This document shows positions 1-64,000 of a stretch of 64,000 nt of DNA, in pieces; position 1 is the first letter of the stretch, and each line of letters starts with the position of its first letter. The translations under genes were made by a program, and so were the position numbers. This stretch comes from an uncultured Bacteroidales bacterium (lineage in GTDB: Bacteria > Bacteroidota > Bacteroidia > Bacteroidales > FEN-979). The stretch is from the NCBI GenBank assembly GCA_903887775.1, contig CAISRB010000024.1, forward strand, positions 186,001 to 250,000, in the 5' to 3' direction. The notes beneath the pieces were generated by a model. It was given only the letters and a program-made list of their open reading frames with translations. It searched no databases and had not been told where the DNA came from.

Positions 1-22
1 TTGCGTTAATGCGTGATATCGT

Positions 23-1003
23 TCAGTTCAGAGGTTTCCACTTTATAATAACATTATTTTTTGGCGGGAGAGACAGCAGGTAAGCATAGATCGCACCCAG
101 GTCATTCTTTGTCATGCCAGCATACATCATCCAGGGCATGATGGAAGGCATATCCCTTCGGCCCAGTTTCGGGGCCTTATATATGGCAGGATCAAATCCC
201 TTGAAACGCCTGATGAAATCTTCCCTGCTCATCAGGCCGATACCTGTTTCCTTGTCAGGCGTGATATTCGGGGAAACAAGCAACCCGGTCGGCATAATGA
301 ATTCCCTTCCTCCCGCAAATGCCTTCTCCTTCACGATCTGCCCGTGTTTTGCTGTTGTATGGCATTCGATACAACCCGAAGCCCGGATTAAATACTCACC
401 GTATTTTATCGTATCCGACTCGGAAGGTTTTGTTGCTGGCCGGGCCTTTCCTGGAAATGTCCGCAGCACAAGGTTCATCGGGAACGCAGGATTTGAACGT
501 GGGGGTGTGTTACGGATCTCCGGGATGGAGCGGATGTAGGCAATAATAGAAAATATATCCTCTGTATCCATAGTCCCATAAGCAAAGTAAGGCATAATGG
601 GAAACAGAGGCTTGCCCTCCCTGGTCTCCCCGCTTGTAATGGCTCTGTAGATCCCGGCATCAGTCCAGCTGCCGAGATTAAACGGAGTGATGTTTGGAGA
701 TGAAAACGCTCCCGGGAATCCCATTTTCTCATCGAATATTTCTCCCCCTTCTCCTAGGGTTCCGCTGACCGGTGGGCCTGAAAACCTCTCCCAATCCCGT
801 TTAGAGTGGCAATCCATGCAGACGCAGACATGATTGGCAAGATATTGACCCCGTTCCAGGCGTTCAGGTGTTACCTGCACTGAAATATCCTGCAAAGGCA
901 CATTTGGAAGAACAAAACGGAGGTAAAGAATTACCCCGGCAATAATGAGGACCACTGCTGCCAGCAGGCCACCCAGTATCCTAGCCCATATTTTTTTTCT
1001 CAT
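23..1003 (-). CDS. membrane-anchored diheme c-type cytochrome
   Basis: A 326-residue protein with one N-terminal membrane anchor (about residues 9-29) and a periplasmic part carrying two heme c sites, CMDCH at 62-66 and CIECH at 211-215. Blocks such as SPNITP after each heme, the second followed by DKETGIG, resemble the cytochrome subunits of membrane-bound alcohol/gluconate dehydrogenases, so electron transfer to or from a periplasmic dehydrogenase or oxidase is likely; the partner is not visible here. MPWMMYAGM near the C-terminus may supply a methionine heme ligand. The ATG at 1003 was chosen over a TTG at 1015 because it directly precedes the basic stretch and the anchor. It has the same length and heme positions as the cytochrome at 28563-29543. 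It diverges from the UvrA-like gene. Family call firm, physiological role inferred. Confidence 0.85.
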   Translation of the reverse strand: MRKKIWARILGGLLAAVVLIIAGVILYLRFVLPNVPLQDISVQVTPERLERGQYLANHVCVCMDCHSKRDWERFSGPPVSGTLGEGGEIFDEKMGFPGAFSSPNITPFNLGSWTDAGIYRAITSGETREGKPLFPIMPYFAYGTMDTEDIFSIIAYIRSIPEIRNTPPRSNPAFPMNLVLRTFPGKARPATKPSESDTIKYGEYLIRASGCIECHTTAKHGQIVKEKAFAGGREFIMPTGLLVSPNITPDKETGIGLMSREDFIRRFKGFDPAIYKAPKLGRRDMPSIMPWMMYAGMTKNDLGAIYAYLLSLPPKNNVIIKWKPLN

Positions 1004-1033
1004 ATTGAAAAGCAATCTTTAATTATCTCATTA

Positions 1034-1064
1034 CAAAGATGGCTAAGAATTTAGCCTTTGTCAA
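1034..1064 (-). promoter_or_regulatory. promoter of the cytochrome gene with an inverted repeat in its spacer
   Basis: Read on the minus strand: TTG at 1064-1062, a 20-nt spacer, then CATCTTTG at 1041-1034, one mismatch from the Bacteroidota -7 element TAnnTTTG with the usual -33 TTG spacing. The spacer holds a perfect inverted repeat, GGCTAA-GAAT-TTAGCC (1041-1056). A regulator bound there would overlap the promoter core, so repression is the simplest guess; the regulator is unknown. Confidence 0.55.
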
Positions 1065-1131
1065 CATTCAAATGAATTATTTTTGCTTTTTAATGTCTGC
1101 GGATGAGATTTGGGGTTTTAATTAAGATCAG

Positions 1132-4100
1132 ATGGATAACGATAATATGATCAGGATTGTCAGCGCTTCCGAGAATAACCTGAACTCGGTCACACTGGAC
1201 ATTCCCAAAAACAAGCTTGTTGTCGTAACCGGAGTCTCAGGCTCCGGCAAATCATCTCTTATATTCGATGTGCTGTATAAGGAAGCAGAATTCAGATATT
1301 TTGGTTCATTCTCGTCATATGCCCGGCAGTTCCTCGGAAAGATGAAACGGCCGGAGGTTGAACGCATCGACGGGCTCTCTCCGGCAGTTGCGGTGGACCA
1401 GGGATCGGTTGTTAACAATCCAAGGTCGACAGTAGGCACACTTAGCGGTATCTACGATCATCTGAGACTGCTGTTTGCCCGTACTGGCCGGGCGATGCCC
1501 TCCGGGGATTTATCCGGCCAGGCGGTTAACGGTCAGCAGCAAGGCGACAGTTTCCGGATCAACCGCAGCCTGTTTTCATTTAATTCTGCTGACGGGGCCT
1601 GCCCGATTTGCAAAGGCCTGGGGGTCGAAGACCGCCTTGATCCTTCCCTGCTGATTGAAGATGATGCAAAGTCTATCCGCCAGAGAGCCATGACGATCAC
1701 GACACCGAACGGGTATATTATGTATTCCCAGGTAACCCTGGATGTGCTTGACCAGGTTTGCCGTGCCGAAGGTTTTACCATCGATATCCCTTGGAAAGAC
1801 CTGACCGCCGAAAACAAACATGTGATTTTCTACGGCAGTGATAAGCTGGAGATCCCCTTTGGCAAACATCCTCTGGAATCGAGGATGAAATGGAGCGGAA
1901 TTACGGCAAAACCCCGCGAAATGGGGGTTTACAAAGGGGTGATTCCGGTCATGGAAGAAATTCTTAAAAGGGACAGAAACAAAAATATCCTTCGTTTTGT
2001 GCGTACAACCTCCTGTTCAGCCTGCGGGGGGAAGAGGCTTAATAACCGGGCTCTTTCGGTAAAAGTTGGAGGATTGGATATCGCTTCATTATCCGCACTT
2101 CCGGTTAGCGTGCTTGGCAATTCCCTTGCTGCCCTTGACTTTCCATCAGGTCAGAGCAAGGTAGCCGGCGGGATACTCAAGAACATCCTGTCATTGATCA
2201 GCGAAATGAAGCGGCTGGGACTCGGTCATCTTTCAACCGACAGGGAATCGGGGAGCTTGTCAGCCGGTGAATCGCGCCGCCTGAAGCTTGCAACACAGCT
2301 GGGTTCCGGACTTAGCGGGATGATCTGTGTGTTCGATGAGCCATCCATCGGGCTGCATGAATCCGAAACCCTGGAATTGATTTTAGTCCTGAAACAGTTG
2401 CGTGACCAGGGAAACACGGTGATCGTTGTGGAACATGATGAAGAATTCATACGGCATGCCGATCATATTATCGATATAGGTCCGGGTCCGGGGGTTTACG
2501 GGGGTAATGTATTATTGAACTATGCGGTGGCCGAACTTAAGAGTATACCCGAGGGAATTATCAGCAAAAGCAAAACCTTATCATATTTCTTCGGAATTGA
2601 ACGCGTGGATTCACCTGCTTTTACCCGTGAGGACAAGGGCGAATTCAGGATTTCAGGGGCTTCTCATCACAACTTGAAAAATATTAACGTTTCTTTTCGT
2701 CTTGAATCTCTTAATGTGGTGACCGGTGTTTCCGGCGCCGGCAAAGGGAGCCTGGTACACCAGACCCTGGGGAGTTTCCTGAGGAAGAAATTAAACAAAA
2801 GCAATGAAGAATCCGGGAAATACGATTCAATTACGGGTTTGGAAAGCATCAAACGGCTTATTGAGATCGACCAGTCGCCGATAGGCCGCACTCCGAGAAG
2901 CAATCCCGCCACTTATACAGGCCTGTTCGATGATATCCGGGACCTGTTCGCTTTGCTGCCGGGATCTGTTGCCAGAGGATACGGAAAGAGCCGTTTTTCT
3001 TTCAACACGAAAGGCGGCCGTTGCGAGGACTGCGAAGGGGCGGGCTATAAACAAACCGGAATGCATTTTATGGGAAGCGTGGAGATCTTGTGTGAAAGCT
3101 GCAACGGCCGCCGGTTCGATAACGAGACGCTCGAAATAACATCGAAGGGAAAAAATATTTCCGGGATTCTCGAAATGCCGGTATCTGAAGCTTTGATTTA
3201 CTTTGAAGGGGAGAGAAAAATCCTGCATTGCCTTAAGACTCTCGATGAGCTCGGGCTGGGTTACCTGACCCTGGGCCAGCGGTCCTCAACCCTGAGCGGA
3301 GGAGAAGCCCAGCGCGTAAAACTGGCTGCTGAACTTGCCAGACCCGCATCATCACATACATTATATATTCTTGATGAACCGACAACAGGGCTGCATAGCG
3401 ACGATGTAAAAAAACTTCTTTTATGCCTGAACGGCCTTATCGACCATGGACATACTGTTATTTGTATAGAACATCATCCGGCATTATTGAGATCTGCAGA
3501 CCGGATCATTAAACTTGGTCCGGGAAGCGGGAATGATGGGGGAGGATTGATTTTTGCCGGAAATCCTGAGGATTATTTTCGTGACGATTCATCAGCTGTG
3601 GCTCATGGCTCGCCACTTACGGTTCGTGATAAATCTGAAATTCAAAATTCTTTGGTCAACAATCAATACCCGTCGACATATGATCATCTCTCGAACTCAC
3701 CATTTTCCCGGAACGATGAACTGGTTTTGATAAACGTCACAACCCACAATCTTAAAAACATCAACGTCTGTATCCCACATGGCCAACTAACAGTGATCAC
3801 CGGTGTTTCCGGCAGCGGAAAGTCTTCCCTTGCTTTTGATACCATTCATGCCGAAGCCCGGAACCGCTTCCTGTGCAATTTCTCGGCTTATGCACGCACC
3901 CGGATCGGCATGAAGGACAAGCCCGACTTTGAAAAGGTTAGCGGGCTGCGGCCAACTTTCGCGGTTGAACAATCGGGGATCCAGTCTAACCCCAGATCCA
4001 CAGTGGGTACATTTACCGGGATTTATGACCTGTACCGCCTGCTTTTTTCGAGGGCGGCACTGAAACTGACAAACGCCCGGGTTCAGGTCTCTCTGCAATC

Positions 4101-6222
4101 CGCCCTGAATCAAACTGATTCCATACAAGGGAGGCGGGAATATCATTCCAGGCCCCTTTCAACTTTCTTTTCCTTCAACAGCATACAGGGAGCCTGCCCC
4201 GAATGCGACGGCCTTGGGATAATCATTTTATGCGATCCCGGGAAGCTGATTACCGATCCCGGTCTCTCCATAATTAACGGAGCCATGGATGGAAGTAAAA
4301 CCGGTAAATTTTACGGGGATCCTTACGGACAATATACTGCAACCCTTAAAACGGTTGGAGCCAAACATGGCATTGACTTCGGCAGGCCATGGAATGAACT
4401 TTCAGCTGAGGATAAGCAGCTTGCTTTATATGGATGCGGGGACGAGACTTATGATGTCAGCTGGGAATTCCTCAGGAACAAACGCAGCGGCACTCATCAT
4501 TTCAAAGGTACATGGCCAGGCTTTCTCGGTCTTGTAAATGAGGAATACACCCGCAAACATGCCGACCACCGTGGTGAGAGCATGATGAATGTGATGAGCG
4601 GTATGGAATGTATGGCATGCCATGGCAGCCGTTTACATGCAGGCGTTCTGTCGTGGGTCATCCGCCAAAAGAATATTGCTGAGATCTCAGCCATGGATAT
4701 TTCGGAAAGCATCAGTTTCTTTAGTGGTTTTTTCAGGCCCTGTCCGGGAACTGACCTTAACGAAGGGGCTGCGGATCCCCTGCATCCTGCAACCTTATCG
4801 GAAGAGCAGGAGAGGACCATTACCGGGCCCCTGGTGACTGAGATATTGCGCAGGCTGACAACACTGGATACCCTCGGACTTTCATATCTTGCTGTTTCAA
4901 GAAATACGGTATCACTTTCACATGGGGAAGCAAGGCGACTGCAGCTGGCAGCTCAAACGGGATCAGGTTTGTCGGGGATGATCTATGTCCTGGATGAACC
5001 CACCGCCGGGCTGCATTCAAAGGACACTACTAGGCTTGTATATCATTTAAGAGAGCTTATCAAGGCTGGTAATACAGTGATAGCAGTGGAACATGAGAGG
5101 GAAGTGATACTCGGGGCAGATCATATCATTGATATGGGGCCTGGAGCAGGCAGGCTGGGCGGTGAGATTGTTGCCGAAGGAAGTGTTAAAGAAATTATTG
5201 ATTCCGAAAGATCCGTCACGGGAAAATACCTGAGATCCCCGCTCAACCCGCATCCTCATGCGATCAGGAAGATGTCATCAGGCCTTCAGATAAAGAATGC
5301 CTTCATCCATAACCTGAAACATTTCGACCTGGAAATTCCTTCGCGCGGGATCATTTGCGTTACCGGGGTTTCGGGCAGCGGGAAATCGAGCCTGGTGTTT
5401 GATCTGATTCATGCCTCCTGGAAGGAGGGCAGACCAACAGGATGCAGCGGTATCAGCGGATTTGAGAAATTCGGCAGGGTGGTGAGTGTTGAACAAAGAG
5501 AGGAGTTCAACTCCCCTCACTCTGTAATTGCAACCTATTCAGGAGCTTTTGACCTGATCCGAAATCTCATTGCCTCAACCGATGATGCCAGGCAGGGAGG
5601 TTTCGCGAAAAACCATTTCTCCTTCCTGAACAAACAATCACAATGCCCCAATTGCGAAGGCATGGGACAGACCAGGATCAGCATGGACTTTATGCCAGAT
5701 ATATACCAGGAATGCGAGGTTTGCCATGGGAAAAGGTTCAGGCCTGAAATCCTCGTTGTTGGTTATTGTGGAAAAAATATAAGTGAGATACTTGATTTAA
5801 GCGTTTCGGAGGCTGCAGTTTTCTTTGCCGGTCAGAAACAGCTTCTGCCGATCCTGAAGAATCTTGATGAGGCGGGATTGGGCTATCTCAAACTTGGCCA
5901 GCCCCTGAATACCCTGTCGGGAGGAGAAGCGCAAAGGCTGAATCTTTGCAGGGAACTGATGACACCTCTGAAATCCTGCATCCCGCATCCTGCATCCAGC
6001 ATCTTGCATCCTGCATCCCTTTACCTTTTCGACGAACCCTCCACCGGCCTTCACTTCGCCGATATCGAAAACCTTCTGAAACTGTTCCACCATCTCGCCG
6101 ATGAGGGTAATACCCTGATAATCATCGAACATGACCGGCAGATCATCTCTGAAGCAGATCATATTATAGAACTTGGGCCTGAAGGTGGTGAAAGGGGAGG
6201 GTACTTTTTAAGTGAAAAGTGA
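1132..6222 (+). CDS. giant four-cassette UvrA2-like ABC ATPase (two UvrA halves fused twice over)
   Basis: A 1696-residue UvrA-family protein with four ABC cassettes. Walker A motifs (GVSGSGKSS or variants) begin near residues 34, 531, 889 and 1410. Each cassette has its signature (LSAGE, LSGGE, LSHGE, LSGGE) and a DEPxxGLH Walker B block. Zinc-type CxxC pairs ([32 protein letters not shown] and equivalents) recur. Ordinary UvrA has two cassettes in about 940 residues; here two such units of about 840 are joined. In cassettes 1 and 3 the chain passes quickly from LFAR/LFSR to the SFNS...CP zinc region, so the UvrB-binding domain appears absent, as in the UvrA2/DrrC-like class. Likely role: DNA-damage or intercalator tolerance. 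The linker between halves, a loop in cassette 4 and the stop codon all lie in 7-bp repeats. A second in-frame ATG at 1147 is possible. Confidence 0.9.
3598..3702 (+). repeat. degenerate heptamer tract encoding the linker between the two UvrA halves
   Basis: Within the UvrA-like gene, between cassettes 2 and 3. The 14-mer GTGGCTCATGGCTC at 3598-3611 is the reverse complement of units in the array at 63104-63173 (TGAGCCA units). The following bases can be read as drifted 7-bp units such as CGGTTCG, TGATAAA, TCTGAAA and TTCAAAA. The encoded residues are polar and linker-like, with no UvrA motif. The first part is clear; the rest is interpretation. Confidence 0.55.
5975..6019 (+). repeat. in-frame 7-bp tandem repeat inside cassette 4 of the UvrA-like gene
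   Basis: Six consecutive heptamers, CCTGCAT, CCCGCAT, CCTGCAT, CCAGCAT, CTTGCAT and CCTGCAT, plus a partial unit. Three units make 21 bp, so the protein repeats every 7 residues: CIPHPAS then SILHPAS. It lies between the signature motif and Walker B strand of the fourth cassette, lengthening a loop without breaking the frame. Confidence 0.9.
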
Positions 6223-6258
6223 ATAGTGACTGGTGACCGGTGAACCGGGATAAATGAA
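6210..6258 (+). repeat. heptamer array containing the stop codon of the UvrA-like gene
   Basis: Units AAGTGAA, AAGTGAA, TAGTGAC, TGGTGAC, CGGTGAA, CCGGGAT and AAATGAA. The last residues (SEK) and the TGA stop at 6220-6222 are read from the first units. The unit type matches the array after the M28 peptidase gene at 10401-10435 when both are read in gene direction. Confidence 0.85.
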
Positions 6259-6313
6259 TGGACCGGGAAACAACAAATCCGCTGTCCCCGGCCCCGATGA
6301 GCATGTTTGTACT

Positions 6314-6676
6314 TTAGTTTTTCTTTGTCGTGGCAATGAAGAAGAACAGCAGGAAACCTGCAGCGATAAACACCAGTTCGATCCCAATCGGCAAAAAAGC
6401 ATCGGCTCCCTGGTCCCAGTTCAGGCGGCCTGCGCGGGAAAGGATCTGGATCAGTATCATGCCGGCACCTGCAAACAGGGTCACCAGGCCCCATTTCAGG
6501 GTGGGATATTTGGCCGTCTCACCTTCGATGGATTCAAGGATCCCGGCTTTATCAATATGTCCGCTTTTGACGATCTTACGACGTAACAGATAGTCGGTAA
6601 GCGCTTTCAATAATGAATATATTCCGAAGAATACTACCGCAGTTACGATTGCGGCTCCGATTTGTTCACTTAACAT
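6314..6676 (-). CDS. small two- to three-helix membrane protein, function unknown
   Basis: A 120-residue protein with hydrophobic segments at about residues 7-27, 60-80 and 93-114, separated by a charged cytoplasmic-type stretch (LLRRKIVKSG) and ending in TTKKN. The layout resembles small Bacteroidota membrane proteins of the DUF6249 type, but I do not recognise a catalytic motif. It follows the response-regulator gene on the same strand, so co-transcription with the two-component operon is possible. The ATG at 6676 is the only plausible start. Confidence 0.65.
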   Translation of the reverse strand: MLSEQIGAAIVTAVVFFGIYSLLKALTDYLLRRKIVKSGHIDKAGILESIEGETAKYPTLKWGLVTLFAGAGMILIQILSRAGRLNWDQGADAFLPIGIELVFIAAGFLLFFFIATTKKN

Positions 6677-6775
6677 ATGGCAAGGGTTTTAAAATTTAAC
6701 TTCTGCACCATATGTCGTAAGGCAGGTGCAGAAGGTTGCAGAAATCAGCAGTTTTTTTTTGAAGGGGAACGGGAA

Positions 6776-7465
6776 TTATCCTGTCTTCAACCTGTAACCC
6801 GTATTATGAATGGTCTCAATTACGATCTTCGGATCGGGTTTAAGAACCTTCCTCAGGCGCGAAACGAAAACATCCATGCTCCTGCTGAAATAAACGTCAT
6901 CATTGCCCCAGACCTTCCGCAGTATCTCTTCACGTTTCAGTATCCTTCCTTTGTTTTCGATCAGAAATGCAAGCAGTTCATTCTCCTTTTGGGTAAGGAT
7001 CCTCGGCTTTCCGCCATAGCTCAACTGCTGGTTCCTGTAATCGTAAGTAAATTCTCCAAGTTGTACAGGCAAAGGATCAGTCACGGGGACTATGTTCTTC
7101 CTTTTGAGGAACACCTCTATTTTCAGCACCAGTTCCTCCATGCTGAAGGGTTTTGTAATATAATCGTCCCCTCCCAGGGTCAAACCGGCGATCCTGTCCT
7201 CCCCTGACGACCTGGCGGTCAGAAAGAGTATCGGAATACCTTGATTCACAGCACGGATCCTGGCTGCAAGAGTGAACCCGTCCATTTTTGGCAGCATCAC
7301 ATCCAGGATGCAAAGGTCATATTCCGAATTTTTCATCATCTCAAGGGCAGATATGCCATCGCCTGCATGATCGACCCGGTAACCCCTGATCTCAAGATTG
7401 TCCCTGGTCACAAAGGACAGCGCAAGGTCATCCTCAACATAAAGCAGCTTTGGTTTGTTTCCCAT
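6776..7465 (-). CDS. OmpR/PhoB-family response regulator (RprY-like)
   Basis: A 229-residue DNA-binding response regulator. The receiver domain covers about residues 5-120 with the acidic triad EDD at 11-13, phospho-acceptor Asp55 (CILDVMLPKMDG) and the conserved Lys in the ITKPF motif. The C-terminal winged-helix domain includes LTQKENELLAFL and ends in VIETIHNTGYRLK, as in the OmpR/PhoB group. It lies 9 bp downstream of the histidine kinase gene and is certainly co-transcribed with it. The pair resembles RprX/RprY of Bacteroides. The phased TTTACA array ahead of the kinase gene is the natural candidate binding site. Confidence 0.92.
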   Translation of the reverse strand: MGNKPKLLYVEDDLALSFVTRDNLEIRGYRVDHAGDGISALEMMKNSEYDLCILDVMLPKMDGFTLAARIRAVNQGIPILFLTARSSGEDRIAGLTLGGDDYITKPFSMEELVLKIEVFLKRKNIVPVTDPLPVQLGEFTYDYRNQQLSYGGKPRILTQKENELLAFLIENKGRILKREEILRKVWGNDDVYFSRSMDVFVSRLRKVLKPDPKIVIETIHNTGYRLKTG

Positions 7466-7474
7466 GGTAGGATC

Positions 7475-8740
7475 TTATTGATTTGGAATTTCGATGGTGA
7501 ACCTGGCCCCGCTTCCCGCCTGTGTATCGAGTTTTATCTTCCAGCCATGAGCACGGCAGATGATCTTCACATAATGCAGGCCCAGACCGAACCCCTTGAC
7601 ATCGTGTACATTTCCCGAAGGGACCCTGTAAAATTTCTGGAACACCCGTTTCTGGTATTTCGGATCTATCCCAGGGCCGTTATCGGAAAAACATACAAAT
7701 ACGGTCCTGTTCTCCATCCGGGTGGAGATCCTGATCTCGGTATTTTCAGGACCGTATTTTACCGCATTGTCGAAAAGATTGTGAAATATATTTGTCAGGT
7801 GGATGATATCGGCCCGGATAACCTTCACCGATGGATCCAGCGAAAGCTCCAGGGCAGCCCCCGGGCGCAGCTTTGTCCTGAAATGACCGGCCACCGTTCT
7901 TACAAGTTCATTCAGGTTGATTGTTTCCGTTTTAAGCTGAAGGCCTCCCTTCTCGATGTGGACTATCTGCAGCACCTTCCCTGCCAGCAGGTCCAGCCTG
8001 CGGTTCTCCTGTTTGATGAGAGAAGCGTACCTGTCAAGCCGCCTTGGGTCTTTTACAATTTCGGGATCCAGGATGACATCAGCCGCAAGGTTTATGGTCG
8101 ATATGGGGGTCTTGAATTCATGGGTCATATTGTTAATGAAATCCTTCTGCATTTCAGAAAACTGTTTCTGCTGCAGGATCACGAAAATGGCATAAACAAA
8201 GAAGACCACCGAAAGGACGAGGATGAAAGTAAAGAAGAAAAGTATGGATATATCCCCTGCAACAGTATTACGGAGGGCCGGGAACCTGATCCCGAAATAA
8301 TAAAGGTATTCACGGTATTTGGGGAGGTTTTCAGAGGCCTTAAGCTTTTCGCCAGCTCCGGAGGCTGAAATATAACTCCCGTATACCATCCGGTCCGAAT
8401 GACAATCATAAATGGCATATTCGTAATCGGTCCTGATGTTGAGACGTTCGAATTCAGTCTTCAGGTAATGTTCAAGCACGTTGGCATCGATCACGCTGTT
8501 GATGTCAACGACAAAATATGCCGATGACAGCTGCCTGACGGGATTCCCGTAAGGAGGAGCCGTCTGGTTCAGACGGCAGATCTTACCGGCGACGGTCTTG
8601 AGGGCTATCACAATGCTCTGGTTCAGCTCCTTTTCCCTGGTATTCCAGGCGTTGACCAGGAAATAGGTCTGCACGGAGATTATGCCGACAATGGAAACGG
8701 CACCGAGCAATACAACGAATTTGAGCTTATACCCTCGCAT
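7475..8740 (-). CDS. membrane sensor histidine kinase (RprX-like)
   Basis: A 421-residue class I kinase: membrane helix at about 7-28, periplasmic sensor region about 30-160, second helix about 165-189, then HisKA with the phospho-accepting His207 (NNMTHEFKTPIS) and an HATPase domain with N box (NLFDNAVKYG), G1 box (DNGPGID), F box (FQKFYRV) and G2 box (GFGLGLHYVK). The sensor region is rich in Tyr and has no recognisable ligand domain, so the stimulus is unknown. First gene of the kinase-regulator operon. It diverges from the DUF1573 gene across the phased operator array, which suggests autoregulation. Confidence 0.92.
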   Translation of the reverse strand: MRGYKLKFVVLLGAVSIVGIISVQTYFLVNAWNTREKELNQSIVIALKTVAGKICRLNQTAPPYGNPVRQLSSAYFVVDINSVIDANVLEHYLKTEFERLNIRTDYEYAIYDCHSDRMVYGSYISASGAGEKLKASENLPKYREYLYYFGIRFPALRNTVAGDISILFFFTFILVLSVVFFVYAIFVILQQKQFSEMQKDFINNMTHEFKTPISTINLAADVILDPEIVKDPRRLDRYASLIKQENRRLDLLAGKVLQIVHIEKGGLQLKTETINLNELVRTVAGHFRTKLRPGAALELSLDPSVKVIRADIIHLTNIFHNLFDNAVKYGPENTEIRISTRMENRTVFVCFSDNGPGIDPKYQKRVFQKFYRVPSGNVHDVKGFGLGLHYVKIICRAHGWKIKLDTQAGSGARFTIEIPNQ

Positions 8741-8778
8741 GGGAGATGATTTTTTTTAGATCCAGGGGATTTGTCATG

Positions 8779-8786
8779 TAAAATTA
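8779..8786 (-). promoter_or_regulatory. probable -7 element for the kinase-regulator operon
   Basis: Minus-strand TAATTTTA, one mismatch from TAnnTTTG, 38 bp upstream of the kinase start codon and about 26 bp from the phased hexamer array. No -33 TTG at the proper distance, which fits a promoter needing an activator. Confidence 0.35.
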
Positions 8787-8812
8787 CTGATAATGTTATT
8801 GTCCTGGCGGGA

Positions 8813-8871
8813 TTTACATTTCATTTACAAAGATTTACATTTCGTTTACAATCATTTACCAGTCATTAACA
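8813..8871. promoter_or_regulatory. helically phased six-site operator array
   Basis: Six direct hexamers: TTTACA at 8813, 8824, 8834 and 8845, TTTACC at 8855 and TTAACA at 8866. Start-to-start spacing is 11, 10, 11, 10 and 11 bp, averaging 10.6, close to one turn of B-DNA. Direct repeats at about 11 bp are how OmpR/PhoB-family regulators bind, and such a regulator is encoded next door. The array is placed between the kinase operon (minus) and the DUF1573-sigma genes (plus), so it could control both. Confidence 0.75.
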
Positions 8872-8892
8872 TGTGTTTCCTCCAGCCCTGTC

Positions 8893-8900
8893 CATCTTTG
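8893..8900 (+). promoter_or_regulatory. -7 element upstream of the DUF1573 gene
   Basis: CATCTTTG, one mismatch from the Bacteroidota TAnnTTTG element, 18 bp before the start codon and 21 bp after the last phased hexamer. No TTG at the -33 distance; the operator array occupies that side. Confidence 0.5.
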
Positions 8901-8917
8901 CATTCAAAAAAAACCAT

Positions 8918-9349
8918 ATGAAAACAAAAACAATTTTAATGACTGCCGCTATCCTCGGTTTCTGCCTGAGTGCTTATTGCCAGGATGCCCCCAAACAAGG
9001 TGAAGTGAAACTCCCGACCGAGCTTAAAAAGAACGGGCCGGTAGCCAGGTTCGACAAGACCGAGTATGAATTTGGTGATCTCATACAGAATTCACCGGGA
9101 ACGGCCACATTTACCCTTACTAATGACGGTAATGAACCCCTGCTCATCTCGTCTGCCACGGCTTCCTGCGGCTGTACAAACCTCTCTTATTCCAGGGATC
9201 CTGTACTTCCCGGCAAATCGACAAGCATTTCAGCGACCTATAACGCTGCCGCCCAAGGTAATTTTTTCAAGAGCGTCACCGTAAGGACCAATGCTTCCGA
9301 TCAACCCGTGATACTTCAGATCAAAGGCAAGGTCATCCCGAAATCATGA
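8918..9349 (+). CDS. secreted DUF1573-domain protein
   Basis: A 143-residue protein with a signal peptide of about 20 residues (hydrophobic ILMTAAILGF, cleavage near AYCQ) followed by one DUF1573 Ig-like domain: FDKTEYEFGDLI, FTLTNDGNEPL, the cysteine motif ASCGCT and a final IKGKV strand. DUF1573 proteins are common exported proteins of Bacteroidota with no fixed biochemical role. The ATG at 8918 was chosen over a more upstream reading because it starts the signal peptide and follows a -7 element. Next to the kinase operon across the phased operator, and just ahead of an ECF sigma gene, so envelope-stress regulation is plausible but inferred. Confidence 0.85.
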   Translation: MKTKTILMTAAILGFCLSAYCQDAPKQGEVKLPTELKKNGPVARFDKTEYEFGDLIQNSPGTATFTLTNDGNEPLLISSATASCGCTNLSYSRDPVLPGKSTSISATYNAAAQGNFFKSVTVRTNASDQPVILQIKGKVIPKS

Positions 9350-9392
9350 ACGGGCCTGCAACCTTTTTGCATTTCCTGCGACTAATGTTGCA

Positions 9393-9968
9393 ATGGATGA
9401 TGTTGCACTGGTCAACGCCCTGAAGGCAGGAAATACAAATGCGTTCAGGTTTCTGGTCGATAAATACCGGAACCTTGTATGGCATATGGTATTGCGGATG
9501 ACAAACCGCCAGGAGGATGCAGAGGATCTATGCCAGGAAGTGTTTATCAGGGTTTTCAAACAGATAGATAAATTCAGGGGGGATTCAAAGCTTTCGACAT
9601 GGATCGGTTCCATCGCCTACAATGCATGCGTTGACCAGATGAGGAAAAGCAAACGGGAAGTGATTTCAGGAGCCGATCCAATCCTGGCGATCAACCTTGC
9701 CCAGTCGGATGTGTCGCCTTTGCTTAACAGCATTGACAGGAATACAATGAAAAAGCTCGTCCACCGTATCTTAGAAAAAATGCCACTTCAATACCGCACA
9801 GTCATCACCCTGTTCCACCTGGAAGAATTCTCTTACCGGGAGATTGAAGAGATCACGGGGATGCCTGAAGGCACAGTGAAATCATACCTGAGCCGCGGGA
9901 GGGAGATCATCCGCCAGAAAATGACAGAACTGGTCCCCGACATACAGCCTGTGCTATTTGAGGCGTAA
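9393..9968 (+). CDS. ECF-family RNA polymerase sigma factor
   Basis: A 191-residue sigma-70-family factor with only regions 2 and 4. Region 2 spans about residues 22-92 (EDAEDLCQEVFIRVF, FRGDSKLSTWIGSIAYN). Region 4 spans about 128-180 (MPLQYRTVITLFHLEEFSYREIEEITGMPEGTVKSYLSRGR), with the usual helix-turn-helix. It lies 43 bp after the DUF1573 gene. The next gene, 19 bp downstream, encodes a small membrane protein in the position where anti-sigma factors usually lie. Target promoters are not evident. Confidence 0.93.
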   Translation: MDDVALVNALKAGNTNAFRFLVDKYRNLVWHMVLRMTNRQEDAEDLCQEVFIRVFKQIDKFRGDSKLSTWIGSIAYNACVDQMRKSKREVISGADPILAINLAQSDVSPLLNSIDRNTMKKLVHRILEKMPLQYRTVITLFHLEEFSYREIEEITGMPEGTVKSYLSRGREIIRQKMTELVPDIQPVLFEA

Positions 9969-9974
9969 TAACAT

Positions 9975-9982
9975 TAAATTTG
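9975..9982 (+). promoter_or_regulatory. -7-like element ahead of the small membrane protein gene
   Basis: TAAATTTG, a full match to TAnnTTTG, only 5 bp before the ATG at 9988. If used, the mRNA would be nearly leaderless. It may be chance in an otherwise operonic gap. Confidence 0.35.
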
Positions 9983-9987
9983 CAGAC

Positions 9988-10350
9988 ATGGAAATGAAAG
10001 AATTTAAAAAAAACCTGGATGGCATCATCGACGATTCACTGCGTGAGCCCCCCGATAATATCTTTCCTGATGATTTTACCGACAAGCTGGTTAAAAAGCT
10101 TGAAAAGCAGCTTGCCTGGCAGGAGCTCCTCACAGAATTCGGGTTAAAAACAGGGCTTGTTCTACTTGCCCTCATCGTCATGGGGATCTGCCTGATATTT
10201 CCTGCAAAGACCGATCCGGCTCCCCTTATCCAATGGGTCGCCAGCCACCGTCTGATTGTTTGCGGAAGTATTGGCGTTGGCCTGTTCACCTTTGTTTTTG
10301 ACCAGGTCGTCCTGAAATATATGTTTAAAAGATCCCGGCAGCAGTTCTGA
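9988..10350 (+). CDS. small membrane protein downstream of sigma factor, possible anti-sigma
   Basis: A 120-residue protein: a charged cytoplasmic N-terminal part (residues 1-45, with PDDFTDKLVKKLEKQLAW), then two membrane helices at about 50-68 and 85-105, and a basic tail KRSRQQF. No zinc-binding anti-sigma (ZAS) HxxxCxxC motif is present. Position directly after an ECF sigma gene is the only argument for an anti-sigma role. The in-frame start at 9958 was rejected because it overlaps the sigma gene and adds no domain. Confidence 0.65.
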   Translation: MEMKEFKKNLDGIIDDSLREPPDNIFPDDFTDKLVKKLEKQLAWQELLTEFGLKTGLVLLALIVMGICLIFPAKTDPAPLIQWVASHRLIVCGSIGVGLFTFVFDQVVLKYMFKRSRQQF

Positions 10351-10400
10351 TGTTTAAGATGATCAACCCCGGCTATTATGAATTACCAATAAGGAATTTT

Positions 10401-10435
10401 ACCATTCATCATTCACTAGTCACCATTCACCAGCC
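10401..10435 (-). repeat. heptamer array after the M28 peptidase stop
   Basis: Five 7-bp units, on the plus strand ACCATTC, ATCATTC, ACTAGTC, ACCATTC and ACCAGCC, ending 2 bp from the minus-strand TGA at 10438-10440. Read in gene direction the units are GGTGAAT/AGTGAAT-like, the same type as the array after the UvrA-like gene. Confidence 0.8.
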
Positions 10436-10437
10436 GA

Positions 10438-13389
10438 TCATTTCTCCGCCGCCACCTGGGCCACGGTTTCGATTGCGATAGCCGAAAAAGCTGCCCCGTA
10501 ATCAAGGTCTATATTTTCCATGGTGTCATGCGTATCATGATATCCCTGCCGGTGGATGTCGTAATTTTCCATAAACAAAACAGAGGGAACGCCGATATCT
10601 GAGAATATCATCACATCGGTGTTATACAGTGAACTGGTAGGATCTTCCCATGTGCGGACTTCCCCTTCCAGGGACAGGAACAATGCTTTTTCGGGAATCC
10701 TGAATCCTGACTCCTTTGCCCCGCATCCCGTATCCTTGATTTTTAGTTGCCCTTCGAACTTAATCCGTTCACCTCTCTTACATCTGGCCCTGCCAGGTCC
10801 CGAATTCAGCTCTTCAGCAAGTTTATTCCATGCACGGTTGACAAGGTGGGCCTTATAGCCCAGTTTCACCGAATCAAGGGTTCGCCCCGGAGAGATCTGG
10901 AAGATATCCCTTGCATTGTCGCGGTTATGGGCTATCATATCCATCACAAAAACCCCTTTGATTTCCACTCCGCTGAGGTCTTTGAAGCTGCCGTCATCCC
11001 TTCGCATTTTCAATGTCTTTTGCACGTAATTCCGGCAGAAATCCCTGGCCCCCATACAGTCTGAAGGAAATTCCTCGCCTGTTAAATGGATAAGCCAGAT
11101 ATCTCTTTCCAGTTTGCCTTCTTTCGCAAGTTGCAGGAAAACAGGAGCTGCCAGCAACAGGGTGGATGTAGCCGAATGGTTATCATCTGCTCCTGCTGCT
11201 GCAAGCCTTGCGCCCGTTCCACCTGCTGATTTATCATATACATCCTCCATGTAGGCTGTGTCGTAATGATCGCCCATGATGATCGCCTCTTTACGGTTCT
11301 TCCCGGGTATTATTACGAGTATGTTCCTTTCATATTCAGTCCCTTCAAGGTTAGCCTTCCAGCCCCCGAACTGGGTAAAGTCAAAATCAGTCTCCCATTT
11401 GAATGGTAATTCCCCCGTTTCGGCCCTGCCTTTCATACCCTTCTCAGCAATTGCTTTTCTGTGGCTGGCCAGAAGGTAATCTCCAAGAAGATGGAGGTCC
11501 CTTTTGTTATGCCTGGTTTCATTCAGGGTGGGGTGGTCCTGAACCACATCCGCATTATCCTTGTTGATATACTCACCGCAGGCCAGGCTGAAGATCTGGT
11601 TCCAGAAATCCTCCTCGTATTTTCTAGTGGCTGTAGACGTAAATGTCAGGGGTTCAGGTAAGGCATTGTCTTCTTTGATGATATTTTCAACGAAAATTTT
11701 TGCCCTGTGAGCCAGGCCGGGCTGGTTGGTACGTTCATGAAGGATTTGAAGCCATTCATCGAGGCTTGCATCTTTTTTGATCCTGATGAGGTGGCGGGCA
11801 AAATCCTTTTCCAGAGCAGGCACTTCAAGCAGTTCCCACACATCGAGCAGGGTCATCAGGTTGAAAGCAGTGAGATGTTTACTATGATCATGCTGTGAAA
11901 CAAAATGCTTCAGTATAGAGGTATGAGGCTGCCTTTCCATCATCCTCGGCCACAATTCTATCGGCTTCGCCGGATCAGGCTTTGCCGAATCATAGGCGGT
12001 AAGGTATCCGTACAGCAGGTCCTCGAATACCATAGGTTTTGCAGTGGCCGTATCTACGCAAGCCACAACAGGCCTGTGCCAGAATATCTCATGCCTTCCC
12101 GCCTGCATGGGCGGGAAATAAAAGCGGTAGCGGAAGAGCCCTCCTGCAAGTACTACCGAAGCAGCATGCTGAATTTCTTTTTTACCGGCCCGGGGACCGT
12201 CGAGCAGAAGCCCGATATGCTCATTAAGGATCTGAACATTTCTTGCCATGGGTTTGTTATACAGATCGAGTGCCGGGAGCGTGGTGTTGAATAAGGTTTG
12301 TGCGACGGGGTCGATCTGTTTGCCGCCAATCAGTGGATCTTCGGTACGGCCTGCCCTGTCCCAGCGGCTTGTACGGACATATGTATTAAGCAGCAGTTCT
12401 TCAAGGATGTCCGGGTTTTCTTTTCCCGGCGAGGGTTGATGAAACCATCCCGACTGAGGCACCCTGATCCCGAAATTCTCTTCATTCCTGCTAACCAGGC
12501 GGAGCATCGGGAACTGGATGGCATTGTACAGCTGGCCTGCCAGGTTTATATAATCCTTGTTTCCCCATAACGCCAGGCTCCCGGGGAAAGGGATCAGCGC
12601 CAGGTCGCCTGCAAAATATTTCTGTTTGACGACTTCCGGCAGGCTCCCAAAGGGCCTGAAGGTTAGCAGGTATACCGTATCGGCAAAACTGTCGCCATCA
12701 GCAATCAGATATTTGGAAGTCCATGAAGGAAGTTTAGCCCCGTTCCAGTGTGCCATGGGAAGTTTTCCAGCCGACGGCATAATACGAAAACCAGCCTCCA
12801 GCATCGTCTCAGGCGTGTTTAACCTGCGATCAAAAGCATGATGGAAGATCTTCCCGATGAACTGAAGAAAAAAGGACTCCGGGTATTCATCTTTATCTCC
12901 CCTGAAAAACGACTTCCAGAAAGCTTTTTCAGGCCCCTGTTCGCTTCCCCCGAAGAGTGTCCACCTGGACCTTCCTTTATCGTCTTTTGTTTTTGATAAA
13001 GCCATCGAAGCCAGCAATACATAGCGTTCATAATTCAGGCTGCCTGCTTTTTGGGCCAGTTCATCCGGCCAGAAAGGATTATCCCTCAGGTTCCGGTTTT
13101 TTCTTCCCGCTATGCTTGGAGGAAGTTTCCCTTTTCCAAGCTGGATTATATGCTCCATGCATTGCTGCCCTATGCTTTGAAGGCCTGGTTGAAGATGCAG
13201 AAATTCTTCAGCTTCATTGATGTAAAACCCGTACAGATCATCCTCTTTGAAATGCCATGGATAAACCTGGCCATCGTATGGCCTGAACCCGATATGCATA
13301 GGTGGCATGAACTCAGAATAAGCCGGCAGGGGAAATCCGTCTTCTCCGCCAAACCAGGGAAAATTCTCAAGAAACTGTTTCCAACCCAT
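10438..13389 (-). CDS. large M28-family metallopeptidase-like protein
   Basis: A 983-residue protein. The C-terminal third is an M28 zinc-aminopeptidase domain: MGDHYDTAY with His near 708, then AGADDNHSATS with bridging Asp, HLTGEEF with catalytic Glu, and a late His in HDTHDTMENID. The first 650 or so residues belong to no domain I recognise; they include tracts such as WPRMMERQPHTSILKHFVSQ. There is no signal peptide, so a cytoplasmic location is implied unless exported otherwise. The gene starts within TGATG, overlapping the stop of the upstream 82-residue gene by one base, which implies translational coupling. Substrate unknown. Confidence 0.8.
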   Translation of the reverse strand: MGWKQFLENFPWFGGEDGFPLPAYSEFMPPMHIGFRPYDGQVYPWHFKEDDLYGFYINEAEEFLHLQPGLQSIGQQCMEHIIQLGKGKLPPSIAGRKNRNLRDNPFWPDELAQKAGSLNYERYVLLASMALSKTKDDKGRSRWTLFGGSEQGPEKAFWKSFFRGDKDEYPESFFLQFIGKIFHHAFDRRLNTPETMLEAGFRIMPSAGKLPMAHWNGAKLPSWTSKYLIADGDSFADTVYLLTFRPFGSLPEVVKQKYFAGDLALIPFPGSLALWGNKDYINLAGQLYNAIQFPMLRLVSRNEENFGIRVPQSGWFHQPSPGKENPDILEELLLNTYVRTSRWDRAGRTEDPLIGGKQIDPVAQTLFNTTLPALDLYNKPMARNVQILNEHIGLLLDGPRAGKKEIQHAASVVLAGGLFRYRFYFPPMQAGRHEIFWHRPVVACVDTATAKPMVFEDLLYGYLTAYDSAKPDPAKPIELWPRMMERQPHTSILKHFVSQHDHSKHLTAFNLMTLLDVWELLEVPALEKDFARHLIRIKKDASLDEWLQILHERTNQPGLAHRAKIFVENIIKEDNALPEPLTFTSTATRKYEEDFWNQIFSLACGEYINKDNADVVQDHPTLNETRHNKRDLHLLGDYLLASHRKAIAEKGMKGRAETGELPFKWETDFDFTQFGGWKANLEGTEYERNILVIIPGKNRKEAIIMGDHYDTAYMEDVYDKSAGGTGARLAAAGADDNHSATSTLLLAAPVFLQLAKEGKLERDIWLIHLTGEEFPSDCMGARDFCRNYVQKTLKMRRDDGSFKDLSGVEIKGVFVMDMIAHNRDNARDIFQISPGRTLDSVKLGYKAHLVNRAWNKLAEELNSGPGRARCKRGERIKFEGQLKIKDTGCGAKESGFRIPEKALFLSLEGEVRTWEDPTSSLYNTDVMIFSDIGVPSVLFMENYDIHRQGYHDTHDTMENIDLDYGAAFSAIAIETVAQVAAEK

Positions 13390-13637
13390 CAGACCTCCTC
13401 TTTTTCCGAATCCGCCGAGGACTCCTGAATTTCCTTATAAATATTCATAATCTCTTCCCTGAACCGTTCCGGTGCTTCGAGATAGCCCCATCCTTCTTCA
13501 AGTTCAACAATTCCGCCCAGGGCTGAATCTTCACGAATAATAATGCCATAGGGGACCTTCTTATCCAGAAGCACTTCCTCCATGAGTTCAGCTTCGAACT
13601 CATTGTTAAGGACCAGGATTTTTTCAAACTCTTCCAT
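13389..13637 (-). CDS. DUF2007-like small acidic protein
   Basis: An 82-residue acidic protein beginning EEFEKILVLNNEFEAELMEEVL, which fits the DUF2007 putative signal-transducing fold (switching between a beta strand and an amphipathic helix that follows). It ends in a run of Glu/Ser/Lys. It is translationally coupled to the M28 peptidase gene through the TGATG overlap, so the two products probably act together. Domain assignment is moderate; function unknown. Confidence 0.65.
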   Translation of the reverse strand: MEEFEKILVLNNEFEAELMEEVLLDKKVPYGIIIREDSALGGIVELEEGWGYLEAPERFREEIMNIYKEIQESSADSEKEEV

Positions 13638-13803
13638 AATTTTTGGTTTTAAGATTGAACTTTTTCTCCGATCCGCAAAATTTCAGATCGTCAGCGTTCA
13701 TTTTACTAAATTACAAAAATTTGATGCATTTCTTACACAAATTGCCCTGAACTGAATTAATCAATGAAGTATTGGTACTTTTACCTTTCAAAATTATTGA
13801 TCT

Positions 13804-15252
13804 ATGGAAACAACATCCAAAGTAATTATAATAATAGCCTTGCTGTTACTTTCCCCGTTTCTTTTCTTTCATTCCTTTGCCCAGAAACCGGCAGCACAAT
13901 CATCTTTCCCTAAACCAAAAAATGTCATTATCATGATCGGTGATGGCATGGGTTATAACTGCGTAAAAGCCGCAGATGATTTTTACGGTCCCATGCAGAT
14001 TGAGGATTTCCCTGTTAAGGTGGCAGCAGCCACTTATCCTGCGAAATCGGGGGAATTTGATGAAAAGGACACTTCAAAACTGAACTGGGCGGCTGGTTAC
14101 AACCCGGCTATGGCATCAAAGGATTCACTTTACCTTCGAAAGGACTTCACCGAATCTGCAGCTGCAGCGACCGCGCTGTCAACAGGCAGGAAGACCTATA
14201 ATAATGTAATCGGACTTTCAATCACTTACGATACCCTGAAAAACCTGTGTGAACTGGCTAAAAGCATTGGCAAATCGGCAGGGGTTATCACTTCGGTTCC
14301 ATTCAGCCATGCCACTCCTGCAGGATTTGTAGCGCATAATAAAACGAGGACCCATTATTCCGAGCTGGCGACTTACATGCTGTTCAGCAGCCGGTGCGAC
14401 CTTATCATGGGCTGCGGCAACCCTGAATTCGACGATAACGGGAACAGCTTGAGCGGAGCCTGGAAAAGTTCAAAATACGTAGCCGACAGCATGCTATGGC
14501 TGTCACTCAAATCGGGAAGTGGAATACAGACATCATTCATAATAAAGGATAAAATATATCAGGTTACTGATGTTTCGGGTGACAGGATCCCGGACCCATG
14601 GACTCTCATCACCTCTGAAAAGGATTTCAGGAAATTAATGAGCGGGAAAACTCCGAAACGGGTTTTGGGAATACCGGAGGTTTACTCTACGCTCCAGCAG
14701 AACAGGGATTTCGGAAAAAATGAAACAAAAAATTCCCCTCCGTTTTTAAAGCCTTTCAATCCAAACCTGCCCACTCTTGCCGAAATGGTCAGGGGTGGGT
14801 TGAATGTACTCGACAATAATCCAAAAGGGTTTTTCGTGATGATTGAAGGAGGGGCTATTGACTGGGCGAACCACGATAATCAGAAAGGCCGTATGCTGGA
14901 AGAGATGAAAAGTTTCAGCGATGCAATTGACACTGTGGTTGCCTGGGTAAATAAGTATTCCAGCTGGAATGAGACCCTGCTTATTGTTACCGCCGACCAT
15001 GAATGCGGAGATCTGTGGGGAGGCAATACCTTCAGCCCGGTCAGTGATAACGGCCGTAATATCATGCCAGGCCTGAAATATAACAGTAAGGATCACACCA
15101 ATGCCCTGGTGGGGGTTTATGCGAAAGGAAAAGGGGCGGAGATGTACAATTTATTGGCAGGTGAAACAGATCCCGTCAGAGGTAAGTTTATTCAGAACAC
15201 GGCTATTCCCCAGCTTATTTTCATGATGTGGGGACCCCCTGTTACTTATTGA
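13804..15252 (+). CDS. alkaline phosphatase
   Basis: A 482-residue phosphatase of the PhoA superfamily with a signal peptide (hydrophobic residues 7-23, ending SFAQ). Metal site 1 starts at IIMIGDGMGYN; the phosphorylated Ser lies in FTESAAAATALSTG, where Glu replaces the usual Asp before Ser. Later metal ligands are in IEGGAIDWANHDN and VTADHECGDLWGG. It should hydrolyse phosphate monoesters in the periplasm. A -7-like TACCTTTC (13782-13789) precedes it by 14 bp. It converges on the small membrane-protein gene with an 11-bp overlap. The nearby 5'-nucleotidase suggests phosphate scavenging. Confidence 0.92.
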   Translation: METTSKVIIIIALLLLSPFLFFHSFAQKPAAQSSFPKPKNVIIMIGDGMGYNCVKAADDFYGPMQIEDFPVKVAAATYPAKSGEFDEKDTSKLNWAAGYNPAMASKDSLYLRKDFTESAAAATALSTGRKTYNNVIGLSITYDTLKNLCELAKSIGKSAGVITSVPFSHATPAGFVAHNKTRTHYSELATYMLFSSRCDLIMGCGNPEFDDNGNSLSGAWKSSKYVADSMLWLSLKSGSGIQTSFIIKDKIYQVTDVSGDRIPDPWTLITSEKDFRKLMSGKTPKRVLGIPEVYSTLQQNRDFGKNETKNSPPFLKPFNPNLPTLAEMVRGGLNVLDNNPKGFFVMIEGGAIDWANHDNQKGRMLEEMKSFSDAIDTVVAWVNKYSSWNETLLIVTADHECGDLWGGNTFSPVSDNGRNIMPGLKYNSKDHTNALVGVYAKGKGAEMYNLLAGETDPVRGKFIQNTAIPQLIFMMWGPPVTY

Positions 15253-15499
15253 TTTTCCGGGTGCGCATCCTGGATTCGACAATGGAACTTACAAGGTAAT
15301 ATAAACCAAACAGGGCACCGGCCATCATCAGACTGTAATAAAAAGAAGGATGTGAACTTATTAGCCTGCCAATAGGGATGGTCACAAAGCTGAAGGAATG
15401 TTCAAAAATCTCTCCGAAACGGGTAAAGCTGTTCAGAAAATACTGGAAAATCATACCGAAAATGTCGAAGGCGGCAAGAAACGAGTGAATAGCTTCCAT
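15242..15499 (-). CDS. small membrane protein, function unknown
   Basis: An 85-residue protein with hydrophobic stretches at about 6-25 and 50-72 and a basic tail (SRMRTRKINK). No family recognised. The ATG at 15499 was chosen over a TTG at 15517. A full minus-strand -7 match, TATATTTG (15522-15515), lies 15 bp upstream, which supports expression. Its 3' end overlaps that of alkaline phosphatase tail to tail by 11 bp. Confidence 0.6.
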   Translation of the reverse strand: MEAIHSFLAAFDIFGMIFQYFLNSFTRFGEIFEHSFSFVTIPIGRLISSHPSFYYSLMMAGALFGLYYLVSSIVESRMRTRKINK

Positions 15500-15514
15500 A
15501 GTTTTAATTTTTAG

Positions 15515-15522
15515 CAAATATA
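15515..15522 (-). promoter_or_regulatory. -7 element for the small membrane protein gene
   Basis: Minus-strand TATATTTG matches TAnnTTTG at all fixed positions, 15 bp before the ATG at 15499. Confidence 0.45.
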
Positions 15523-15603
15523 CAGCCCGGGGCCATCAGCGTATAGTTAATTTCGACGAAAGGTGGAAAATAGCGGATGAAAGGGGGGAAATGTCAGACG
15601 GAC

Positions 15604-17040
15604 TTAAAATTTTGCCCGTTCATTGTTGTTGTATGTTACTTTATGCCTTTTTCCCAGGAACCTGATAAGGCAGTCTTCGGTAGTTAGTTCCAATGTGCTG
15701 CCCTGATCCTGGTGTTCAAAGACATATGCTGCAGATACATAACTGTTTAGTGCGACGGTGTATATTTTATCCTGTTGGATTTGATTACCCGAATGGTCAA
15801 ACATATTCAGCTCCGGAGCTTTCCCGTTCTCACCCTTTTTGATAACATAGGTCATGCCAGAAGGGATCAGGTCGATTTCCTTCTCTTTTTTATAGGAATT
15901 TATAATAAGAGAACCAATCTCTTTTCCGCTCATTTTATAAACGACGACCTGGTTTCCGAAAGGATCGAGGCGATAGATGTCTTTTACTTTGATTTCTCCT
16001 TTCTCAAGGCTTTGCAATCTTATCCCGCCTTTATTCTGAAAGGCAAAATCGGTTTTCGCAGCCCAGGCTATGGCATCAGTCACCAGGGCGCCCAGGTTCT
16101 GTTTGCCGTTAATCGCTGATGCCGCATATCCGGCGACCTTTTCGAATTCCGGGTTATTATCGTAACGGTCTGTCATTGACTTTATAGCCGGATCGGAGCC
16201 GGTCAGAGATTCCATGGCAATGAGGGTATCGCTCTTTTCTACCATAATGTTCCCTTTAAAAACCAGGGTAAGTTTGCCGATAAAGCGCTGGTAAGAGCCG
16301 GCCTGAACTATCATTACCCCGTCTATGGTAAGATGTTGCTTCAGTATCGTATGGGAATGCCCGCCAATGATCACATCGAACTGAGGATATTCCCTGGCAA
16401 GTTTTTCATCGGTTTCGACCCCGAGATGGGTAAGGGCTAACAGGCTTCCGTATTTCTTCTTAAGTTCAACGAATTCCCCGGCAGCCTTCAGAGGGTCACT
16501 GAAGCTTAATCCTGCTACTTTCGAAGGATGAGTGTCGGGTATACTATTTTCGTTTATCTCAATCAGGCCCAGAACGGGTATTTGCAGCTTGCCTGCTGTT
16601 AATACATAATAAGGCAGGGGCTGTTTCATGCCCGATGAGCCGGTGTTCATATTGGCACAGATAAAAGGAAATTTCGCCTGTTCAATTCTCTTTTCCAGGA
16701 AAAGCTGCCCAAGGTCAAATTCATGATTGCCGAAGCAGCTCAGGGTAAATCCGGTCTGGTTCATCAGGTCGATCATCGGAAATCCTTTATCGGCAACCAT
16801 ATCCACATAAGGGTTTCCTGTGAAGTTATCCCCGGCCGAAACAATATAAACATAAGAATGGCTGCGCTTCAGGCTATCGGCCAGGTATTTCAGCCTGGCG
16901 AAACCGTCGGTCTTCGCATGCATATCATTCAGATGAAGGATGATGACCTCCGTTCTTTCAAGGCTGCTTTTCCGGGCAAATACCGGATTGATGGCCAGAA
17001 GGAGAACAGCCGTCAGCAGTATGTAAACCTGTTTTCTCAT
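15604..17040 (-). CDS. secreted 5'-nucleotidase / UDP-sugar hydrolase family protein
   Basis: A 478-residue two-domain enzyme with a signal peptide (LLTAVLLLAINPVFA). The metallophosphatase domain (about 30-270) shows HLNDMHA, SAGDNFTG, CFGNHEFD, ALTHLG and GGHSHT, the dinuclear metal ligands. The C-terminal nucleotide-binding domain (about 300-465) has GALVTDAI, QNKGGIR and PFGNQVVVYKMSGKEI. It should dephosphorylate nucleotides in the periplasm. The start overlaps the stop of the acyl-CoA synthetase gene by one base (TAATG), so they form one operon. Confidence 0.93.
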   Translation of the reverse strand: MRKQVYILLTAVLLLAINPVFARKSSLERTEVIILHLNDMHAKTDGFARLKYLADSLKRSHSYVYIVSAGDNFTGNPYVDMVADKGFPMIDLMNQTGFTLSCFGNHEFDLGQLFLEKRIEQAKFPFICANMNTGSSGMKQPLPYYVLTAGKLQIPVLGLIEINENSIPDTHPSKVAGLSFSDPLKAAGEFVELKKKYGSLLALTHLGVETDEKLAREYPQFDVIIGGHSHTILKQHLTIDGVMIVQAGSYQRFIGKLTLVFKGNIMVEKSDTLIAMESLTGSDPAIKSMTDRYDNNPEFEKVAGYAASAINGKQNLGALVTDAIAWAAKTDFAFQNKGGIRLQSLEKGEIKVKDIYRLDPFGNQVVVYKMSGKEIGSLIINSYKKEKEIDLIPSGMTYVIKKGENGKAPELNMFDHSGNQIQQDKIYTVALNSYVSAAYVFEHQDQGSTLELTTEDCLIRFLGKRHKVTYNNNERAKF

Positions 17041-18686
17041 TATTTGTAAAGGAAACGTTTGATGCTTCGTTTGGGTGTTTTTTCGAATTCTGCGGGATGG
17101 ATCTCGAAATCGGATACCATCATGTATTTAGGCACATGATGGTTGAGATCGTGAACGTAACCTTTGAAAATGGTGGATAATTCTTCTCTGGTATGCCCTG
17201 CTTTTTCAACAGCATCATAATCGGGGTATATCAGTGCAACAAGTTTTTCATCACGTTCCAGCACAAGAGATTCCATTACCATAAAACGGTTGTTCAGATA
17301 AGATTCCAGTTCTTCAGGATAGATGTTCTTCCCGGAAGGACCAAGGATCATGCTTTTGCTCCGGCCTTTGATATATATATTCCCGTGTTTGTCGGTAATA
17401 CCCAGGTCGCCCGTATGAAGCCATCCATCGGCATCGATAACCTGTTTCGTAGCCTCTTCGTTTTTATAATATCCCAGCATCACATGGGAACCTTTTGCCA
17501 GGATCTCACCTGTCGTTCGATAAGGATCGGGAGAATCAATCCTCATCTCGAGTTCATCCACCACCCTCCCGGAGGCCCCTAACTGGGTTGTCTTCCAGGA
17601 TGCATAGGAAATCAGCGGCCCGCATTCGGTCATGCCGTATCCTACCGTAAAAGGGAATCTGATCTTCCTGAAAAACCTTTCGGCTTCAATATTGAAAGCA
17701 GCACCGCCAATGACCAATTCCTTGAAATTTCCCCCGAAGACAGTGTATAGTTTTTTCCTGATCTTATTATGCAGGAGGATGTTGATACCCGGTATTGCGA
17801 GGAGGATATTGATCGCAGGCTTGCGGAACAACGGAAGGATCTGGGTTTTGAATATCTTTTCGATGACCAGCGGAACACTGAGTATCAGGGCGGGTTTTAT
17901 CTCCTGGAAGGCCTGCATGATTATTTTCGGAGAAGGTGTTTTCGTAAGAAAAGTTATGTCGCAGCCCAGCGTAAACGGGAAAAGGAATTCGAAAGCACAG
18001 CCATAGGTATGGGCCAGGGGAAGGAAGGAAAGTATCTGATCCCTCGGCATCAGGGGCATGTTCCTGTGGGCATAAAGGATATTTCCATAAAGACTTTTAT
18101 GTTGAAGTACAACTCCTTTCGAAAAGCCTGTTGTTCCTGAAGTATAACTGATCACTGCGATCTCGTCCATAGAGAACTCGTCGAATCTGATCATTTCCCG
18201 GTCAATCCCGGCTTCCCCATCATCCGATGTTCTGTATTCAGTGTCCGGTATTTGACGTTCATCCTCCCTCAGAAACAATACCTCATTATTCTGTATCCTG
18301 TAAACTGCCTTAATCAGTGGTATTTCAGAGATGTTCAGTTCCTTAAAGATGAAGTCCTCGACAAACATCAGGCAGGCGTCGGAATGGGTGGCTATATAAT
18401 GAACATCGGTGGGTTTGAAGTCCGGGAGTATGGGAACGATAACCGCACCGAAGGTCACTGTGGCTATGTATATTATACCCCAGTTGGCGGAGTTTTTTCC
18501 CAGGAGGACAACCTTGTCCCCTTTTTTGATACCATTTTTTCTGAAGATCCCGTGAATGGCCAGGATTTTAATGCCGACTTCCTTATAAGTATAAGCCGAT
18601 CCGCCGTAATCGGATAATGCCCTGTTATCCCAGTTGTTGCGGATACTGATTTCAAAAAGGGCTGTCAGGGTTTTCGGGACAGACAT
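17040..18686 (-). CDS. long-chain acyl-CoA synthetase (AMP-forming)
   Basis: A 548-residue ANL-superfamily ligase. P-loop motif YTSGTTGFSKGVV lies near residue 180, then GYGMTECGPLISYAS, the HTGDLG aspartate motif and a C-terminal domain with SKSMILGPSGKNIYPEELE, whose GPSGKNIYPEE block is typical of bacterial long-chain fatty acid ligases. It activates a carboxylic acid, most likely a fatty acid, to its CoA thioester through an acyl-adenylate. No signal peptide. First gene of an operon with the 5'-nucleotidase. Confidence 0.9.
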   Translation of the reverse strand: MSVPKTLTALFEISIRNNWDNRALSDYGGSAYTYKEVGIKILAIHGIFRKNGIKKGDKVVLLGKNSANWGIIYIATVTFGAVIVPILPDFKPTDVHYIATHSDACLMFVEDFIFKELNISEIPLIKAVYRIQNNEVLFLREDERQIPDTEYRTSDDGEAGIDREMIRFDEFSMDEIAVISYTSGTTGFSKGVVLQHKSLYGNILYAHRNMPLMPRDQILSFLPLAHTYGCAFEFLFPFTLGCDITFLTKTPSPKIIMQAFQEIKPALILSVPLVIEKIFKTQILPLFRKPAINILLAIPGINILLHNKIRKKLYTVFGGNFKELVIGGAAFNIEAERFFRKIRFPFTVGYGMTECGPLISYASWKTTQLGASGRVVDELEMRIDSPDPYRTTGEILAKGSHVMLGYYKNEEATKQVIDADGWLHTGDLGITDKHGNIYIKGRSKSMILGPSGKNIYPEELESYLNNRFMVMESLVLERDEKLVALIYPDYDAVEKAGHTREELSTIFKGYVHDLNHHVPKYMMVSDFEIHPAEFEKTPKRSIKRFLYK

Positions 18687-18724
18687 AATTTGAATAAAGT
18701 ACGAAGTTCTTAAAAATAATTCAC

Positions 18725-19774
18725 TTACGACGAAATAGTTTGGTATAATTCAAGAAATTTCAGAATACAATTCTTCCAATTATATCTGGAAGCGTATTCG
18801 ATGATCTCCTGAGAGTATAAACCAGGTTCTTTTTCCCTCAGTTCAAGGCCCAGGCGCAGAACGGCAGCCATTGACCCGGCCTCAAAGCTGTCCCAGTAAA
18901 AAGCGATAACCCCGCCGATTTCAGGCAGGCTTGCCGCCCTGCTCAGAAAAACCTGCTTCCCGGCAAGCATGGCTTCGATAACAGGCAGGCCGAATCCTTC
19001 GGCAAGGGATGGGAAGAGGAATGCCCTGCAATGTTTATAGAGCCAGTACTTTTCATCCTCATCGAGCACTCCCGGAATGATAATGTTGTCTGAAACTTCC
19101 GACTCTCTTATCATTTCCCGTATCCTGTTTCCATAGGAGGTCTGATTATTACCGCCGAGAACCAGGAGATGATCAGGGAAATGATCCATCAGGGGGATCA
19201 GGGTGTGAAGGTTCTTTTCTTCCTTGAAAACGCAAAGTGAAAAGAAAAAGGGCTTTTCGGGTAACCAATGCGGCATTCCGGCGTCAGGCCTGGGCTCCAG
19301 TCTGACCCCGTTATGGATAGTCAGAACCGGCTTATTCCCTGCGTCAATGTTTTCTTTGAGCACTTTCCCTGTGAAATCGGAAATTACTGTAACCGCCGAA
19401 GCCCTGTCGACATTTTTCTGCAAGCGCTTCAGGTATTTCGCCGCTTTATCAGGTTTTTTCCGGGAAAGGAAGTTCAGATCGTGAACTGTGAGAATTACTT
19501 TTGAAGATGGATGAGGCAAATGGGATGGAAACTGGTGAAGGCTGTGCCAGATATCGGCTTTAGGGCTAAAACCCGGTATAAGCCGTTGCCCGAATAAGGC
19601 CCTGACCCATTCGGCCCCCGGATCTTTAGGCAGGGAGAACCCGGAAGGAACAAGAAACGTAAGGTCGAACCCTGCCGGGCAGTATTTTATCAGCTCATTG
19701 GCGAAGTTCAGGGAATACTGACCCAGGCCTGAGTACAGGTCTTTCGTTTTATATATGTCGACGAGCAGCTTCAG
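18725..19774 (-). CDS. GT1/GT4-type glycosyltransferase with no ATG start
   Basis: A GT-B fold glycosyltransferase of about 349 residues. Clear parts are DIWHSLHQFPSHLPHP then VILTVHDLNFL in the N-terminal domain and, in the donor domain, FPSLAEGFGLPVIEAMLAG with the catalytic Glu block. The frame is open from an in-frame stop at 19808-19810, but no ATG or GTG occurs before residue 86, only a TTG at 19519, which would cut off the acceptor domain. I place the start at CTG 19774 because the following residues, KLLVDIYKTKDLYSGLGQY, look like a normal beginning; ATA or ATT codons upstream are alternatives. No close RBS. Start uncertain, family firm. Confidence 0.75.
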   Translation of the reverse strand: MKLLVDIYKTKDLYSGLGQYSLNFANELIKYCPAGFDLTFLVPSGFSLPKDPGAEWVRALFGQRLIPGFSPKADIWHSLHQFPSHLPHPSSKVILTVHDLNFLSRKKPDKAAKYLKRLQKNVDRASAVTVISDFTGKVLKENIDAGNKPVLTIHNGVRLEPRPDAGMPHWLPEKPFFFSLCVFKEEKNLHTLIPLMDHFPDHLLVLGGNNQTSYGNRIREMIRESEVSDNIIIPGVLDEDEKYWLYKHCRAFLFPSLAEGFGLPVIEAMLAGKQVFLSRAASLPEIGGVIAFYWDSFEAGSMAAVLRLGLELREKEPGLYSQEIIEYASRYNWKNCILKFLELYQTISS

Positions 19775-19828
19775 ATCAGAAAGGTTTGATATCGCAAAGT
19801 AACAAATTTACTATCTTGCCAGATAATT

Positions 19829-21091
19829 ATGCTGAATAAATTTCTAAAGGATCTAAGGAATAAGGATCATAAACCCGGTTTTGGCGGGCTGGATATTCTC
19901 CGCTATATAGGACCGGGTTTGCTCGTCACCGTAGGTTTTATCGATCCCGGCAACTGGGCATCGAATATTGCGGCAGGTTCGCAATATGGTTACACCCTGC
20001 TTTGGATAGTCAGCCTGTCAACGGTAATGCTTATTATACTTCAGCATAATGTCGCTCACCTTGGCATAGCGACCGGACTTTGCCTGTCGGAAGCAGCCAC
20101 TTTGCATCTGAAACCATGGATTTCAAAGCCGGTTCTCTGGTCGGCCATGGGAGCTTCGGTTTCCACGTCCCTGGCTGAAATTCTGGGGGCATCCATTGCC
20201 CTCAGCATGTTGTTTAAAATACCTGTTCCGGCGGGTGCCTTACTTACAATGGCTTTTGTTCTGATCATGCTGTTCACGAATTCTTACCGTAAGATCGAAA
20301 AATTCATTATTGCTTTTGTTTCCGTTATCGGACTTTCTTTCTTGTATGAGCTGACGCTGGTGAAGGTCGACTGGGTATCGGCAGGAATAGGATGGGTGAA
20401 TCCGTCGATACCCCAGGGGTCCATAATCATCATCATGAGTGTCCTTGGGGCCGTAGTTATGCCTCATAATCTTTTTTTACATTCCGAAATAATTCAAAGC
20501 CGGCAGTGGAATCTCGAAAACGATAATGTCATCCGCAGGCAGCTGAAATTTGAGTTTTTCGATACTCTCCTGTCGATGGTCATTGGCTGGGCAATTAACA
20601 GTGCTATCATCATCCTGGCGGCCTCGGCATTTTTTACAAACAAGACCCCGGTGACCGAACTGCAGCAGGCAGTAGGTATACTCAGCCCGCTGCTGGGCAG
20701 TCATGCAGGCATGGTATTTGCCGTCGCCCTTCTGTTTTCCGGCCTGGCTTCCACGATCACCTCGGGTATGGCAGGAGGCTCCATTCTTGCCGGTATTTAC
20801 CGCGAACCTTATGATATAAAAGACAGCCACTCAAGATTGGGGGTTGGCATTTCACTGATACTTTCGGTCGGCATTATTTTCCTGATCAGGAATGCATATA
20901 TGGGACTGATCATTTCGCAGATGATACTGAGCATCCAGCTTCCGTTCACAATTTTTACCCAGATCCGGCTCACCTCATCCTCTAAAGTTATGGGTGATCA
21001 TGTGAACAAAAAAAGGACTACTGCAGTTCTGCTATTCATCGGGTTCATTGTGACCTTTCTTAATATTCGCCTTCTTATCAGTTTATTTTAA
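19829..21091 (+). CDS. Nramp-family divalent metal transporter (MntH-like)
   Basis: A 420-residue, roughly 11-helix inner-membrane transporter. The two hallmark unwound-helix motifs are present: DPGNW in helix 1 (about residues 39-43) and MPHN in helix 6 (VVMPHNLFLHSEI), which supply the Asp/Asn and Met metal ligands. Proton-coupled uptake of Mn(II) or Fe(II) is expected. It diverges from the glycosyltransferase gene and its stop overlaps a -7 element of the next gene. Confidence 0.93.
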   Translation: MLNKFLKDLRNKDHKPGFGGLDILRYIGPGLLVTVGFIDPGNWASNIAAGSQYGYTLLWIVSLSTVMLIILQHNVAHLGIATGLCLSEAATLHLKPWISKPVLWSAMGASVSTSLAEILGASIALSMLFKIPVPAGALLTMAFVLIMLFTNSYRKIEKFIIAFVSVIGLSFLYELTLVKVDWVSAGIGWVNPSIPQGSIIIIMSVLGAVVMPHNLFLHSEIIQSRQWNLENDNVIRRQLKFEFFDTLLSMVIGWAINSAIIILAASAFFTNKTPVTELQQAVGILSPLLGSHAGMVFAVALLFSGLASTITSGMAGGSILAGIYREPYDIKDSHSRLGVGISLILSVGIIFLIRNAYMGLIISQMILSIQLPFTIFTQIRLTSSSKVMGDHVNKKRTTAVLLFIGFIVTFLNIRLLISLF

Positions 21092-21096
21092 CTTTG
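21089..21096 (+). promoter_or_regulatory. -7 element overlapping the Nramp stop codon
   Basis: TAACTTTG is a full match to TAnnTTTG. Its first three bases are the Nramp stop codon, and the next gene's ATG follows 4 bp after it, so a transcript from here would be leaderless. Confidence 0.45.
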
Positions 21097-21100
21097 CAGA

Positions 21101-22327
21101 ATGAAGAAGATCGCAGCAAGGGTATTCTGTGTGCTGGCTTATTTCGTATTGTTTCTGCTCCTGCTTGAAGCCATACTGTATTTTACTGCGCCCGTATATG
21201 ATTTTTCTGAACCCAAGCCATTTTCAGGCAATAAATTTTTCAACCCATACGATGGTATCGACAGCCTCGGCTGGAGAAAAAGCAACTTTCATTTTCATGT
21301 AAAGGAGTGGTGGGGGCTCACTGCAGGCCGCAGCAATACCCCGGGGGAACTTTACAAGGTATATAAGCAGATGAATTATGATGCCCCTCAGATCTCGAAT
21401 TACCAGAGTATTTCCGTGGAGTTCAGGGATTCGGCTTTCTACATTCCGGTTTATGAACACGGTTTCGGGCTGAGAAAAAAGCATCAGATGCTGATCGGCG
21501 CCAGAGAAGTTCTGTGGCTGGATTATTCGATTGTCCAGAACCTTAGCCACAAACAGCATATTCTTAACCTGTTGAGGCCACAGAGCGCTATTGTGGCTAT
21601 TGCCCATCCCGACTGGGAAGGAGGATATTCGCTCAAGGATATGAGGTATCTTTCAAATTATGATATGCTGGAGGTGCTTGATAATAACTGGAGGTCCTTA
21701 CCCCAGTGGGATGCAGCTCTTTCAGGAGGTCACGTCGCCTGGATTTTAGCTGATGACGATGCCCATAATATTAAGGATCCTTACCAGATCCAGCGTTGTG
21801 CAACATATATTCATTCCCCTTTCCTTCACAAGGATTCGATGATCAGTTCTCTTAAAAGCGGGAAAGCATACGGGGTTGAGATTTACATGGGAAATAACTG
21901 GACTTTTGAACAAAAAGCAGGCTGGGCCAAGAGAATCCCGAAATTACAAAGTGTAAGGATGGCGGGAGATACCTTGAAGGTTTCTGTGAGCGGTGAGGTT
22001 TTTAAGGTGATGTTCATTGGACAGGACGGCAGGATCAGAAAATCAGTTTACGGGGCGAAGGGCCATTGGTATAAGTTTACTCCGGAAGACACCTATATCC
22101 GCACAGAAATAACCTTTATTGCACACCATACGCACCCTACCATCGGCTCGGGTGATATCTTTTACCTTAACCCGGTATTCCGTTACAACGGGGAATTTCC
22201 TGTGAACGATCTCAAAGCGGAGATTAACTGGCCCAGGACATGGATCTTTCGTTTCATGACATTTGGCTCGCTGGTTGCAATTCTCTGGGCTGTCTGGCGT
22301 TTAAGAAAAAACAAAAAGCCGAACTGA
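21101..22327 (+). CDS. membrane-anchored PHP-domain phosphoesterase-like protein
   Basis: A 408-residue protein with membrane helices at about 4-28 and 380-398 and an intervening PHP-type metal-dependent domain: NFHFHVKEW early (the position of the PHP HxH motif), IVAIAHPDW, and ILADDDAHN, the late Asp-His ligand pair. This resembles CehA/McbA-type PHP proteins. Substrate unknown. It is followed after 1 bp by the GT39-like gene, so they are co-translated; a role in envelope glycan or lipid metabolism is a guess from that neighbour. Confidence 0.72.
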   Translation: MKKIAARVFCVLAYFVLFLLLLEAILYFTAPVYDFSEPKPFSGNKFFNPYDGIDSLGWRKSNFHFHVKEWWGLTAGRSNTPGELYKVYKQMNYDAPQISNYQSISVEFRDSAFYIPVYEHGFGLRKKHQMLIGAREVLWLDYSIVQNLSHKQHILNLLRPQSAIVAIAHPDWEGGYSLKDMRYLSNYDMLEVLDNNWRSLPQWDAALSGGHVAWILADDDAHNIKDPYQIQRCATYIHSPFLHKDSMISSLKSGKAYGVEIYMGNNWTFEQKAGWAKRIPKLQSVRMAGDTLKVSVSGEVFKVMFIGQDGRIRKSVYGAKGHWYKFTPEDTYIRTEITFIAHHTHPTIGSGDIFYLNPVFRYNGEFPVNDLKAEINWPRTWIFRFMTFGSLVAILWAVWRLRKNKKPN

Positions 22328-22328
22328 T

Positions 22329-24125
22329 ATGCCGTCCAATCGAAAAATATATTGGGCATTAGGAATTTTGCTGGTATTATCGGCAGTTATCAGGGCATTG
22401 ATCGCAGGTGCCATTGAGCTGGGTAATGACGAGGTGTACTACTGGACCTATGCCAAATTCCCCGACATGAGCCATTTCGACCATCCTCCGATGGTCGGGT
22501 TGGTGATTCAGCTATTTACTCTCAACCTGAGGTTCGACAGTGAGATCTTTCTCAGGTTGGGGTCTGTGGTGCTTGGGACCGCCTCAACATGGCTGATATT
22601 CCTGATCGGGAAGAAGATCAAGAGTGCGGTTGCAGGGCTTTATGCAGCCTTACTTTTTACTGCATCCTTTTATGGATTTATTCTTGTAGGGACGTTCATC
22701 CTTCCCGACACACCCCAGGTCTTTTTCTGGCTTATCAGCCTGTACCTTCTGGTTTGTGCCCTGCCGGATGAATCTCTGTCGAAGCAAAGCAGGACATACC
22801 TGTTCTTTTCGGGATTAAGTATAGGCCTGGCGCTGCTTTCAAAATATCATTCGGTATTTTTATTGTTCGGGGCCGGGATGTTCATCCTTTTCAACAACCG
22901 CAAATGGCTGCTGGCAAAAGAAACCTGGGTAGCATTGCTGATGGCGGTTCTTCTCTTCATGCCGGTTGTTTTCTGGAATGCCAATAACAACTACATCAGT
23001 TTCACTTTTCATGAAAGCCGGGTTGGAGTGACCCAATCGGGAATTCAGCCACAGTATTTCATTACAGAAATCCTTGGACAGTTTTTTTATAATAACCCGG
23101 TGAATATCATTATGATCATCCTGGCGTTCATAGCGCTGTTAAGCGGGAAAGAAATACTTGAAAAGCATTACTCCCGCCTGATCTTGTGGATGAGCCTGCC
23201 CTTATGGCTGGTTTTCGTTTCTTTTTCACTATTCCGTACAACCTTGCCGCACTGGACCGGCCCGGCATACATTGGTTTTATCCTTATCGCTGCTTCATGG
23301 CTTGCAACACCTTCCCCGAAAAATAAAAGACTCAGGCTGATTCCATGGCCCATTGTTGTTTCCCTGATATTTATACTTACAGTGATTTCAGTTGCGGTTA
23401 CACAGATCAGGTACGGATGGGTTCCGTTAAAAAAATGGAAGGTGGAAGATGTTTCGGCTGATCTCTGGGGTTGGCAGCAGTTAGGTGAAAAGTTCGGGCC
23501 GGTGGCTTCCTGGGATGAAGATCATTTTCTAATTGACAAAGGTTCGCCGGTTTTTACATTCCGCTGGTTTCCTGCAGCCAACTTTGACTATTATGTCGGG
23601 CGTCAAACGGGACGAAAGGTTTATGCCATCGGGAGCCTCGAACGTATTCATAAATACCGGTGGATAAACAACATCAGGGGAGATCTGAAAAAAGATGCCG
23701 ATGCCTGGTATATTGCCCTGAGTGATGATTACGAAGACCCGGTAACTCTTTACGGTAAGTTATTTGAACTGGTGCTCCCGGCCGATACAATTGCGATAAT
23801 GCGGGGCCATGACACAATACGCAAGGCATATATTTATAAACTGATCAACCTGAAGCAGGACCTTAGCTTCGCTTTTAATGATATCGCCAAACCTGAGCCA
23901 AAAATTGACACCCTGGCATATTTTATCAAACAGATAAGGAACAACCCTGACTGGATGCAGATATTGCAGAAGAGAGCCCGCGACAAGGGCATTACACTGG
24001 GCGATATGATCCAGCAGGAAGCAAAAAAGATGATGGAAGATCACAGGGATTTGCTTGATTTGCGCATTGACCATAACCAGGACTCCCTGAAGGAAATAAG
24101 AATATTGAAAGACAATGGCAAATAA
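22329..24125 (+). CDS. GT39/ArnT-like membrane glycosyltransferase
   Basis: A 598-residue protein with about 10-11 membrane helices in the first 360 residues and a soluble C-terminal part. The first periplasmic loop has ELGNDEVYYWTYAKFP...HFDHPP, the acidic DE pair and HPP signature of dolichyl-phosphate-mannose/ArnT-type transferases that use polyprenyl-phosphate sugars. The C-terminal tail (about 500-598) is unusually long and charged and may be a separate soluble domain. Acceptor unknown. Downstream of the PHP gene with a 1-bp gap. Confidence 0.85.
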   Translation: MPSNRKIYWALGILLVLSAVIRALIAGAIELGNDEVYYWTYAKFPDMSHFDHPPMVGLVIQLFTLNLRFDSEIFLRLGSVVLGTASTWLIFLIGKKIKSAVAGLYAALLFTASFYGFILVGTFILPDTPQVFFWLISLYLLVCALPDESLSKQSRTYLFFSGLSIGLALLSKYHSVFLLFGAGMFILFNNRKWLLAKETWVALLMAVLLFMPVVFWNANNNYISFTFHESRVGVTQSGIQPQYFITEILGQFFYNNPVNIIMIILAFIALLSGKEILEKHYSRLILWMSLPLWLVFVSFSLFRTTLPHWTGPAYIGFILIAASWLATPSPKNKRLRLIPWPIVVSLIFILTVISVAVTQIRYGWVPLKKWKVEDVSADLWGWQQLGEKFGPVASWDEDHFLIDKGSPVFTFRWFPAANFDYYVGRQTGRKVYAIGSLERIHKYRWINNIRGDLKKDADAWYIALSDDYEDPVTLYGKLFELVLPADTIAIMRGHDTIRKAYIYKLINLKQDLSFAFNDIAKPEPKIDTLAYFIKQIRNNPDWMQILQKRARDKGITLGDMIQQEAKKMMEDHRDLLDLRIDHNQDSLKEIRILKDNGK

Positions 24126-24210
24126 ACAATGCCACAGATAAATGTCAGGTCAGGAGCCCGCGGCAAACATTATTTCCGGGATATTCCTGTGATCATACGA
24201 CAATAAATTT

Positions 24211-25053
24211 ATGATAGTTAAAAGTCCTCCGGTTATGCCTCCTCCCAGGAAGCTTGAAGCCTGCCCCCGGGTCGCCCTCGCACTCGGCGGAGGTGCTTTT
24301 CATGGAGCAGCGCATGTCGGGGTATTGAAAGCGCTTGAGGAGAGCAATATCCCTATCGATCTGATTGTTGGAACCAGCGCAGGAAGCCTGGTAGGGGCGC
24401 TTTATTGTGATAATCCTGATATAGAGAAACTGATTCCTTTAGTTATTGAAACAACGTCATCCACTGTTTTCGATTTTTCACTGATCAGGTCGAAAGTCGG
24501 GTTTGTTTCCGGAAAGAAGCTACAAAACTTTATTTCCGAACATTGCACTGCCGTGAATATAGAGGATACGAAAATCCCTTTTGTTGCCGTGGTGACTGAC
24601 CTTCGTGAAGGGAAGACTTTGCCCCTGGCTGCCGGACCGATTGCTGCCTCGGTCAATGCTTCCTGTGCTGTTCCTATGATCTTTGAACCAGTGGAGATGT
24701 ATGGCATGACCCTTGTCGACGGAGGAATTCTCGATAATGTTCCTGCCGACATCTGCCGTTCCTATAAAGCAGAGATTGTGATTGCAATTGATATCATGGC
24801 TGATTTAAATGTCACGGAAAGTGTGGATAACTTCCTGAGGGTAGGGTACAAATCACTTCTGCTTGCACTCGGTGAGAATCAGAAAGCCAGACTGGCCTTT
24901 GCAGATATCGTTATCGCTCCCGACCTGAGGGATATGCCAATCCTGAGCGGCAAAGAGAATCAACAGATCTTCGATTCCGGTTATGCCGCAGCAAAAAAAG
25001 TGATCCCGGAGATCAAAAAACTGCTTCAAGCAAAAGGGATCTCTGCCGGATGA
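24211..25053 (+). CDS. patatin-like phospholipase
   Basis: A 280-residue patatin-family serine hydrolase. Oxyanion loop ALGGGAFHGAAHVG, nucleophile elbow GTSAG (IVGTSAGSLVGALY) and the dyad Asp in LVDGGILDNVP are all present. The RssA/YlbK-like size, without signal peptide or C-terminal barrel, implies a cytoplasmic or membrane-peripheral lipid acyl hydrolase. Start at ATG 24211; the Met at codon 9 is an alternative. It converges on fumarase with a 17-bp gap. Confidence 0.9.
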   Translation: MIVKSPPVMPPPRKLEACPRVALALGGGAFHGAAHVGVLKALEESNIPIDLIVGTSAGSLVGALYCDNPDIEKLIPLVIETTSSTVFDFSLIRSKVGFVSGKKLQNFISEHCTAVNIEDTKIPFVAVVTDLREGKTLPLAAGPIAASVNASCAVPMIFEPVEMYGMTLVDGGILDNVPADICRSYKAEIVIAIDIMADLNVTESVDNFLRVGYKSLLLALGENQKARLAFADIVIAPDLRDMPILSGKENQQIFDSGYAAAKKVIPEIKKLLQAKGISAG

Positions 25054-25070
25054 CCTTTGCGCGTCTTCGT

Positions 25071-26465
25071 TTATTTCGGACCGGTCATCTTTTTGGGATC
25101 AACGATCCTGGTGAAATCTTCATCGCTCAGAAGTCCCAGTTCCAGCGTGGCTTCACGAAGTGTTTTATTTTCTTTATGCGCCTTTTTTGCAATCCTGGCC
25201 GAATTGTCATAGCCGATGTGAGGGTTGAGTGCCGTCACCAGCATCAGGCTGTTTTCAAGATTCCTGTTGATGGCAGGCAGGTTTGGCTGGATGCCCATAG
25301 CGCAGTTGTCGTTGAATGAAACGCAGACATCGCCTATCAGCCTGGCCGACATCAGCAGGTTTGAAATGATCAGGGGCTTGAACACGTTCAGCTGAAAATG
25401 GCCGCTGATGCCACCAATATTGACAGCTACATCGTTACCCAGGACCTGGGCGCAAACCATGGTCATTGCTTCGACCTGGGTTGGATTGACTTTTCCGGGC
25501 ATGATACTCGATCCTGGTTCATTTTCGGGAAGCATGAGTTCACATATCCCGCAACGCGGTCCTGAAGCAGAAAGGCGAATGTTGCTTGCAATGTGCATCA
25601 GGCTCACTGCAAGGGTTTTTAACGCTCCTGAAGTTTCTACACAGGCATCATGAGCCGAAAGGGATTCGAATTTATTCGGAGCTGTGATAAACGGCAGACC
25701 GGTGAGTTCAGCTATCTTTTTTGCAACCAGTTCATCATATCCTTTGGGAGCGTTGAGGCCTGTGCCCACTGCTGTCCCGCCCAGCGCCAGTTCGGAAAGA
25801 TGGGGAAGGGTATTTTTCACTGCCCTTATCCCATGATCAAGCTGGGAAACATAACCCGAAAATTCCTGGCCAAGAGTAAGCGGGGTTGCATCCATAAGGT
25901 GAGTGCGTCCCGTTTTGACAATAGCCATGAACTCCTCTGATTTCCCGGCCAGGGTGTTCCGCAGGAGTTCCACGCCGGGAATGGTCCTTTTCACTACCAT
26001 TTCATAAGCTGCAATGCTCATTGCAGCCGGAAAAGTATCGTTTGAGGACTGTGATTTATTGACATCATCGTTTGGGTGGATTACGGTTTTACCTTCTCCA
26101 AGCGTGCCACCGCTAAGCACATGAGCCCTGTTTGCAACCACCTCGTTTACGTTCATATTGGTCTGGGTGCCTGAACCCGTCTGCCAGATCACCAGAGGGA
26201 ACTGGTCATCAAGCTTACCTGCCAGGATCTCATCACAAACTGCCACGATCAGCTTCATTTTTTCTTCAGGGAGGACTTTCAGATCACAATTGACCATAGC
26301 CGCCGCTTTTTTAAGAACGGTCATGGCCATGATCATTTCCCTTGGCATGGATGCGGGTTCGCCTATCTTGAAATTGGTCATTGATCTCTGGGTTTGGGCT
26401 CCCCAGTATTTGTCCATGTCAACCTCAATCGGTCCCATGGTGTCCTTTTCAATGCGTGTTTTCAT
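25071..26465 (-). CDS. fumC: fumarate hydratase class II
   Basis: A 464-residue member of the fumarase/aspartase superfamily. The signature [11 protein letters not shown] is present, with [28 protein letters not shown] and [13 protein letters not shown] lining the active site; SSNDTFP and the length favour fumarase C over aspartase. It interconverts fumarate and malate in the TCA cycle. The ATG at 26465 begins [16 protein letters not shown], the normal N-terminus; the longer in-frame reading to 26540 runs into the heptamer array and was rejected. Confidence 0.95.
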
Positions 26466-26496
26466 AATCCGGAGTTTAATGGTTGGTTTATTTAAT

Positions 26497-26573
26497 AGAT
26501 GGCAGATGTCGGATGGCGGATGTATATAACCGTTCAACATTCAATATTCCTTGTTCAATATTCGATATTCGAA
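26497..26573. repeat. heptamer array between arsC-like gene and fumC
   Basis: Eleven 7-bp units in two blocks. The first is AGATGGC, AGATGTC, GGATGGC, GGATGTA. After TATAACC come GTTCAAC, ATTCAAT, ATTCCTT, GTTCAAT, ATTCGAT and ATTCGAA. The ATTCRAW-type units recur in the sufD-sufS gap. It fills most of the 114-bp gap. Confidence 0.85.
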
Positions 26574-26579
26574 CTCCCT

Positions 26580-26927
26580 TCATTCTTTTACAACAAGATC
26601 AATATTCCCGACAGGGTCCCCCAAAACAGCTTTGTATTGAACCTCAACAATAGGCCTTTTCAGCAGTTTCGGGTTTTGAAGAATTATAGTGATCCATTCA
26701 TGCACATTGAATTTCTTTCCTTTAAGGTTTTTTTTATAATACTCTTCCTGGGTGCGGACCATCTCTTCAGGTTTGGCATTAAGTTTCATTAAAAGCATTT
26801 CCAGACCCTTCTCGGTGAGAGGTTCTTTGAGGTATTCCACCGTCTCGAATTCAACTCCTTTTCCTTTAAGATATTCAAGGCCTGCCCTTGACTTTTTGCA
26901 CTGGGGGTTGTGGTAGATCCTGATCAT
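26580..26927 (-). CDS. ArsC/Spx-family arsenate reductase-like protein
   Basis: A 115-residue thioredoxin-fold protein of the ArsC/YffB group. The N-terminal YHNPQCKKSRAGL carries the redox Cys10, followed by LKEPLT and the later KRPIVE motif (usual RP near residue 95). Glutaredoxin-dependent arsenate reduction is the nominal activity, but YffB-type homologues often have other thiol roles and no ars genes are near. Follows prfB with an 11-bp gap. Confidence 0.85.
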   Translation of the reverse strand: MIRIYHNPQCKKSRAGLEYLKGKGVEFETVEYLKEPLTEKGLEMLLMKLNAKPEEMVRTQEEYYKKNLKGKKFNVHEWITIILQNPKLLKRPIVEVQYKAVLGDPVGNIDLVVKE

Positions 26928-26938
26928 GTATCAATGAA

Positions 26939-28028
26939 TTAAGAATTTCCATATTCCATCAGATACGCCTTGATAAACTCTGTGAGATCACCGTCAAGCA
27001 CGCTCTGGGTATCAGAAGTTTCATAAGTCGTTCTGAGGTCTTTTACCATTTTATACGGGTGCAGTACATACGAACGGATCTGTGATCCCCACTCGATCCG
27101 TTTTTTCCCGCTTTCAATCACGGCAATTTTTTCCCTTTGTTTCCGGAGTTCGATCTCGTATAACTGGGATTTTAACATTTTAAGGGCTTTTTCACGGTTC
27201 TGCCCCTGCGAACGTGTTTCCTGGCATTCAATAATTATACCGGTCGGCTCGTGTTTGAGTCGAACTGCCGTTTCCACCTTGTTCACATTTTGTCCGCCCG
27301 GACCGCTGCTGCGGAATGTATCCCAGGATATATCCGAAGGGTTGATCTCGATCACAATGTCATCATCAATGATAGGGTATGCATATACTGAAGCAAAGGA
27401 AGTATGCCTCTTGTGGTTTGAGTCGAAAGGCGAAAGCCTTACCAGCCGGTGAACTCCATTCTCACCTTTCAGGTAACCATAAGCATAATCCCCTTCAATT
27501 TCAAGTGTAACCTGCTTGATCCCGGCCACATCCCCTTCCTGGAAGTCCAGTTCCTTGACTTTGAATTTACTTCTTTCGGCGTAACGGAGATACATCCGCA
27601 TCAGCATCTGGGCCCAGTCCTGGCTCTCGGTACCGCCAGCGCCCGAGTTGATCTGGACAATGGCGCTGAGCCGGTCTTCTTCCCCGCTTAACATGTTACG
27701 GAATTCCAGGTCCTCGACCATCTTGAGGGATTCCTGATATTGTTTTTCAAGGTCCTCTTCACCTCCTTCACCCTGGATATAAAAATCCCAAAGAATCATC
27801 AGCTCCTCGAACCCGGCCTGTCCCCTTTTGTAAGCCTCGGTCCAGATCTTTTTATCGCGTATTGATTTTAAAACCTGCTCCGCTGCTTTCGGATTATTCC
27901 AGAAATCGGGAGCCTGGGTGAGTTGTTCTTCTTCTTCGATCAGTGAGCGTTTCTTATCGACGTCAAAGATACCTCCTCAAGGCATCGAGCCTTGTCTGGA
28001 GATCTTTCAATTGTTCCTGGCCGACCAT
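26939..28028 (-). CDS. prfB: peptide chain release factor 2 (programmed +1 frameshift)
   Basis: A 362-residue class I release factor assembled from two frames. Frame 0 runs 21 codons from ATG 28028 to an in-frame TGA at 27965-27963; a +1 shift then enters the main frame to the stop at 26939. The main part has the RF2 stop-recognition SPF motif ([11 protein letters not shown]) and the catalytic GGQ loop ([16 protein letters not shown]), plus the coiled N-terminal domain. It terminates translation at UGA and UAA. The ATG follows the recX stop by 1 bp, so recX-prfB is one unit. An annotation without the frameshift would start wrongly at 27799. Confidence 0.96.
27962..27977 (-). promoter_or_regulatory. 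RF2 autoregulatory +1 frameshift site
   Basis: Minus strand: AGGAGG (27977-27972), TAT, then the slippery CTT TGA C (27968-27962). The Shine-Dalgarno-like element with a 3-nt spacer before CTT, and TGA followed by C, match the classical prfB site. Low RF2 slows termination at TGA and favours the shift. Confidence 0.95.
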
Positions 28029-28029
28029 A

Positions 28030-28551
28030 TCAGATATTTAATTCATCAAGTATTTCCCGGATGAGGTCATGTTCATAACCCTTCCCTAATGCAAAGTTGA
28101 ACAATTTATCCCTGAAATTCAAGGTTTTTCCTGAATTATTTTTTTCTCTCTGTTTTGGCCGGAGTTCTGCTGCTTTATTTCTTATCAGTTCAAACAGCAT
28201 ATTCCTGTAAACTTCCTCATCAATCTCTTCCAGGGCAGTGGCGATAAGGTCTTCACGTATCTTCATGCCTCTCAGGCCGAAGGTAATTTTAATTTTTCCC
28301 CAATGGTTCACCCTCCATTTTCCTCTTACAAATGCCCTGGCAAAACGCTCATCACTGATAAACCCTTCTTCCTTCAGCTGATTGAGAATACTGCCGATCC
28401 TGGCTGCAGGTACCTGCAATGTCCTGAGTTTTTGACGGGTTTCTGTTTCGCTTCGTTCCCTGTAACTGCAGAAATAGCGAATCTTTTCCATTGTCAATAA
28501 CGGATCAGGAGTCTTGTGCCCTTTTTCGTTCCCCTTACCGCGAAATATCAT
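28030..28551 (-). CDS. recX: RecX regulatory protein
   Basis: A 173-residue RecX-family protein made of three-helix repeats: CSYRERSETETRQKL, then NQLKEEGFISDERFARAFVRGKW and WGKIKITFGLRGM with the conserved F-D-R-FA/G core. RecX modulates RecA filaments in recombination and SOS. It lies between the cytochrome gene (11 bp upstream) and prfB (1 bp downstream). An internal Met at residue 21 is an alternative start. Confidence 0.88.
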   Translation of the reverse strand: MIFRGKGNEKGHKTPDPLLTMEKIRYFCSYRERSETETRQKLRTLQVPAARIGSILNQLKEEGFISDERFARAFVRGKWRVNHWGKIKITFGLRGMKIREDLIATALEEIDEEVYRNMLFELIRNKAAELRPKQREKNNSGKTLNFRDKLFNFALGKGYEHDLIREILDELNI

Positions 28552-28562
28552 GGTTGCCTATA

Positions 28563-29543
28563 TCATTTGGATGGAGTCCATAATGTCATTGAATGCCTTA
28601 TTGGTCGCAGCGTTTTGAGGTATGCAAAGATTGCTTCCAGATCGGTGGTATCCATACCTGCATACATCGTCCATGGCATAACGGTCACCATATCCGTTGT
28701 TTCTAAATTGGGCGGGTTGTAATGCGACAGATCAAAAACTTTGAACCTTGCCACAAAACGTTGTTTAGTCCAGGCCCCGATACCGGTTTCAATATCGGGT
28801 GTAATATTTGAAGACAGGATAATGCCATTGGGCATTTTAAAATCCCTGCCACCTGCAAAGGCCATCTTTTCATCCAGCCGGTTCTTTACGAAAGGTGTAT
28901 GACAATCCTTGCATGCTGCAGTATTGACCAGGTATTTCCCGTATCCCAGAGTGTCACTCTTTCGCGGGATAATCACAGCCTGAGCGGGCTGGGGGAAAGT
29001 ATGCATGATAATGTTGACCGGGAAATCTGCTTTTGATAAAGGGGTTGTGGAAGCAATAGAAGGGAATGTTCGTATATAGGCAATGATGCTGTAAACATCT
29101 TCTGCGCCAAGATTCCGGTAATACTGATAGGGCATGACAGGGAATAATGGCCTGTTCCCTTTTCCAACTCCGTTCACTATCGCACGGTAAATTTCACCAT
29201 CCGACCAGCCGGAAAGAACATAAGGGGTAAGATTTGTAGAATAGAAATCGCCGGGAAGGCCCATTTCATGACCGAATTTTTCACCGCCTTTTCCTTCGGT
29301 GCCGCTCAACATGGGCCCCGAAAATTTTGACCAGTCACGCGTGGAATGGCAATCCACACAAGCAGTCACGTGATTTGCAAGGTATTTACCGCGGGCAACC
29401 CGTTCAGGCGTGATCTGCACTTTCAGATCGGGAATGGGTATCCCTGGAAGGATGAATATTATATATGCAATTGAAAGGAAAAGTAAAAACAAGAGCGCCA
29501 GAAATGCATAACCTGTGATCCGGCCGATTTTAAGCTTTTTCAT
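28563..29543 (-). CDS. membrane-anchored diheme c-type cytochrome (paralogue)
   Basis: A 326-residue protein with N-terminal anchor (about 10-32) and heme sites CVDCH (62-66) and CKDCH (211-215), exactly the positions of the cytochrome at 23-1003. Shared blocks include GRDF/GREF before MP(N/T)G, SxNITPDxETGIG and VMPWTMYAGM with the likely Met ligand. The two genes are clear paralogues. The ATG at 29543 directly precedes the basic N-terminus. Electron-transfer role inferred; partner enzyme unknown. It leads the recX-prfB run, so these may share a transcript. Confidence 0.85.
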   Translation of the reverse strand: MKKLKIGRITGYAFLALLFLLFLSIAYIIFILPGIPIPDLKVQITPERVARGKYLANHVTACVDCHSTRDWSKFSGPMLSGTEGKGGEKFGHEMGLPGDFYSTNLTPYVLSGWSDGEIYRAIVNGVGKGNRPLFPVMPYQYYRNLGAEDVYSIIAYIRTFPSIASTTPLSKADFPVNIIMHTFPQPAQAVIIPRKSDTLGYGKYLVNTAACKDCHTPFVKNRLDEKMAFAGGRDFKMPNGIILSSNITPDIETGIGAWTKQRFVARFKVFDLSHYNPPNLETTDMVTVMPWTMYAGMDTTDLEAIFAYLKTLRPIRHSMTLWTPSK

Positions 29544-29567
29544 AGGGTTTGGTTTTAATTTCTGCCT

Positions 29568-29575
29568 CAAAGATA
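29568..29575 (-). promoter_or_regulatory. -7 element of the second cytochrome gene
   Basis: Minus-strand TATCTTTG, a full match to TAnnTTTG, 24 bp before the ATG at 29543. Confidence 0.55.
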
Positions 29576-29603
29576 TTGATAGTTAATTAGAATTATATAT
29601 TTT

Positions 29604-29617
29604 AATGTTATAACATT
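29604..29617. promoter_or_regulatory. 14-bp perfect palindrome, candidate operator
   Basis: AATGTTATAACATT is self-complementary and lies 28 bp upstream of the cytochrome -7 element, in the 216-bp divergent gap before the sirtuin gene. AT-rich surroundings make chance palindromes more likely, so this is tentative. Confidence 0.35.
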
Positions 29618-29675
29618 TGTCTTATAAATACTAAAGGATTTATCTCTTCTTCTGTAATCCTGCATTTTTCTTTAC

Positions 29676-29683
29676 TACATTTG
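29676..29683 (+). promoter_or_regulatory. -7 element upstream of the sirtuin gene
   Basis: TACATTTG, full match to TAnnTTTG, 76 bp before the ATG at 29760. No TTG at the -33 distance. Confidence 0.35.
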
Positions 29684-29759
29684 ATTCAGGAAATTTTCAG
29701 GCGTTTCCGGGTTATTCCGGCCAATTTAAACGGAAGAAATTAACAATCCTGGATAAGCG

Positions 29760-30449
29760 ATGAAGACAATTGCAGTACTTACCGGGGCGGGCATCAGCGC
29801 AGAAAGCGGGATCTCCACTTTCCGCGACAGCAACGGACTTTGGGAACAATATCGCATCGAAGACGTTGCGACACCGGAAGCCTGGGCCAGGAATCCCCGG
29901 ATGGTGATGGATTTTTATAATATGCGTCGCAAGCAGCTTTTAGCTGTGGAACCCAATCCGGCTCATTTAGCCCTGGCCAGACTTGAACAGAAGTTCAATG
30001 TAAATATCATCACACAAAATGTAGATGACCTTCATGAACGTGCCGGTTCATCCGACGTTCTTCATCTGCACGGAGAACTGAAAAAAGCAAGGAGCAGCGT
30101 CGATGAGACATTGATTTACAAGATCAACGGATGGGAACTGAAGTTTGGCGACCTCTGTGAAAAAGGATCCCAGCTCAGGCCGCATATCGTATGGTTCGGG
30201 GAGCCGGTGCCCAATATTATGATCGCCTCAGGTATCATCCTGCGGGCCGATATGGTGATAGTCATCGGAACCTCCCTGAAAGTATACCCTGCTGCCGGCC
30301 TGCTTCAATACGCTCCTTCCGCCGCCCCGAAATACCTTATCGATCCCGAAGCCTCACCTGAATACCACGTCAGGAATCTTCATATCATCCGGGAAAAAGC
30401 CAGCATTGGTGTTCCTGAACTCGTAGAGATTTTAAGAAGCGAAAAGTGA
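29760..30449 (+). CDS. SIR2-family NAD-dependent protein deacylase, zinc-less type
   Basis: A 229-residue sirtuin. NAD motif GAGISAESGISTFR, catalytic His in LHLHGEL, TQNVDDLHERAG and GTSLKVYPAAGL are present. The YNMR motif (Tyr and Arg three apart) is that of desuccinylase/demalonylase-type (class III) sirtuins. The usual four zinc cysteines are absent: the protein has a single Cys, and KKARSS and GSQLRP stand at the expected sites, as in a known Bacteroidota branch. Its stop codon lies in a 7-bp repeat that also gives the final SEK. Confidence 0.88.
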   Translation: MKTIAVLTGAGISAESGISTFRDSNGLWEQYRIEDVATPEAWARNPRMVMDFYNMRRKQLLAVEPNPAHLALARLEQKFNVNIITQNVDDLHERAGSSDVLHLHGELKKARSSVDETLIYKINGWELKFGDLCEKGSQLRPHIVWFGEPVPNIMIASGIILRADMVIVIGTSLKVYPAAGLLQYAPSAAPKYLIDPEASPEYHVRNLHIIREKASIGVPELVEILRSEK

Positions 30450-30490
30450 AAAGCGAAAGGTGAAATCATTTCGATACCTCGCTACCTCGC
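30435..30490. repeat. heptamer array spanning two convergent stop codons
   Basis: Units AGAAGCG, AAAAGTG, AAAAGCG, AAAGGTG, AAATCAT, TTCGATA, CCTCGCT and ACCTCGC fill the space between the sirtuin stop (30447-30449, inside the array) and the GH38 stop (30490-30492). Read from the GH38 side, the sequence after its TAG is CGAGGTAGCGAGGTA, close to that after the sufB TAG. Confidence 0.8.
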
Positions 30491-33400
30491 TACTTTTGTC
30501 TTTCAAACACATCAATCTCCCTGAAATAATACGGCCCATGGCCCGAATCCTCGCTGACCCACATCAGGTAACGCCAGGACCCGCCTTTGTCGGGCAGAAT
30601 AGTGTATAGGGCTTTCGAATTGCCCCAGACATCCGTGGGAGGAACACTCATTATATAAGTCCAGCCTGAAGTCCTGGGATCACCGTTTGCATTGGGAGGA
30701 ACTGGTGAACTGGAACCCCAGAGGGAGATAAATTCCGATCCCCGGTGCATGTTAAGGTTGGCAAAGATGTGTATGCTGTCGATCTCTATCTCTTTCTGAA
30801 GATCCATCCATACCCGGCTTTCGCCTTCATCAAACCATACATCGTTCGCAGAATCGTTGGGCAGAAGATCGTACATCCCGTCGACCAGGGTCGAAAGATT
30901 CATCCCCTGTTCCGGTTTTTTCTTTACCGTGGTATCGGAAGTGGTATAAAAATATTTCACTGTCACCCCGTTAGGCTGGTGAAGGTCGGCATAATCCTTC
31001 ATCGTCACTTTGCCAGGCAGATCATTGAGGTTCCGGCTTCTGCTTATTTTGCAGGTGGCTAAGGCCCGGGCATTTTCATTCGTATAAGAAACAGGGAGGC
31101 TTAGGGCAACAGGACTCTTCCAGGAAAAATCATCATACATTGGCATGGCCGGAATGACCTGGTCGGAAAGGTCATCGGCAACTGTCATCGCGAAAATTTT
31201 AATGGCATTATTCTGGGGAAGCTGAACATAGCCGGAAGCAGAACTCACCGGCATGCTGTACTTGAACAGATAGGCATATTGATAGGGAATATTTAAAGTA
31301 TCCTTGTGAACATGGGTCGCAAACCATGCAACTTCATCGCGTTTGATATAACCCTTTTCAACAGCCTTTAACCGGCCAAGCTTATCCCATACCCTGTTGT
31401 CATACTGACCTATATTTCCTGTACAGGCCTGAATACGCAGAGTTGATTTAATATTGCCTGCTTTGAAAATACCATTGGTATCCTCATTGGCCGCAGCCAG
31501 TATAAATAACCTGTTGTAATTGCCGGTCTTAGGCAGCAGTATCTTTTGCCCGTCGCAGCTGATGACATTATTCTTGCCATCGGCTTTCTGACCGAGGGTA
31601 AATTCAATGCCATCCGCAGTAAGTGCAGAAGGAAAAAGTTCGGCAGGTATACTGAACCCTTTGTCATCGAACCGGCCATTTTTTTTATTATTATCACTGC
31701 TGACGACATCTTCCTCATATGCCAAAGGCAGGGGAATGCTGGTCGGATTGAGTAACCTGTCGGCTGGTTTATCCAGTTGGATCCTGAAACTCCGGATTGC
31801 ATACTTGTCCATGCTGATAATCAGTTTGCCGTTGACCGGCTGGATGTCGGCAATGCTGCGTTCCTGTCCGTCTACCTCGGAAACCTTGATGACTTTTGAA
31901 AGGAAACTGATTTCCACATTCTGGGCTTCTTTTCCAAGCAGTTCCTGCACCCTGACAATGATATCATTATTATTCTCCGCTTTTTTAATGGCCCGTAAGT
32001 CGACCTGTGGGCTCGAGACTTTAACAAACGATACTGATTTGCCAAGAGGGCCCTGGTGCTGAGGCACCACGAAAGCCCTTACAGGCTGGTTCAACATTTT
32101 TCCCTGCCATTCAGTCAGAGCGGTCCGCCAATCGCCCTTATGCGGATAAATTGCATAGACGAAATCATGGTTGCCGAAATCCTGGCTCGACTGCTCATGA
32201 TAGGTATTGGCATAAGGTGTATACAAAAGGGTAAGGCGGAGTGTTTTGTCGTCCGGCTTGTCGGAACCGAATTTGCAGTCTTCCAGGATGCTTACACCGA
32301 AGTTCCCCGATTTATCAGTCAGGTCAAACCATTCACGGGAAGGAACTTCGTATTTCTTTTCATTGTTGGTGGAGCGTTCAACAGTGCCCAGGCCGAGGTT
32401 GTATGTTGCATTTACATTTGAAGCTGTGAGCGGGAATGAAGCTTTAAGGCTCACCCCTTTCGATTGCCAGGCAACCTCGTTGCGTACAATGACCACTTCC
32501 TGGCCCGCCGTAAGCGAGATATACTGGGTGAAATCAGAATTCCGTCCCTTTCTTTCAACTTTAATTACATCACTCAGGTTACTGTTATAAACAAGGCTGA
32601 TGGTTGCAGGTCCTTTCACATAATCTATCGGAGGATTCTTACGGTCACGCCAGTCCATGTTCCAGGCCGGCCAGTATTCCGGATATTCATGCAGGAATTC
32701 GAGACGCGCAGGTGCCGATAGCATTTCCTTATTCTGGCGTTTATCGAAAATACTGCTGATATCTCCGTTCCCGTTGACTGTCACTTTAAGGAATTCGTTT
32801 TCAATCGAATTTTTCGAGGCTTTAAGAGTTGATTTCTCCTGGTATGGTTTGGCTGATGGCTGGACATCGAATAACGAAATCCCGACGGGAGGCAGGGAAG
32901 CAAGAAAAAGGATACGAATTGAATGTTTCGTACGATACTGGATCTGAACGGGAACTTCCTTGCCGTCAGGACCAATAACGCTGACAAATTCAGGGGGAGC
33001 TTCAGGGTAATTGAGTTCTACGTCGACAGTCGCTTTGCGTATTATCGCCAGTGGGTTATAAACTGCAACAGACTGACCGTTGCCACGGGTATCCATGCCA
33101 TGAATTATTGATGCAGCGGAGGACTGCAAAGCGCCGGAAAAGAGATTGAGCCCCAGAATTTCATCATTCCAGGCATATTCATATGCTTTTGGGATGCATG
33201 TTCCGGGCAGGATGTCGTGCATCTGGCTGCCAAGAACCAGCCACCAGGCAGAATTTAGCTGGGCCTGGGGATATCTGACTCCTCCTGCAAGGTCGGCGAA
33301 AACAGCAATAGGTTCAGTGGCCTGGGCCAGGAGTTCATTCTTCCTGTTCCAGCGTTTCATATAAGCCTGTGAAGTAAGGGAACCCGCAGAATGCTGAGTA

Positions 33401-34326
33401 AGAAGGAGATCCCCTGAATAGGTTGGCAATTTTGTTGCCTGGGCATCTGTAAGATCTCTGAAAAGCTGATCAGAGGAGCATAAATACAGCTTTATTTTAC
33501 TGTCGGGGTTGTTCAGTGAACCGATAGCATTTTTCACAGCACCCAATGAGGGAGAGCCGCCAATATCGCCGGTGCCGAAATATCTGTAATCCGCATAAAC
33601 ACCATATTTACTTCCATTTTCGAGAACCCGGTCGACCCATCTTTTAACCGTATCGCAGCGGAATTCAACGTCCCCGCCGTAGTCAGTAGCGTTGAGAGCG
33701 GCAATAACCCCTTTCCCATCCGGGCCTTTCCAGTTGCCAATATTGAAAGGTATGCCGATGGCAGAGCCCCATTCAAGCTTCTGGGTCGAAAAACCTTTAA
33801 TACCGGCATGTGCCAGCGCAGAAGGCAGATGTGCCTGAAAACCAAAGCAGTCGGGTAAAAGGAAGTCTACACTTTCCTTCCCGAACTCAGAGCGGAAATA
33901 ATTGTTCCCGTAAAGAACATGACGGATGATGGATTCCGGTGAAGGAATATTTGCATCGCATTCATCAACCGATGACCCTCCCACGAACCACCTTCCCTGG
34001 CTGATGTACTTTTTGACTTTTTCATAGCGATCTGGATAATATTCCTTCATCATCTTATAGCGCCTTGCACCGGAAAAGGTAAACACATAGGGCTTAAACT
34101 TCTCAAAAAGCAGGAAGTTGTCATCCATCGTGGCTTTTATGAATTTATTAATGGTTTCCGGGTAATCCCATCTCCATTCAGTATCCAGGTGTGCATAGGC
34201 AACTGTATACAATACAGGTTCAGTGTTCAGGTCATACTTTGGTGCAGTTTTCTTTGACTCGGGCTGTGACAATCCATTTTCGCAGAGAATGAAAAGAAAA
34301 CAAAGGAGAATAGCTATATATTTCAT
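30490..34326 (-). CDS. secreted GH38 alpha-mannosidase with C-terminal discoidin-like region
   Basis: A 1278-residue glycoside hydrolase with signal peptide (ILLCFLFILCENGLSQ). The GH38 catalytic domain shows AHLDTEWRWDYPET (metal-binding His/Asp) and LLPDCFGFQAHLPSAL with the nucleophile Asp, followed by the central helical and beta-sandwich domains (about 400-800). The final 150 residues (IHIFANLNMHRGSEFISLWG...) look like an F5/8 discoidin-type carbohydrate-binding fold. It should remove alpha-mannose from glycans outside the cytoplasm. The ATG at 34326 was taken as it begins the signal peptide. No SusCD pair nearby, so not a typical PUL. Confidence 0.87.
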   Translation of the reverse strand: MKYIAILLCFLFILCENGLSQPESKKTAPKYDLNTEPVLYTVAYAHLDTEWRWDYPETINKFIKATMDDNFLLFEKFKPYVFTFSGARRYKMMKEYYPDRYEKVKKYISQGRWFVGGSSVDECDANIPSPESIIRHVLYGNNYFRSEFGKESVDFLLPDCFGFQAHLPSALAHAGIKGFSTQKLEWGSAIGIPFNIGNWKGPDGKGVIAALNATDYGGDVEFRCDTVKRWVDRVLENGSKYGVYADYRYFGTGDIGGSPSLGAVKNAIGSLNNPDSKIKLYLCSSDQLFRDLTDAQATKLPTYSGDLLLTQHSAGSLTSQAYMKRWNRKNELLAQATEPIAVFADLAGGVRYPQAQLNSAWWLVLGSQMHDILPGTCIPKAYEYAWNDEILGLNLFSGALQSSAASIIHGMDTRGNGQSVAVYNPLAIIRKATVDVELNYPEAPPEFVSVIGPDGKEVPVQIQYRTKHSIRILFLASLPPVGISLFDVQPSAKPYQEKSTLKASKNSIENEFLKVTVNGNGDISSIFDKRQNKEMLSAPARLEFLHEYPEYWPAWNMDWRDRKNPPIDYVKGPATISLVYNSNLSDVIKVERKGRNSDFTQYISLTAGQEVVIVRNEVAWQSKGVSLKASFPLTASNVNATYNLGLGTVERSTNNEKKYEVPSREWFDLTDKSGNFGVSILEDCKFGSDKPDDKTLRLTLLYTPYANTYHEQSSQDFGNHDFVYAIYPHKGDWRTALTEWQGKMLNQPVRAFVVPQHQGPLGKSVSFVKVSSPQVDLRAIKKAENNNDIIVRVQELLGKEAQNVEISFLSKVIKVSEVDGQERSIADIQPVNGKLIISMDKYAIRSFRIQLDKPADRLLNPTSIPLPLAYEEDVVSSDNNKKNGRFDDKGFSIPAELFPSALTADGIEFTLGQKADGKNNVISCDGQKILLPKTGNYNRLFILAAANEDTNGIFKAGNIKSTLRIQACTGNIGQYDNRVWDKLGRLKAVEKGYIKRDEVAWFATHVHKDTLNIPYQYAYLFKYSMPVSSASGYVQLPQNNAIKIFAMTVADDLSDQVIPAMPMYDDFSWKSPVALSLPVSYTNENARALATCKISRSRNLNDLPGKVTMKDYADLHQPNGVTVKYFYTTSDTTVKKKPEQGMNLSTLVDGMYDLLPNDSANDVWFDEGESRVWMDLQKEIEIDSIHIFANLNMHRGSEFISLWGSSSPVPPNANGDPRTSGWTYIMSVPPTDVWGNSKALYTILPDKGGSWRYLMWVSEDSGHGPYYFREIDVFERQK

Positions 34327-34397
34327 AAGCGCTTGATATATCAAAAAATGAGCAGGTAATCCTCCTTAAAAAACAATAAAAAAGATAATCAGGAGAA

Positions 34398-34409
34398 TTC
34401 CGGCCGGAA
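34398..34409. promoter_or_regulatory. 12-bp palindrome between GH38 and TlpA genes
   Basis: TTCCGGCCGGAA, perfectly self-complementary and GC-rich in AT-rich surroundings, in the divergent gap, 50 bp upstream of the TlpA -7 element. A candidate operator; regulator unknown. Confidence 0.4.
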
Positions 34410-34458
34410 ATCTTATTTCCTTCTGTAAAAATAGAAAATTTTTAATTGGGGAAATCCA

Positions 34459-34466
34459 TACCTTTG
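34459..34466 (+). promoter_or_regulatory. -7 element of the TlpA-like operon
   Basis: TACCTTTG, full match to TAnnTTTG, 27 bp before the ATG at 34494, with an AGGAGG Shine-Dalgarno-like box between. Confidence 0.6.
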
Positions 34467-34493
34467 CATTCAATAAAAAAAGGAGGGTTTTTC

Positions 34494-35633
34494 ATGAAAA
34501 AATTTGCATTACTCCTGCTTATCGGCGCCACACTGGCATCATGTGCGGGAAAAAAAGACAGTTTTACCATCAGTGGTAAGATCATAGGTATTGATACCGG
34601 AACTATCTATCTTCAGAAATATAATGTCTCTGACTGGCTTAAGATCGATTCCGCGAAGCTTCAGAAAGGTTTATTTACATTCAAGGGAAAAGTTGACCTG
34701 CCCGAGATGTGGTTCATTACAGTTAAGGACAAGCAGGTGTTTTTGCCCCTTTTTATTGAGAATGCCAATATGAATGTTGAAATCTTTGCCGACAGCGTGG
34801 ATAAGGCAACGATTACAGGTTCTGCCACCCACGAACTTTACAAGAAGTACCAGAAGCAAAGCAACAGCCTGAACAAACTGATGGAAGCCTGCTATAAGGA
34901 TTACAAGGCGGCTAAAGAAGCTAATGATACGCTGAAGATGAAAAAGGCTGACTCCGTGTCTGATGCTTTAGACAAAGCTATTAAAGCCAATGTGGTCAAA
35001 TTTGCGAAAGCAAATCCGGCTTCGGTAGTAGGTGCCTACCTCATCATGCGTACCGCATGGCAGTTTGAACTTCCCGAGCTCGAAGAAGTGGCTGCTACTT
35101 TTGATACCAGCCTTAACAGGTCATCTTATGTGGAGACGATAAAGAAAAGGATTGATATCCTGAAAGCAGTGCAGATAGGCCAGGTCGCACCCGACTTTAC
35201 AATGAACGACACCACGGGAAAACCCTTAACTCTCTCCTCACTGAAGGGAAAGGTTCTTTTAGTTGATTTCTGGGCATCATGGTGTGGTCCCTGCCGTGGC
35301 GAAAATCCAAATGTGGTAAAAGCCTATCAGGCATATAATAAGAAAGGCTTTGACATTCTTGGTGTTTCATTTGACAAAGACCATGCAAAATGGGTAAAAG
35401 CCATAAAAGATGATGGTCTTGTATGGAATCAGGTTTCAGATCTTCTGGGTTGGGGCAATGCAGCCGGAAAAGAATATGGTATCATGTCAATTCCTGCCAA
35501 TGTGCTGCTCGACAAAGATCAGAAAATCATTGCCCGTAACCTGCGTGGTGAGGATCTTACAAAGAAACTTACTGAACTGTTAGGACCTCCTGCACCGGAA
35601 AAGAAAGCTCCTCCCAGGAAAGTGAAGAAATAA
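34494..35633 (+). CDS. lipoprotein thiol-disulfide oxidoreductase, DUF4369-TlpA/ResA type
   Basis: A 379-residue protein. Residues 1-19 are a lipoprotein signal with lipobox (GATLASC). An N-terminal DUF4369 domain (about 25-125: FTISGKIIGIDTGTIYLQKY) is followed by a helical region and a TlpA thioredoxin domain (about 240-370) with active site WCGPC in DFWASWCGPCRGENP. Likely reduces disulfides or maturing cytochromes in the periplasm. The tail KKAPPRKVKK is Lys/Pro-rich. The next TlpA-like gene begins 1 bp after the stop. Strong AGGAGG ahead of ATG 34494. Confidence 0.92.
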   Translation: MKKFALLLLIGATLASCAGKKDSFTISGKIIGIDTGTIYLQKYNVSDWLKIDSAKLQKGLFTFKGKVDLPEMWFITVKDKQVFLPLFIENANMNVEIFADSVDKATITGSATHELYKKYQKQSNSLNKLMEACYKDYKAAKEANDTLKMKKADSVSDALDKAIKANVVKFAKANPASVVGAYLIMRTAWQFELPELEEVAATFDTSLNRSSYVETIKKRIDILKAVQIGQVAPDFTMNDTTGKPLTLSSLKGKVLLVDFWASWCGPCRGENPNVVKAYQAYNKKGFDILGVSFDKDHAKWVKAIKDDGLVWNQVSDLLGWGNAAGKEYGIMSIPANVLLDKDQKIIARNLRGEDLTKKLTELLGPPAPEKKAPPRKVKK

Positions 35634-35634
35634 A

Positions 35635-37011
35635 ATGATCAGAAAGGTTCTTCTTTCAGCGTTCCTTTTTTCTTCGGTATTTGGTTTCCCGCAGCACTCG
35701 CTTGATGGTATCATACACAACCTTGGGAAGACAAAGGTGTATATTCTCAGCATTAATGGTGAGCGGACCAGGCTGACAGATTCCACTTTCTCTGACTCAC
35801 TCGGCAGGTTTCATTTTACTTTACCTTCAAACACTGTTTGCGGCCTGTACCGTATTGGCTGGAGTAAAACCGGTTTTGTAAACCTTATCCTTTGCCGGGA
35901 AGATGTGAAATTTGAGACGTATTCAACTCTCCCTGAGGATTCCCTCAGGATCCTGTCATCGAGGGAAAATGAGATACTGCAATCCTTTTCTTCAATGGTA
36001 AGTACAAACCAGTCAAAGCTGCAGTTGCTGATGCCGATCATTGATTTTTATCCGGTGAAAGATAAGTTCTACAGCACTGCGCTGACTGAGTTCGAAACCA
36101 TCCAGAAAGTTCAGCTTGCATTGCTGGATACCCTGGTTAAAAAAAATCCTGATTCTTATGCAGTCAGGATGGAAAAGGTACTGCAGACGCCATATATTTC
36201 CGGTTTGATGCCTGCCGGGGCACGTATGGAATTCCTGAAGCAACATTATTGGGACAAAGTAGATTTTAAGGATACCGCCCTTCTCCGCAGTAATGTATTT
36301 GCAGATAAGGTCATTTCCTATCTTGCAATTTATCAGAATAACCGGCTTAACCAAAAACAACTTGAAGCAGAATTTATAAAGGCAGTTACCATCTCTCTCG
36401 GCGCCGCCTCTGTATGCCCGGAAACCTATAAATTCATGCTTGATTATCTTGTGGGAGGATTTGATAAATACCATTTTGATGATGTAATTACCTATATCGC
36501 CGACAATTTCCAGGATCCATTCTCATGTGAAGATGCTGCACGTAAATCTTCATTACAGAAGAAACTGGATAACTTTAAGAAACTGTCAGTCGGCAAAACG
36601 GCTCCCGACATTCAGGTTCCTGATCTGAAAGGCAACAAAGTGAGTTTGTTGTCCATTCAAAATGATTATACCTTGCTTGTTTTCTGGTCCAGCCATTGCC
36701 CTCATTGCACGGATATGATGCCAAAGCTGAAAACCTGGTACGATAAACAGAAAATAAAAAAGCTGGAAGTAGTAGCTGTTTCCCTCGACACCAGCAGAAA
36801 TGACTGGCTCACCTTCGTGAAAAAGGAAAAGCTGAACTGGATCAATGTCTCTGAGCTGAGCGGGTATTCCGGGAAGGCCGAAGACGAATATAATGTATAC
36901 GCTACTCCTACGATGTACCTCCTTAACCGTGAAAAGAAGATCATTGCAAAGCCCATTACATGGGGAGAACTTGAGCAGGATCTTAATCAAAATATAAATA
37001 GCGAAAAATAG
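35635..37011 (+). CDS. second TlpA-like thioredoxin-domain protein
   Basis: A 458-residue exported protein (signal residues 5-17, SAFLFSSVFG). Residues 20-110 resemble DUF4369, a long helical middle follows, and a thioredoxin domain (about 315-450) carries CPHC in VFWSSHCPHCTDMMPKL. The CPHC site is DsbA-like in sequence and differs from the CGPC of the preceding protein, so the two may act in opposite or sequential redox steps. It is tightly linked to its neighbours: 1 bp after the first TlpA-like gene and 1 bp before ruvA. Confidence 0.85.
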   Translation: MIRKVLLSAFLFSSVFGFPQHSLDGIIHNLGKTKVYILSINGERTRLTDSTFSDSLGRFHFTLPSNTVCGLYRIGWSKTGFVNLILCREDVKFETYSTLPEDSLRILSSRENEILQSFSSMVSTNQSKLQLLMPIIDFYPVKDKFYSTALTEFETIQKVQLALLDTLVKKNPDSYAVRMEKVLQTPYISGLMPAGARMEFLKQHYWDKVDFKDTALLRSNVFADKVISYLAIYQNNRLNQKQLEAEFIKAVTISLGAASVCPETYKFMLDYLVGGFDKYHFDDVITYIADNFQDPFSCEDAARKSSLQKKLDNFKKLSVGKTAPDIQVPDLKGNKVSLLSIQNDYTLLVFWSSHCPHCTDMMPKLKTWYDKQKIKKLEVVAVSLDTSRNDWLTFVKKEKLNWINVSELSGYSGKAEDEYNVYATPTMYLLNREKKIIAKPITWGELEQDLNQNINSEK

Positions 37012-37012
37012 T

Positions 37013-37597
37013 ATGTACGAATACATCAAAGGCCGCCTGGTTGAGAAAAACCCTGCTTATGCCGTGATCGACTGTAATGGCGTGGCTTACTTCCTGAACA
37101 TTTCGGTCTATACTTATTCAAAGATAGGCGAAGACGAAAGTTGCATGTTGTTTACTCACCTGGTCGTGAGGGAAGATGCACACCTTCTCTTCGGATTTAT
37201 AGACACTTACGAAAGGGATCTTTTTCGCCACCTGATCAGCGTTTCGGGGGTTGGTGTAAATACAGCAAGGATTATACTTTCATCCCTGAACCCTATGGAA
37301 GTCACCCAGGCCATAATCGATGGAAATGCCCCAATGCTTCAGAGGATTAAGGGTATCGGAAGTAAAACTGCCGAGCGTATCATCATCGACCTGAAAAACA
37401 AACTGTCAAGGAGCTTCATTCCATCTGAAAAATCAGGGGTTTTACACAATACTAACCAGGAAGAAGCGTTATCAGCATTAAGCATTTTGGGTTTTCCCAA
37501 GGCGCTGGCGGAGAAAGTATTAAACAAGATAATCGAATCAGAAGGCTCCGGCTTATCGGTGGAACAGCTTATCAAATTGGCGCTGAGGTTATTATAG
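37013..37597 (+). CDS. ruvA: Holliday junction branch-migration protein RuvA
   Basis: A 194-residue protein with the OB domain (1-62, IKGRLVEKNPAYAVIDCNGVAYFLNIS), two helix-hairpin-helix motifs (SVSGVGVNTARIILS and IKGIGSKTAERIIIDL) and the C-terminal RuvB-contacting domain (EALSALSILGFPKALAEKVL). It forms the tetrameric DNA-junction-binding partner of RuvB. The order ruvA-sprA is conserved in many Bacteroidota, although the functions are unrelated. Confidence 0.96.
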   Translation: MYEYIKGRLVEKNPAYAVIDCNGVAYFLNISVYTYSKIGEDESCMLFTHLVVREDAHLLFGFIDTYERDLFRHLISVSGVGVNTARIILSSLNPMEVTQAIIDGNAPMLQRIKGIGSKTAERIIIDLKNKLSRSFIPSEKSGVLHNTNQEEALSALSILGFPKALAEKVLNKIIESEGSGLSVEQLIKLALRLL

Positions 37598-37647
37598 CGT
37601 TTGTTGTGGCTGTTTTCACTTAATTCAGCTAACGGAACAAAACGGGA

Positions 37648-40600
37648 TTGGTGAATTACTTTAAAATTATTGTAAAAAACTGTCTTGTATTACTGGTTCT
37701 CCAAGGTTTTGCGATGACGTCCGTTTCCGGACGACCAGGGCAGAGCTTTGGACGAATACCAGATTGTATTTTTACCGCTGACACCAACAAGGTCTCAGAT
37801 ACTACGCTGAAGTATCCTTTCACGTATGACGCTACCCTTCCGGGCGGCGGAAAAACAAACCCGCTTTATCTTAAGAATCCGTCAAACATCAAGACAGTCG
37901 TAGAATACGACCCTGCGACACATCAGTACTACAATATTTACAAAGTCGGCAACGAGACATACAGGATACCCTCAACCATGTCGTTCTCTGAATACCAGGA
38001 CCAGGATATGCAAAATCTACTGCAGAATTACTGGAAAGAAAGGTCCGAGGCAGCAGGGATAGATAATGCAAAAGGGGTCATCCCCAAAATCCATATCCCG
38101 GGGAAATTTTTTGAAACTATTTTCGGAAACAATACTGTTGACATTCGTCCCCAGGGATCTGCCCAGATCAATTTCGGCATCATTTCAAACCGCAGGGATG
38201 ATCCAATGCTGAATACACGTCAGAGAAGGCAGACCAATTTTGATTTTAATGAAAAGATCCAGATGAATGTGATCGCTAAGATCGGCGACAAGATCGAGTT
38301 CAAGATCAACTACAATACACAGGCCACATTTGATTTTGAGAACACCCTGAAACTCAAATACGAAGGGAAGGAAGACGATATCATTCAGCTGATTGAAGGC
38401 GGTAATGTAAACATGCCTTTGAATACGACACTCATCAAGGGAACCGAAAGCCTTTTCGGCATAAAAGCCAAACTGAGATTCGGGCGGCTTACTGTCACCG
38501 CACTTTATTCCCAGCAGAAAAGCGAGACTAAAAGCATCACGGTGCAGGGCAATGCCCAGACGAATAAATTCAGGCTGAGGGCGGATGAATATGAAGAGAA
38601 CCGCCATTTCTTTCTCGCCCAGTATTTTCGTGACCATTACACCGCTGCGTTAAAAACACTGCCGATAATCAGTACTTCTGTCAATATTCTCAAAATAGAG
38701 GTGTGGGTAACCAATATAGGCGCTGCCGTTACTGAGAACCGTAACATAGTAGCATTCCAGGACCTGGGTGAATTTAATCCATACAACAAAAGAGAATTTT
38801 ATCCAAATCCCGGGCAGTCCAATCCTTCAAATAATTCGAACAATCTCTTCACCGTCTTAATGAAAAATGCTGCCGACTCTGCAAAGGTCCGCAATATAAA
38901 TACCGTTACGGATTATCTTAGTGGCTCTCCGTATTTTCTGGTTTCGGGTTTGGATTTTGAAAAGATAGAAAGCGCCAGGAAACTTCTTACTACCGAATAT
39001 ACTTTCAACCCCAGACTTGGTTTCATATCTTTAAACACCAATCTTAACTCAGACCAGACCCTCGCCGTTGCTTACCAGTACCAGATTGTTGGTGATCCCA
39101 GGATCTACCAGGTCGGCGAATTCTCAGATCAGGGGATTAATTCTCCGAAAGGACTCGTGGTTAAACTCTTAAAGAGTACTTCTCTGGATACACATATTCC
39201 TATGTGGAACCTCATGATGAAGAATGTGTATTCTTTGGGCGCTTACCAGGTCCAGGCTCAGAATTTCACCTTGAATGTACTTTACAACGGCAACTCAAAT
39301 GGAGTTCCTACAGCTTACATCAGTGAAAGCCGTATCAAAGGCGTTCCCCTTCTTCGGGTATTGAATTTTGACAACCTGAACATGCAGATGAACCCTCCTC
39401 CCGACGGCATGTTTGACTTTATTGACCAGGCTGCGACCATGGGAGGAACCATACAATCATCGAACGGAAGGATATTTTTCACTGTCCTTGAGCCTTTCGG
39501 CCAGTCGTTGAGGGATTCTATCCTTGATAACAATGATCCGTCAGGTTCACGGGCGATTGCGAATAAATACTGCTTCGACTCCCTGTATACATTGACCAAA
39601 TCCCAGGCCAGGCAGTATCCCGAAAAAAATAAGTTTGTCCTGGACGGGTTTTACAAATCAACTACCGGATCGGAGATCTCTCTGAATGCTCTCAACGTGC
39701 CCCAGGGTTCGGTAAAAGTTTCGGCAGGCGGTGTTCAGCTTACCGAAAATGTGGATTTTACAGTCGATTACACTCTGGGCCGGGTTCGTATCATCAATGA
39801 AGGTCTGTTGAATTCGGGAACACCGATTAGCATCACAATGGAGAGCAACCAGATGTTCAACATCCAGACCAAGCGTCTTATGGGGGCACATTTGGATTAC
39901 AGAATGAACAAAGATTTCATGTTAGGCGCAACCGTCATGAACCTGAACGAGAGGCCTCTCACTCAAAAAGTTAATTACGGGGATGAACCTATGTCAAACA
40001 CCATCTGGGGGTTTAATCTTTCGTACAGGGCCCAGTCGCGCCTTATAACAAGGCTCGTCGATGCCCTCCCGTTTATTAGTACAAAAGCTCCGTCAAACGT
40101 GGCTATCGATGCTGAATTTGCCGATTTCATACCGGGCCATTCAAAATCAATCGGAAAAACCGGGACAACTTATATAGACGATTTTGAAGGATCCCAATCA
40201 ACCATCGACCTGAAAAATATTGGAACCTGGTTTCTGGCATCAACACCACAGTTGCAGACCGCTTCGGGAATGTTCCCTGAAGCGGCTCCTGACACCACAC
40301 GGAAATATGGTTTTAACCGTGCAAAACTGGCATGGTATATTATAGATCCTCTCTTTTATGACAAAAACACCAGCCTCGTACCGCCTAATGTGTCTTTGCA
40401 GGAACTCTCGAAAAATGAGCAAAGGCAGGTTTGGGAAACAGAGGTTTTTCCCAATAAACAACCCCTGAATGGGGTGCCCGTGAATCTCGCTGTATTCAAT
40501 TTAGCCTATTACCCAAAGGAAAAAGGTCCGTATAACTATGATGTTCAGCCTACTCTTATCTCGAAAGGTCTGAACCCGGACGGGACACTGGCTTCTCCGG

Positions 40601-43600
40601 AAACCCGCTGGGGAGGTATCATGCGCAGGATTGAGACTACTGATTTTGATGCTGCCAATGTGCAGTATATTGAGTTCTGGATGATGGATCCCTTTGCTGA
40701 CTCCACCTCCACCAATCAAGGGGGAGACCTTTATTTCAACCTCGGGGACGTATCTGAAGATATTTTAAGGGACGGCCGGAAAAGTTACGAAAACGGACTG
40801 CCGACATCAGCACTTGTAACCAATGTAGATACTACTATCTGGGGCCGGGTACCCAGGCTGCAGGCCCTGGTCGATGCCTTTGACAATGATCCGGCTACGA
40901 GGCCTTACCAGGATGTAGGTTACGACGGGCTTTCAGATGCTGATGAACGTACATTCTTCGATGCAGCCTATGTGAGTGAGATTAAAAGTGCATTCGGCCA
41001 GGGGTCACAGGCATATAAAAATGCATTTTCTGACCCCTCCGGCGACGATTATCATTATTTCAGGGGAAGCGACTATGATAATGATCCGACTTATGGGAAC
41101 GTACTTCAACGGTATAAAAAATTCAACGGGCCCGAAGGTAACTCTCCCACCCAGGCGCAATCGCCCGAATCGTATCCCACCCTGGCTACAACGATACCGA
41201 ATATTGAGGATATTAATAAAGACAACACCTTGAGTGAATCGGAACGCTATTATCAGTATGTTGTTCACCTCAGGCGCAATCAGATGCAGCCAGGGATGAA
41301 TTACATAAACAACGTGTATTATGCGACAAACATCCCCTTGGCCGACGGACAGAGGGGAGCCGTGAAATGGTATCAGTTCAAAATTCCAATCCGCACGCCG
41401 GATAAGGTCGTCGGAAACATTTCCGACTTCACATCAATCCGTTTCATGCGTATGTTTTTTAAGGATTTCAAGGACTCTGTGGTTTGCCGTTTTGCAACGC
41501 TCGAACTTACCCGCGGTGAGTGGAGGAGATATACCAACTCTTTGCTTTCACCCGGAGAATACGTCCCTGATAACCAGCAAAGTCAGACCACTTTCGATAT
41601 CGCTACGGTCAGCATAGAGGAGAACGGCAGCAAACAACCGATTCCTTATGTGATGCCTCCGGGTATACAACGCGAAACCAACTGGGGCTCAACCAATATG
41701 CAAAAAATGAACGAACAGTCTATGTCGTTCAAAATCTGTAACCTGGTCGATGGCGATGCACGAGGTGCCTATAAAACCTGTGAATTCGACTTCCGCCAGT
41801 TCAAGTTCCTGAACATGTTTGTTCATGCAGAGAAGTCGATATCCAGCCAGGATATGAAAACAGGTGACCTTACCGTTTTTATCAGGCTGGGTTCCGACTT
41901 TACTGAAAACTATTACGAGTATGAGATCCCTCTGCAGTTCACTCCATGGGGAACCAGTGTCAACAACCCTGATGCTATCTGGCCAGATGCCAATGCATTT
42001 AATATCGACCTGAATCGCCTCGTCCAGGTAAAGTACAATCGTTATGTCGTAATGGCCCAGCACGGGGCGAATGTAAGCCTGTCATATCCCTATTCGGAAA
42101 TGGATGGAGCCAATAAAATAACAATTGTGGGTTCTCCTACAATCAGCGATATCAAATCACTTATGATTGGTGTCAGAAACCCAAAGAAAGGAGGGCAGAA
42201 TAAGGATGACGACGGCCAGGCGAAATGTGCCGAGATCTGGGTCGATGAACTCCGGCTTACAGGGTTTAACAAACAGGGAGGATGGGCGGCTACGGCAAGA
42301 CTGTCAGCAGATCTTGCCGACCTTGGCCGTGTCCAGTTCACCGGCAGCTACTCAAGTTCGGGATTTGGTTCCCTTGAACAAAAACAAACCGAGCGTGCCA
42401 TGGAAGCCATTACTATGTTCGGTTTTGACACAGATCTCGAACTTGGCAAATTCTTTTCGGCCAAAACGGGTATCAGAATTCCATTTCATTTTGATTACTC
42501 AATGCAGAAAAATACACCCAAATATGACCCTCTTAACCCGGACCTGTATTTATCGGATGTGCTGAAAATATATGATAACAAGGCGGAAAAAGATTCGATA
42601 AAACGGTTAACTGAAGGATATACTTACAGGAAAAACTTCAATTTAATGAATGTAAGAAAAGAAAGAACCAACGTAAACCGAAAGTCAAAAATATATGATA
42701 TTGAGAATTTTAACATCAGTTATTCCTACTCCGAGATTTTCCACAGGGATGTCGATATAGAATATGATCTCAGCAAAAAATATATGGGTGCTTTCGCTTA
42801 TAATTACAGCGCCCTGCCTCCCATTGTCACACCTCTCAGCAAAGTCAAATTCTTAAGGTCCAGATACCTCTCACTTTTCAGGGATTTCAATTTCTATTAC
42901 CTGCCAAAATCATTCTCATTCAGGACCGACATGAACAGGGAATTCGATACCCGTAAGTTCAGGAATAAGACCCAGGCGATAGTGCCTATGGAAACGTTCT
43001 ATATGAAGACCTGGAACTGGAACAGGATGTATGATCTTAAATGGGATCTCACAAGGTCCCTGAAATTAAGCCTAATAGCCAATGCCCAGGCATTTATTAA
43101 TGAACCGCCCGGTGTAATCGACCGCTCAAACCGTTCACAGGTCTGGGACCAGGTTTTTTCGTTCGGGACGATGAATAATTACAACCAGGCGTTTAGTATA
43201 ACATGGGATCTGCCATTCTCAAAGATACCGATTCTCGACTGGATCACTCTTTCGGCAGGATACCAGGGCAGCTATCGCTGGACTGCCAGTGCCCTTTCTG
43301 TTCAGGCAGCGTTCGGGAACACGGCAGAGAACAATAGTTCAAAGATGGTCAATGGATCTTTCAACTTTGTAAACCTGTATAATAAGATCCCTTACCTGAA
43401 AAAGATCAACACAGGAGCACAGAATAACCAAAAGAACATCAGGGGCCCGGCAAAACAACCTGAAAAGAATACTAAAACAGCCACACAGGATTCACTGAAA
43501 AATGAGAAATCCGGCAAGAATGTGGGAAAAATGATCCTTGACGGGAGTTTACGTGTGCTGATGGCAGTGAGGTCTGCCAAATTCATGTACAGCCAGGCCA

Positions 43601-44910
43601 GCGGGGTTCAACTCCCGGGGTTCTACCCGAATCCTCAGGCGCTGGGAAATAACTGGAGCCAAAATGCTCCGGGACTTGGATTTGTTTTCGGCGATCAGAA
43701 AGATATCAGGCAGAAAGCTGGTGACCGTGGCTGGATCAGCAAGGATACTATGCTAAATACCGCCTATGTAAATAAGTTCACAGAGGCTTTTACTGCAAAC
43801 GTAACAGTAGAACCAATCAAAGATTTCCGTATCGAGATCAACGCCACGAGGAATTTTTCTTCGTCAAGGCAGGAATATTATAAATGGTCACCCAAAAATG
43901 CCGGTTTCAGCTCTTTCTCACCAATGGAATTCGGAACCTTTTCGATGTCTACAGTAATGATCGCAACTGCATTTGATAAACAGGATAATTTCGGATCCTC
44001 ACCTGCCTTTGAAAAACTCAGGCAGGTACGAAAACAGATTGCTGACCGATACGCCGCGCAGAACCCTAACTCAATAGGCATAACTGATTCCACAGGCTTC
44101 CCTGTGGGATATGGCCCGGATAACCTTGAAGTATTATCAACAGCCTTCATTTCAGCTTATCAGGGGAGGGATCCATCGAAGATCAGGCTGACTGCATTTC
44201 CATCTATTCCCATACCCAACTGGAGGCTGACTTACGATGGTTTTGCAAAACTGCCATGGATAAAAACATTCCTGAGAACCCTTACGATAACCCATGCTTA
44301 CATCTGTACTTATACCGTAGGCAATTATGTTTCGAATATTAAATATGGAGAAGCAAACGGATACCCGAATGTGCTCGATGATGCAGGAAATTTCATTCCA
44401 TCACGCCAGATAGGGGTGATGACCATCAATGAACAGTTCAGCCCTCTCATCCGTATTGACCTTGGATTCATCAACAGTTTGCTTGCTAATTTTGAAATGC
44501 GGCGCTCCCGCACTCTTAGCCTCAGCTTTGTAAATAACCAGCTTACTGAAATTACATCAAGTGAATTCATCATTGGTTTGGGCTACAGGATTAAAGGCAT
44601 CAAGCTTAATTTCTCAGGCGTGCTCGGCGGTGGCAAGAAAGCAAAGACCAAAAGCGATCTCGCCCTGAAACTGGATTTCAGTATACGAAAGAACCGCACA
44701 ACACTCAGGACAATTGACCAGGATATCAACCAGATCTCTATCGGGCAACAGGTCATGAATATCAATTTTACCGCTGACTACAACCTTAGCCAGAAGTTCA
44801 CTATCCAGTTCTATTTCAAAAAGGATATCAATACACCATACGTCTCAAACCAGTACCGCACTTCGAATACACAAGGGGGATTGGCGCTGAGGTTCTCGTT
44901 ATCGCAGTAA
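37648..44910 (+). CDS. sprA: type IX secretion outer-membrane translocon SprA
   Basis: A 2420-residue protein, the size expected for SprA (Sov), the very large beta-barrel translocon of the Bacteroidota type IX secretion system. An N-terminal export signal is followed by repeated beta-rich SprA-family segments (for example IPGKFFETIFGNNTVDIRPQG, DYTLGRVRIINEG, the block TTYIDDFEGSQSTIDL, and WVDELRLTGF) and barrel strands to a terminal LALRFSLSQ. Neighbours ruvA and gcvH match the conserved locus. There is no ATG: TTG 37648 or GTG 37651 must start, with weak RBS. Cargo with T9SS C-terminal domains is not visible in this window. Confidence 0.95.
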   Translation: MVNYFKIIVKNCLVLLVLQGFAMTSVSGRPGQSFGRIPDCIFTADTNKVSDTTLKYPFTYDATLPGGGKTNPLYLKNPSNIKTVVEYDPATHQYYNIYKVGNETYRIPSTMSFSEYQDQDMQNLLQNYWKERSEAAGIDNAKGVIPKIHIPGKFFETIFGNNTVDIRPQGSAQINFGIISNRRDDPMLNTRQRRQTNFDFNEKIQMNVIAKIGDKIEFKINYNTQATFDFENTLKLKYEGKEDDIIQLIEGGNVNMPLNTTLIKGTESLFGIKAKLRFGRLTVTALYSQQKSETKSITVQGNAQTNKFRLRADEYEENRHFFLAQYFRDHYTAALKTLPIISTSVNILKIEVWVTNIGAAVTENRNIVAFQDLGEFNPYNKREFYPNPGQSNPSNNSNNLFTVLMKNAADSAKVRNINTVTDYLSGSPYFLVSGLDFEKIESARKLLTTEYTFNPRLGFISLNTNLNSDQTLAVAYQYQIVGDPRIYQVGEFSDQGINSPKGLVVKLLKSTSLDTHIPMWNLMMKNVYSLGAYQVQAQNFTLNVLYNGNSNGVPTAYISESRIKGVPLLRVLNFDNLNMQMNPPPDGMFDFIDQAATMGGTIQSSNGRIFFTVLEPFGQSLRDSILDNNDPSGSRAIANKYCFDSLYTLTKSQARQYPEKNKFVLDGFYKSTTGSEISLNALNVPQGSVKVSAGGVQLTENVDFTVDYTLGRVRIINEGLLNSGTPISITMESNQMFNIQTKRLMGAHLDYRMNKDFMLGATVMNLNERPLTQKVNYGDEPMSNTIWGFNLSYRAQSRLITRLVDALPFISTKAPSNVAIDAEFADFIPGHSKSIGKTGTTYIDDFEGSQSTIDLKNIGTWFLASTPQLQTASGMFPEAAPDTTRKYGFNRAKLAWYIIDPLFYDKNTSLVPPNVSLQELSKNEQRQVWETEVFPNKQPLNGVPVNLAVFNLAYYPKEKGPYNYDVQPTLISKGLNPDGTLASPETRWGGIMRRIETTDFDAANVQYIEFWMMDPFADSTSTNQGGDLYFNLGDVSEDILRDGRKSYENGLPTSALVTNVDTTIWGRVPRLQALVDAFDNDPATRPYQDVGYDGLSDADERTFFDAAYVSEIKSAFGQGSQAYKNAFSDPSGDDYHYFRGSDYDNDPTYGNVLQRYKKFNGPEGNSPTQAQSPESYPTLATTIPNIEDINKDNTLSESERYYQYVVHLRRNQMQPGMNYINNVYYATNIPLADGQRGAVKWYQFKIPIRTPDKVVGNISDFTSIRFMRMFFKDFKDSVVCRFATLELTRGEWRRYTNSLLSPGEYVPDNQQSQTTFDIATVSIEENGSKQPIPYVMPPGIQRETNWGSTNMQKMNEQSMSFKICNLVDGDARGAYKTCEFDFRQFKFLNMFVHAEKSISSQDMKTGDLTVFIRLGSDFTENYYEYEIPLQFTPWGTSVNNPDAIWPDANAFNIDLNRLVQVKYNRYVVMAQHGANVSLSYPYSEMDGANKITIVGSPTISDIKSLMIGVRNPKKGGQNKDDDGQAKCAEIWVDELRLTGFNKQGGWAATARLSADLADLGRVQFTGSYSSSGFGSLEQKQTERAMEAITMFGFDTDLELGKFFSAKTGIRIPFHFDYSMQKNTPKYDPLNPDLYLSDVLKIYDNKAEKDSIKRLTEGYTYRKNFNLMNVRKERTNVNRKSKIYDIENFNISYSYSEIFHRDVDIEYDLSKKYMGAFAYNYSALPPIVTPLSKVKFLRSRYLSLFRDFNFYYLPKSFSFRTDMNREFDTRKFRNKTQAIVPMETFYMKTWNWNRMYDLKWDLTRSLKLSLIANAQAFINEPPGVIDRSNRSQVWDQVFSFGTMNNYNQAFSITWDLPFSKIPILDWITLSAGYQGSYRWTASALSVQAAFGNTAENNSSKMVNGSFNFVNLYNKIPYLKKINTGAQNNQKNIRGPAKQPEKNTKTATQDSLKNEKSGKNVGKMILDGSLRVLMAVRSAKFMYSQASGVQLPGFYPNPQALGNNWSQNAPGLGFVFGDQKDIRQKAGDRGWISKDTMLNTAYVNKFTEAFTANVTVEPIKDFRIEINATRNFSSSRQEYYKWSPKNAGFSSFSPMEFGTFSMSTVMIATAFDKQDNFGSSPAFEKLRQVRKQIADRYAAQNPNSIGITDSTGFPVGYGPDNLEVLSTAFISAYQGRDPSKIRLTAFPSIPIPNWRLTYDGFAKLPWIKTFLRTLTITHAYICTYTVGNYVSNIKYGEANGYPNVLDDAGNFIPSRQIGVMTINEQFSPLIRIDLGFINSLLANFEMRRSRTLSLSFVNNQLTEITSSEFIIGLGYRIKGIKLNFSGVLGGGKKAKTKSDLALKLDFSIRKNRTTLRTIDQDINQISIGQQVMNINFTADYNLSQKFTIQFYFKKDINTPYVSNQYRTSNTQGGLALRFSLSQ

Positions 44911-44945
44911 CATCAGATATCAGACACCTGATATCCCTTATCTTT
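44911..44945 (+). repeat. heptamer array with hairpin after sprA
   Basis: Units CATCAGA, TATCAGA, CACCTGA, TATCCCT and TATCTTT directly follow the sprA stop. Inside is a perfect 8-bp stem, GATATCAG and CTGATATC (44916-44923 and 44928-44935), with loop ACAC. There is no T-run, so terminator activity is only possible. Confidence 0.6.
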
Positions 44946-44990
44946 AACAATAATTTATTGACAGGCCAAGCTTGGAAGTAAGAAAAATTG

Positions 44991-44998
44991 TAATTTTG
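44991..44998 (+). promoter_or_regulatory. -7 element of gcvH
   Basis: TAATTTTG, full match to TAnnTTTG, 23 bp before the gcvH ATG. Confidence 0.5.
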
Positions 44999-45021
44999 AG
45001 AAAACTTAAAATCTGAATATT

Positions 45022-45402
45022 ATGAACGTTCCCGCTAATTTAAAATACACAAAGGACCATGAATGGCTGAAAGTTGAGGGAGAACATGCTACTGTTGGAA
45101 TTACCGACTTTGCACAGCATGAACTTGGAGATATCGTTTTTATTGAAGTTGAAACAGTTGGAGAGATACTTGAAAAGCATGAGGCTTTTGGGACCATTGA
45201 AGCTGTGAAGACAGTATCTGATATATTTATGCCTGTTGGCGGGGAAATTCTTGAATTCAACGAGGCACTTATCTCGAACCCCGAGATCATCAATAAAGAC
45301 CCGTATGAACAGGGCTGGGTCATTAAAATAAAGATCGGAAATACTGCCGAAATCGATGAGTTACTGAGTCCCGGACAGTACGAGGCCCAAATCCAGGGGT
45401 AA
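45022..45402 (+). CDS. gcvH: glycine cleavage system H protein
   Basis: A 126-residue lipoyl-domain protein. HEWLKVEG begins the fold and IEAVKTVSDI holds the lipoylated Lys. It carries the aminomethyl group between the P, T and L proteins of the glycine cleavage complex; none of those genes is adjacent. Follows sprA, as is common in Bacteroidota. Convergent with uvrC. Confidence 0.96.
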   Translation: MNVPANLKYTKDHEWLKVEGEHATVGITDFAQHELGDIVFIEVETVGEILEKHEAFGTIEAVKTVSDIFMPVGGEILEFNEALISNPEIINKDPYEQGWVIKIKIGNTAEIDELLSPGQYEAQIQG

Positions 45403-45447
45403 CAGCGCTCTCAACAGGATGCCATTGTGTGCTGATGCTTTCGGTCC

Positions 45448-47265
45448 TCACTCCTTCCCGTGAAAATGCTCCCACACAACGTTTCCTTTCGCTTTACCAA
45501 TCGTTTCCTGTAAATCGTTTAAGGTTGCTGCACGGATGTTTTTCACCGATTTGAATTTCCACAGCAGCTTTTGATTCAAGGTATAACCTATGCCCTCAAT
45601 CTCCATAAGCTGAGGGGCCATAATTGCTTTCTCCCTGACACGGCGGTGGTGCGTAATGCCGAAACGATGGGCTTCATCACGCATCTGCTGGATCACCCTG
45701 AGTGTCTCCGATTTTTTGTCGAGGTACATCGGAAGAGGATCATTGGGATAATAGATCTCCTCCAGTTTTTTTGCAATACCTATGATAGTGATCCTGCCTT
45801 TGAGGCCAAGTTTGTCAAGACTGTTCACCGCTGAACTCAGCTGCCCTTTGCCGCCATCGACGACTATAAGCTGGGGCAAAGGTTTTTCTTCTTCCAATAA
45901 GCGTTTATAACGCCGGTAGATGACCTCTTCCATTGAAGCAAAATCATCTGGTCCTTCAACTGTTTTTATAGTAAAATGCCTGTATTCGCTTTTATCAGGT
46001 TTTGCACTTTTAAAGCAGACCATAGCGGCAACCGGGAAACTACCCTGGATGTTCGAATTATCGAAACACTCAATATGTTCAGGAAGTTCGGTCATTCGTA
46101 AATCTTTCATCATGGTATCCAGGATCCTCTTGCTTTTGTGTTCGGGATCCACAAGGTCCTTTTGCTTTTCTTTTTCAAGCTGATAGTATTTTACATTCCT
46201 TTCCGAGAGATCGAGCAGCTTACGTTTGTCACCTATTTTCGGGATCACATAGGCAACCATGGGGATCTCAAAATCGGGCATAAAGGGAACAATGATCTCA
46301 GGTGAAAGGCTCTCAAACCTTTGCCTGATATCAGTAATTGCAATGGATAGCAGTTCTTCAGGTGTTTCGTCGAGCTTTTTCTGCAATTCTATAGTATGTA
46401 CCTGGATGATCGCCCCGTTCATAACCTTCAGATAATTAACATAGGCTGTCAGGCCGTCTGCAATAATTGAAAATACATCCACATCATTGATCGAAGGGTT
46501 GACCACGGTTGATTTGCTCTGATATTTATCAAGCAGTTCCAGCTTTTCCTTAACGAAATGAGCCTTCTCAAATTCCTGTTCACCAGCATACTTCATCATT
46601 AATTCCCTGAGTTGACGGGCCACCATCGAAATATTGCCTTTTATGATATTCTTGATAGCTGCGATACTCTGGTCGTAGTCCTCCTCACTCTGTTTGTTTT
46701 CACATGGACCCCTGCAATTGCCAATATGAAATTCAAGGCATACTTTGAATTTCCCGGCCGCAATGTTTTTTGCAGTCAGCTTCAGATTGCAATTACGAAT
46801 GGGATATAGCTGACGTGTAAGGTCCAACAGGGTATTCATCAGCCTTATGTTTGCATAAGGCCCGAAATACTGTGAACCGTCCCGGATCACGGTACGTGTA
46901 CTGAACACTCTTGGAAAAGGTTCATTTTTAATGCAGATCCATGGAAAGGTCTTATCATCTTTAAGGCTGACATTATAATGGGGACGGTATTTTTTTATCA
47001 GGTTATTTTCGAGCAATAGAGCATCCTGTTCAGTAGCGACAACGATATATTTAATATCGGCGATCTTTCTCACCAGCATCTGAACTTTTCCGCTTATCGA
47101 ATTTATCTTGACGAAATAGGAGCTGACCCGTTTCTTAAGGTTTTTTGCTTTCCCGATATAAATGATATGGTTTTTATCGTCAAAATACTGGTAAACTCCG
47201 GGTTTATCGGGCAGGGACCTTATAATTGGTTCGAGATGAGAGAAGTATTTATTGCGGGCGCTCAC
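45448..47265 (-). CDS. uvrC: excinuclease ABC subunit C
   Basis: A 605-residue UvrC. N-terminal GIY-YIG nuclease (GVYQYFDDKNHIIYIGKAKNLKKR), a Cys-rich segment (CLEFHIGNCRGPCE), UVR domain (FEKAHFVKEKLELL), RNase H-like nuclease domain with IECFDNSNIQG and VVDGGKGQLSSA acidic residues, and C-terminal helix-hairpin-helix (IEGIGYTLNQKLLWKFKSV). It makes both incisions with UvrB in nucleotide excision repair. Last of a minus-strand run with the DUF1648 and Rieske genes (1-bp gap to the former). Confidence 0.96.
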   Translation of the reverse strand: MSARNKYFSHLEPIIRSLPDKPGVYQYFDDKNHIIYIGKAKNLKKRVSSYFVKINSISGKVQMLVRKIADIKYIVVATEQDALLLENNLIKKYRPHYNVSLKDDKTFPWICIKNEPFPRVFSTRTVIRDGSQYFGPYANIRLMNTLLDLTRQLYPIRNCNLKLTAKNIAAGKFKVCLEFHIGNCRGPCENKQSEEDYDQSIAAIKNIIKGNISMVARQLRELMMKYAGEQEFEKAHFVKEKLELLDKYQSKSTVVNPSINDVDVFSIIADGLTAYVNYLKVMNGAIIQVHTIELQKKLDETPEELLSIAITDIRQRFESLSPEIIVPFMPDFEIPMVAYVIPKIGDKRKLLDLSERNVKYYQLEKEKQKDLVDPEHKSKRILDTMMKDLRMTELPEHIECFDNSNIQGSFPVAAMVCFKSAKPDKSEYRHFTIKTVEGPDDFASMEEVIYRRYKRLLEEEKPLPQLIVVDGGKGQLSSAVNSLDKLGLKGRITIIGIAKKLEEIYYPNDPLPMYLDKKSETLRVIQQMRDEAHRFGITHHRRVREKAIMAPQLMEIEGIGYTLNQKLLWKFKSVKNIRAATLNDLQETIGKAKGNVVWEHFHGKE

Positions 47266-47266
47266 T

Positions 47267-47797
47267 CTATTTGAGTTTATACATCCTCACGATCATGTAC
47301 AATAAAAATATAAGGATCACAAAGATAGCGACAGGAGTAAACAAAAAACCAAGGCCGCTTGATTTCCCGCTTGCCAATGCTATGGTTTCCCATGTCAGGT
47401 ATAAAAAAAGCATGACAAGAAGCAGGTTCAGTATCCTGATGCTTCTTGTTGCATGGCGGTACAGGCGTGGGGCATTCTCTTCGGTGATATTTACCGGGAA
47501 GTTGAAAATGTAGGGAAAACGGTTGATCAGGCTGAGGCCGGCATACATGGCAATGGTAATACCGGGCAGCAGCCATATTGTGACTTTGCCTCCATAACCA
47601 TCCGGCTGTCCGGAACCGTTGAAATGCGTGGGGATCCGCTCAGGCAATCCGGAATAACTCCTGGCAGTGATCATCACCATAACGATTACCGCCACTAATC
47701 CTGCAATTTCAAGCAACACATCTATGGGCTCTTTTTCCGGCCTTATCCTGGGTCTTTCCGACCCGGGTTGCCTGCCAAAGGAGTTTTTAGGATACAT
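47267..47797 (-). CDS. DUF1648-domain membrane protein
   Basis: A 176-residue protein with about four hydrophobic helices (near residues 30-48, 75-92, 120-138 and 150-170). LPERIPTHFNGSGQPDGYG after the first helix is the DUF1648 signature. Function unknown in this family. The stop is 1 bp from the uvrC start, and it begins 19 bp after the Rieske gene, so the three appear co-transcribed. Confidence 0.78.
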   Translation of the reverse strand: MYPKNSFGRQPGSERPRIRPEKEPIDVLLEIAGLVAVIVMVMITARSYSGLPERIPTHFNGSGQPDGYGGKVTIWLLPGITIAMYAGLSLINRFPYIFNFPVNITEENAPRLYRHATRSIRILNLLLVMLFLYLTWETIALASGKSSGLGFLFTPVAIFVILIFLLYMIVRMYKLK

Positions 47798-47816
47798 GAT
47801 AAACAGGCATTTGAGA

Positions 47817-48239
47817 TCAACCGGATACAGTCAGGTTGTTTCCGCTTCTGGAAACGCTGTAACGTTTGATCGGATAAGGCGGAGGTCCTGCAGTAACATT
47901 ACCATTCAGATCATAGGTGCCACCATGACATGGACAAAGAAAAGTCTGGGAACCTGCACCGAAAGTCAAGGTGCATCCATTGTGGGTACAAGTCTGGGCC
48001 ACTGCAATAAATCCGTCAAGAAGGCTGCTTATACGTGCAATAATGACACCCTGAGAATAAACATACCCGCCTGTTGCGCTCAGAGCAGCATAAGATGAAC
48101 TATTCAGGTCAATGGTGAAATTCACGGTAGGACCCTGGGGGCCGGTTGTACTTTTTTTACAACTTTCAAGAAAACTCCCCCCGGCCGCAATTCCAGCAAG
48201 TGTCAGGGCGGAAGTTTTTAAGAATTGTTTTCTGTTCAT
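47817..48239 (-). CDS. exported Rieske [2Fe-2S] protein
   Basis: A 140-residue small Rieske protein. Cluster ligands are CTHNGC (box 1, Cys and His) and CPCHGG (box 2). The N-terminus MNRKQFLKTSALTLAG has a twin-basic-like start and a hydrophobic core ending LESCKK, so it may be a lipoprotein or Tat substrate. Not fused to an oxygenase or bc1 transmembrane stalk. Electron partner unknown. The ATG at 48239 was chosen for the export signal. Confidence 0.88.
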   Translation of the reverse strand: MNRKQFLKTSALTLAGIAAGGSFLESCKKSTTGPQGPTVNFTIDLNSSSYAALSATGGYVYSQGVIIARISSLLDGFIAVAQTCTHNGCTLTFGAGSQTFLCPCHGGTYDLNGNVTAGPPPYPIKRYSVSRSGNNLTVSG

Positions 48240-48377
48240 GGTTACTTGTTTAAGAAACAAACGGGATAGCATAAAATTATTGCGGAAAACTATCTGCGGA
48301 GGTTTAATTTAATCATATATCCTGCAAATCTTTATAAATTACTTATACAGTCTGTGGACTCGCATGGCCGGCCTGGC

Positions 48378-49454
48378 TTATATTGATCCACGTCCATCGT
48401 TTTTCATCCCGTCCCAGCCCTGTGCGGTCAGTTCGATTTGCTTGTCATCGGCAGTGATCATGGCTTTTCCTTCTGAAGCTTCCGTCATATGCCCGATGAT
48501 ACTGATGCCCTCAGCATCTTTTATCTTTTCATAATCCTTAGTGTCTATCGTAAAGAGCAATTCATAATCCTCTCCTCCTGAAAGAGCTGCCACTGAAGGA
48601 ATGATTTTAAATTCCATAGCCAGTTCCCGGGTCTGAGGGTTGATGGGGATCTTTCCTTCATAAAGCCGGCAGCCGGTTCCCGATTGTTTGCAAAGATGCA
48701 TCGTTTCAGAGGCAAGCCCGTCGGAGATATCGATCATCGAAGTGGGTTTGATGCCCAGTCCTGACAGAGTCTCACGGATATCGGTCCTGGCCTCAGGTTT
48801 TAGCTGGCGGCCAACCTGGTAATCGAAACCTTCCAGTTCGGGTTGCATGTCGGGGTTTGCCCTGAATACCGCCTTTTCCCTCTCGAGCAGTAGCAGTCCC
48901 ATATAAGCGCTCCCCAGGTCTCCGGTTACACAGATCAGGTCGTTGGGCCTGGCCCCGCTTCGGTATATAACATCTTCTTTTTGAGCTTCTCCCAGTACAG
49001 TAACAGATATAATAAGACCTTTGTTGCTGGACGAGGTGTCGCCTCCCACAAGATCCACCTTATATCGGTCACAAGCCAGCCTGATGCCTGTATATAGCTC
49101 GTCAAGCGCTTCTACCGGGAACCTGCTGGACACAGCAACGGAAACCGTAAGCTGCTTCGGTATACCATTCATGGCAGCAATGTCGGAAATGTTTACCACG
49201 GCCGATTTGTAACCAAGATGTTTGAGCGGTGTATAAACCATATCAAAATGGATACCTTCTACCAGGAGGTCGGTGGAAAGCAGTATGACTTTCTCACCTG
49301 CAGCTATCACTGCTGCATCATCTCCGACACCCTTGATCGTTTCTTTATGATACAGCTTAATATCTGCTGTAAGCCGGTCGATAAGGCCAAACTCACCCAA
49401 TTCTGACAAGGGAGTAAGGTTTGCAGGGGAGTCGGTGGGAATCGTTTCTGACAC
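48378..49454 (-). CDS. thiL: thiamine-monophosphate kinase
   Basis: A 358-residue PurM/ThiL-fold kinase. GVGDDAAVI binds ATP/Mg, LVGGDTSSS, CVTGDLGSAYMG and IDISDGLASE follow, and SGGEDYELLFT is the C-terminal conserved block. It converts thiamine phosphate to thiamine diphosphate, the cofactor also needed by the Dxs encoded in this window. No ATG: the reading begins at GTG 49454; a TTG before SELGEFGL is an alternative. No TPP riboswitch seen. Downstream of the MFS gene with a 48-bp gap. Confidence 0.93.
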   Translation of the reverse strand: MSETIPTDSPANLTPLSELGEFGLIDRLTADIKLYHKETIKGVGDDAAVIAAGEKVILLSTDLLVEGIHFDMVYTPLKHLGYKSAVVNISDIAAMNGIPKQLTVSVAVSSRFPVEALDELYTGIRLACDRYKVDLVGGDTSSSNKGLIISVTVLGEAQKEDVIYRSGARPNDLICVTGDLGSAYMGLLLLEREKAVFRANPDMQPELEGFDYQVGRQLKPEARTDIRETLSGLGIKPTSMIDISDGLASETMHLCKQSGTGCRLYEGKIPINPQTRELAMEFKIIPSVAALSGGEDYELLFTIDTKDYEKIKDAEGISIIGHMTEASEGKAMITADDKQIELTAQGWDGMKNDGRGSI

Positions 49455-49502
49455 AGGGCTATTTTTAATGTGAATTGCGAAATTAAGAAAAAGCGGCGCA
49501 TT

Positions 49503-50723
49503 TTATGGTTTCCGAAGCAGCGTCGATTCCTTTAATTTCATTGCAAGCAGGAAAGAGATAAAAAGCAAACAGGTCAGCAATACAAGCGACATGGCCATTG
49601 ATCCGGTCCCTTTAGCTTTAAAAGCATCCATTCCAAAAATGAATATGATCCCGGAAATCTGTCCCATCAGGAGTAATAAGCCATTCGAAGTACCTTCGGG
49701 CGCAGGGTAGGCTATCTCAGCTCCATACTGGAATCCAACCGGGCCGGCACTAAGCAGGAAAAAGCCAATGACAAAAGAAGATAACAAAAGCATGGTGTAG
49801 GTTGTGGCAAAGGTGATCCCGAGCAGCCCCAGGCATGAAGCAGATAACGCCAGCAGGATGAACGGGACCCTTCTTCGGTAATGATCAGAAAGCCAGGAAA
49901 TAACAACGGCACCTGCCAGTCCGCCGACTATCATCAGCCCCCCGGCCGTCCCGGCCTGAATGATCGTGAACCCCCTGGGCCTGACGATCTCTTCGATCCA
50001 GGTTGCAACAGCATTAAAAACACCAAGCCCGAAAAAGAAAATGACTAGCAGGAGAATATAATTTTTATTCCGGAGCATGGTTATTAATCCTTCAAATACC
50101 AGGGAACGTTCCTCCTGTCCCGGAGGACAAGCCGGTGTCGGAGGACGTTCTTTTGCAAAAACCAGGAACATGACTGTTGCAGCGATTGAAATAATCCCAT
50201 AATTGACCAGCATTCCATTAATGCCGCCGAGCATTACCATATAAGGGGTCAGTGCCATTCCAATTACAATACCCAGGTACATCGCCAGGGAGCCTAAGCC
50301 GGATGCCATAGCCCGCTCCCTGATCGGGAACCAGCGTGCCGCTATTGTCGTCATAGCATTTAACAGGAAGGGTTGCCCAATAGCAATACCGGTCTGTGCA
50401 ATAAACACCCATGTGAAACTGTCGGCCATAACACCCCTGACCAGGCCGAAAACACCTGTAAATACAGCCCCGGTTCCAACCGCAACACGGATCCCGTATG
50501 TGTCAATCACCCATGAAGCCGGTATGGAAACAAAAATGTATACAAACATGAAAACCATCGATAAAAGACCTATCCGGAGATCGGAGACCATGTAAAACTT
50601 TGCTGCGCTGCCTGTGATGGGAGCAAAGGTGATCCACAGAAGCTGGTTAACTGCCACCGCAAACATGAATACAGACAGGATAACCCAGCGGTACCTGTAT
50701 ATCCTGAAATTCTCAGTTTCCAT
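49503..50723 (-). CDS. major facilitator superfamily transporter
   Basis: A 406-residue, 12-helix MFS protein. The loop after helix 2 contains the family-type DTYGIRVAVG, and the equivalent SDHYRRRVPF lies after helix 8. The overall sequence recalls FLVCR/organic-anion type carriers more than sugar or drug carriers. Substrate unknown; adjacency to thiL could hint at a thiamine-related substrate, but that is speculation. It diverges from sufB. Confidence 0.85.
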   Translation of the reverse strand: METENFRIYRYRWVILSVFMFAVAVNQLLWITFAPITGSAAKFYMVSDLRIGLLSMVFMFVYIFVSIPASWVIDTYGIRVAVGTGAVFTGVFGLVRGVMADSFTWVFIAQTGIAIGQPFLLNAMTTIAARWFPIRERAMASGLGSLAMYLGIVIGMALTPYMVMLGGINGMLVNYGIISIAATVMFLVFAKERPPTPACPPGQEERSLVFEGLITMLRNKNYILLLVIFFFGLGVFNAVATWIEEIVRPRGFTIIQAGTAGGLMIVGGLAGAVVISWLSDHYRRRVPFILLALSASCLGLLGITFATTYTMLLLSSFVIGFFLLSAGPVGFQYGAEIAYPAPEGTSNGLLLLMGQISGIIFIFGMDAFKAKGTGSMAMSLVLLTCLLFISFLLAMKLKESTLLRKP

Positions 50724-50771
50724 CAGATCTGAATTAGTCTGTAAAAATACAAATAAACTTGTTTTTGAAAC

Positions 50772-50803
50772 AGGTACCCGAATACCTAAATGATTTATCT
50801 TTG
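50772..50803 (+). promoter_or_regulatory. suf operon promoter with inverted repeat
   Basis: -7 element TATCTTTG (50796-50803), full match, 17 bp before the sufB ATG. Just upstream lies the inverted repeat AGGTA-CCCGAA-TACCT (50772-50787), where a regulator would cover the spacer. It is unlike the E. coli IscR sites. The regulator is not identified. Confidence 0.55.
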
Positions 50804-50820
50804 CAGTGACAACTTATATT

Positions 50821-52269
50821 ATGGAATCCGATCCGAATAAAATCATAGGAGAGGTCACTCAGAGCGATTACAAATATGGTTTTGTGACCGACATTGAGAC
50901 TGAATATGCTCCAAAAGGATTGAATGAAGACACGGTGCGTTTTATTTCGAAGACAAAGAATGAACCTGCATTTATGCTTGAATTCAGGCTTAAGGCATAC
51001 CGGCACTGGTTAACGATGAAACTGCCCACATGGGCCCATCTTGATATTCCTCCAATAGACTTCCAGGATATATATTTTTATGCTGCCCCGAAGAAAAAAA
51101 AGCAATACGAGAGCCTTGACCAGGTGGACCCTGAATTGCTTGCCACTTTCGAAAAGCTTGGGATTTCACTCGAAGAACAGAAAAAACTTGCGGGTGTGGC
51201 AGTGGATGCTGTAATAGACAGCATATCGGTGAAGACCACTTTTTCGGAAACACTGGCCAAATATGGTATCATTTTCTGCTCGATGAGCGAAGCTATTCAG
51301 CATCACCCGGAACTGGTTAAACAATACCTGGGTTCAGTAGTCCCGTATACTGATAATTATTATGCCTCCCTGAATTCGGCCGTTTTCAGCGACGGTTCAT
51401 TTTGTTATATACCGAAAGGAGTCCGCTGCCCGGTGGAGTTATCGACCTACTTCAGGATCAATGCGGCAAATACCGGGCAGTTTGAACGGACCCTTATCGT
51501 TGCTGATGAGGGTGCTTATGTGAGTTATATGGAAGGCTGTACAGCTCCCCGGCGTGACGAGAATCAGCTTCATGCCGCGGTGGTTGAGATCGTGGCCATG
51601 AAGGATGCCAGCGTCAAATACTCAACTGTGCAGAACTGGTACCCGGGCGATAAGAACGGAACAGGCGGGATTTACAATTTCGTTACGAAGCGCGGCATCT
51701 GCAAGGGAAGCAATTCAAAGATCTCATGGACACAGGTTGAAACAGGATCGGCTATTACCTGGAAATACCCTTCCTGTATACTTCTTGGCGATAACAGTGT
51801 GGGAGAGTTTTACTCGGTCGCCGTGACCAATCATCATCAGCAGGCCGATACGGGTACTAAGATGATGCATCTTGGTAAAAACACCAAAAGCACTATCATT
51901 TCGAAAGGGATTTCAGCAGGGAAAAGCAATAATTCGTATCGCGGGCTTGTGAGGATAACGAAGAATGCCTCCAATTCGAGAAATTACAGTCAGTGCGATT
52001 CCCTGCTGCTGGGTTCTACCTGCGGGGCTCATACCTGGCCGTATATCCAGGTTGAAAATAAATCGTCCATCGTTGAGCATGAAGCCACTACTTCAAAAAT
52101 CAGCGAGGACCAGCTTTTTTACTGTCAGCAAAGAGGGATGGATGCTGAAAGCGCTATTGGTTTGATCGTAAATGGATATGCCAAAGAAGTTCTGAAGCAG
52201 CTTCCCATGGAATTTGCAGTCGAAGCGCAGAAACTGTTGTCGATAAGCCTGGAAGGGAGTGTTGGATAG
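50821..52269 (+). CDS. sufB: Fe-S cluster assembly scaffold SufB
   Basis: A 482-residue SufB. The SufBD core (about 190-460) includes [31 protein letters not shown] and [19 protein letters not shown] with the conserved cysteine; [20 protein letters not shown] marks the family. With SufC and SufD it forms the ATP-driven scaffold that builds [4Fe-4S]/[2Fe-2S] clusters. The ATG at 50821 was chosen over a TTG-like start 15 bp upstream. A heptamer array follows its stop. Confidence 0.96.
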
Positions 52270-52283
52270 GTAGCGAGATAGCG

Positions 52284-52388
52284 AAAAGCGAAAGGCGAAA
52301 GGCGAGAAGCGAGAAGCGAAAAGCGAAAAGCGAAAAGCGAAAAGCGAAAAGCGAAAAGCGAGAAGCGAAAAGCGAAAAGCGAAAAGCG
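52284..52388 (+). repeat. 15-unit heptamer array between sufB and sufC
   Basis: Fifteen consecutive units of exactly 7 bp: ten AAAAGCG, three AGAAGCG and two AAAGGCG. GTAGCG and AGATAGCG precede it, starting right at the sufB stop. It is the longest and most uniform array in the window. Confidence 0.95.
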
Positions 52389-52449
52389 AGTTTGGATATT
52401 TAGTTAAAATTCAGTAAAATGAATGAGTACATAAAATGTTTTTTTATTT

Positions 52450-52463
52450 CGCTTTTCGCTTTT
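52450..52463 (-). repeat. inverted two-unit copy of the sufB-sufC heptamer
   Basis: CGCTTTTCGCTTTT is the exact reverse complement of two AAAAGCG units, 61 bp downstream of the main array and 39 bp before sufC. It can pair with any of several register positions in the array. Confidence 0.85.
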
Positions 52464-52501
52464 AACCATGTTTCATTCTAATAATCCGAATATTTGCAAT
52501 T

Positions 52502-53272
52502 ATGCTTTTATCAATAAAAAACCTGCATGCTTCCATTAACGGGAAGGAAATTCTGAAAGGGATCGACCTGGATATAAACCAGGGGGAAGTTCATGCAATT
52601 ATGGGCCCGAACGGAACGGGGAAAAGCACCCTCGCTTCTGTGATCGCCGGCCGGGAAGTATTCGATGTTACGGAGGGAGAGATTTTTTACAAGAATAAGA
52701 ACCTGCTCAGGCTTGCCGTTGAGGAACGAGCCAGGGAAGGCATCTTCCTGGGTTTCCAGTATCCCGTGGAGATTCCCGGTGTGAGTATCACTAATTTCAT
52801 GAGGACGGCAGTGAACGAGCTGAGAAAATATAAAGGACTTGATCCCCTTTCGGGAGGCGCTTTCCTTAAACTCATGGAAGAAAAGAAAGAGCTGGTGGAG
52901 CTCACTTCCAACCTTGCAAACCGATCGGTAAACGAAGGTTTTTCAGGTGGAGAGAAAAAGAAGAACGAGATCTTCCAGATGGCGATGCTGGAACCTACTC
53001 TCGCGATCCTTGATGAAACCGATTCCGGCCTTGATATTGACGCCCTGAGGGTTGTAGCCAATGGGGTGAACAAGCTGCGTACAAAAGAAAATGCCTTTTT
53101 GGTCATTACCCATTACCAGAGGCTCCTCGATTATATTATTCCTGATTTCGTTCATGTGCTTTTTGAAGGAAAGATCGTCAAATCGGGGACCAAAGAACTC
53201 GCGCTGGAGCTCGAGGAAAAAGGATATGACTGGATCAGGAAAGAGCAACAGGATAACGGGAAAGCAGAATAA
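52502..53272 (+). CDS. sufC: Fe-S assembly ATPase SufC
   Basis: A 256-residue ABC ATPase. Walker A GPNGTGKST, Q-loop region FLGFQYPVEIPG, signature GFSGGEKKKNE and Walker B LAILDETDSGLD are characteristic of SufC. It powers the SufBC2D scaffold. A possible own -7 element AATATTTG (one mismatch) overlaps 52490-52497, which would separate its expression from sufB across the heptamer array. Confidence 0.97.
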   Translation: MLLSIKNLHASINGKEILKGIDLDINQGEVHAIMGPNGTGKSTLASVIAGREVFDVTEGEIFYKNKNLLRLAVEERAREGIFLGFQYPVEIPGVSITNFMRTAVNELRKYKGLDPLSGGAFLKLMEEKKELVELTSNLANRSVNEGFSGGEKKKNEIFQMAMLEPTLAILDETDSGLDIDALRVVANGVNKLRTKENAFLVITHYQRLLDYIIPDFVHVLFEGKIVKSGTKELALELEEKGYDWIRKEQQDNGKAE

Positions 53273-53293
53273 AGGATACAGGATGCAAGGTGC
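53273..53293 (+). repeat. three heptamers containing the sufD start codon
   Basis: Units AGGATAC, AGGATGC and AAGGTGC directly follow the sufC stop. The sufD ATG (53283-53285) lies in the second unit. The units are the reverse complement type of the GCATCCT repeat in the UvrA-like gene. Confidence 0.7.
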
Positions 53294-54692
53294 TTTAAAA
53301 CAAAATATTACAAAAGAGCTGATGACGGGCCTTTACGCGGATCACCGGGCTGCAATCGCGGCCAATGATTACCCTGCACTCACGGCCCGGAGGGAAAATG
53401 CCATCCACCGGTTTGAAGAATTAGGATTTCCGACAACAAAGCTTGAAGCCTGGAAAAACACTGATCTCAGGGAGAGTTTTGCAAAAGAATACGCTGTGGT
53501 TCTGAAACCCAAACAGGACGTGGATGTTCAGAAGGTCTTCCGCTGTAATATACCGCATCTCGACACCGCCATCATGGGACAGCTGAACGGCTGGTATGTT
53601 TCAAAGGATGTGCCTTTGATGGAACTTGGGAACGGGATTATCATGGGTAGCCTTGCCGAAGCTATGAAAAAATATCCTGCACTGATCGGGGTCCACCTTG
53701 GCCGGTATGCCGATACAAACGGGGATGCATTCACCGCTTTGAATACTGCTTTTTCTCAGGACGGGGTGTTTATTTATGTACCTGATAATGTGAAAAGCCC
53801 GAAGCCTGTTCAGATCATCAATGTGATCCACAATGATGAAAATCTTTTCCTGCAGTCGCGCAACCTCATTGTTTTAGGCAAGAACAGCAGGCTTTCGCTG
53901 GTGCATTGCGATGATTCCTATAATCACCAGCCCTCGTTCTCGAATGTTGTGACCGAGATTCATCTGGGCGAACATGCTTCCCTCGACCATTACAAGCTTC
54001 AGAGTCTCAATAATGAATCGACCCTGATCAGTAGCGTGTATTTCAGGATGGAGGCTTCGGCTAAGCTTGAATCTCATTATATCTCATTAAATGGCGGATT
54101 GCTGAGGAACAATATCAGGATCAGGTTTAACGGCCCTCACGGGGATGCCAAAATTTACGGGATTTACCTTATGGACCGCAAGCAGCATATCGATAACCAG
54201 GTGTTTGTTGACCATGCTTACCCCGATTGCACCAGCGGAGAACTTTTCAAAGGGATTTTAGATGAACATTCCAGCGGGGTCTTCAACGGTCATGTCTTAG
54301 TGGAACGCAATGCTGTGCGGACAAATGCCTACCAGAGTAACAAAAATATATTGCTTACCGAAACGGCTAAGGTGAATTCCAAACCATTCCTGGAAATTTA
54401 CAACGACGATGTGAAATGTTCGCATGGTTCGACCACCGGCCAGCTCGACCAGGATGCCATGTATTACCTGAGGCAGCGCGGGATTGGTGAGGACAGTGCC
54501 CGTATGCTTCTAATGTACGCGTATGCGGATGAAGTGATCAGTAAAATAGCCATTGACCCGCTGAGGTACCGGATCGAGGATATGGTGAAGAAGCGCCTCC
54601 AGGGTGAACTGCAGATCTGTGAAGCCTGTGTGCTTCACTGCAATACACCCGAGCAGCCGGTGGAGTTTGTGATAGATATGACAAAAATATAA
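53283..54692 (+). CDS. sufD: Fe-S assembly protein SufD
   Basis: A 469-residue SufD. N-terminal helical domain (about 1-100, ending AWKNTDLRE) then the beta-helix core with LVHCDDSY, the family block YGIYLMDRKQHIDNQ and CSHGSTTGQLDQDAMYYLRQRG. It partners SufB and SufC and lacks the SufB cysteine set. The ATG at 53283 follows the sufC stop by 10 bp; the open frame continues upstream into sufC but shows no homology there. The start codon is within a heptamer repeat. Confidence 0.95.
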   Translation: MQGALKQNITKELMTGLYADHRAAIAANDYPALTARRENAIHRFEELGFPTTKLEAWKNTDLRESFAKEYAVVLKPKQDVDVQKVFRCNIPHLDTAIMGQLNGWYVSKDVPLMELGNGIIMGSLAEAMKKYPALIGVHLGRYADTNGDAFTALNTAFSQDGVFIYVPDNVKSPKPVQIINVIHNDENLFLQSRNLIVLGKNSRLSLVHCDDSYNHQPSFSNVVTEIHLGEHASLDHYKLQSLNNESTLISSVYFRMEASAKLESHYISLNGGLLRNNIRIRFNGPHGDAKIYGIYLMDRKQHIDNQVFVDHAYPDCTSGELFKGILDEHSSGVFNGHVLVERNAVRTNAYQSNKNILLTETAKVNSKPFLEIYNDDVKCSHGSTTGQLDQDAMYYLRQRGIGEDSARMLLMYAYADEVISKIAIDPLRYRIEDMVKKRLQGELQICEACVLHCNTPEQPVEFVIDMTKI

Positions 54693-54809
54693 GAGCCATG
54701 AGGCATAAGCCAAGAGCGATGAGCCATGAGGCAATAGGCATGAATGACGACGAGCAGCGTATAGTAATTCGACATTCGAAATTCGTTATTCAATATTCGA
54801 TATTCATTA
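54693..54809. repeat. heptamer array between sufD and sufS
   Basis: About sixteen units from the sufD stop almost to the sufS start: first ATGAGGC, ATAAGCC, AAGAGCG, ATGAGCC, ATGAGGC and AATAGGC, later ATTCGAA, ATTCGTT, ATTCAAT, ATTCGAT and ATTCATT. The two blocks match unit types at 63104 and 26532 respectively. The array fills the whole gap. Confidence 0.85.
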
Positions 54810-54821
54810 TAATTTTTTAAA

Positions 54822-56042
54822 ATGCCCTTTAGCATCACTGACATCCGCGCCGACTTCCCCATCCTCTCCCAGACGATTTACAAGAGGCCGCTGATCTATT
54901 TCGACAATGCCGCCACAACCCAGAAACCCATGCAGGTTATCAACGCCATCAGTGATTATTACCTGCACGACAACTGCAATATCCACAGGGGTGTTCATTA
55001 CCTGAGCGTGAAAGCGACTGAAGCGTTCGAAGAAGCGCGAAAAGAGGTCAGGGAATTTATCAATGCCCCTTCGACCCATGAAGTTGTATTCACGAAAGGT
55101 GCTTCCGAATCGCTGAACCTGGTAGCTGCTTCCTTCGGAAAAAAGTTTATAAAAGAAGGCGATGAAGTCATCACGACCATCATGGAGCATCATTCCAATT
55201 TCGTTCCATGGCAGATAATCTGCGGGGAAAAGGGCGCCATGCTGAAGGTTGCCAATATCCTGCCCGACGGCCAGCTGGACCTGGAGCATCTGTATTCACT
55301 GATTACAGAGCATACGAAGATCATCGCCATCACCCATGTTTCCAATGTGCTTGGAACAATAAACCCCATTAAAGAGATCATTGCCTTTGCACATTCTAAA
55401 GGCATTCCCGTTCTGGTCGACGGGGCACAGGGGGTATCTCATATAAAAGTTGACGTCACCGATCTCGATTGCGATTTCTATTGTTTTTCCGGGCATAAGA
55501 TGTACGGCCCTATGGGCATGGGCGTTTTGTATGGAAAAGAAAAATGGCTGGAAGAGCTTCCACCATACCAGAGCGGGGGAGAGATGGTGAAAGATGTGAC
55601 CATTGAAAAAACGACTTATAATGAGCTGCCGTTCAAGTTCGAAGCCGGAACCCCGAATGTTGAAGGCGTGATGGGCCTCAGGGCTGCTGTGCAGTATTTG
55701 AAGGCCCTGGGGATGGATGAGATCAGGGCGTACGAGGACAGCTTACTGAAACATGCGTTTGAGAGGCTTTCGGCTATAAAGGATATCCGGTTTTTCGGGA
55801 CCGCTCCCGATAAAGCAAGCATGGTCTCGTTTCTGATAGGCGACATCCATCCGTTCGATGCCGGGACCATTATTGATAAAATGGGCATAGCTGTGAGGAC
55901 GGGTCATCACTGCGCCCAGCCTCTGATCGATCATTTTGGCATACCCGGGACCGTGCGCGCTTCATTTGCGCTTTATAATACGATAGAAGAAATCGACAAG
56001 CTGGCAGATGCCGTTAGCAGGGTGAAGACGATGTTTAGATAA
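54822..56042 (+). CDS. sufS: cysteine desulfurase SufS
   Basis: A 406-residue class V aminotransferase-fold enzyme. Substrate/PLP motifs: IYFDNAATTQKP, VLVDGAQGVSH, the Schiff-base Lys in FSGHKMYGPMG and the catalytic Cys in RTGHHCAQPL, typical of group II (SufS) desulfurases. It takes sulfur from cysteine and passes it to SufE, encoded next. Confidence 0.97.
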   Translation: MPFSITDIRADFPILSQTIYKRPLIYFDNAATTQKPMQVINAISDYYLHDNCNIHRGVHYLSVKATEAFEEARKEVREFINAPSTHEVVFTKGASESLNLVAASFGKKFIKEGDEVITTIMEHHSNFVPWQIICGEKGAMLKVANILPDGQLDLEHLYSLITEHTKIIAITHVSNVLGTINPIKEIIAFAHSKGIPVLVDGAQGVSHIKVDVTDLDCDFYCFSGHKMYGPMGMGVLYGKEKWLEELPPYQSGGEMVKDVTIEKTTYNELPFKFEAGTPNVEGVMGLRAAVQYLKALGMDEIRAYEDSLLKHAFERLSAIKDIRFFGTAPDKASMVSFLIGDIHPFDAGTIIDKMGIAVRTGHHCAQPLIDHFGIPGTVRASFALYNTIEEIDKLADAVSRVKTMFR

Positions 56043-56063
56043 TGTACGATGTACGGATTACAA
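56043..56063 (+). repeat. short heptamer run after sufS
   Basis: TGTACGA, TGTACGG and ATTACAA directly follow the sufS stop; a weaker member of the 7-bp family. Confidence 0.5.
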
Positions 56064-56065
56064 AT

Positions 56066-56146
56066 AGCGAAGCATTTTACACAAGCTGCAGCAGGTGGAG
56101 CGTAGCGACACCGTAGCAGCGGTATAAAGATGCGAGCGTTTTTTTT
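56066..56146 (+). terminator. REP-like imperfect hairpin followed by T-run
   Basis: GC-rich dyad: GCTGCAGCAGGTG and CACCGTAGCAGC around GAGCGTAGCGA, with outer arms pairing imperfectly (GAAGCATTTT and AAAGATGCGAGC), then nine T (56139-56147). A rho-independent terminator or attenuator shape, although sufE follows on the same strand. It resembles the sequence after dxs at 60064. Confidence 0.5.
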
Positions 56147-56155
56147 AAATAAGAA

Positions 56156-56575
56156 ATGACAATCCAGGAACTTGAATCTCAGATCGTCGATGAGTTCGCC
56201 GCCTTCGACGACTGGCTCGACAAATACGACCTCATTCTCGACATGGGAAAATCACTTCCACCTATCGATCCCAAATACAAGACCGACCAGTTTATTATTT
56301 CCGGCTGCCAGAGCAAGGTATGGCTTCATGCCGAATACCGCGACGGCAAAGTCTATTTCACTGCCGACAGCGACGCCATCATCACGAAGGGCATTGTGAG
56401 TATGCTTGTAAGTGTGTTATCAGGCCAGACCCCCGACGCGATCCAGTCCGCAGACCTGAGCTTTATTGACCGTATCGGTTTGAAGGAACACTTATCCCCA
56501 ACCCGTTCCAACGGCCTTGCATCCATGGTGAAGCAGATGAAGCTGTATGCAATGGTGTTTAAGATGAAATCGTGA
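56156..56575 (+). CDS. sufE: sulfur-acceptor protein SufE
   Basis: A 139-residue SufE. The acceptor Cys lies in FIISGCQSKVWLHAE; LPPIDPKYKTD and LTGQTPDAIQ-like LSGQTPDAIQSADLSF are family features. It takes persulfide sulfur from SufS to the SufBCD scaffold. Last of the uninterrupted suf run; a hairpin with T-run sits just before it. Confidence 0.96.
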   Translation: MTIQELESQIVDEFAAFDDWLDKYDLILDMGKSLPPIDPKYKTDQFIISGCQSKVWLHAEYRDGKVYFTADSDAIITKGIVSMLVSVLSGQTPDAIQSADLSFIDRIGLKEHLSPTRSNGLASMVKQMKLYAMVFKMKS

Positions 56576-56589
56576 ACGCGAGATGATCG

Positions 56590-56716
56590 TTTGATGCGTA
56601 ATCCCATTTTCTCCCGATTGGAGGTGCCAAATTGGTACCTACATTTGGTTATTTCGCTGACATTCAGTTCAAACATGAAATCTAAGGGGAACCTTTTTAT
56701 GTTTCTTCGAACCACC
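56590..56716 (-). pseudogene. remnant of an ORF6N (KilA-N-like) domain protein
   Basis: Reading from 56715 down gives VVRRNIKRFPLDFMFEL then SEITKCRYQFGTSNREKMGLR, which closely follows the ORF6N domain core (RRNIKRFPxDFMFxL ... RSQxxTSNREKMGLR). An in-frame stop precedes it by two codons. The other end runs antisense into sufE without the usual FTEQG continuation. It is thus truncated at both ends, about 42 codons of a domain normally found in phage and mobile-element proteins. Confidence 0.75.
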
Positions 56717-56758
56717 CTTTTTAATTATTAGTCTTGTGACGAAATATGATATTCATGA

Positions 56759-57634
56759 TTAAAAGATCGATAACATTCTTTTATACTTCGGGCAATAGAA
56801 GAGTGATAATATCACATAGGTCAATAAGAAATTAATCAGTGAAATGACCAGGGCTATCATGAACACTCCTGACAGTATTCCGGTATAGCGGCTGAAATGA
56901 AGTATGAAACCGGTAAGATCAAACCCAAGCAGAATAGTGATGGCATTGAAAACTAAAAACAGAATTGCGATGGGTATCAGTCCGGTCAACATGCTTTTTA
57001 TGTCGGGCGGACTTAATTGCATATGAGATGAAATACAAAAGGCCAGTACGAAAAATACCCAGAATGAAATTGATCCGAAATTATTGAGTGCAAACACTTC
57101 CCCGATCAGTACCAGTCCGAATGAGAGCGTGGAACCGAAATCCGCCATCATTTCAAAAAAACCTTTGTTTGAAAGATGTTCGTTTGAAATAGTTTCCCGT
57201 ATCTCATTAAAGTTTGGCAGCAATAAAAACATCAAAAGGCAGAGCAGTAAGGAACCAAAAATTACCGGGCCCGCACCTATGAATAAATTCCCAACCTTCT
57301 GGTAAAAATTGCCACTGTTATAACTATGGTTCACATAACCAAGCGAGCCATCCTGGCTGTTGGGCGTGAAGAACCTGATCTCGGTGATCCTGTGCCCGAA
57401 CAATAAACAGAAAAATGCATGACCCAGTTCATGAACGGGTGTACCTAACCATCCTGTAAGATAAATATCCAGCTTTGGATTGTTGGAATTGACAAATGCT
57501 TTCCTTGTCGAACGTGAAACGAAGTATAATATAATGCCAAAAAGGAACAGGAACCCGAAAATGGCCAGCATCTGGTAAACTGAGGCCAGCAGGACCTTCC
57601 CAAGATATTCTAAAATGATATTCACATATTCCAT
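56759..57634 (-). CDS. M50-like membrane metalloprotease (HELGH)
   Basis: A 291-residue integral membrane protein with about seven hydrophobic helices. GTPVHELGHAFFCLLFGH in an early helix has the zinc motif HExxH at about residues 68-72. A second metal ligand of the usual (N/L)DG type is not evident, so activity is uncertain; the M50-like family assignment rests on the HELGH motif and topology. It is inverted relative to the flanking suf genes and next to a mobile-element remnant, which suggests insertion into the locus. Confidence 0.75.
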   Translation of the reverse strand: MEYVNIILEYLGKVLLASVYQMLAIFGFLFLFGIILYFVSRSTRKAFVNSNNPKLDIYLTGWLGTPVHELGHAFFCLLFGHRITEIRFFTPNSQDGSLGYVNHSYNSGNFYQKVGNLFIGAGPVIFGSLLLCLLMFLLLPNFNEIRETISNEHLSNKGFFEMMADFGSTLSFGLVLIGEVFALNNFGSISFWVFFVLAFCISSHMQLSPPDIKSMLTGLIPIAILFLVFNAITILLGFDLTGFILHFSRYTGILSGVFMIALVISLINFLLTYVILSLFYCPKYKRMLSIF

Positions 57635-57692
57635 CCAACCACAAAGTTATGTCAATTCACGCACCGGTTCAAGCTGCCATCCCGCTTTTCCT

Positions 57693-57700
57693 TACCTTTG
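57693..57700 (+). promoter_or_regulatory. -7 element of sufT
   Basis: TACCTTTG, full match to TAnnTTTG, 20 bp before the ATG at 57720. Confidence 0.55.
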
Positions 57701-57719
57701 CCCTTAAATTTGCATTTTT

Positions 57720-58049
57720 ATGGAAACCCCGAATACCATACCATATAACCCCTTCGAACAATCCGTTATCGATGCCATGAAGCGGGTTTTTGATCCCGAA
57801 ATCCCGATTAATATTTACGACCTGGGCCTGATTTATAACCTGAAGATCGACGACCAGCACAATGTAGAGATCCTGATGACCCTTACAACCCCGAACTGCC
57901 CGATTGCTGAGGATATGCCGGGTATTGTGCAGGAGGAAGTGAGCCGGGTTGAAGGTGTCGGAAAAGTTAAAGTCGAGCTTACCTTTGAACCGCCATGGGA
58001 TATGGCGAACCTCAGCGAGGAGGCGAAAGTAGAACTTGGGTTGATCTAA
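57720..58049 (+). CDS. sufT: SufT / MIP18-family (DUF59) Fe-S maturation protein
   Basis: A 109-residue DUF59 protein. AMKRVFDPEIPINIYDLGLIY and MTLTTPNCPIAEDMP, with the conserved Cys, are the family core. SufT-type proteins help transfer or maturation of Fe-S clusters. Separated from sufE by the inverted protease gene but with its own promoter. Dxs and the downstream IspG/H steps of isoprenoid synthesis are near or depend on Fe-S, so the linkage is sensible. Confidence 0.9.
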   Translation: METPNTIPYNPFEQSVIDAMKRVFDPEIPINIYDLGLIYNLKIDDQHNVEILMTLTTPNCPIAEDMPGIVQEEVSRVEGVGKVKVELTFEPPWDMANLSEEAKVELGLI

Positions 58050-58050
58050 A

Positions 58051-58078
58051 CCGTGATCCGTGATGTGTGATAGGTGAT
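58051..58078 (+). repeat. heptamer array after sufT
   Basis: Units CCGTGAT, CCGTGAT, GTGTGAT and AGGTGAT directly after the sufT stop. Confidence 0.75.
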
Positions 58079-58118
58079 GGGTCGCAGCAGTTTCGTAGCC
58101 GAAGGAAGTACCCATCAC
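58074..58118 (+). terminator. 9-bp perfect stem between sufT and dxs
   Basis: GTGATGGGT (58074-58082) pairs perfectly with ACCCATCAC (58110-58118) around a 27-nt loop that itself holds a small dyad (CGTAGCCGAAG). A T-run begins about 12 bp later. Terminator or 5' leader structure; the left arm is part of the heptamer array. Confidence 0.45.
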
Positions 58119-58138
58119 GCATAGTAGCACTTTTTTCT

Positions 58139-58146
58139 TACCTTTG
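58139..58146 (+). promoter_or_regulatory. -7 element of dxs
   Basis: TACCTTTG, full match to TAnnTTTG, 20 bp before the ATG at 58167. Confidence 0.55.
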
Positions 58147-58166
58147 CACCCCGAATTGAATATGCC

Positions 58167-60065
58167 ATGACTCCCGCTGTCGGTCCCTTACTCGCGAACA
58201 TCAGCAACCCTGAAGACCTGAGAAAACTCAGGGTAGATCAGCTTCCCCAGCTATGCGCTGAGATCAGGCAATTCATCATAGATGTTATTTCAGCTAACCC
58301 CGGGCATCTCGGGGCCAGCCTTGGAGCTGTTGAACTCTCAGTAGCCGTTCATTATGTATTCGACACACCCAATGACAAGGTGATCTGGGATGTGGGGCAC
58401 CAGGCTTATGCACATAAGATCCTGACCGGGCGAAAGGAATCCTTTCATACGCTTCGCAGTTTCAATGGGATCAGCGGGTTCCCGAAGATGTCGGAGAGCA
58501 AATACGATGCTTTTGGAACGGGCCATTCCTCAACCAGTATTTCTGCTGCGCTTGGAATGGGTGTGGCTTCGAAGCTTAGTGGAGAGACCAGCCGCCACCA
58601 TGTTGCCATCATCGGTGACGGGGCAATGACGGGAGGTATGGCCATGGAGGCCCTTAACAATGCCGGCGTGTCCAATGCAAACCTGCTCGTGATCCTCAAC
58701 GACAACCAGATTGCCATTGATAAAAATGTGGGGGCCATTAAGGATTACCTCGCGGATATCGTGACGTCCAGGACCTATAATAAGTTCCGCGACAAGGTTT
58801 GGCTGCTGATGGGCGGTGGAACCCGTTACGGGAAGAATTCCAGGGCCATTGTAAAGCAGCTGGGCAATGCCCTGAAAGGTACCCTCCTGAAACCCAGTAA
58901 CCTGTTTGAAGCCTTTAACTTCAGGTATTTCGGCCTGGTTGATGGTAACGATATCGTTCGAATGGTTAATGTGCTCCGCGACATTAAAGATATCAAAGGC
59001 CCTAAAATCCTGCACATACATACCATAAAGGGAAAAGGGTTTGAAAAAGCCGAGCAGGACCAGACCGTTTTCCATGCCCCTGGCGTTTTTGACAAGGAAA
59101 CGGGTAAGATCAAAGATGATAAATGCCATGGCCAGGCTCCTAAATACCAGACAGTTTTCGGACATACCATTATCGAGCTGGCTGAGCAGAATCCTAAAAT
59201 TGTAGGGATCACCCCGGCCATGGCGACGGGTTGTTCCCTGAATATGATGATGAATAAAATGCCCGAAAGGACATTTGATGTGGGAATTGCAGAGCAGCAT
59301 GCCGTGACATTCAGCGCCGGACTTGCATCCTCGGGAATGATCCCCTTCTGCAATATCTATTCAACCTTCCTCCAGAGGGCATATGACCAGATCATCCATG
59401 ACGTGGCCTTGCAAAACCTCCAGGTGGTTTTATGCCTCGACCGTGGCGGGCTGGTTGGCGAAGATGGTGCCACTCACCATGGGGTATACGACCTGGCGTA
59501 CCTCCGCTGCATCCCCAACATGACAATTGCAGCCCCTATGAATGAAGAAGAGCTCAGGAACCTGATGTTTACAGCCCAGCTTCCGGGGAAAGGCCCGTTT
59601 GCCATCAGGTATCCAAAGGGCAGGGGAGTGATCGCTGAATGGAAAACGCCTTTGAAAGAAATGACCGTTGGTAAAGGCGTAAAAATAAAAAACGGCAAAG
59701 ATATTGCTATCCTGAGTACTGGGCATCCGGGCAATTTTGTAATGAAAGCGTGTGCGGAACTTGAAAAAGGAGGGATTCAGCCTGCCCACTTCCACCTGCC
59801 ATATGTTAAACCCCTCGACGAGGAATTACTGCATGAGATTTTCAGCAGCTTTAAACGCATAGTGACCGTTGAGGACGGAACTGTCTCAGGCGGATTCGGA
59901 AGCGCGATCCTTGAATTCATGAGCGACCATGGCTATGAGGCTAAAATAAAACGGCTCGGGGTTCCCGATAAGTTTATTGAGCAGGGAAAGAACGAAGAAC
60001 TTCACCACGAATGCGGGTTTGATGCGGAAGGGATTGTAAAAGCAGTGTTTAACCTTAGTTCGTAG
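58167..60065 (+). CDS. dxs: 1-deoxy-D-xylulose-5-phosphate synthase
   Basis: A 632-residue thiamine-diphosphate enzyme. N-terminal domain: PGHLGASLGAVELSVAVHYVF, VGHQAYAHKILTGR and the ThDP/Mg motif GDGAMTGGMAMEALNNAG. Pyrimidine-binding domain: DVGIAEQHAVTFSAGLA and DRGGLVGEDGATHHG. A C-terminal transketolase-like domain follows. It makes DXP from pyruvate and glyceraldehyde-3-phosphate, the first step of the MEP isoprenoid pathway. A tiny ATG CCA TGA at 58162 overlaps the start. The TAG stop is at the edge of a REP-like repeat. Confidence 0.97.
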   Translation: MTPAVGPLLANISNPEDLRKLRVDQLPQLCAEIRQFIIDVISANPGHLGASLGAVELSVAVHYVFDTPNDKVIWDVGHQAYAHKILTGRKESFHTLRSFNGISGFPKMSESKYDAFGTGHSSTSISAALGMGVASKLSGETSRHHVAIIGDGAMTGGMAMEALNNAGVSNANLLVILNDNQIAIDKNVGAIKDYLADIVTSRTYNKFRDKVWLLMGGGTRYGKNSRAIVKQLGNALKGTLLKPSNLFEAFNFRYFGLVDGNDIVRMVNVLRDIKDIKGPKILHIHTIKGKGFEKAEQDQTVFHAPGVFDKETGKIKDDKCHGQAPKYQTVFGHTIIELAEQNPKIVGITPAMATGCSLNMMMNKMPERTFDVGIAEQHAVTFSAGLASSGMIPFCNIYSTFLQRAYDQIIHDVALQNLQVVLCLDRGGLVGEDGATHHGVYDLAYLRCIPNMTIAAPMNEEELRNLMFTAQLPGKGPFAIRYPKGRGVIAEWKTPLKEMTVGKGVKIKNGKDIAILSTGHPGNFVMKACAELEKGGIQPAHFHLPYVKPLDEELLHEIFSSFKRIVTVEDGTVSGGFGSAILEFMSDHGYEAKIKRLGVPDKFIEQGKNEELHHECGFDAEGIVKAVFNLSS

Positions 60066-60135
60066 CGAAGAATTTTGTAAAAGCGTCAACAGGTGTACGC
60101 AGTGAACCTCAGCCGCGTCGAAAAGATCCAGGCGG
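60064..60135 (+). repeat. REP-like repeat after dxs
   Basis: Begins AGCGAAGAATTTT inside the dxs stop codon and continues AGCGTCAACAGGTG. The first 33 bases align, with roughly one mismatch in three, to the element at 56066 (AGCGAAGCATTTT ... GCAGCAGGTG). Both lie after stop codons. The homology is modest. Confidence 0.4.
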
Positions 60136-60139
60136 AATC

Positions 60140-60547
60140 TTACTTTTGATTCTCCAGCATCTTAAGCAAATCAGTAGCTTTTTTCCGGGTATGATGACTT
60201 AATATGAACAGTGCGCCTACGAGGATAAACGGGAAGGTAATCGTGAGAATGATGAAAAAACTCATCCAGATCGAATGGTTCATCGTGTAATTACCCCAAA
60301 AAACATATGGAGAGAATGCAAGGCCAAGAGACAGGAAAATAATACCCCCGATTTTTTCCCATTTCCAGGCGATGATAAGTATGACGATTAGAACGAAAGA
60401 GGGAATCATATGCATGATCCAGTCTAGAATCTGTGTTTTTAATGCCAAACCGGCCTGGAAAGCATCCAGTGAAAACATACTCACAAAAAGGATCCCAAGG
60501 ATCGCCAGGACCCTGGGAGCCCAGTAAAGAAGCAATACTGATCTCAT
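60140..60547 (-). CDS. small four-helix membrane protein, function unknown
   Basis: A 135-residue protein with hydrophobic helices at about 10-28, 40-60, 63-82 and 92-118, a basic C-terminal tail (HHTRKKATDLLKMLENQK) and no recognised motif. It resembles conserved hypothetical membrane proteins of Bacteroidota. It follows the NAD(P)-binding protein gene by 34 bp on the same strand and is probably co-transcribed. Confidence 0.6.
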   Translation of the reverse strand: MRSVLLLYWAPRVLAILGILFVSMFSLDAFQAGLALKTQILDWIMHMIPSFVLIVILIIAWKWEKIGGIIFLSLGLAFSPYVFWGNYTMNHSIWMSFFIILTITFPFILVGALFILSHHTRKKATDLLKMLENQK

Positions 60548-60581
60548 AATGATTTGGTTAAATTGAAATTAATGTAATAGT

Positions 60582-61199
60582 TTAAGTGCTTGATATTGCA
60601 GGCATTTTGAAATCGTATCTGGTATCGGTCATTAGTTTGAGCATGAAATCGGCAACATCGGCCCGGGGGATGGATTTTGAAGTTGGCTTGCCCTCATTGA
60701 TCCTGTACCTGCCGGTTTTCGGAGAGTCTGTAAGCCCGACCGGCCTGATGATCACCCAATCGGCACGGCTTTGTTTTATAACCTCTATCTGCCGTTTTTT
60801 ATCTTCGAAAATATGTTTCAAAAAAAGCGGCATGATGATCTTCCCGAACCAGAACCCCCCGTCACTGCCCTCTACGCCGGCCGAAGACATGCAGATGAAT
60901 CGTTTCACACTGCATTCCTCCATGGCCTGAAGTATAAGCCCTGTGGCACCCGATAACACGGTGGAAGGCTTGTTGCCGGTTATCCCCAGGGTGCATAATA
61001 CAGCTTCCTGGCCTTTTACAACCTCTTTGATCTTTTCATAATCTACGAGTTCCCCCTGGATGATACGGATATTTTTATGGGTGATTGAAATTTTATGTGG
61101 ACTGCGGGTGTAAGCCGTTACTTCATGACCCTGGTTCAGGGCCTGGAATACCAGCATAAGTCCTGTTTTCCCGCTTGCGCCAAAAACTGCTAGTTTCAT
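60582..61199 (-). CDS. NAD(P)-binding atypical SDR (NmrA-like)
   Basis: A 205-residue Rossmann protein. The GASGKTG nucleotide motif at residues 8-14, VLCTLGITG, a strand ending CMSSAGVEG and WVIIRPVGLTDSP mark the atypical/extended SDR group with NmrA or BLVRB-like members. The catalytic YxxxK of classical SDRs is lacking. It may reduce flavin or quinones or act as a redox sensor; substrate not predictable. Confidence 0.82.
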   Translation of the reverse strand: MKLAVFGASGKTGLMLVFQALNQGHEVTAYTRSPHKISITHKNIRIIQGELVDYEKIKEVVKGQEAVLCTLGITGNKPSTVLSGATGLILQAMEECSVKRFICMSSAGVEGSDGGFWFGKIIMPLFLKHIFEDKKRQIEVIKQSRADWVIIRPVGLTDSPKTGRYRINEGKPTSKSIPRADVADFMLKLMTDTRYDFKMPAISST

Positions 61200-61217
61200 C
61201 GTTCTTATCTTCTAATA

Positions 61218-61225
61218 CAAAGGTA
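61218..61225 (-). promoter_or_regulatory. -7 element of the NAD(P)-binding protein gene
   Basis: Minus-strand TACCTTTG, full match to TAnnTTTG, 18 bp before the ATG at 61199. Confidence 0.5.
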
Positions 61226-61309
61226 CGAAAAATTGACGGCAGGTTTAAAGAAACTCCAACCGCAGTATGAACACATTGAAAATCTTTCTATTTTTATCCA
61301 AAAAATAGT

Positions 61310-63127
61310 TTGTCTTTTTCCGACCTTTTCAGAAAGAAACCTATTGGGCTGATCCTCAACGATGCCGCCGGTTATGAGCGGGATTCGGGAGGTCTCAGGC
61401 GCAGCCTCACGGTATTTGACCTCACTGCCCTGGGCATTGCAGCTATAGTTGGTTCCGGTATTTTCGCAACCATTGGCGGCGCAGCGGCTTCGGGCGGACC
61501 AGCGGTTGCCTTGTTGTTTATTTTCACTGCCGTAGCCTGTAGTTTTTCTGCTTTATGCTATGCCGAATTTGCCTCGGTCATCCCCCTGAGCGGAAGCGCA
61601 TACACCTATGCCTACGCCAGCTTTGGCGAGCTCTTCGCCTGGATCATAGGCTGGGACCTTATTGTTGAATATGCGATAGGCAATATCGCTGTAGCTATTT
61701 CATGGTCTGATTATTTTTGCGGGCTGATGAGCGGAATGGGTCTTCATATCCCTGAATATATATCAACCGATTATGTTACAGCTCTCAGGGGTTATTATGA
61801 CGGTGCTGCAGCCATCGCTCATGGCAGCAGCCTGGACCAGCTTGCACCTGCAATACAGAAATCTTACCTGGCCTGGGTAAATGCGCCGGTACTCGGTGGA
61901 TTGCACCTGGTCGCCAACATCCCGGCATTTGCTATTGTAGCGCTAATTTCAGTCCTGGTCTATGTCGGAATATACGAAACAAAGGTTGCCGGAAATTCCA
62001 TGGTGATCCTCAAAGTCGTGGTTTTGCTCCTGGTCATTGGAGTCGGTTCATTCTATATCAAACCCGGTAACTGGTCGCCTTTTGCACCCCACGGCCTCAC
62101 CGGCGTGCTCAAAGGTGTATCAGGGGTTTTCTTTGCCTATATCGGTTTTGACGCCATTTCGACAACTGCCGAAGAATGTAAAAACACCAGGCGGGACCTG
62201 CCGAGGGCGATAATTTATTCGCTTATAATTACTACCATTTTATACGTATCGATCAGCCTGGTGCTTACCGGCATGGTGAACTATTCGGAACTGGGAGTTG
62301 GCGATCCCCTGGCCTATGTTTTCGAACGCATCCATATGGGTAAATTTGCCGGGTTTATCTCCCTCGCTGCAATCATTGCCATGGCCAGCGTGATCCTGGT
62401 CTTCCAGGTAGGCCAGCCGCGTATCTGGATGAGCATGAGCCGCGACGGACTGCTGCCGAAAGCTTTCTCAAGGATACATCCGAAATTTCGCACCCCCGCT
62501 TTTGCAACCGTAGTGGCAGGACTCCTTGCCTCCATCCCCTCCCTGTTCATGAATTTCACCGAGATCACTGATCTGACAAGCATCGGCACCCTGTTTGCTT
62601 TTGTTCTCGTGAGCGGGGGAGTATTGATACTTAACCCCAGGGGAAGGAGAGACAGGGAAGCCAGCTTCGCTCGTGAAATTCGCCACTCTCGTGATGAAAA
62701 GGACGCATCCCGAATCCCGCATCAGGGATCCGAAATAACCACAAAAGGCTTCCATGTCCCTTACATCAACTCCCGTTATGCTCTCCCGCTTGTCTGGGCC
62801 GGGGTTGCGGTGGTCCTGTACTTCTGGAACCCTCCTGAACTTAAGGAAATGCAAAGGCTTTTTAACTTTACCTTCGACCGGGATGACCTGCCCCTCTTCT
62901 TGTTCATTATCGCTGCAGTAATCCTTACACTTATGGGAATTGTACAAAAACTTTCCCTGATCCCCATTCTCGGGCTGCTTTCAAGCCTCTTCCTCATGGT
63001 CCACCTTGGCTTCACCAACTGGATGAGGTTTGTTGTCTGGCTGCTCCTTGGCATGATAATCTACATCCTGTATTCAAGGAAACACAGTCATCTCCGTCAC
63101 CCGGAGTCCGTGAGCCATGAGCCATGA
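61310..63127 (+). CDS. APC-superfamily amino-acid permease (cationic amino-acid type)
   Basis: A 605-residue transporter with about 13-14 helices. The first helix unwinds at IVGSGIFATIGG, the APC substrate-binding motif, and the family blocks CYAEFASVIPLSGSAYTYAY and FFAYIGFDAISTTAEE follow. No ATG exists; TTG 61310 starts. Between helices near residues 445-485 a charged stretch (REIRHSRDEKDASRIPHQ) is encoded partly by 7-bp repeats and looks like an insertion relative to usual CAT-type permeases. The last residues SVSHEP and the TGA stop lie in another heptamer array. Confidence 0.88.
   Translation: MSFSDLFRKKPIGLILNDAAGYERDSGGLRRSLTVFDLTALGIAAIVGSGIFATIGGAAASGGPAVALLFIFTAVACSFSALCYAEFASVIPLSGSAYTYAYASFGELFAWIIGWDLIVEYAIGNIAVAISWSDYFCGLMSGMGLHIPEYISTDYVTALRGYYDGAAAIAHGSSLDQLAPAIQKSYLAWVNAPVLGGLHLVANIPAFAIVALISVLVYVGIYETKVAGNSMVILKVVVLLLVIGVGSFYIKPGNWSPFAPHGLTGVLKGVSGVFFAYIGFDAISTTAEECKNTRRDLPRAIIYSLIITTILYVSISLVLTGMVNYSELGVGDPLAYVFERIHMGKFAGFISLAAIIAMASVILVFQVGQPRIWMSMSRDGLLPKAFSRIHPKFRTPAFATVVAGLLASIPSLFMNFTEITDLTSIGTLFAFVLVSGGVLILNPRGRRDREASFAREIRHSRDEKDASRIPHQGSEITTKGFHVPYINSRYALPLVWAGVAVVLYFWNPPELKEMQRLFNFTFDRDDLPLFLFIIAAVILTLMGIVQKLSLIPILGLLSSLFLMVHLGFTNWMRFVVWLLLGMIIYILYSRKHSHLRHPESVSHEP
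62705..62732 (+). repeat. heptamer tract within the permease gene
   Basis: Units GCATCCC, GAATCCC, GCATCAG and GGATCCG inside a cytoplasmic-loop coding region, matching the GCATCCN unit of the UvrA-like gene. The bases before it (62670-62704) may be older, drifted units. Confidence 0.65.
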
Positions 63128-63173
63128 GGCATGAGCCACGAACCATGAACTATGAACCAAAAATCGTAAATCA
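63104..63173 (+). repeat. ten-unit heptamer array containing the permease stop
   Basis: GAGTCCG, TGAGCCA, TGAGCCA, TGAGGCA, TGAGCCA, CGAACCA, TGAACTA, TGAACCA, AAAATCG and TAAATCA. The permease TGA (63125-63127) is the first three bases of the fourth unit. The array fills the gap to the TSUP gene. Confidence 0.9.
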
Positions 63174-63182
63174 CTCAATCCC

Positions 63183-63965
63183 ATGTCGGTTACCGAAATC
63201 ATCGTCATCATCATATCCGGAATCTTTGTCGGCTTCATCAATACATTATCGGGCGGAGGATCGGTGATCAGCCTTTCCCTCCTCGTTATACTCGGGCTGC
63301 CTGCCGGCATTGCCAACGGAACTAACCGCATCAGCATTTTCTTCCAAACGCTTTCCTCGGTGGGAAGCTTTACCAGACAAAAGATGTTTACCGACCTGAG
63401 ACCCGTCTGGCTTGGCATCCCGGCAACTATAGGATCGGTTTTTGGCGCCTTTTTGGCTGTTGACATGAACGGGAAAGTCATAGAGATAGCTATGATTGTT
63501 GCCATGATACTGATGGCTTTTTTCCTGTTCTACAAGCCCGACCGCTGGCTTAAGGAAAATCCTGCACTTCTGCAAAAGAAACTCCGGTGGTGGCAGTTTG
63601 CGATCTTCTTTGCGGTGGGGTTTTATGGAGGTTTCATCCAGGTTGGTGTCGGGTATTTTCTGCTGATGGCGCTTGTTGTCGGAACCGGCTACGACCTGGT
63701 GAAAGCAAATGCCGTGAAAAACCTTATAGTTTTCTTCTATGCCATTTTTGCCCTGGCTGTTTTTGTGATCAACGGCCAGGTGCATTACATGTACGGACTT
63801 TTACTGAGCGCAGGAAGTGTGATCGGAGCTCTTATTGCCTCTTATTTTGCCGTGAAAAAAGGAGCCGGATTCATCCGGGCGGTCATCATTTTGTCTATTG
63901 TCCTGACTGTTTTGCAGATCAGCGGCCTCATCAACTTTACACATCTTCTGAAAAGTATTTTATAA
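63183..63965 (+). CDS. TSUP-family (TauE/SafE) membrane transporter
   Basis: A 260-residue protein with about eight helices. The N-terminal FINTLSGGGSVISLSLLVILGLPAGIANGTNRI and the repeated-half motif VGFYGGFIQVGVGYFLLMAL are the TauE/SafE hallmarks. Members move sulfonates, sulfite or other organic anions; the substrate here is not predictable. It starts 9 bp after a heptamer array. Confidence 0.9.
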   Translation: MSVTEIIVIIISGIFVGFINTLSGGGSVISLSLLVILGLPAGIANGTNRISIFFQTLSSVGSFTRQKMFTDLRPVWLGIPATIGSVFGAFLAVDMNGKVIEIAMIVAMILMAFFLFYKPDRWLKENPALLQKKLRWWQFAIFFAVGFYGGFIQVGVGYFLLMALVVGTGYDLVKANAVKNLIVFFYAIFALAVFVINGQVHYMYGLLLSAGSVIGALIASYFAVKKGAGFIRAVIILSIVLTVLQISGLINFTHLLKSIL

Positions 63966-63977
63966 AACCAGGGACCT

Positions 63978-64000
63978 ATGAGAAAGACAGGAATCTTGTT
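63978..64000 (+). CDS. start of a further gene, cut by the window edge
   Basis: ATG at 63978 with the reading MRKTGIL, 12 bp after the TSUP stop and preceded by a purine-rich GGGA. Basic then hydrophobic residues would fit an export signal, but only seven codons are visible. Confidence 0.4.

Follow-up and report, generated by a model that had tools for sequence, protein, structure and literature searches.

The window analyzed here is a 64,000-nt stretch of contig CAISRB010000024.1 from an uncultured Bacteroidales bacterium. It carries a UvrA-like open reading frame, a Sir2-family gene, the genes sufB, sufC, sufD, and sufS, a dxs-like gene, and an amino acid permease gene, and short tandem arrays with a period of 7 or, less often, 8 bp lie mostly near gene ends (Table 1). 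At the higher lag-match threshold, nine tracts were identified at lag 7, one at lag 8, and none at lags 4 to 6 or 9 to 12, and no lag-7 tract appeared in 10 first-order Markov simulations of the window. The lower threshold gave 12 heptamer tracts, compared with none in nine simulations and one in the remaining simulation. The first-pass annotation had counted about fourteen tracts, which was slightly high, and the stated start of their range, 3598, is by inspection a two-copy match only and lies within coding sequence. Low-copy matches such as those at 3598 and 10695 are near chance level, as would be expected if the set were an assembly artifact or a product of chance; given the nearly empty Markov controls and the finding that the same gaps bear arrays with different units in separate genomes, this explanation is scarcely credible.

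Table 1. Tandem tracts of the window and their positions
Feature	Coordinates	Strand	Context
ATCCTGC heptamer tract, 6.6 copies	5973..6018		within 3′ part of UvrA-like ORF (1132-6222)
AAGTGAA / TGGTGAC heptamer tract	6210..6243	+	spans stop codon at 6222 into convergent gap
CATTCAC heptamer tract	10403..10432		convergent gap
GAATCCT, three copies	10695..10715		in coding sequence 10438-13389; among the weakest tracts
AGATGGC-type heptamer tract	26497..26522		gap
TTCAATA (ATTCAAT) heptamer tract	26533..26572		stop codon 8 nt away
AAGTGAA / AAGCGAA heptamer tract	30437..30465	+	spans stop codon of Sir2-family gene
TCGCTACC octamer tract	30471..30493		convergent gap shared with tract at 30437, to which it is partly complementary
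Main array, ~16 copies of AGCGAAA	52280..52389	+	between sufB and sufC
TTTCGCT inverted partner of sufB-sufC array	52447..52463	-	stem of 17 nt, fully complementary
GAGCCAT (TGAGCCA) tract	54693..54740	+	start adjoins sufD stop codon
ATTCGAT (ATTCAAT) tract	54767..54805	+	between sufD and sufS
CCGTGAT tract	58051..58082	+	2 nt past stop codon; upstream of dxs-like gene
CCATGAG (TGAGCCA) tract	63108..63157	+	spans stop codon of amino acid permease gene

The same signal was found in a 464-kb sample made up of the window and 20 stretches of 20 kb each (approximately one-tenth of the genome), where intergenic sequence contained 34 lag-7, 13 lag-8, and 2 lag-9 segments and none at lags 4 to 6 or 10 to 12. 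Called coding sequence in this sample held 7 segments at lag 7 and 1 to 4 at each other lag. Lag 7 thus exceeded neighboring lags both in the window and in the 464-kb sample, and the earlier description of a near-constant period with a variable unit, and of unit types recurring at distant loci, was borne out. The period is not strictly 7 bp as had been claimed, since the 13 intergenic lag-8 segments form an octamer class. When the AGCGAAA motif was searched for in congener G004, its octamer form gave 309 matches versus 33 for the heptamer form, with 3 mismatches in 24 positions allowed for the octamer and 2 in 21 for the heptamer. The tandem tracts are confirmed as real and comprise a lag-7 class plus a smaller lag-8 class.

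Placement and distribution of the arrays

Gene calls were made with a simple caller written for this analysis. In the gene table of the window, sufC and the start of sufD were placed by hand for the orthologous-gap comparison, and sufC only for the stop-distance count; placement distances and per-kb array counts cover gaps of up to 1000 nt. Nearly all tracts had been said to begin at a stop codon or to fill a short gap. Of the 12 heptamer tracts of the window, 8 have an edge no more than 20 nt from a stop codon, and 10 lie in or overlap a gap, including two for which the distance to a stop codon is 58 and 75 nt; the tracts at 5973 to 6018 and 10695 to 10715 are inside called genes. Codirectional arrays of the genus set (n = 68) had a median distance of 6.5 nt to the stop codon and 38.5 nt to the next start. 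In 44 of them the array started no more than 20 nt from the stop (29.8 expected), and in 20 it ended that close to the next start (28.5 expected). Convergent arrays of the genus set showed the same preference, as 14 of 15 begin within 14 nt beyond a stop codon, with 8 of those overlapping the gene end. Divergent gaps of the genus set bore arrays in 10 of 87 cases versus 79 of 515 for other gaps, not a significant deficit per gap (P = 0.42), and arrays per kilobase of gap numbered 0.64 in divergent gaps versus 1.66 to 2.09. At the low threshold, 32 arrays in the genus and 10 in the family were inside called coding sequence. On the sense strand of codirectional arrays, the mean purine fraction was 0.59 for those nearer the stop (n = 46) and 0.45 for those nearer the next start (n = 22; P = 0.006). 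Three of 32 contig ends fall in arrays.

In a genome set with one genome per species, segments at lags 7 and 8 together numbered 8.7 to 38.7 per 100 kb in the eight genomes of the genus. These values are biased upward, since several of the stretches derive from the suf region itself or from contigs that had appeared in hit lists for repeats. The corresponding densities were 0 to 72 in 10 other genomes of the family (small samples) and 1.0 in 20 genomes of 20 other families; the kilobase totals include stretches L150, L154, L155, L181, L194, L196, and L200, which are wholly or largely N and contain no arrays. These stretches were excluded from the per-kb placement, the inverted-pair array count, and the unit comparisons, and a run of N in L061 was removed from the density counts. 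Twelve genomes of one other genus of the family gave 5.0 segments per 100 kb, and family members with few or none included G009 (0) and G013 (2.5). An order member outside the family, G079, chosen for its TGAGCCA hit, had 3 segments in 20 kb. The arrays are not peculiar to a single assembly, as the other genomes of the genus carry them, and in this sample their high density is restricted to the genus and parts of the family. As excerpted, PMC12699852 describes short tandem repeats as having no average excess in bacteria and a high density in Bacteroidota.

Loss of SbcD was considered as a cause of palindrome tolerance. The SbcD model gave no match above the cutoff in the eight genus genomes. 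In a different genus of the family, lag-7 segments numbered 8 in 178 kb for the five genomes that have SbcD and 10 in 223 kb for the seven that lack it, and with array density equal in the two groups, this candidate was rejected.

Unit types and orthologous gaps

Genomes differ in the units that they carry. The AGCGAAA pattern had 551 matches in the genome of the window and none in four of seven congeners, and TGAGCCA had 124 versus none in three congeners; pattern matches overlap, with several per array, so these are not array counts. Reversed-pattern controls for the octamer and TGAGCCA gave no matches in the genus, and that for AGCGAAA was uninformative because reversing this pattern yields a rotation of the array itself. 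When arrays from different stretches were paired, their units were at most one mismatch apart in 145 of 531 pairs from the same genome versus 218 of 3961 pairs from different genomes. The difference persisted without the genome of the window (20 of 108 versus 93 of 1920; permutation P = 0.003) and in the genus without that genome (18 of 100 versus 59 of 795; P = 0.013). The first-pass annotation had favored a 7-bp copying process rather than the spread of one mobile sequence, a contrast that is not supported, as certain units, such as AGCGAAA and TGAGCCA, have multiplied in one genome while some congeners lack them altogether. Within-genome spread is therefore part of the story, and the sharing of units by distant arrays of one genome suggests that slippage alone is insufficient.

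The dominance of one or a few units in some genomes would fit clustered binding sites for a nucleic acid-binding protein whose specificity differs by species. Several unrelated units coexist per genome, however, the sites in the window follow suf, permease, and other housekeeping genes, and units drift along arrays, all of which make this very unlikely.

Arrays were present in both members of 58 of 216 orthologous gap pairs versus 33.8 expected, a persistence that may partly reflect gap length. The unit was shared within one mismatch in 11 of these 58 pairs, differed more in 33, and had a different period in 14. In 42 of 52 long arrays, neighboring units resembled each other more closely than did units separated by three positions, a similarity partly built in by the array-finding procedure. 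The cleaner test used shuffled unit order, and adjacent identity exceeded the shuffled mean in 22 of 26 homogeneous arrays, being individually significant (P ≤ 0.05) in 7. The arrays thus look locally grown, as proposed in the first pass; novelty of the process is not supported, heptamer slippage having been put forward before.

Among long simple repeats, heptamers are reported to be the most frequent class in the majority of genomes and have been attributed to polymerase-contact slippage (Mrazek 2007, as cited in PMC4679880), and the excerpted text of PMC4692102 gives the same hypothesis from a 2007 reference taken to be the same paper. Period 7 likewise dominates here and slippage offers the same explanation, whereas many units per genome, turnover at orthologous gaps, and an octamer class set these arrays apart from prokaryotic heptameric repeats as so cited. 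An equivalent in Bacteroidota had been thought undescribed. In the portion of PMC4679880 available, however, intergenic TAACTGA arrays are reported from Beggiatoaceae, Cyanobacteria, and five Bacteroidetes, in some of which they occur beside other heptamers. Those of the Guaymas Beggiatoaceae lie mostly just upstream of start codons (PMC4679880, same portion), whereas the arrays here lie mostly just after stops. TAACTGA arrays had no matches in the genome of the window and, across seven congeners, one 2-mismatch match, in G002.

The Xanthomonas GGGAATC repeat offers a parallel in placement. According to the excerpt of PMC4692102, it forms 183 to 186 arrays per genome, of which 89 to 93% are intergenic, at an average of 28 nt from the 5′ neighboring ORF and with 7 to 8% between divergent ORFs; 70 to 75 convergent inverted pairs occur, and species differ in length and sequence. 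Gene-end placement and inverted pairs are common to both systems. The Xanthomonas unit and GGGGA(C/T)T of Nostoc represent one G-rich, quadruplex-capable unit type (PMC4692102, same excerpt), whereas many units are found here. GGGAATC-like arrays had no matches in the genome of the window or in four congeners, 10 in G006, 13 in G005, and 1 in G001. Like the present arrays, cyanobacterial STRRs and the heptanucleotide hairpins found in rnpB and the tRNA-Leu intron are degenerate heptamers, some of which fold back on each other; they differ in involving specific units and RNA genes.

A two-hairpin element and inverted arms

A 51-nt two-hairpin element was identified in all eight genus genomes (81 exact-pattern copies) and in 1 of 92 other relatives searched. 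Both flanks show array periodicity, with lag-7/8 identity of ∼0.45 versus 0.32 at lags 6 and 9 (33 copies), and the left flank of a copy resembles the right flank of that copy more than the right flanks of the others (1.76 versus 2.25 mismatches on average, a comparison without a P value). AGCG, AGTG, or TACG directly precedes the stem in 22 of 33 copies by inspection. The first stem was paired in 94.9% of cells across 24 copies (slid controls, 25 to 40%) and had 16 double-change cells, a number reached in 0 of 500 shuffles; the copies used are 24 of 26 of subtype A, leaving out L233 (without the stem) and L246 (one base shorter), as well as seven of subtype B, some with a poor stem, and this selection favors the pairing result. 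Pairs with a double change numbered two in these 24 copies, not above shuffles, and helix 2 showed none.

Each of the eight genus genomes has one match to a Y1 transposase, 79 to 85% identical to the protein of the genome studied here. This protein scored below the NCBIfam cutoffs for REP-associated tyrosine transposases (25.8 versus 80 bits) and IS200 (48.2 versus 55). Element copy number tracked the summed GCGAAA 7- and 8-mer matches (Spearman 0.81, P = 0.016; 7-mer alone, 0.77, P = 0.026; 8-mer alone, 0.59, P = 0.13; n = 8, without phylogenetic correction) and did not track TGAGCCA counts (0.40, P = 0.33). REP/RAYT systems, as described in the excerpt of PMC3733652, are similar in two respects, the hairpin being dispersed and its first stem covarying, and the genomes that have it also carrying a single-copy Y1 transposase. 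They differ in that no GTAG or CGTC tag is present at the stem foot of the 51-nt element (GTAG lies two bases further out in 4 of 33 copies) and in the subthreshold Y1 scores, and no link to tandem heptamers was found in that excerpt.

The near confinement of the element to the genus, its periodic flanks, its paired first stem, the conserved Y1 gene, and the copy number correlation could all be explained if an IS200/REP-like Y1 transposase moved the element with flanking units, the arrays being later-expanded footprints. Such seeding appears unlikely on balance. Family members G011, G021, and G024 (95, 88, and 87% complete) bear arrays with neither a Y1 match nor the element, on which ground the transposase was rejected as sole cause. 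The element also lies within 200 nt of only 3 of the 16 AAAAGCG-like 7-bp segments of the 464-kb sample (exact AATGAGCAC only), and no shared core was found beside the other unit types in the sampled loci; the TGAGCCA counts likewise argue against it.

Inverted pairs of arms were enriched in array gaps, occurring in 28 of 84 versus 30 of 357 other gaps (same-direction gaps of 25 to 450 nt; Fisher P = 4e−8), and 30 of 133 arrays were in close inverted pairs versus 5.3 expected. Perfect or near-perfect stems were found at L021:12246, L162:5888, and the sufD-sufS gap of G006. Together with the position at gene ends, a sense strand that is purine-rich near stops and pyrimidine-rich near next starts, and persistence at the same gaps, these stems could point to 3′-end RNA hairpins, acting as terminators or mRNA stabilizers, in which the unit is free to change while the arms pair. 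Several results make this decidedly improbable. No such stem was present in 56 of the 84 array gaps, and some that were counted, such as L145:1420, are not built of array units. Mispairs in array-gap stems showed no bias to G-U over A-C (21 versus 36; two-sided P = 0.06, in the wrong direction), and RNA-level selection on the stems was rejected on that basis. Mirroring of unit order between arms was weak (Fisher combined P = 0.045; 16 of 28 stems, hand-picked), and terminator-like sites between 50001 and 64000 were not above shuffles (18 versus 15.0; standard deviation, 5.0). Rfam gave no match at the gathering level in the window, and in L012, L013, and L020 it gave one tRNA and five subthreshold matches, none at the 51-nt element.

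Origin of the arrays

The reading judged probable is that these are heptamer and octamer arrays grown by slippage, spread within the genome, and tolerated at gene ends. Replication slippage would lengthen and shorten the arrays by one unit of 7 or, less often, 8 bp at a time, with a step size probably set by polymerase-DNA contact, as proposed for bacterial heptamers. Slippage would be the engine and may be unusually active in the genus and parts of the family. Arrays would persist in short spacers behind stop codons because coding sequence and promoters are little disturbed there, which would reflect tolerance rather than function. Successful units may spread to other spacers of the genome, giving a species dialect and unit replacement at orthologous sites; for GCGAAA units, the nearly genus-specific two-hairpin element inside some arrays may carry units to new sites. 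The inverted arms would arise most simply from template switching. A bolder version, tentative and rather doubtful, is that spacers are renewed by within-genome copying. A vertically inherited Y1 transposase and its two-hairpin element (or an equivalent in other genera) would deliver units, slippage would amplify them by 7 or 8 bp at a time, and a new unit would overwrite the old where it stood, with a species dialect as the result.

No earlier description was found of such high array density in the genus and parts of its family, of a separate unit dialect per genome, of orthologous gaps that keep arrays above expectation, usually with a changed unit, or of a unit family embedding a 51-nt two-hairpin element nearly confined to one genus. 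No tested mechanism for the bacterial heptamer excess was found in the literature excerpts consulted. The arrays are a known bacterial habit in an unusually fast-changing form, in which related species often keep the array in a gap and change its unit. Dense arrays, a varying unit, and alignable orthologous sites together provide a system that opens the size of the steps, array growth, and the replacement of units to direct measurement.

Period-7 tracts in the window and the source genome

At the higher lag-match threshold, nine tracts that match themselves at a 7-bp offset (lag 7) and one at lag 8 were identified in the window, with none at lags 4 to 6 or 9 to 12. The lower threshold gave 12 heptamer tracts, compared with 0 to 1 in ten Markov simulations. 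The first-pass annotation had listed about fourteen, nearly all beginning at a stop codon or filling a short gap; the lag-7 excess holds at the smaller count of 12, and a stop codon lies ≤20 nt from a tract edge in 8 of these, with two of the 12 located inside coding sequence. Position 3598, given as the left boundary of the family, was found to carry just two unit copies within a coding sequence. A UvrA-like ORF of 1696 aa, ∼2 times the usual UvrA length, matches the UvrA DNA-binding domain over two stretches and carries a heptamer tract toward the 3′ end.

The excess had been expected to extend beyond the window, and this was borne out in a sample of the 3.83-Mb source genome (33 contigs, window included) consisting of the window and 20 stretches of 20 kb. 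Intergenic lag-7 segments numbered 34 and lag-8 segments 13, versus 0 to 2 at each of lags 4 to 6 and 9 to 12; this would extrapolate to ∼390 segments per genome. Arrays (tandem heptamer or octamer tracts) were identified in 38 of the 318 sampled gaps and take up ∼5% of the intergenic sequence in this sample.

Coordinates of features. L numbers are sampled DNA stretches, followed by the position within the stretch.
Feature	Location	Description
Main array, largest in the window	between sufB and sufC	∼16 copies of AGCGAAA
UvrA-like ORF	window 1132-6222	
SprA-like gene	window 37714-44910	2398 aa; motility/secretion protein by Pfam name
Higher-order repeat	L012:10430-10803	374 bp; multi-variant heptamer blocks recurring as a set
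51-nt element, example copies	L012:9099; L013:13629 (minus); L020:6783	
Y1 transposase match	L226:2318-2746 (G000:C27)	IS200/REP-like
Tracts before the sufC match, named suf loci	L035, L037, L049, L065, L088, L093, just before position 5001	units differ

Placement at gene ends and inverted arms

Across 68 codirectional arrays in the genus set, the preceding stop codon was a median of 6.5 nt away and the next start codon 38.5 nt; 44 of the 68 started ≤20 nt from the stop, versus 29.8 expected if arrays were placed at random within the same gaps. Of 15 convergent arrays in this set, 14 began ≤14 nt past a stop. Divergent gaps held 0.64 arrays per kb, compared with 1.66 to 2.09 in other gaps; counted per gap, they were not significantly poorer in arrays in the genus set.

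Among array-bearing codirectional gaps, 28 of 84 had a complementary arm pair (ungapped, score ≥11), versus 30 of 357 others (Fisher P = 4e−8), and a control using the flanks of other arrays gave an expectation of 5.3 for the 30 of 133 observed. Some stems are not built from array units (e.g., at L145:1420). Stem mispairs comprised 21 G-U and 36 A-C, and therefore offer no evidence that pairing of the arms is under selection in RNA.

Unit dialects, turnover and distribution

When units from different stretches were paired, 145 of 531 within-genome pairs matched with at most one mismatch, versus 218 of 3961 between-genome pairs, and leaving out the source genome gave 20 of 108 versus 93 of 1920 (permutation P = 0.003). 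Overlapping three-unit matches to AGCGAAA numbered 551 in the source genome, 33, 20, and 1 in three congeners, and 0 in the other four. The octamer TAGCGAAA had 309 matches in the congener G004, 43 in the source genome, and 0 in G003, while its reversed pattern had none in any of the eight genus genomes. TGAGCCA was matched 124 times in the source genome, 63 in G003, 56 in G005, 7 in G007, once in G004, and not in three congeners.

Orthologous gaps were compared in 19 sets from seven species (96 gaps, 38 array-bearing). Both members carried arrays in 58 of 216 pairs versus 33.8 expected; of these 58, 11 had units alike within one mismatch, 33 had units further apart, and 14 differed in period. 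As units matched in 24 of 309 non-orthologous cross-genome array pairs of equal period, the 11 of 58 indicate some inheritance and mostly replacement. The sufB-sufC gap holds units of the AGCGAAA, TAGCGAAA, TAACTGGA-like, TATCAGA, and GGGTGCT types, with no array at threshold in G002.

Arrays are present in all eight genus genomes, at 8.7 to 38.7 lag 7+8 segments per 100 kb, densities biased toward high values by the inclusion of stretches from the suf region or from contigs in hit lists. Ten other family genomes (9 to 40 kb each) gave 0 to 72 per 100 kb, and further sampling of one family genus gave 5.0 across twelve genomes, with G009 counted in both. Single stretches from 20 genomes of 20 other families in the order gave 1.0, and two order members picked by TGAGCCA hits gave 0 and 15. 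In 80 named suf loci (773 kb, mostly Bacteroidota judged by title), 26 segments were found at lag 7 versus 2 to 7 at lags 4 to 6 and 8 to 10; at lags 11 and 12, the same scan gave 11 and 15 segments, respectively. From these densities, a weak heptamer excess is widespread, and a strong excess is found in the genus and parts of its family. Six of the 80 loci, differing in title, have a heptamer tract immediately ahead of the sufC match.

The embedded element and array growth

A 51-nt two-hairpin sequence (consensus TTCGGCGAAGCCGAAATGAGCACACAAATGAAATAAGCAATTGGTGCGAAT) is embedded in GCGAAA-type or ATTTACG-type arrays. Its exact pattern identified 81 copies across all eight genus genomes, 31 of them in the source genome, and one copy among 92 other relatives; this copy, in G039, matched an own-genome copy with 37 identical bases and possibly represents a stray contig. 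Among 24 copies, compensatory change was identified in the first stem and no compensatory variation in the second. Each genus genome has one match to a Y1 transposase (79 to 85% identity to the source protein), which does not behave like a multiplying insertion sequence. From ORF translations, its neighbors in the source genome are read as putative cytochrome oxidase and protoheme farnesyltransferase genes.

Copy number of the element correlated with GCGAAA matches when 7- and 8-mers were taken together (Spearman 0.81, n = 8); the 8-mer alone gave 0.59 (not significant, n = 8), and TGAGCCA counts did not track it (0.40, n = 8). Some family members that lack both Y1 and the element nevertheless carry arrays, and in the source-genome sample a copy lies near only 3 of the 16 AAAAGCG-like segments. 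Therefore, the element can have seeded, or been carried along in, at most some of the arrays.

Already described are a heptamer excess in bacteria, with a polymerase-contact hypothesis (PMC4679880, PMC4692102), mixtures of heptamers in some Bacteroidetes (PMC4679880), and Xanthomonas arrays at gene ends in inverted pairs (PMC4692102). The arrays described here resemble those of Xanthomonas in gene-end placement and inverted pairs; the units of the published repeats are absent from the source genome at the mismatch level used. For unit dialects, orthologous unit turnover, and the embedded element, no description was found in the open-licence literature by searches that were not point-specific.

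Unit similarity falls along arrays from 0.84 between neighbors to 0.67 five units apart, a decay inflated by the array-detection procedure, and adjacent units were more alike than the shuffled-order mean in 22 of 26 homogeneous arrays (7 individually significant). Together, decay and shuffling support local growth of the arrays. Slippage in unit-length steps would be the most economical engine of this growth; it does not account for within-genome unit sharing or for replacement at orthologous sites. Gene ends may be the places that tolerate such unit-step slippage.
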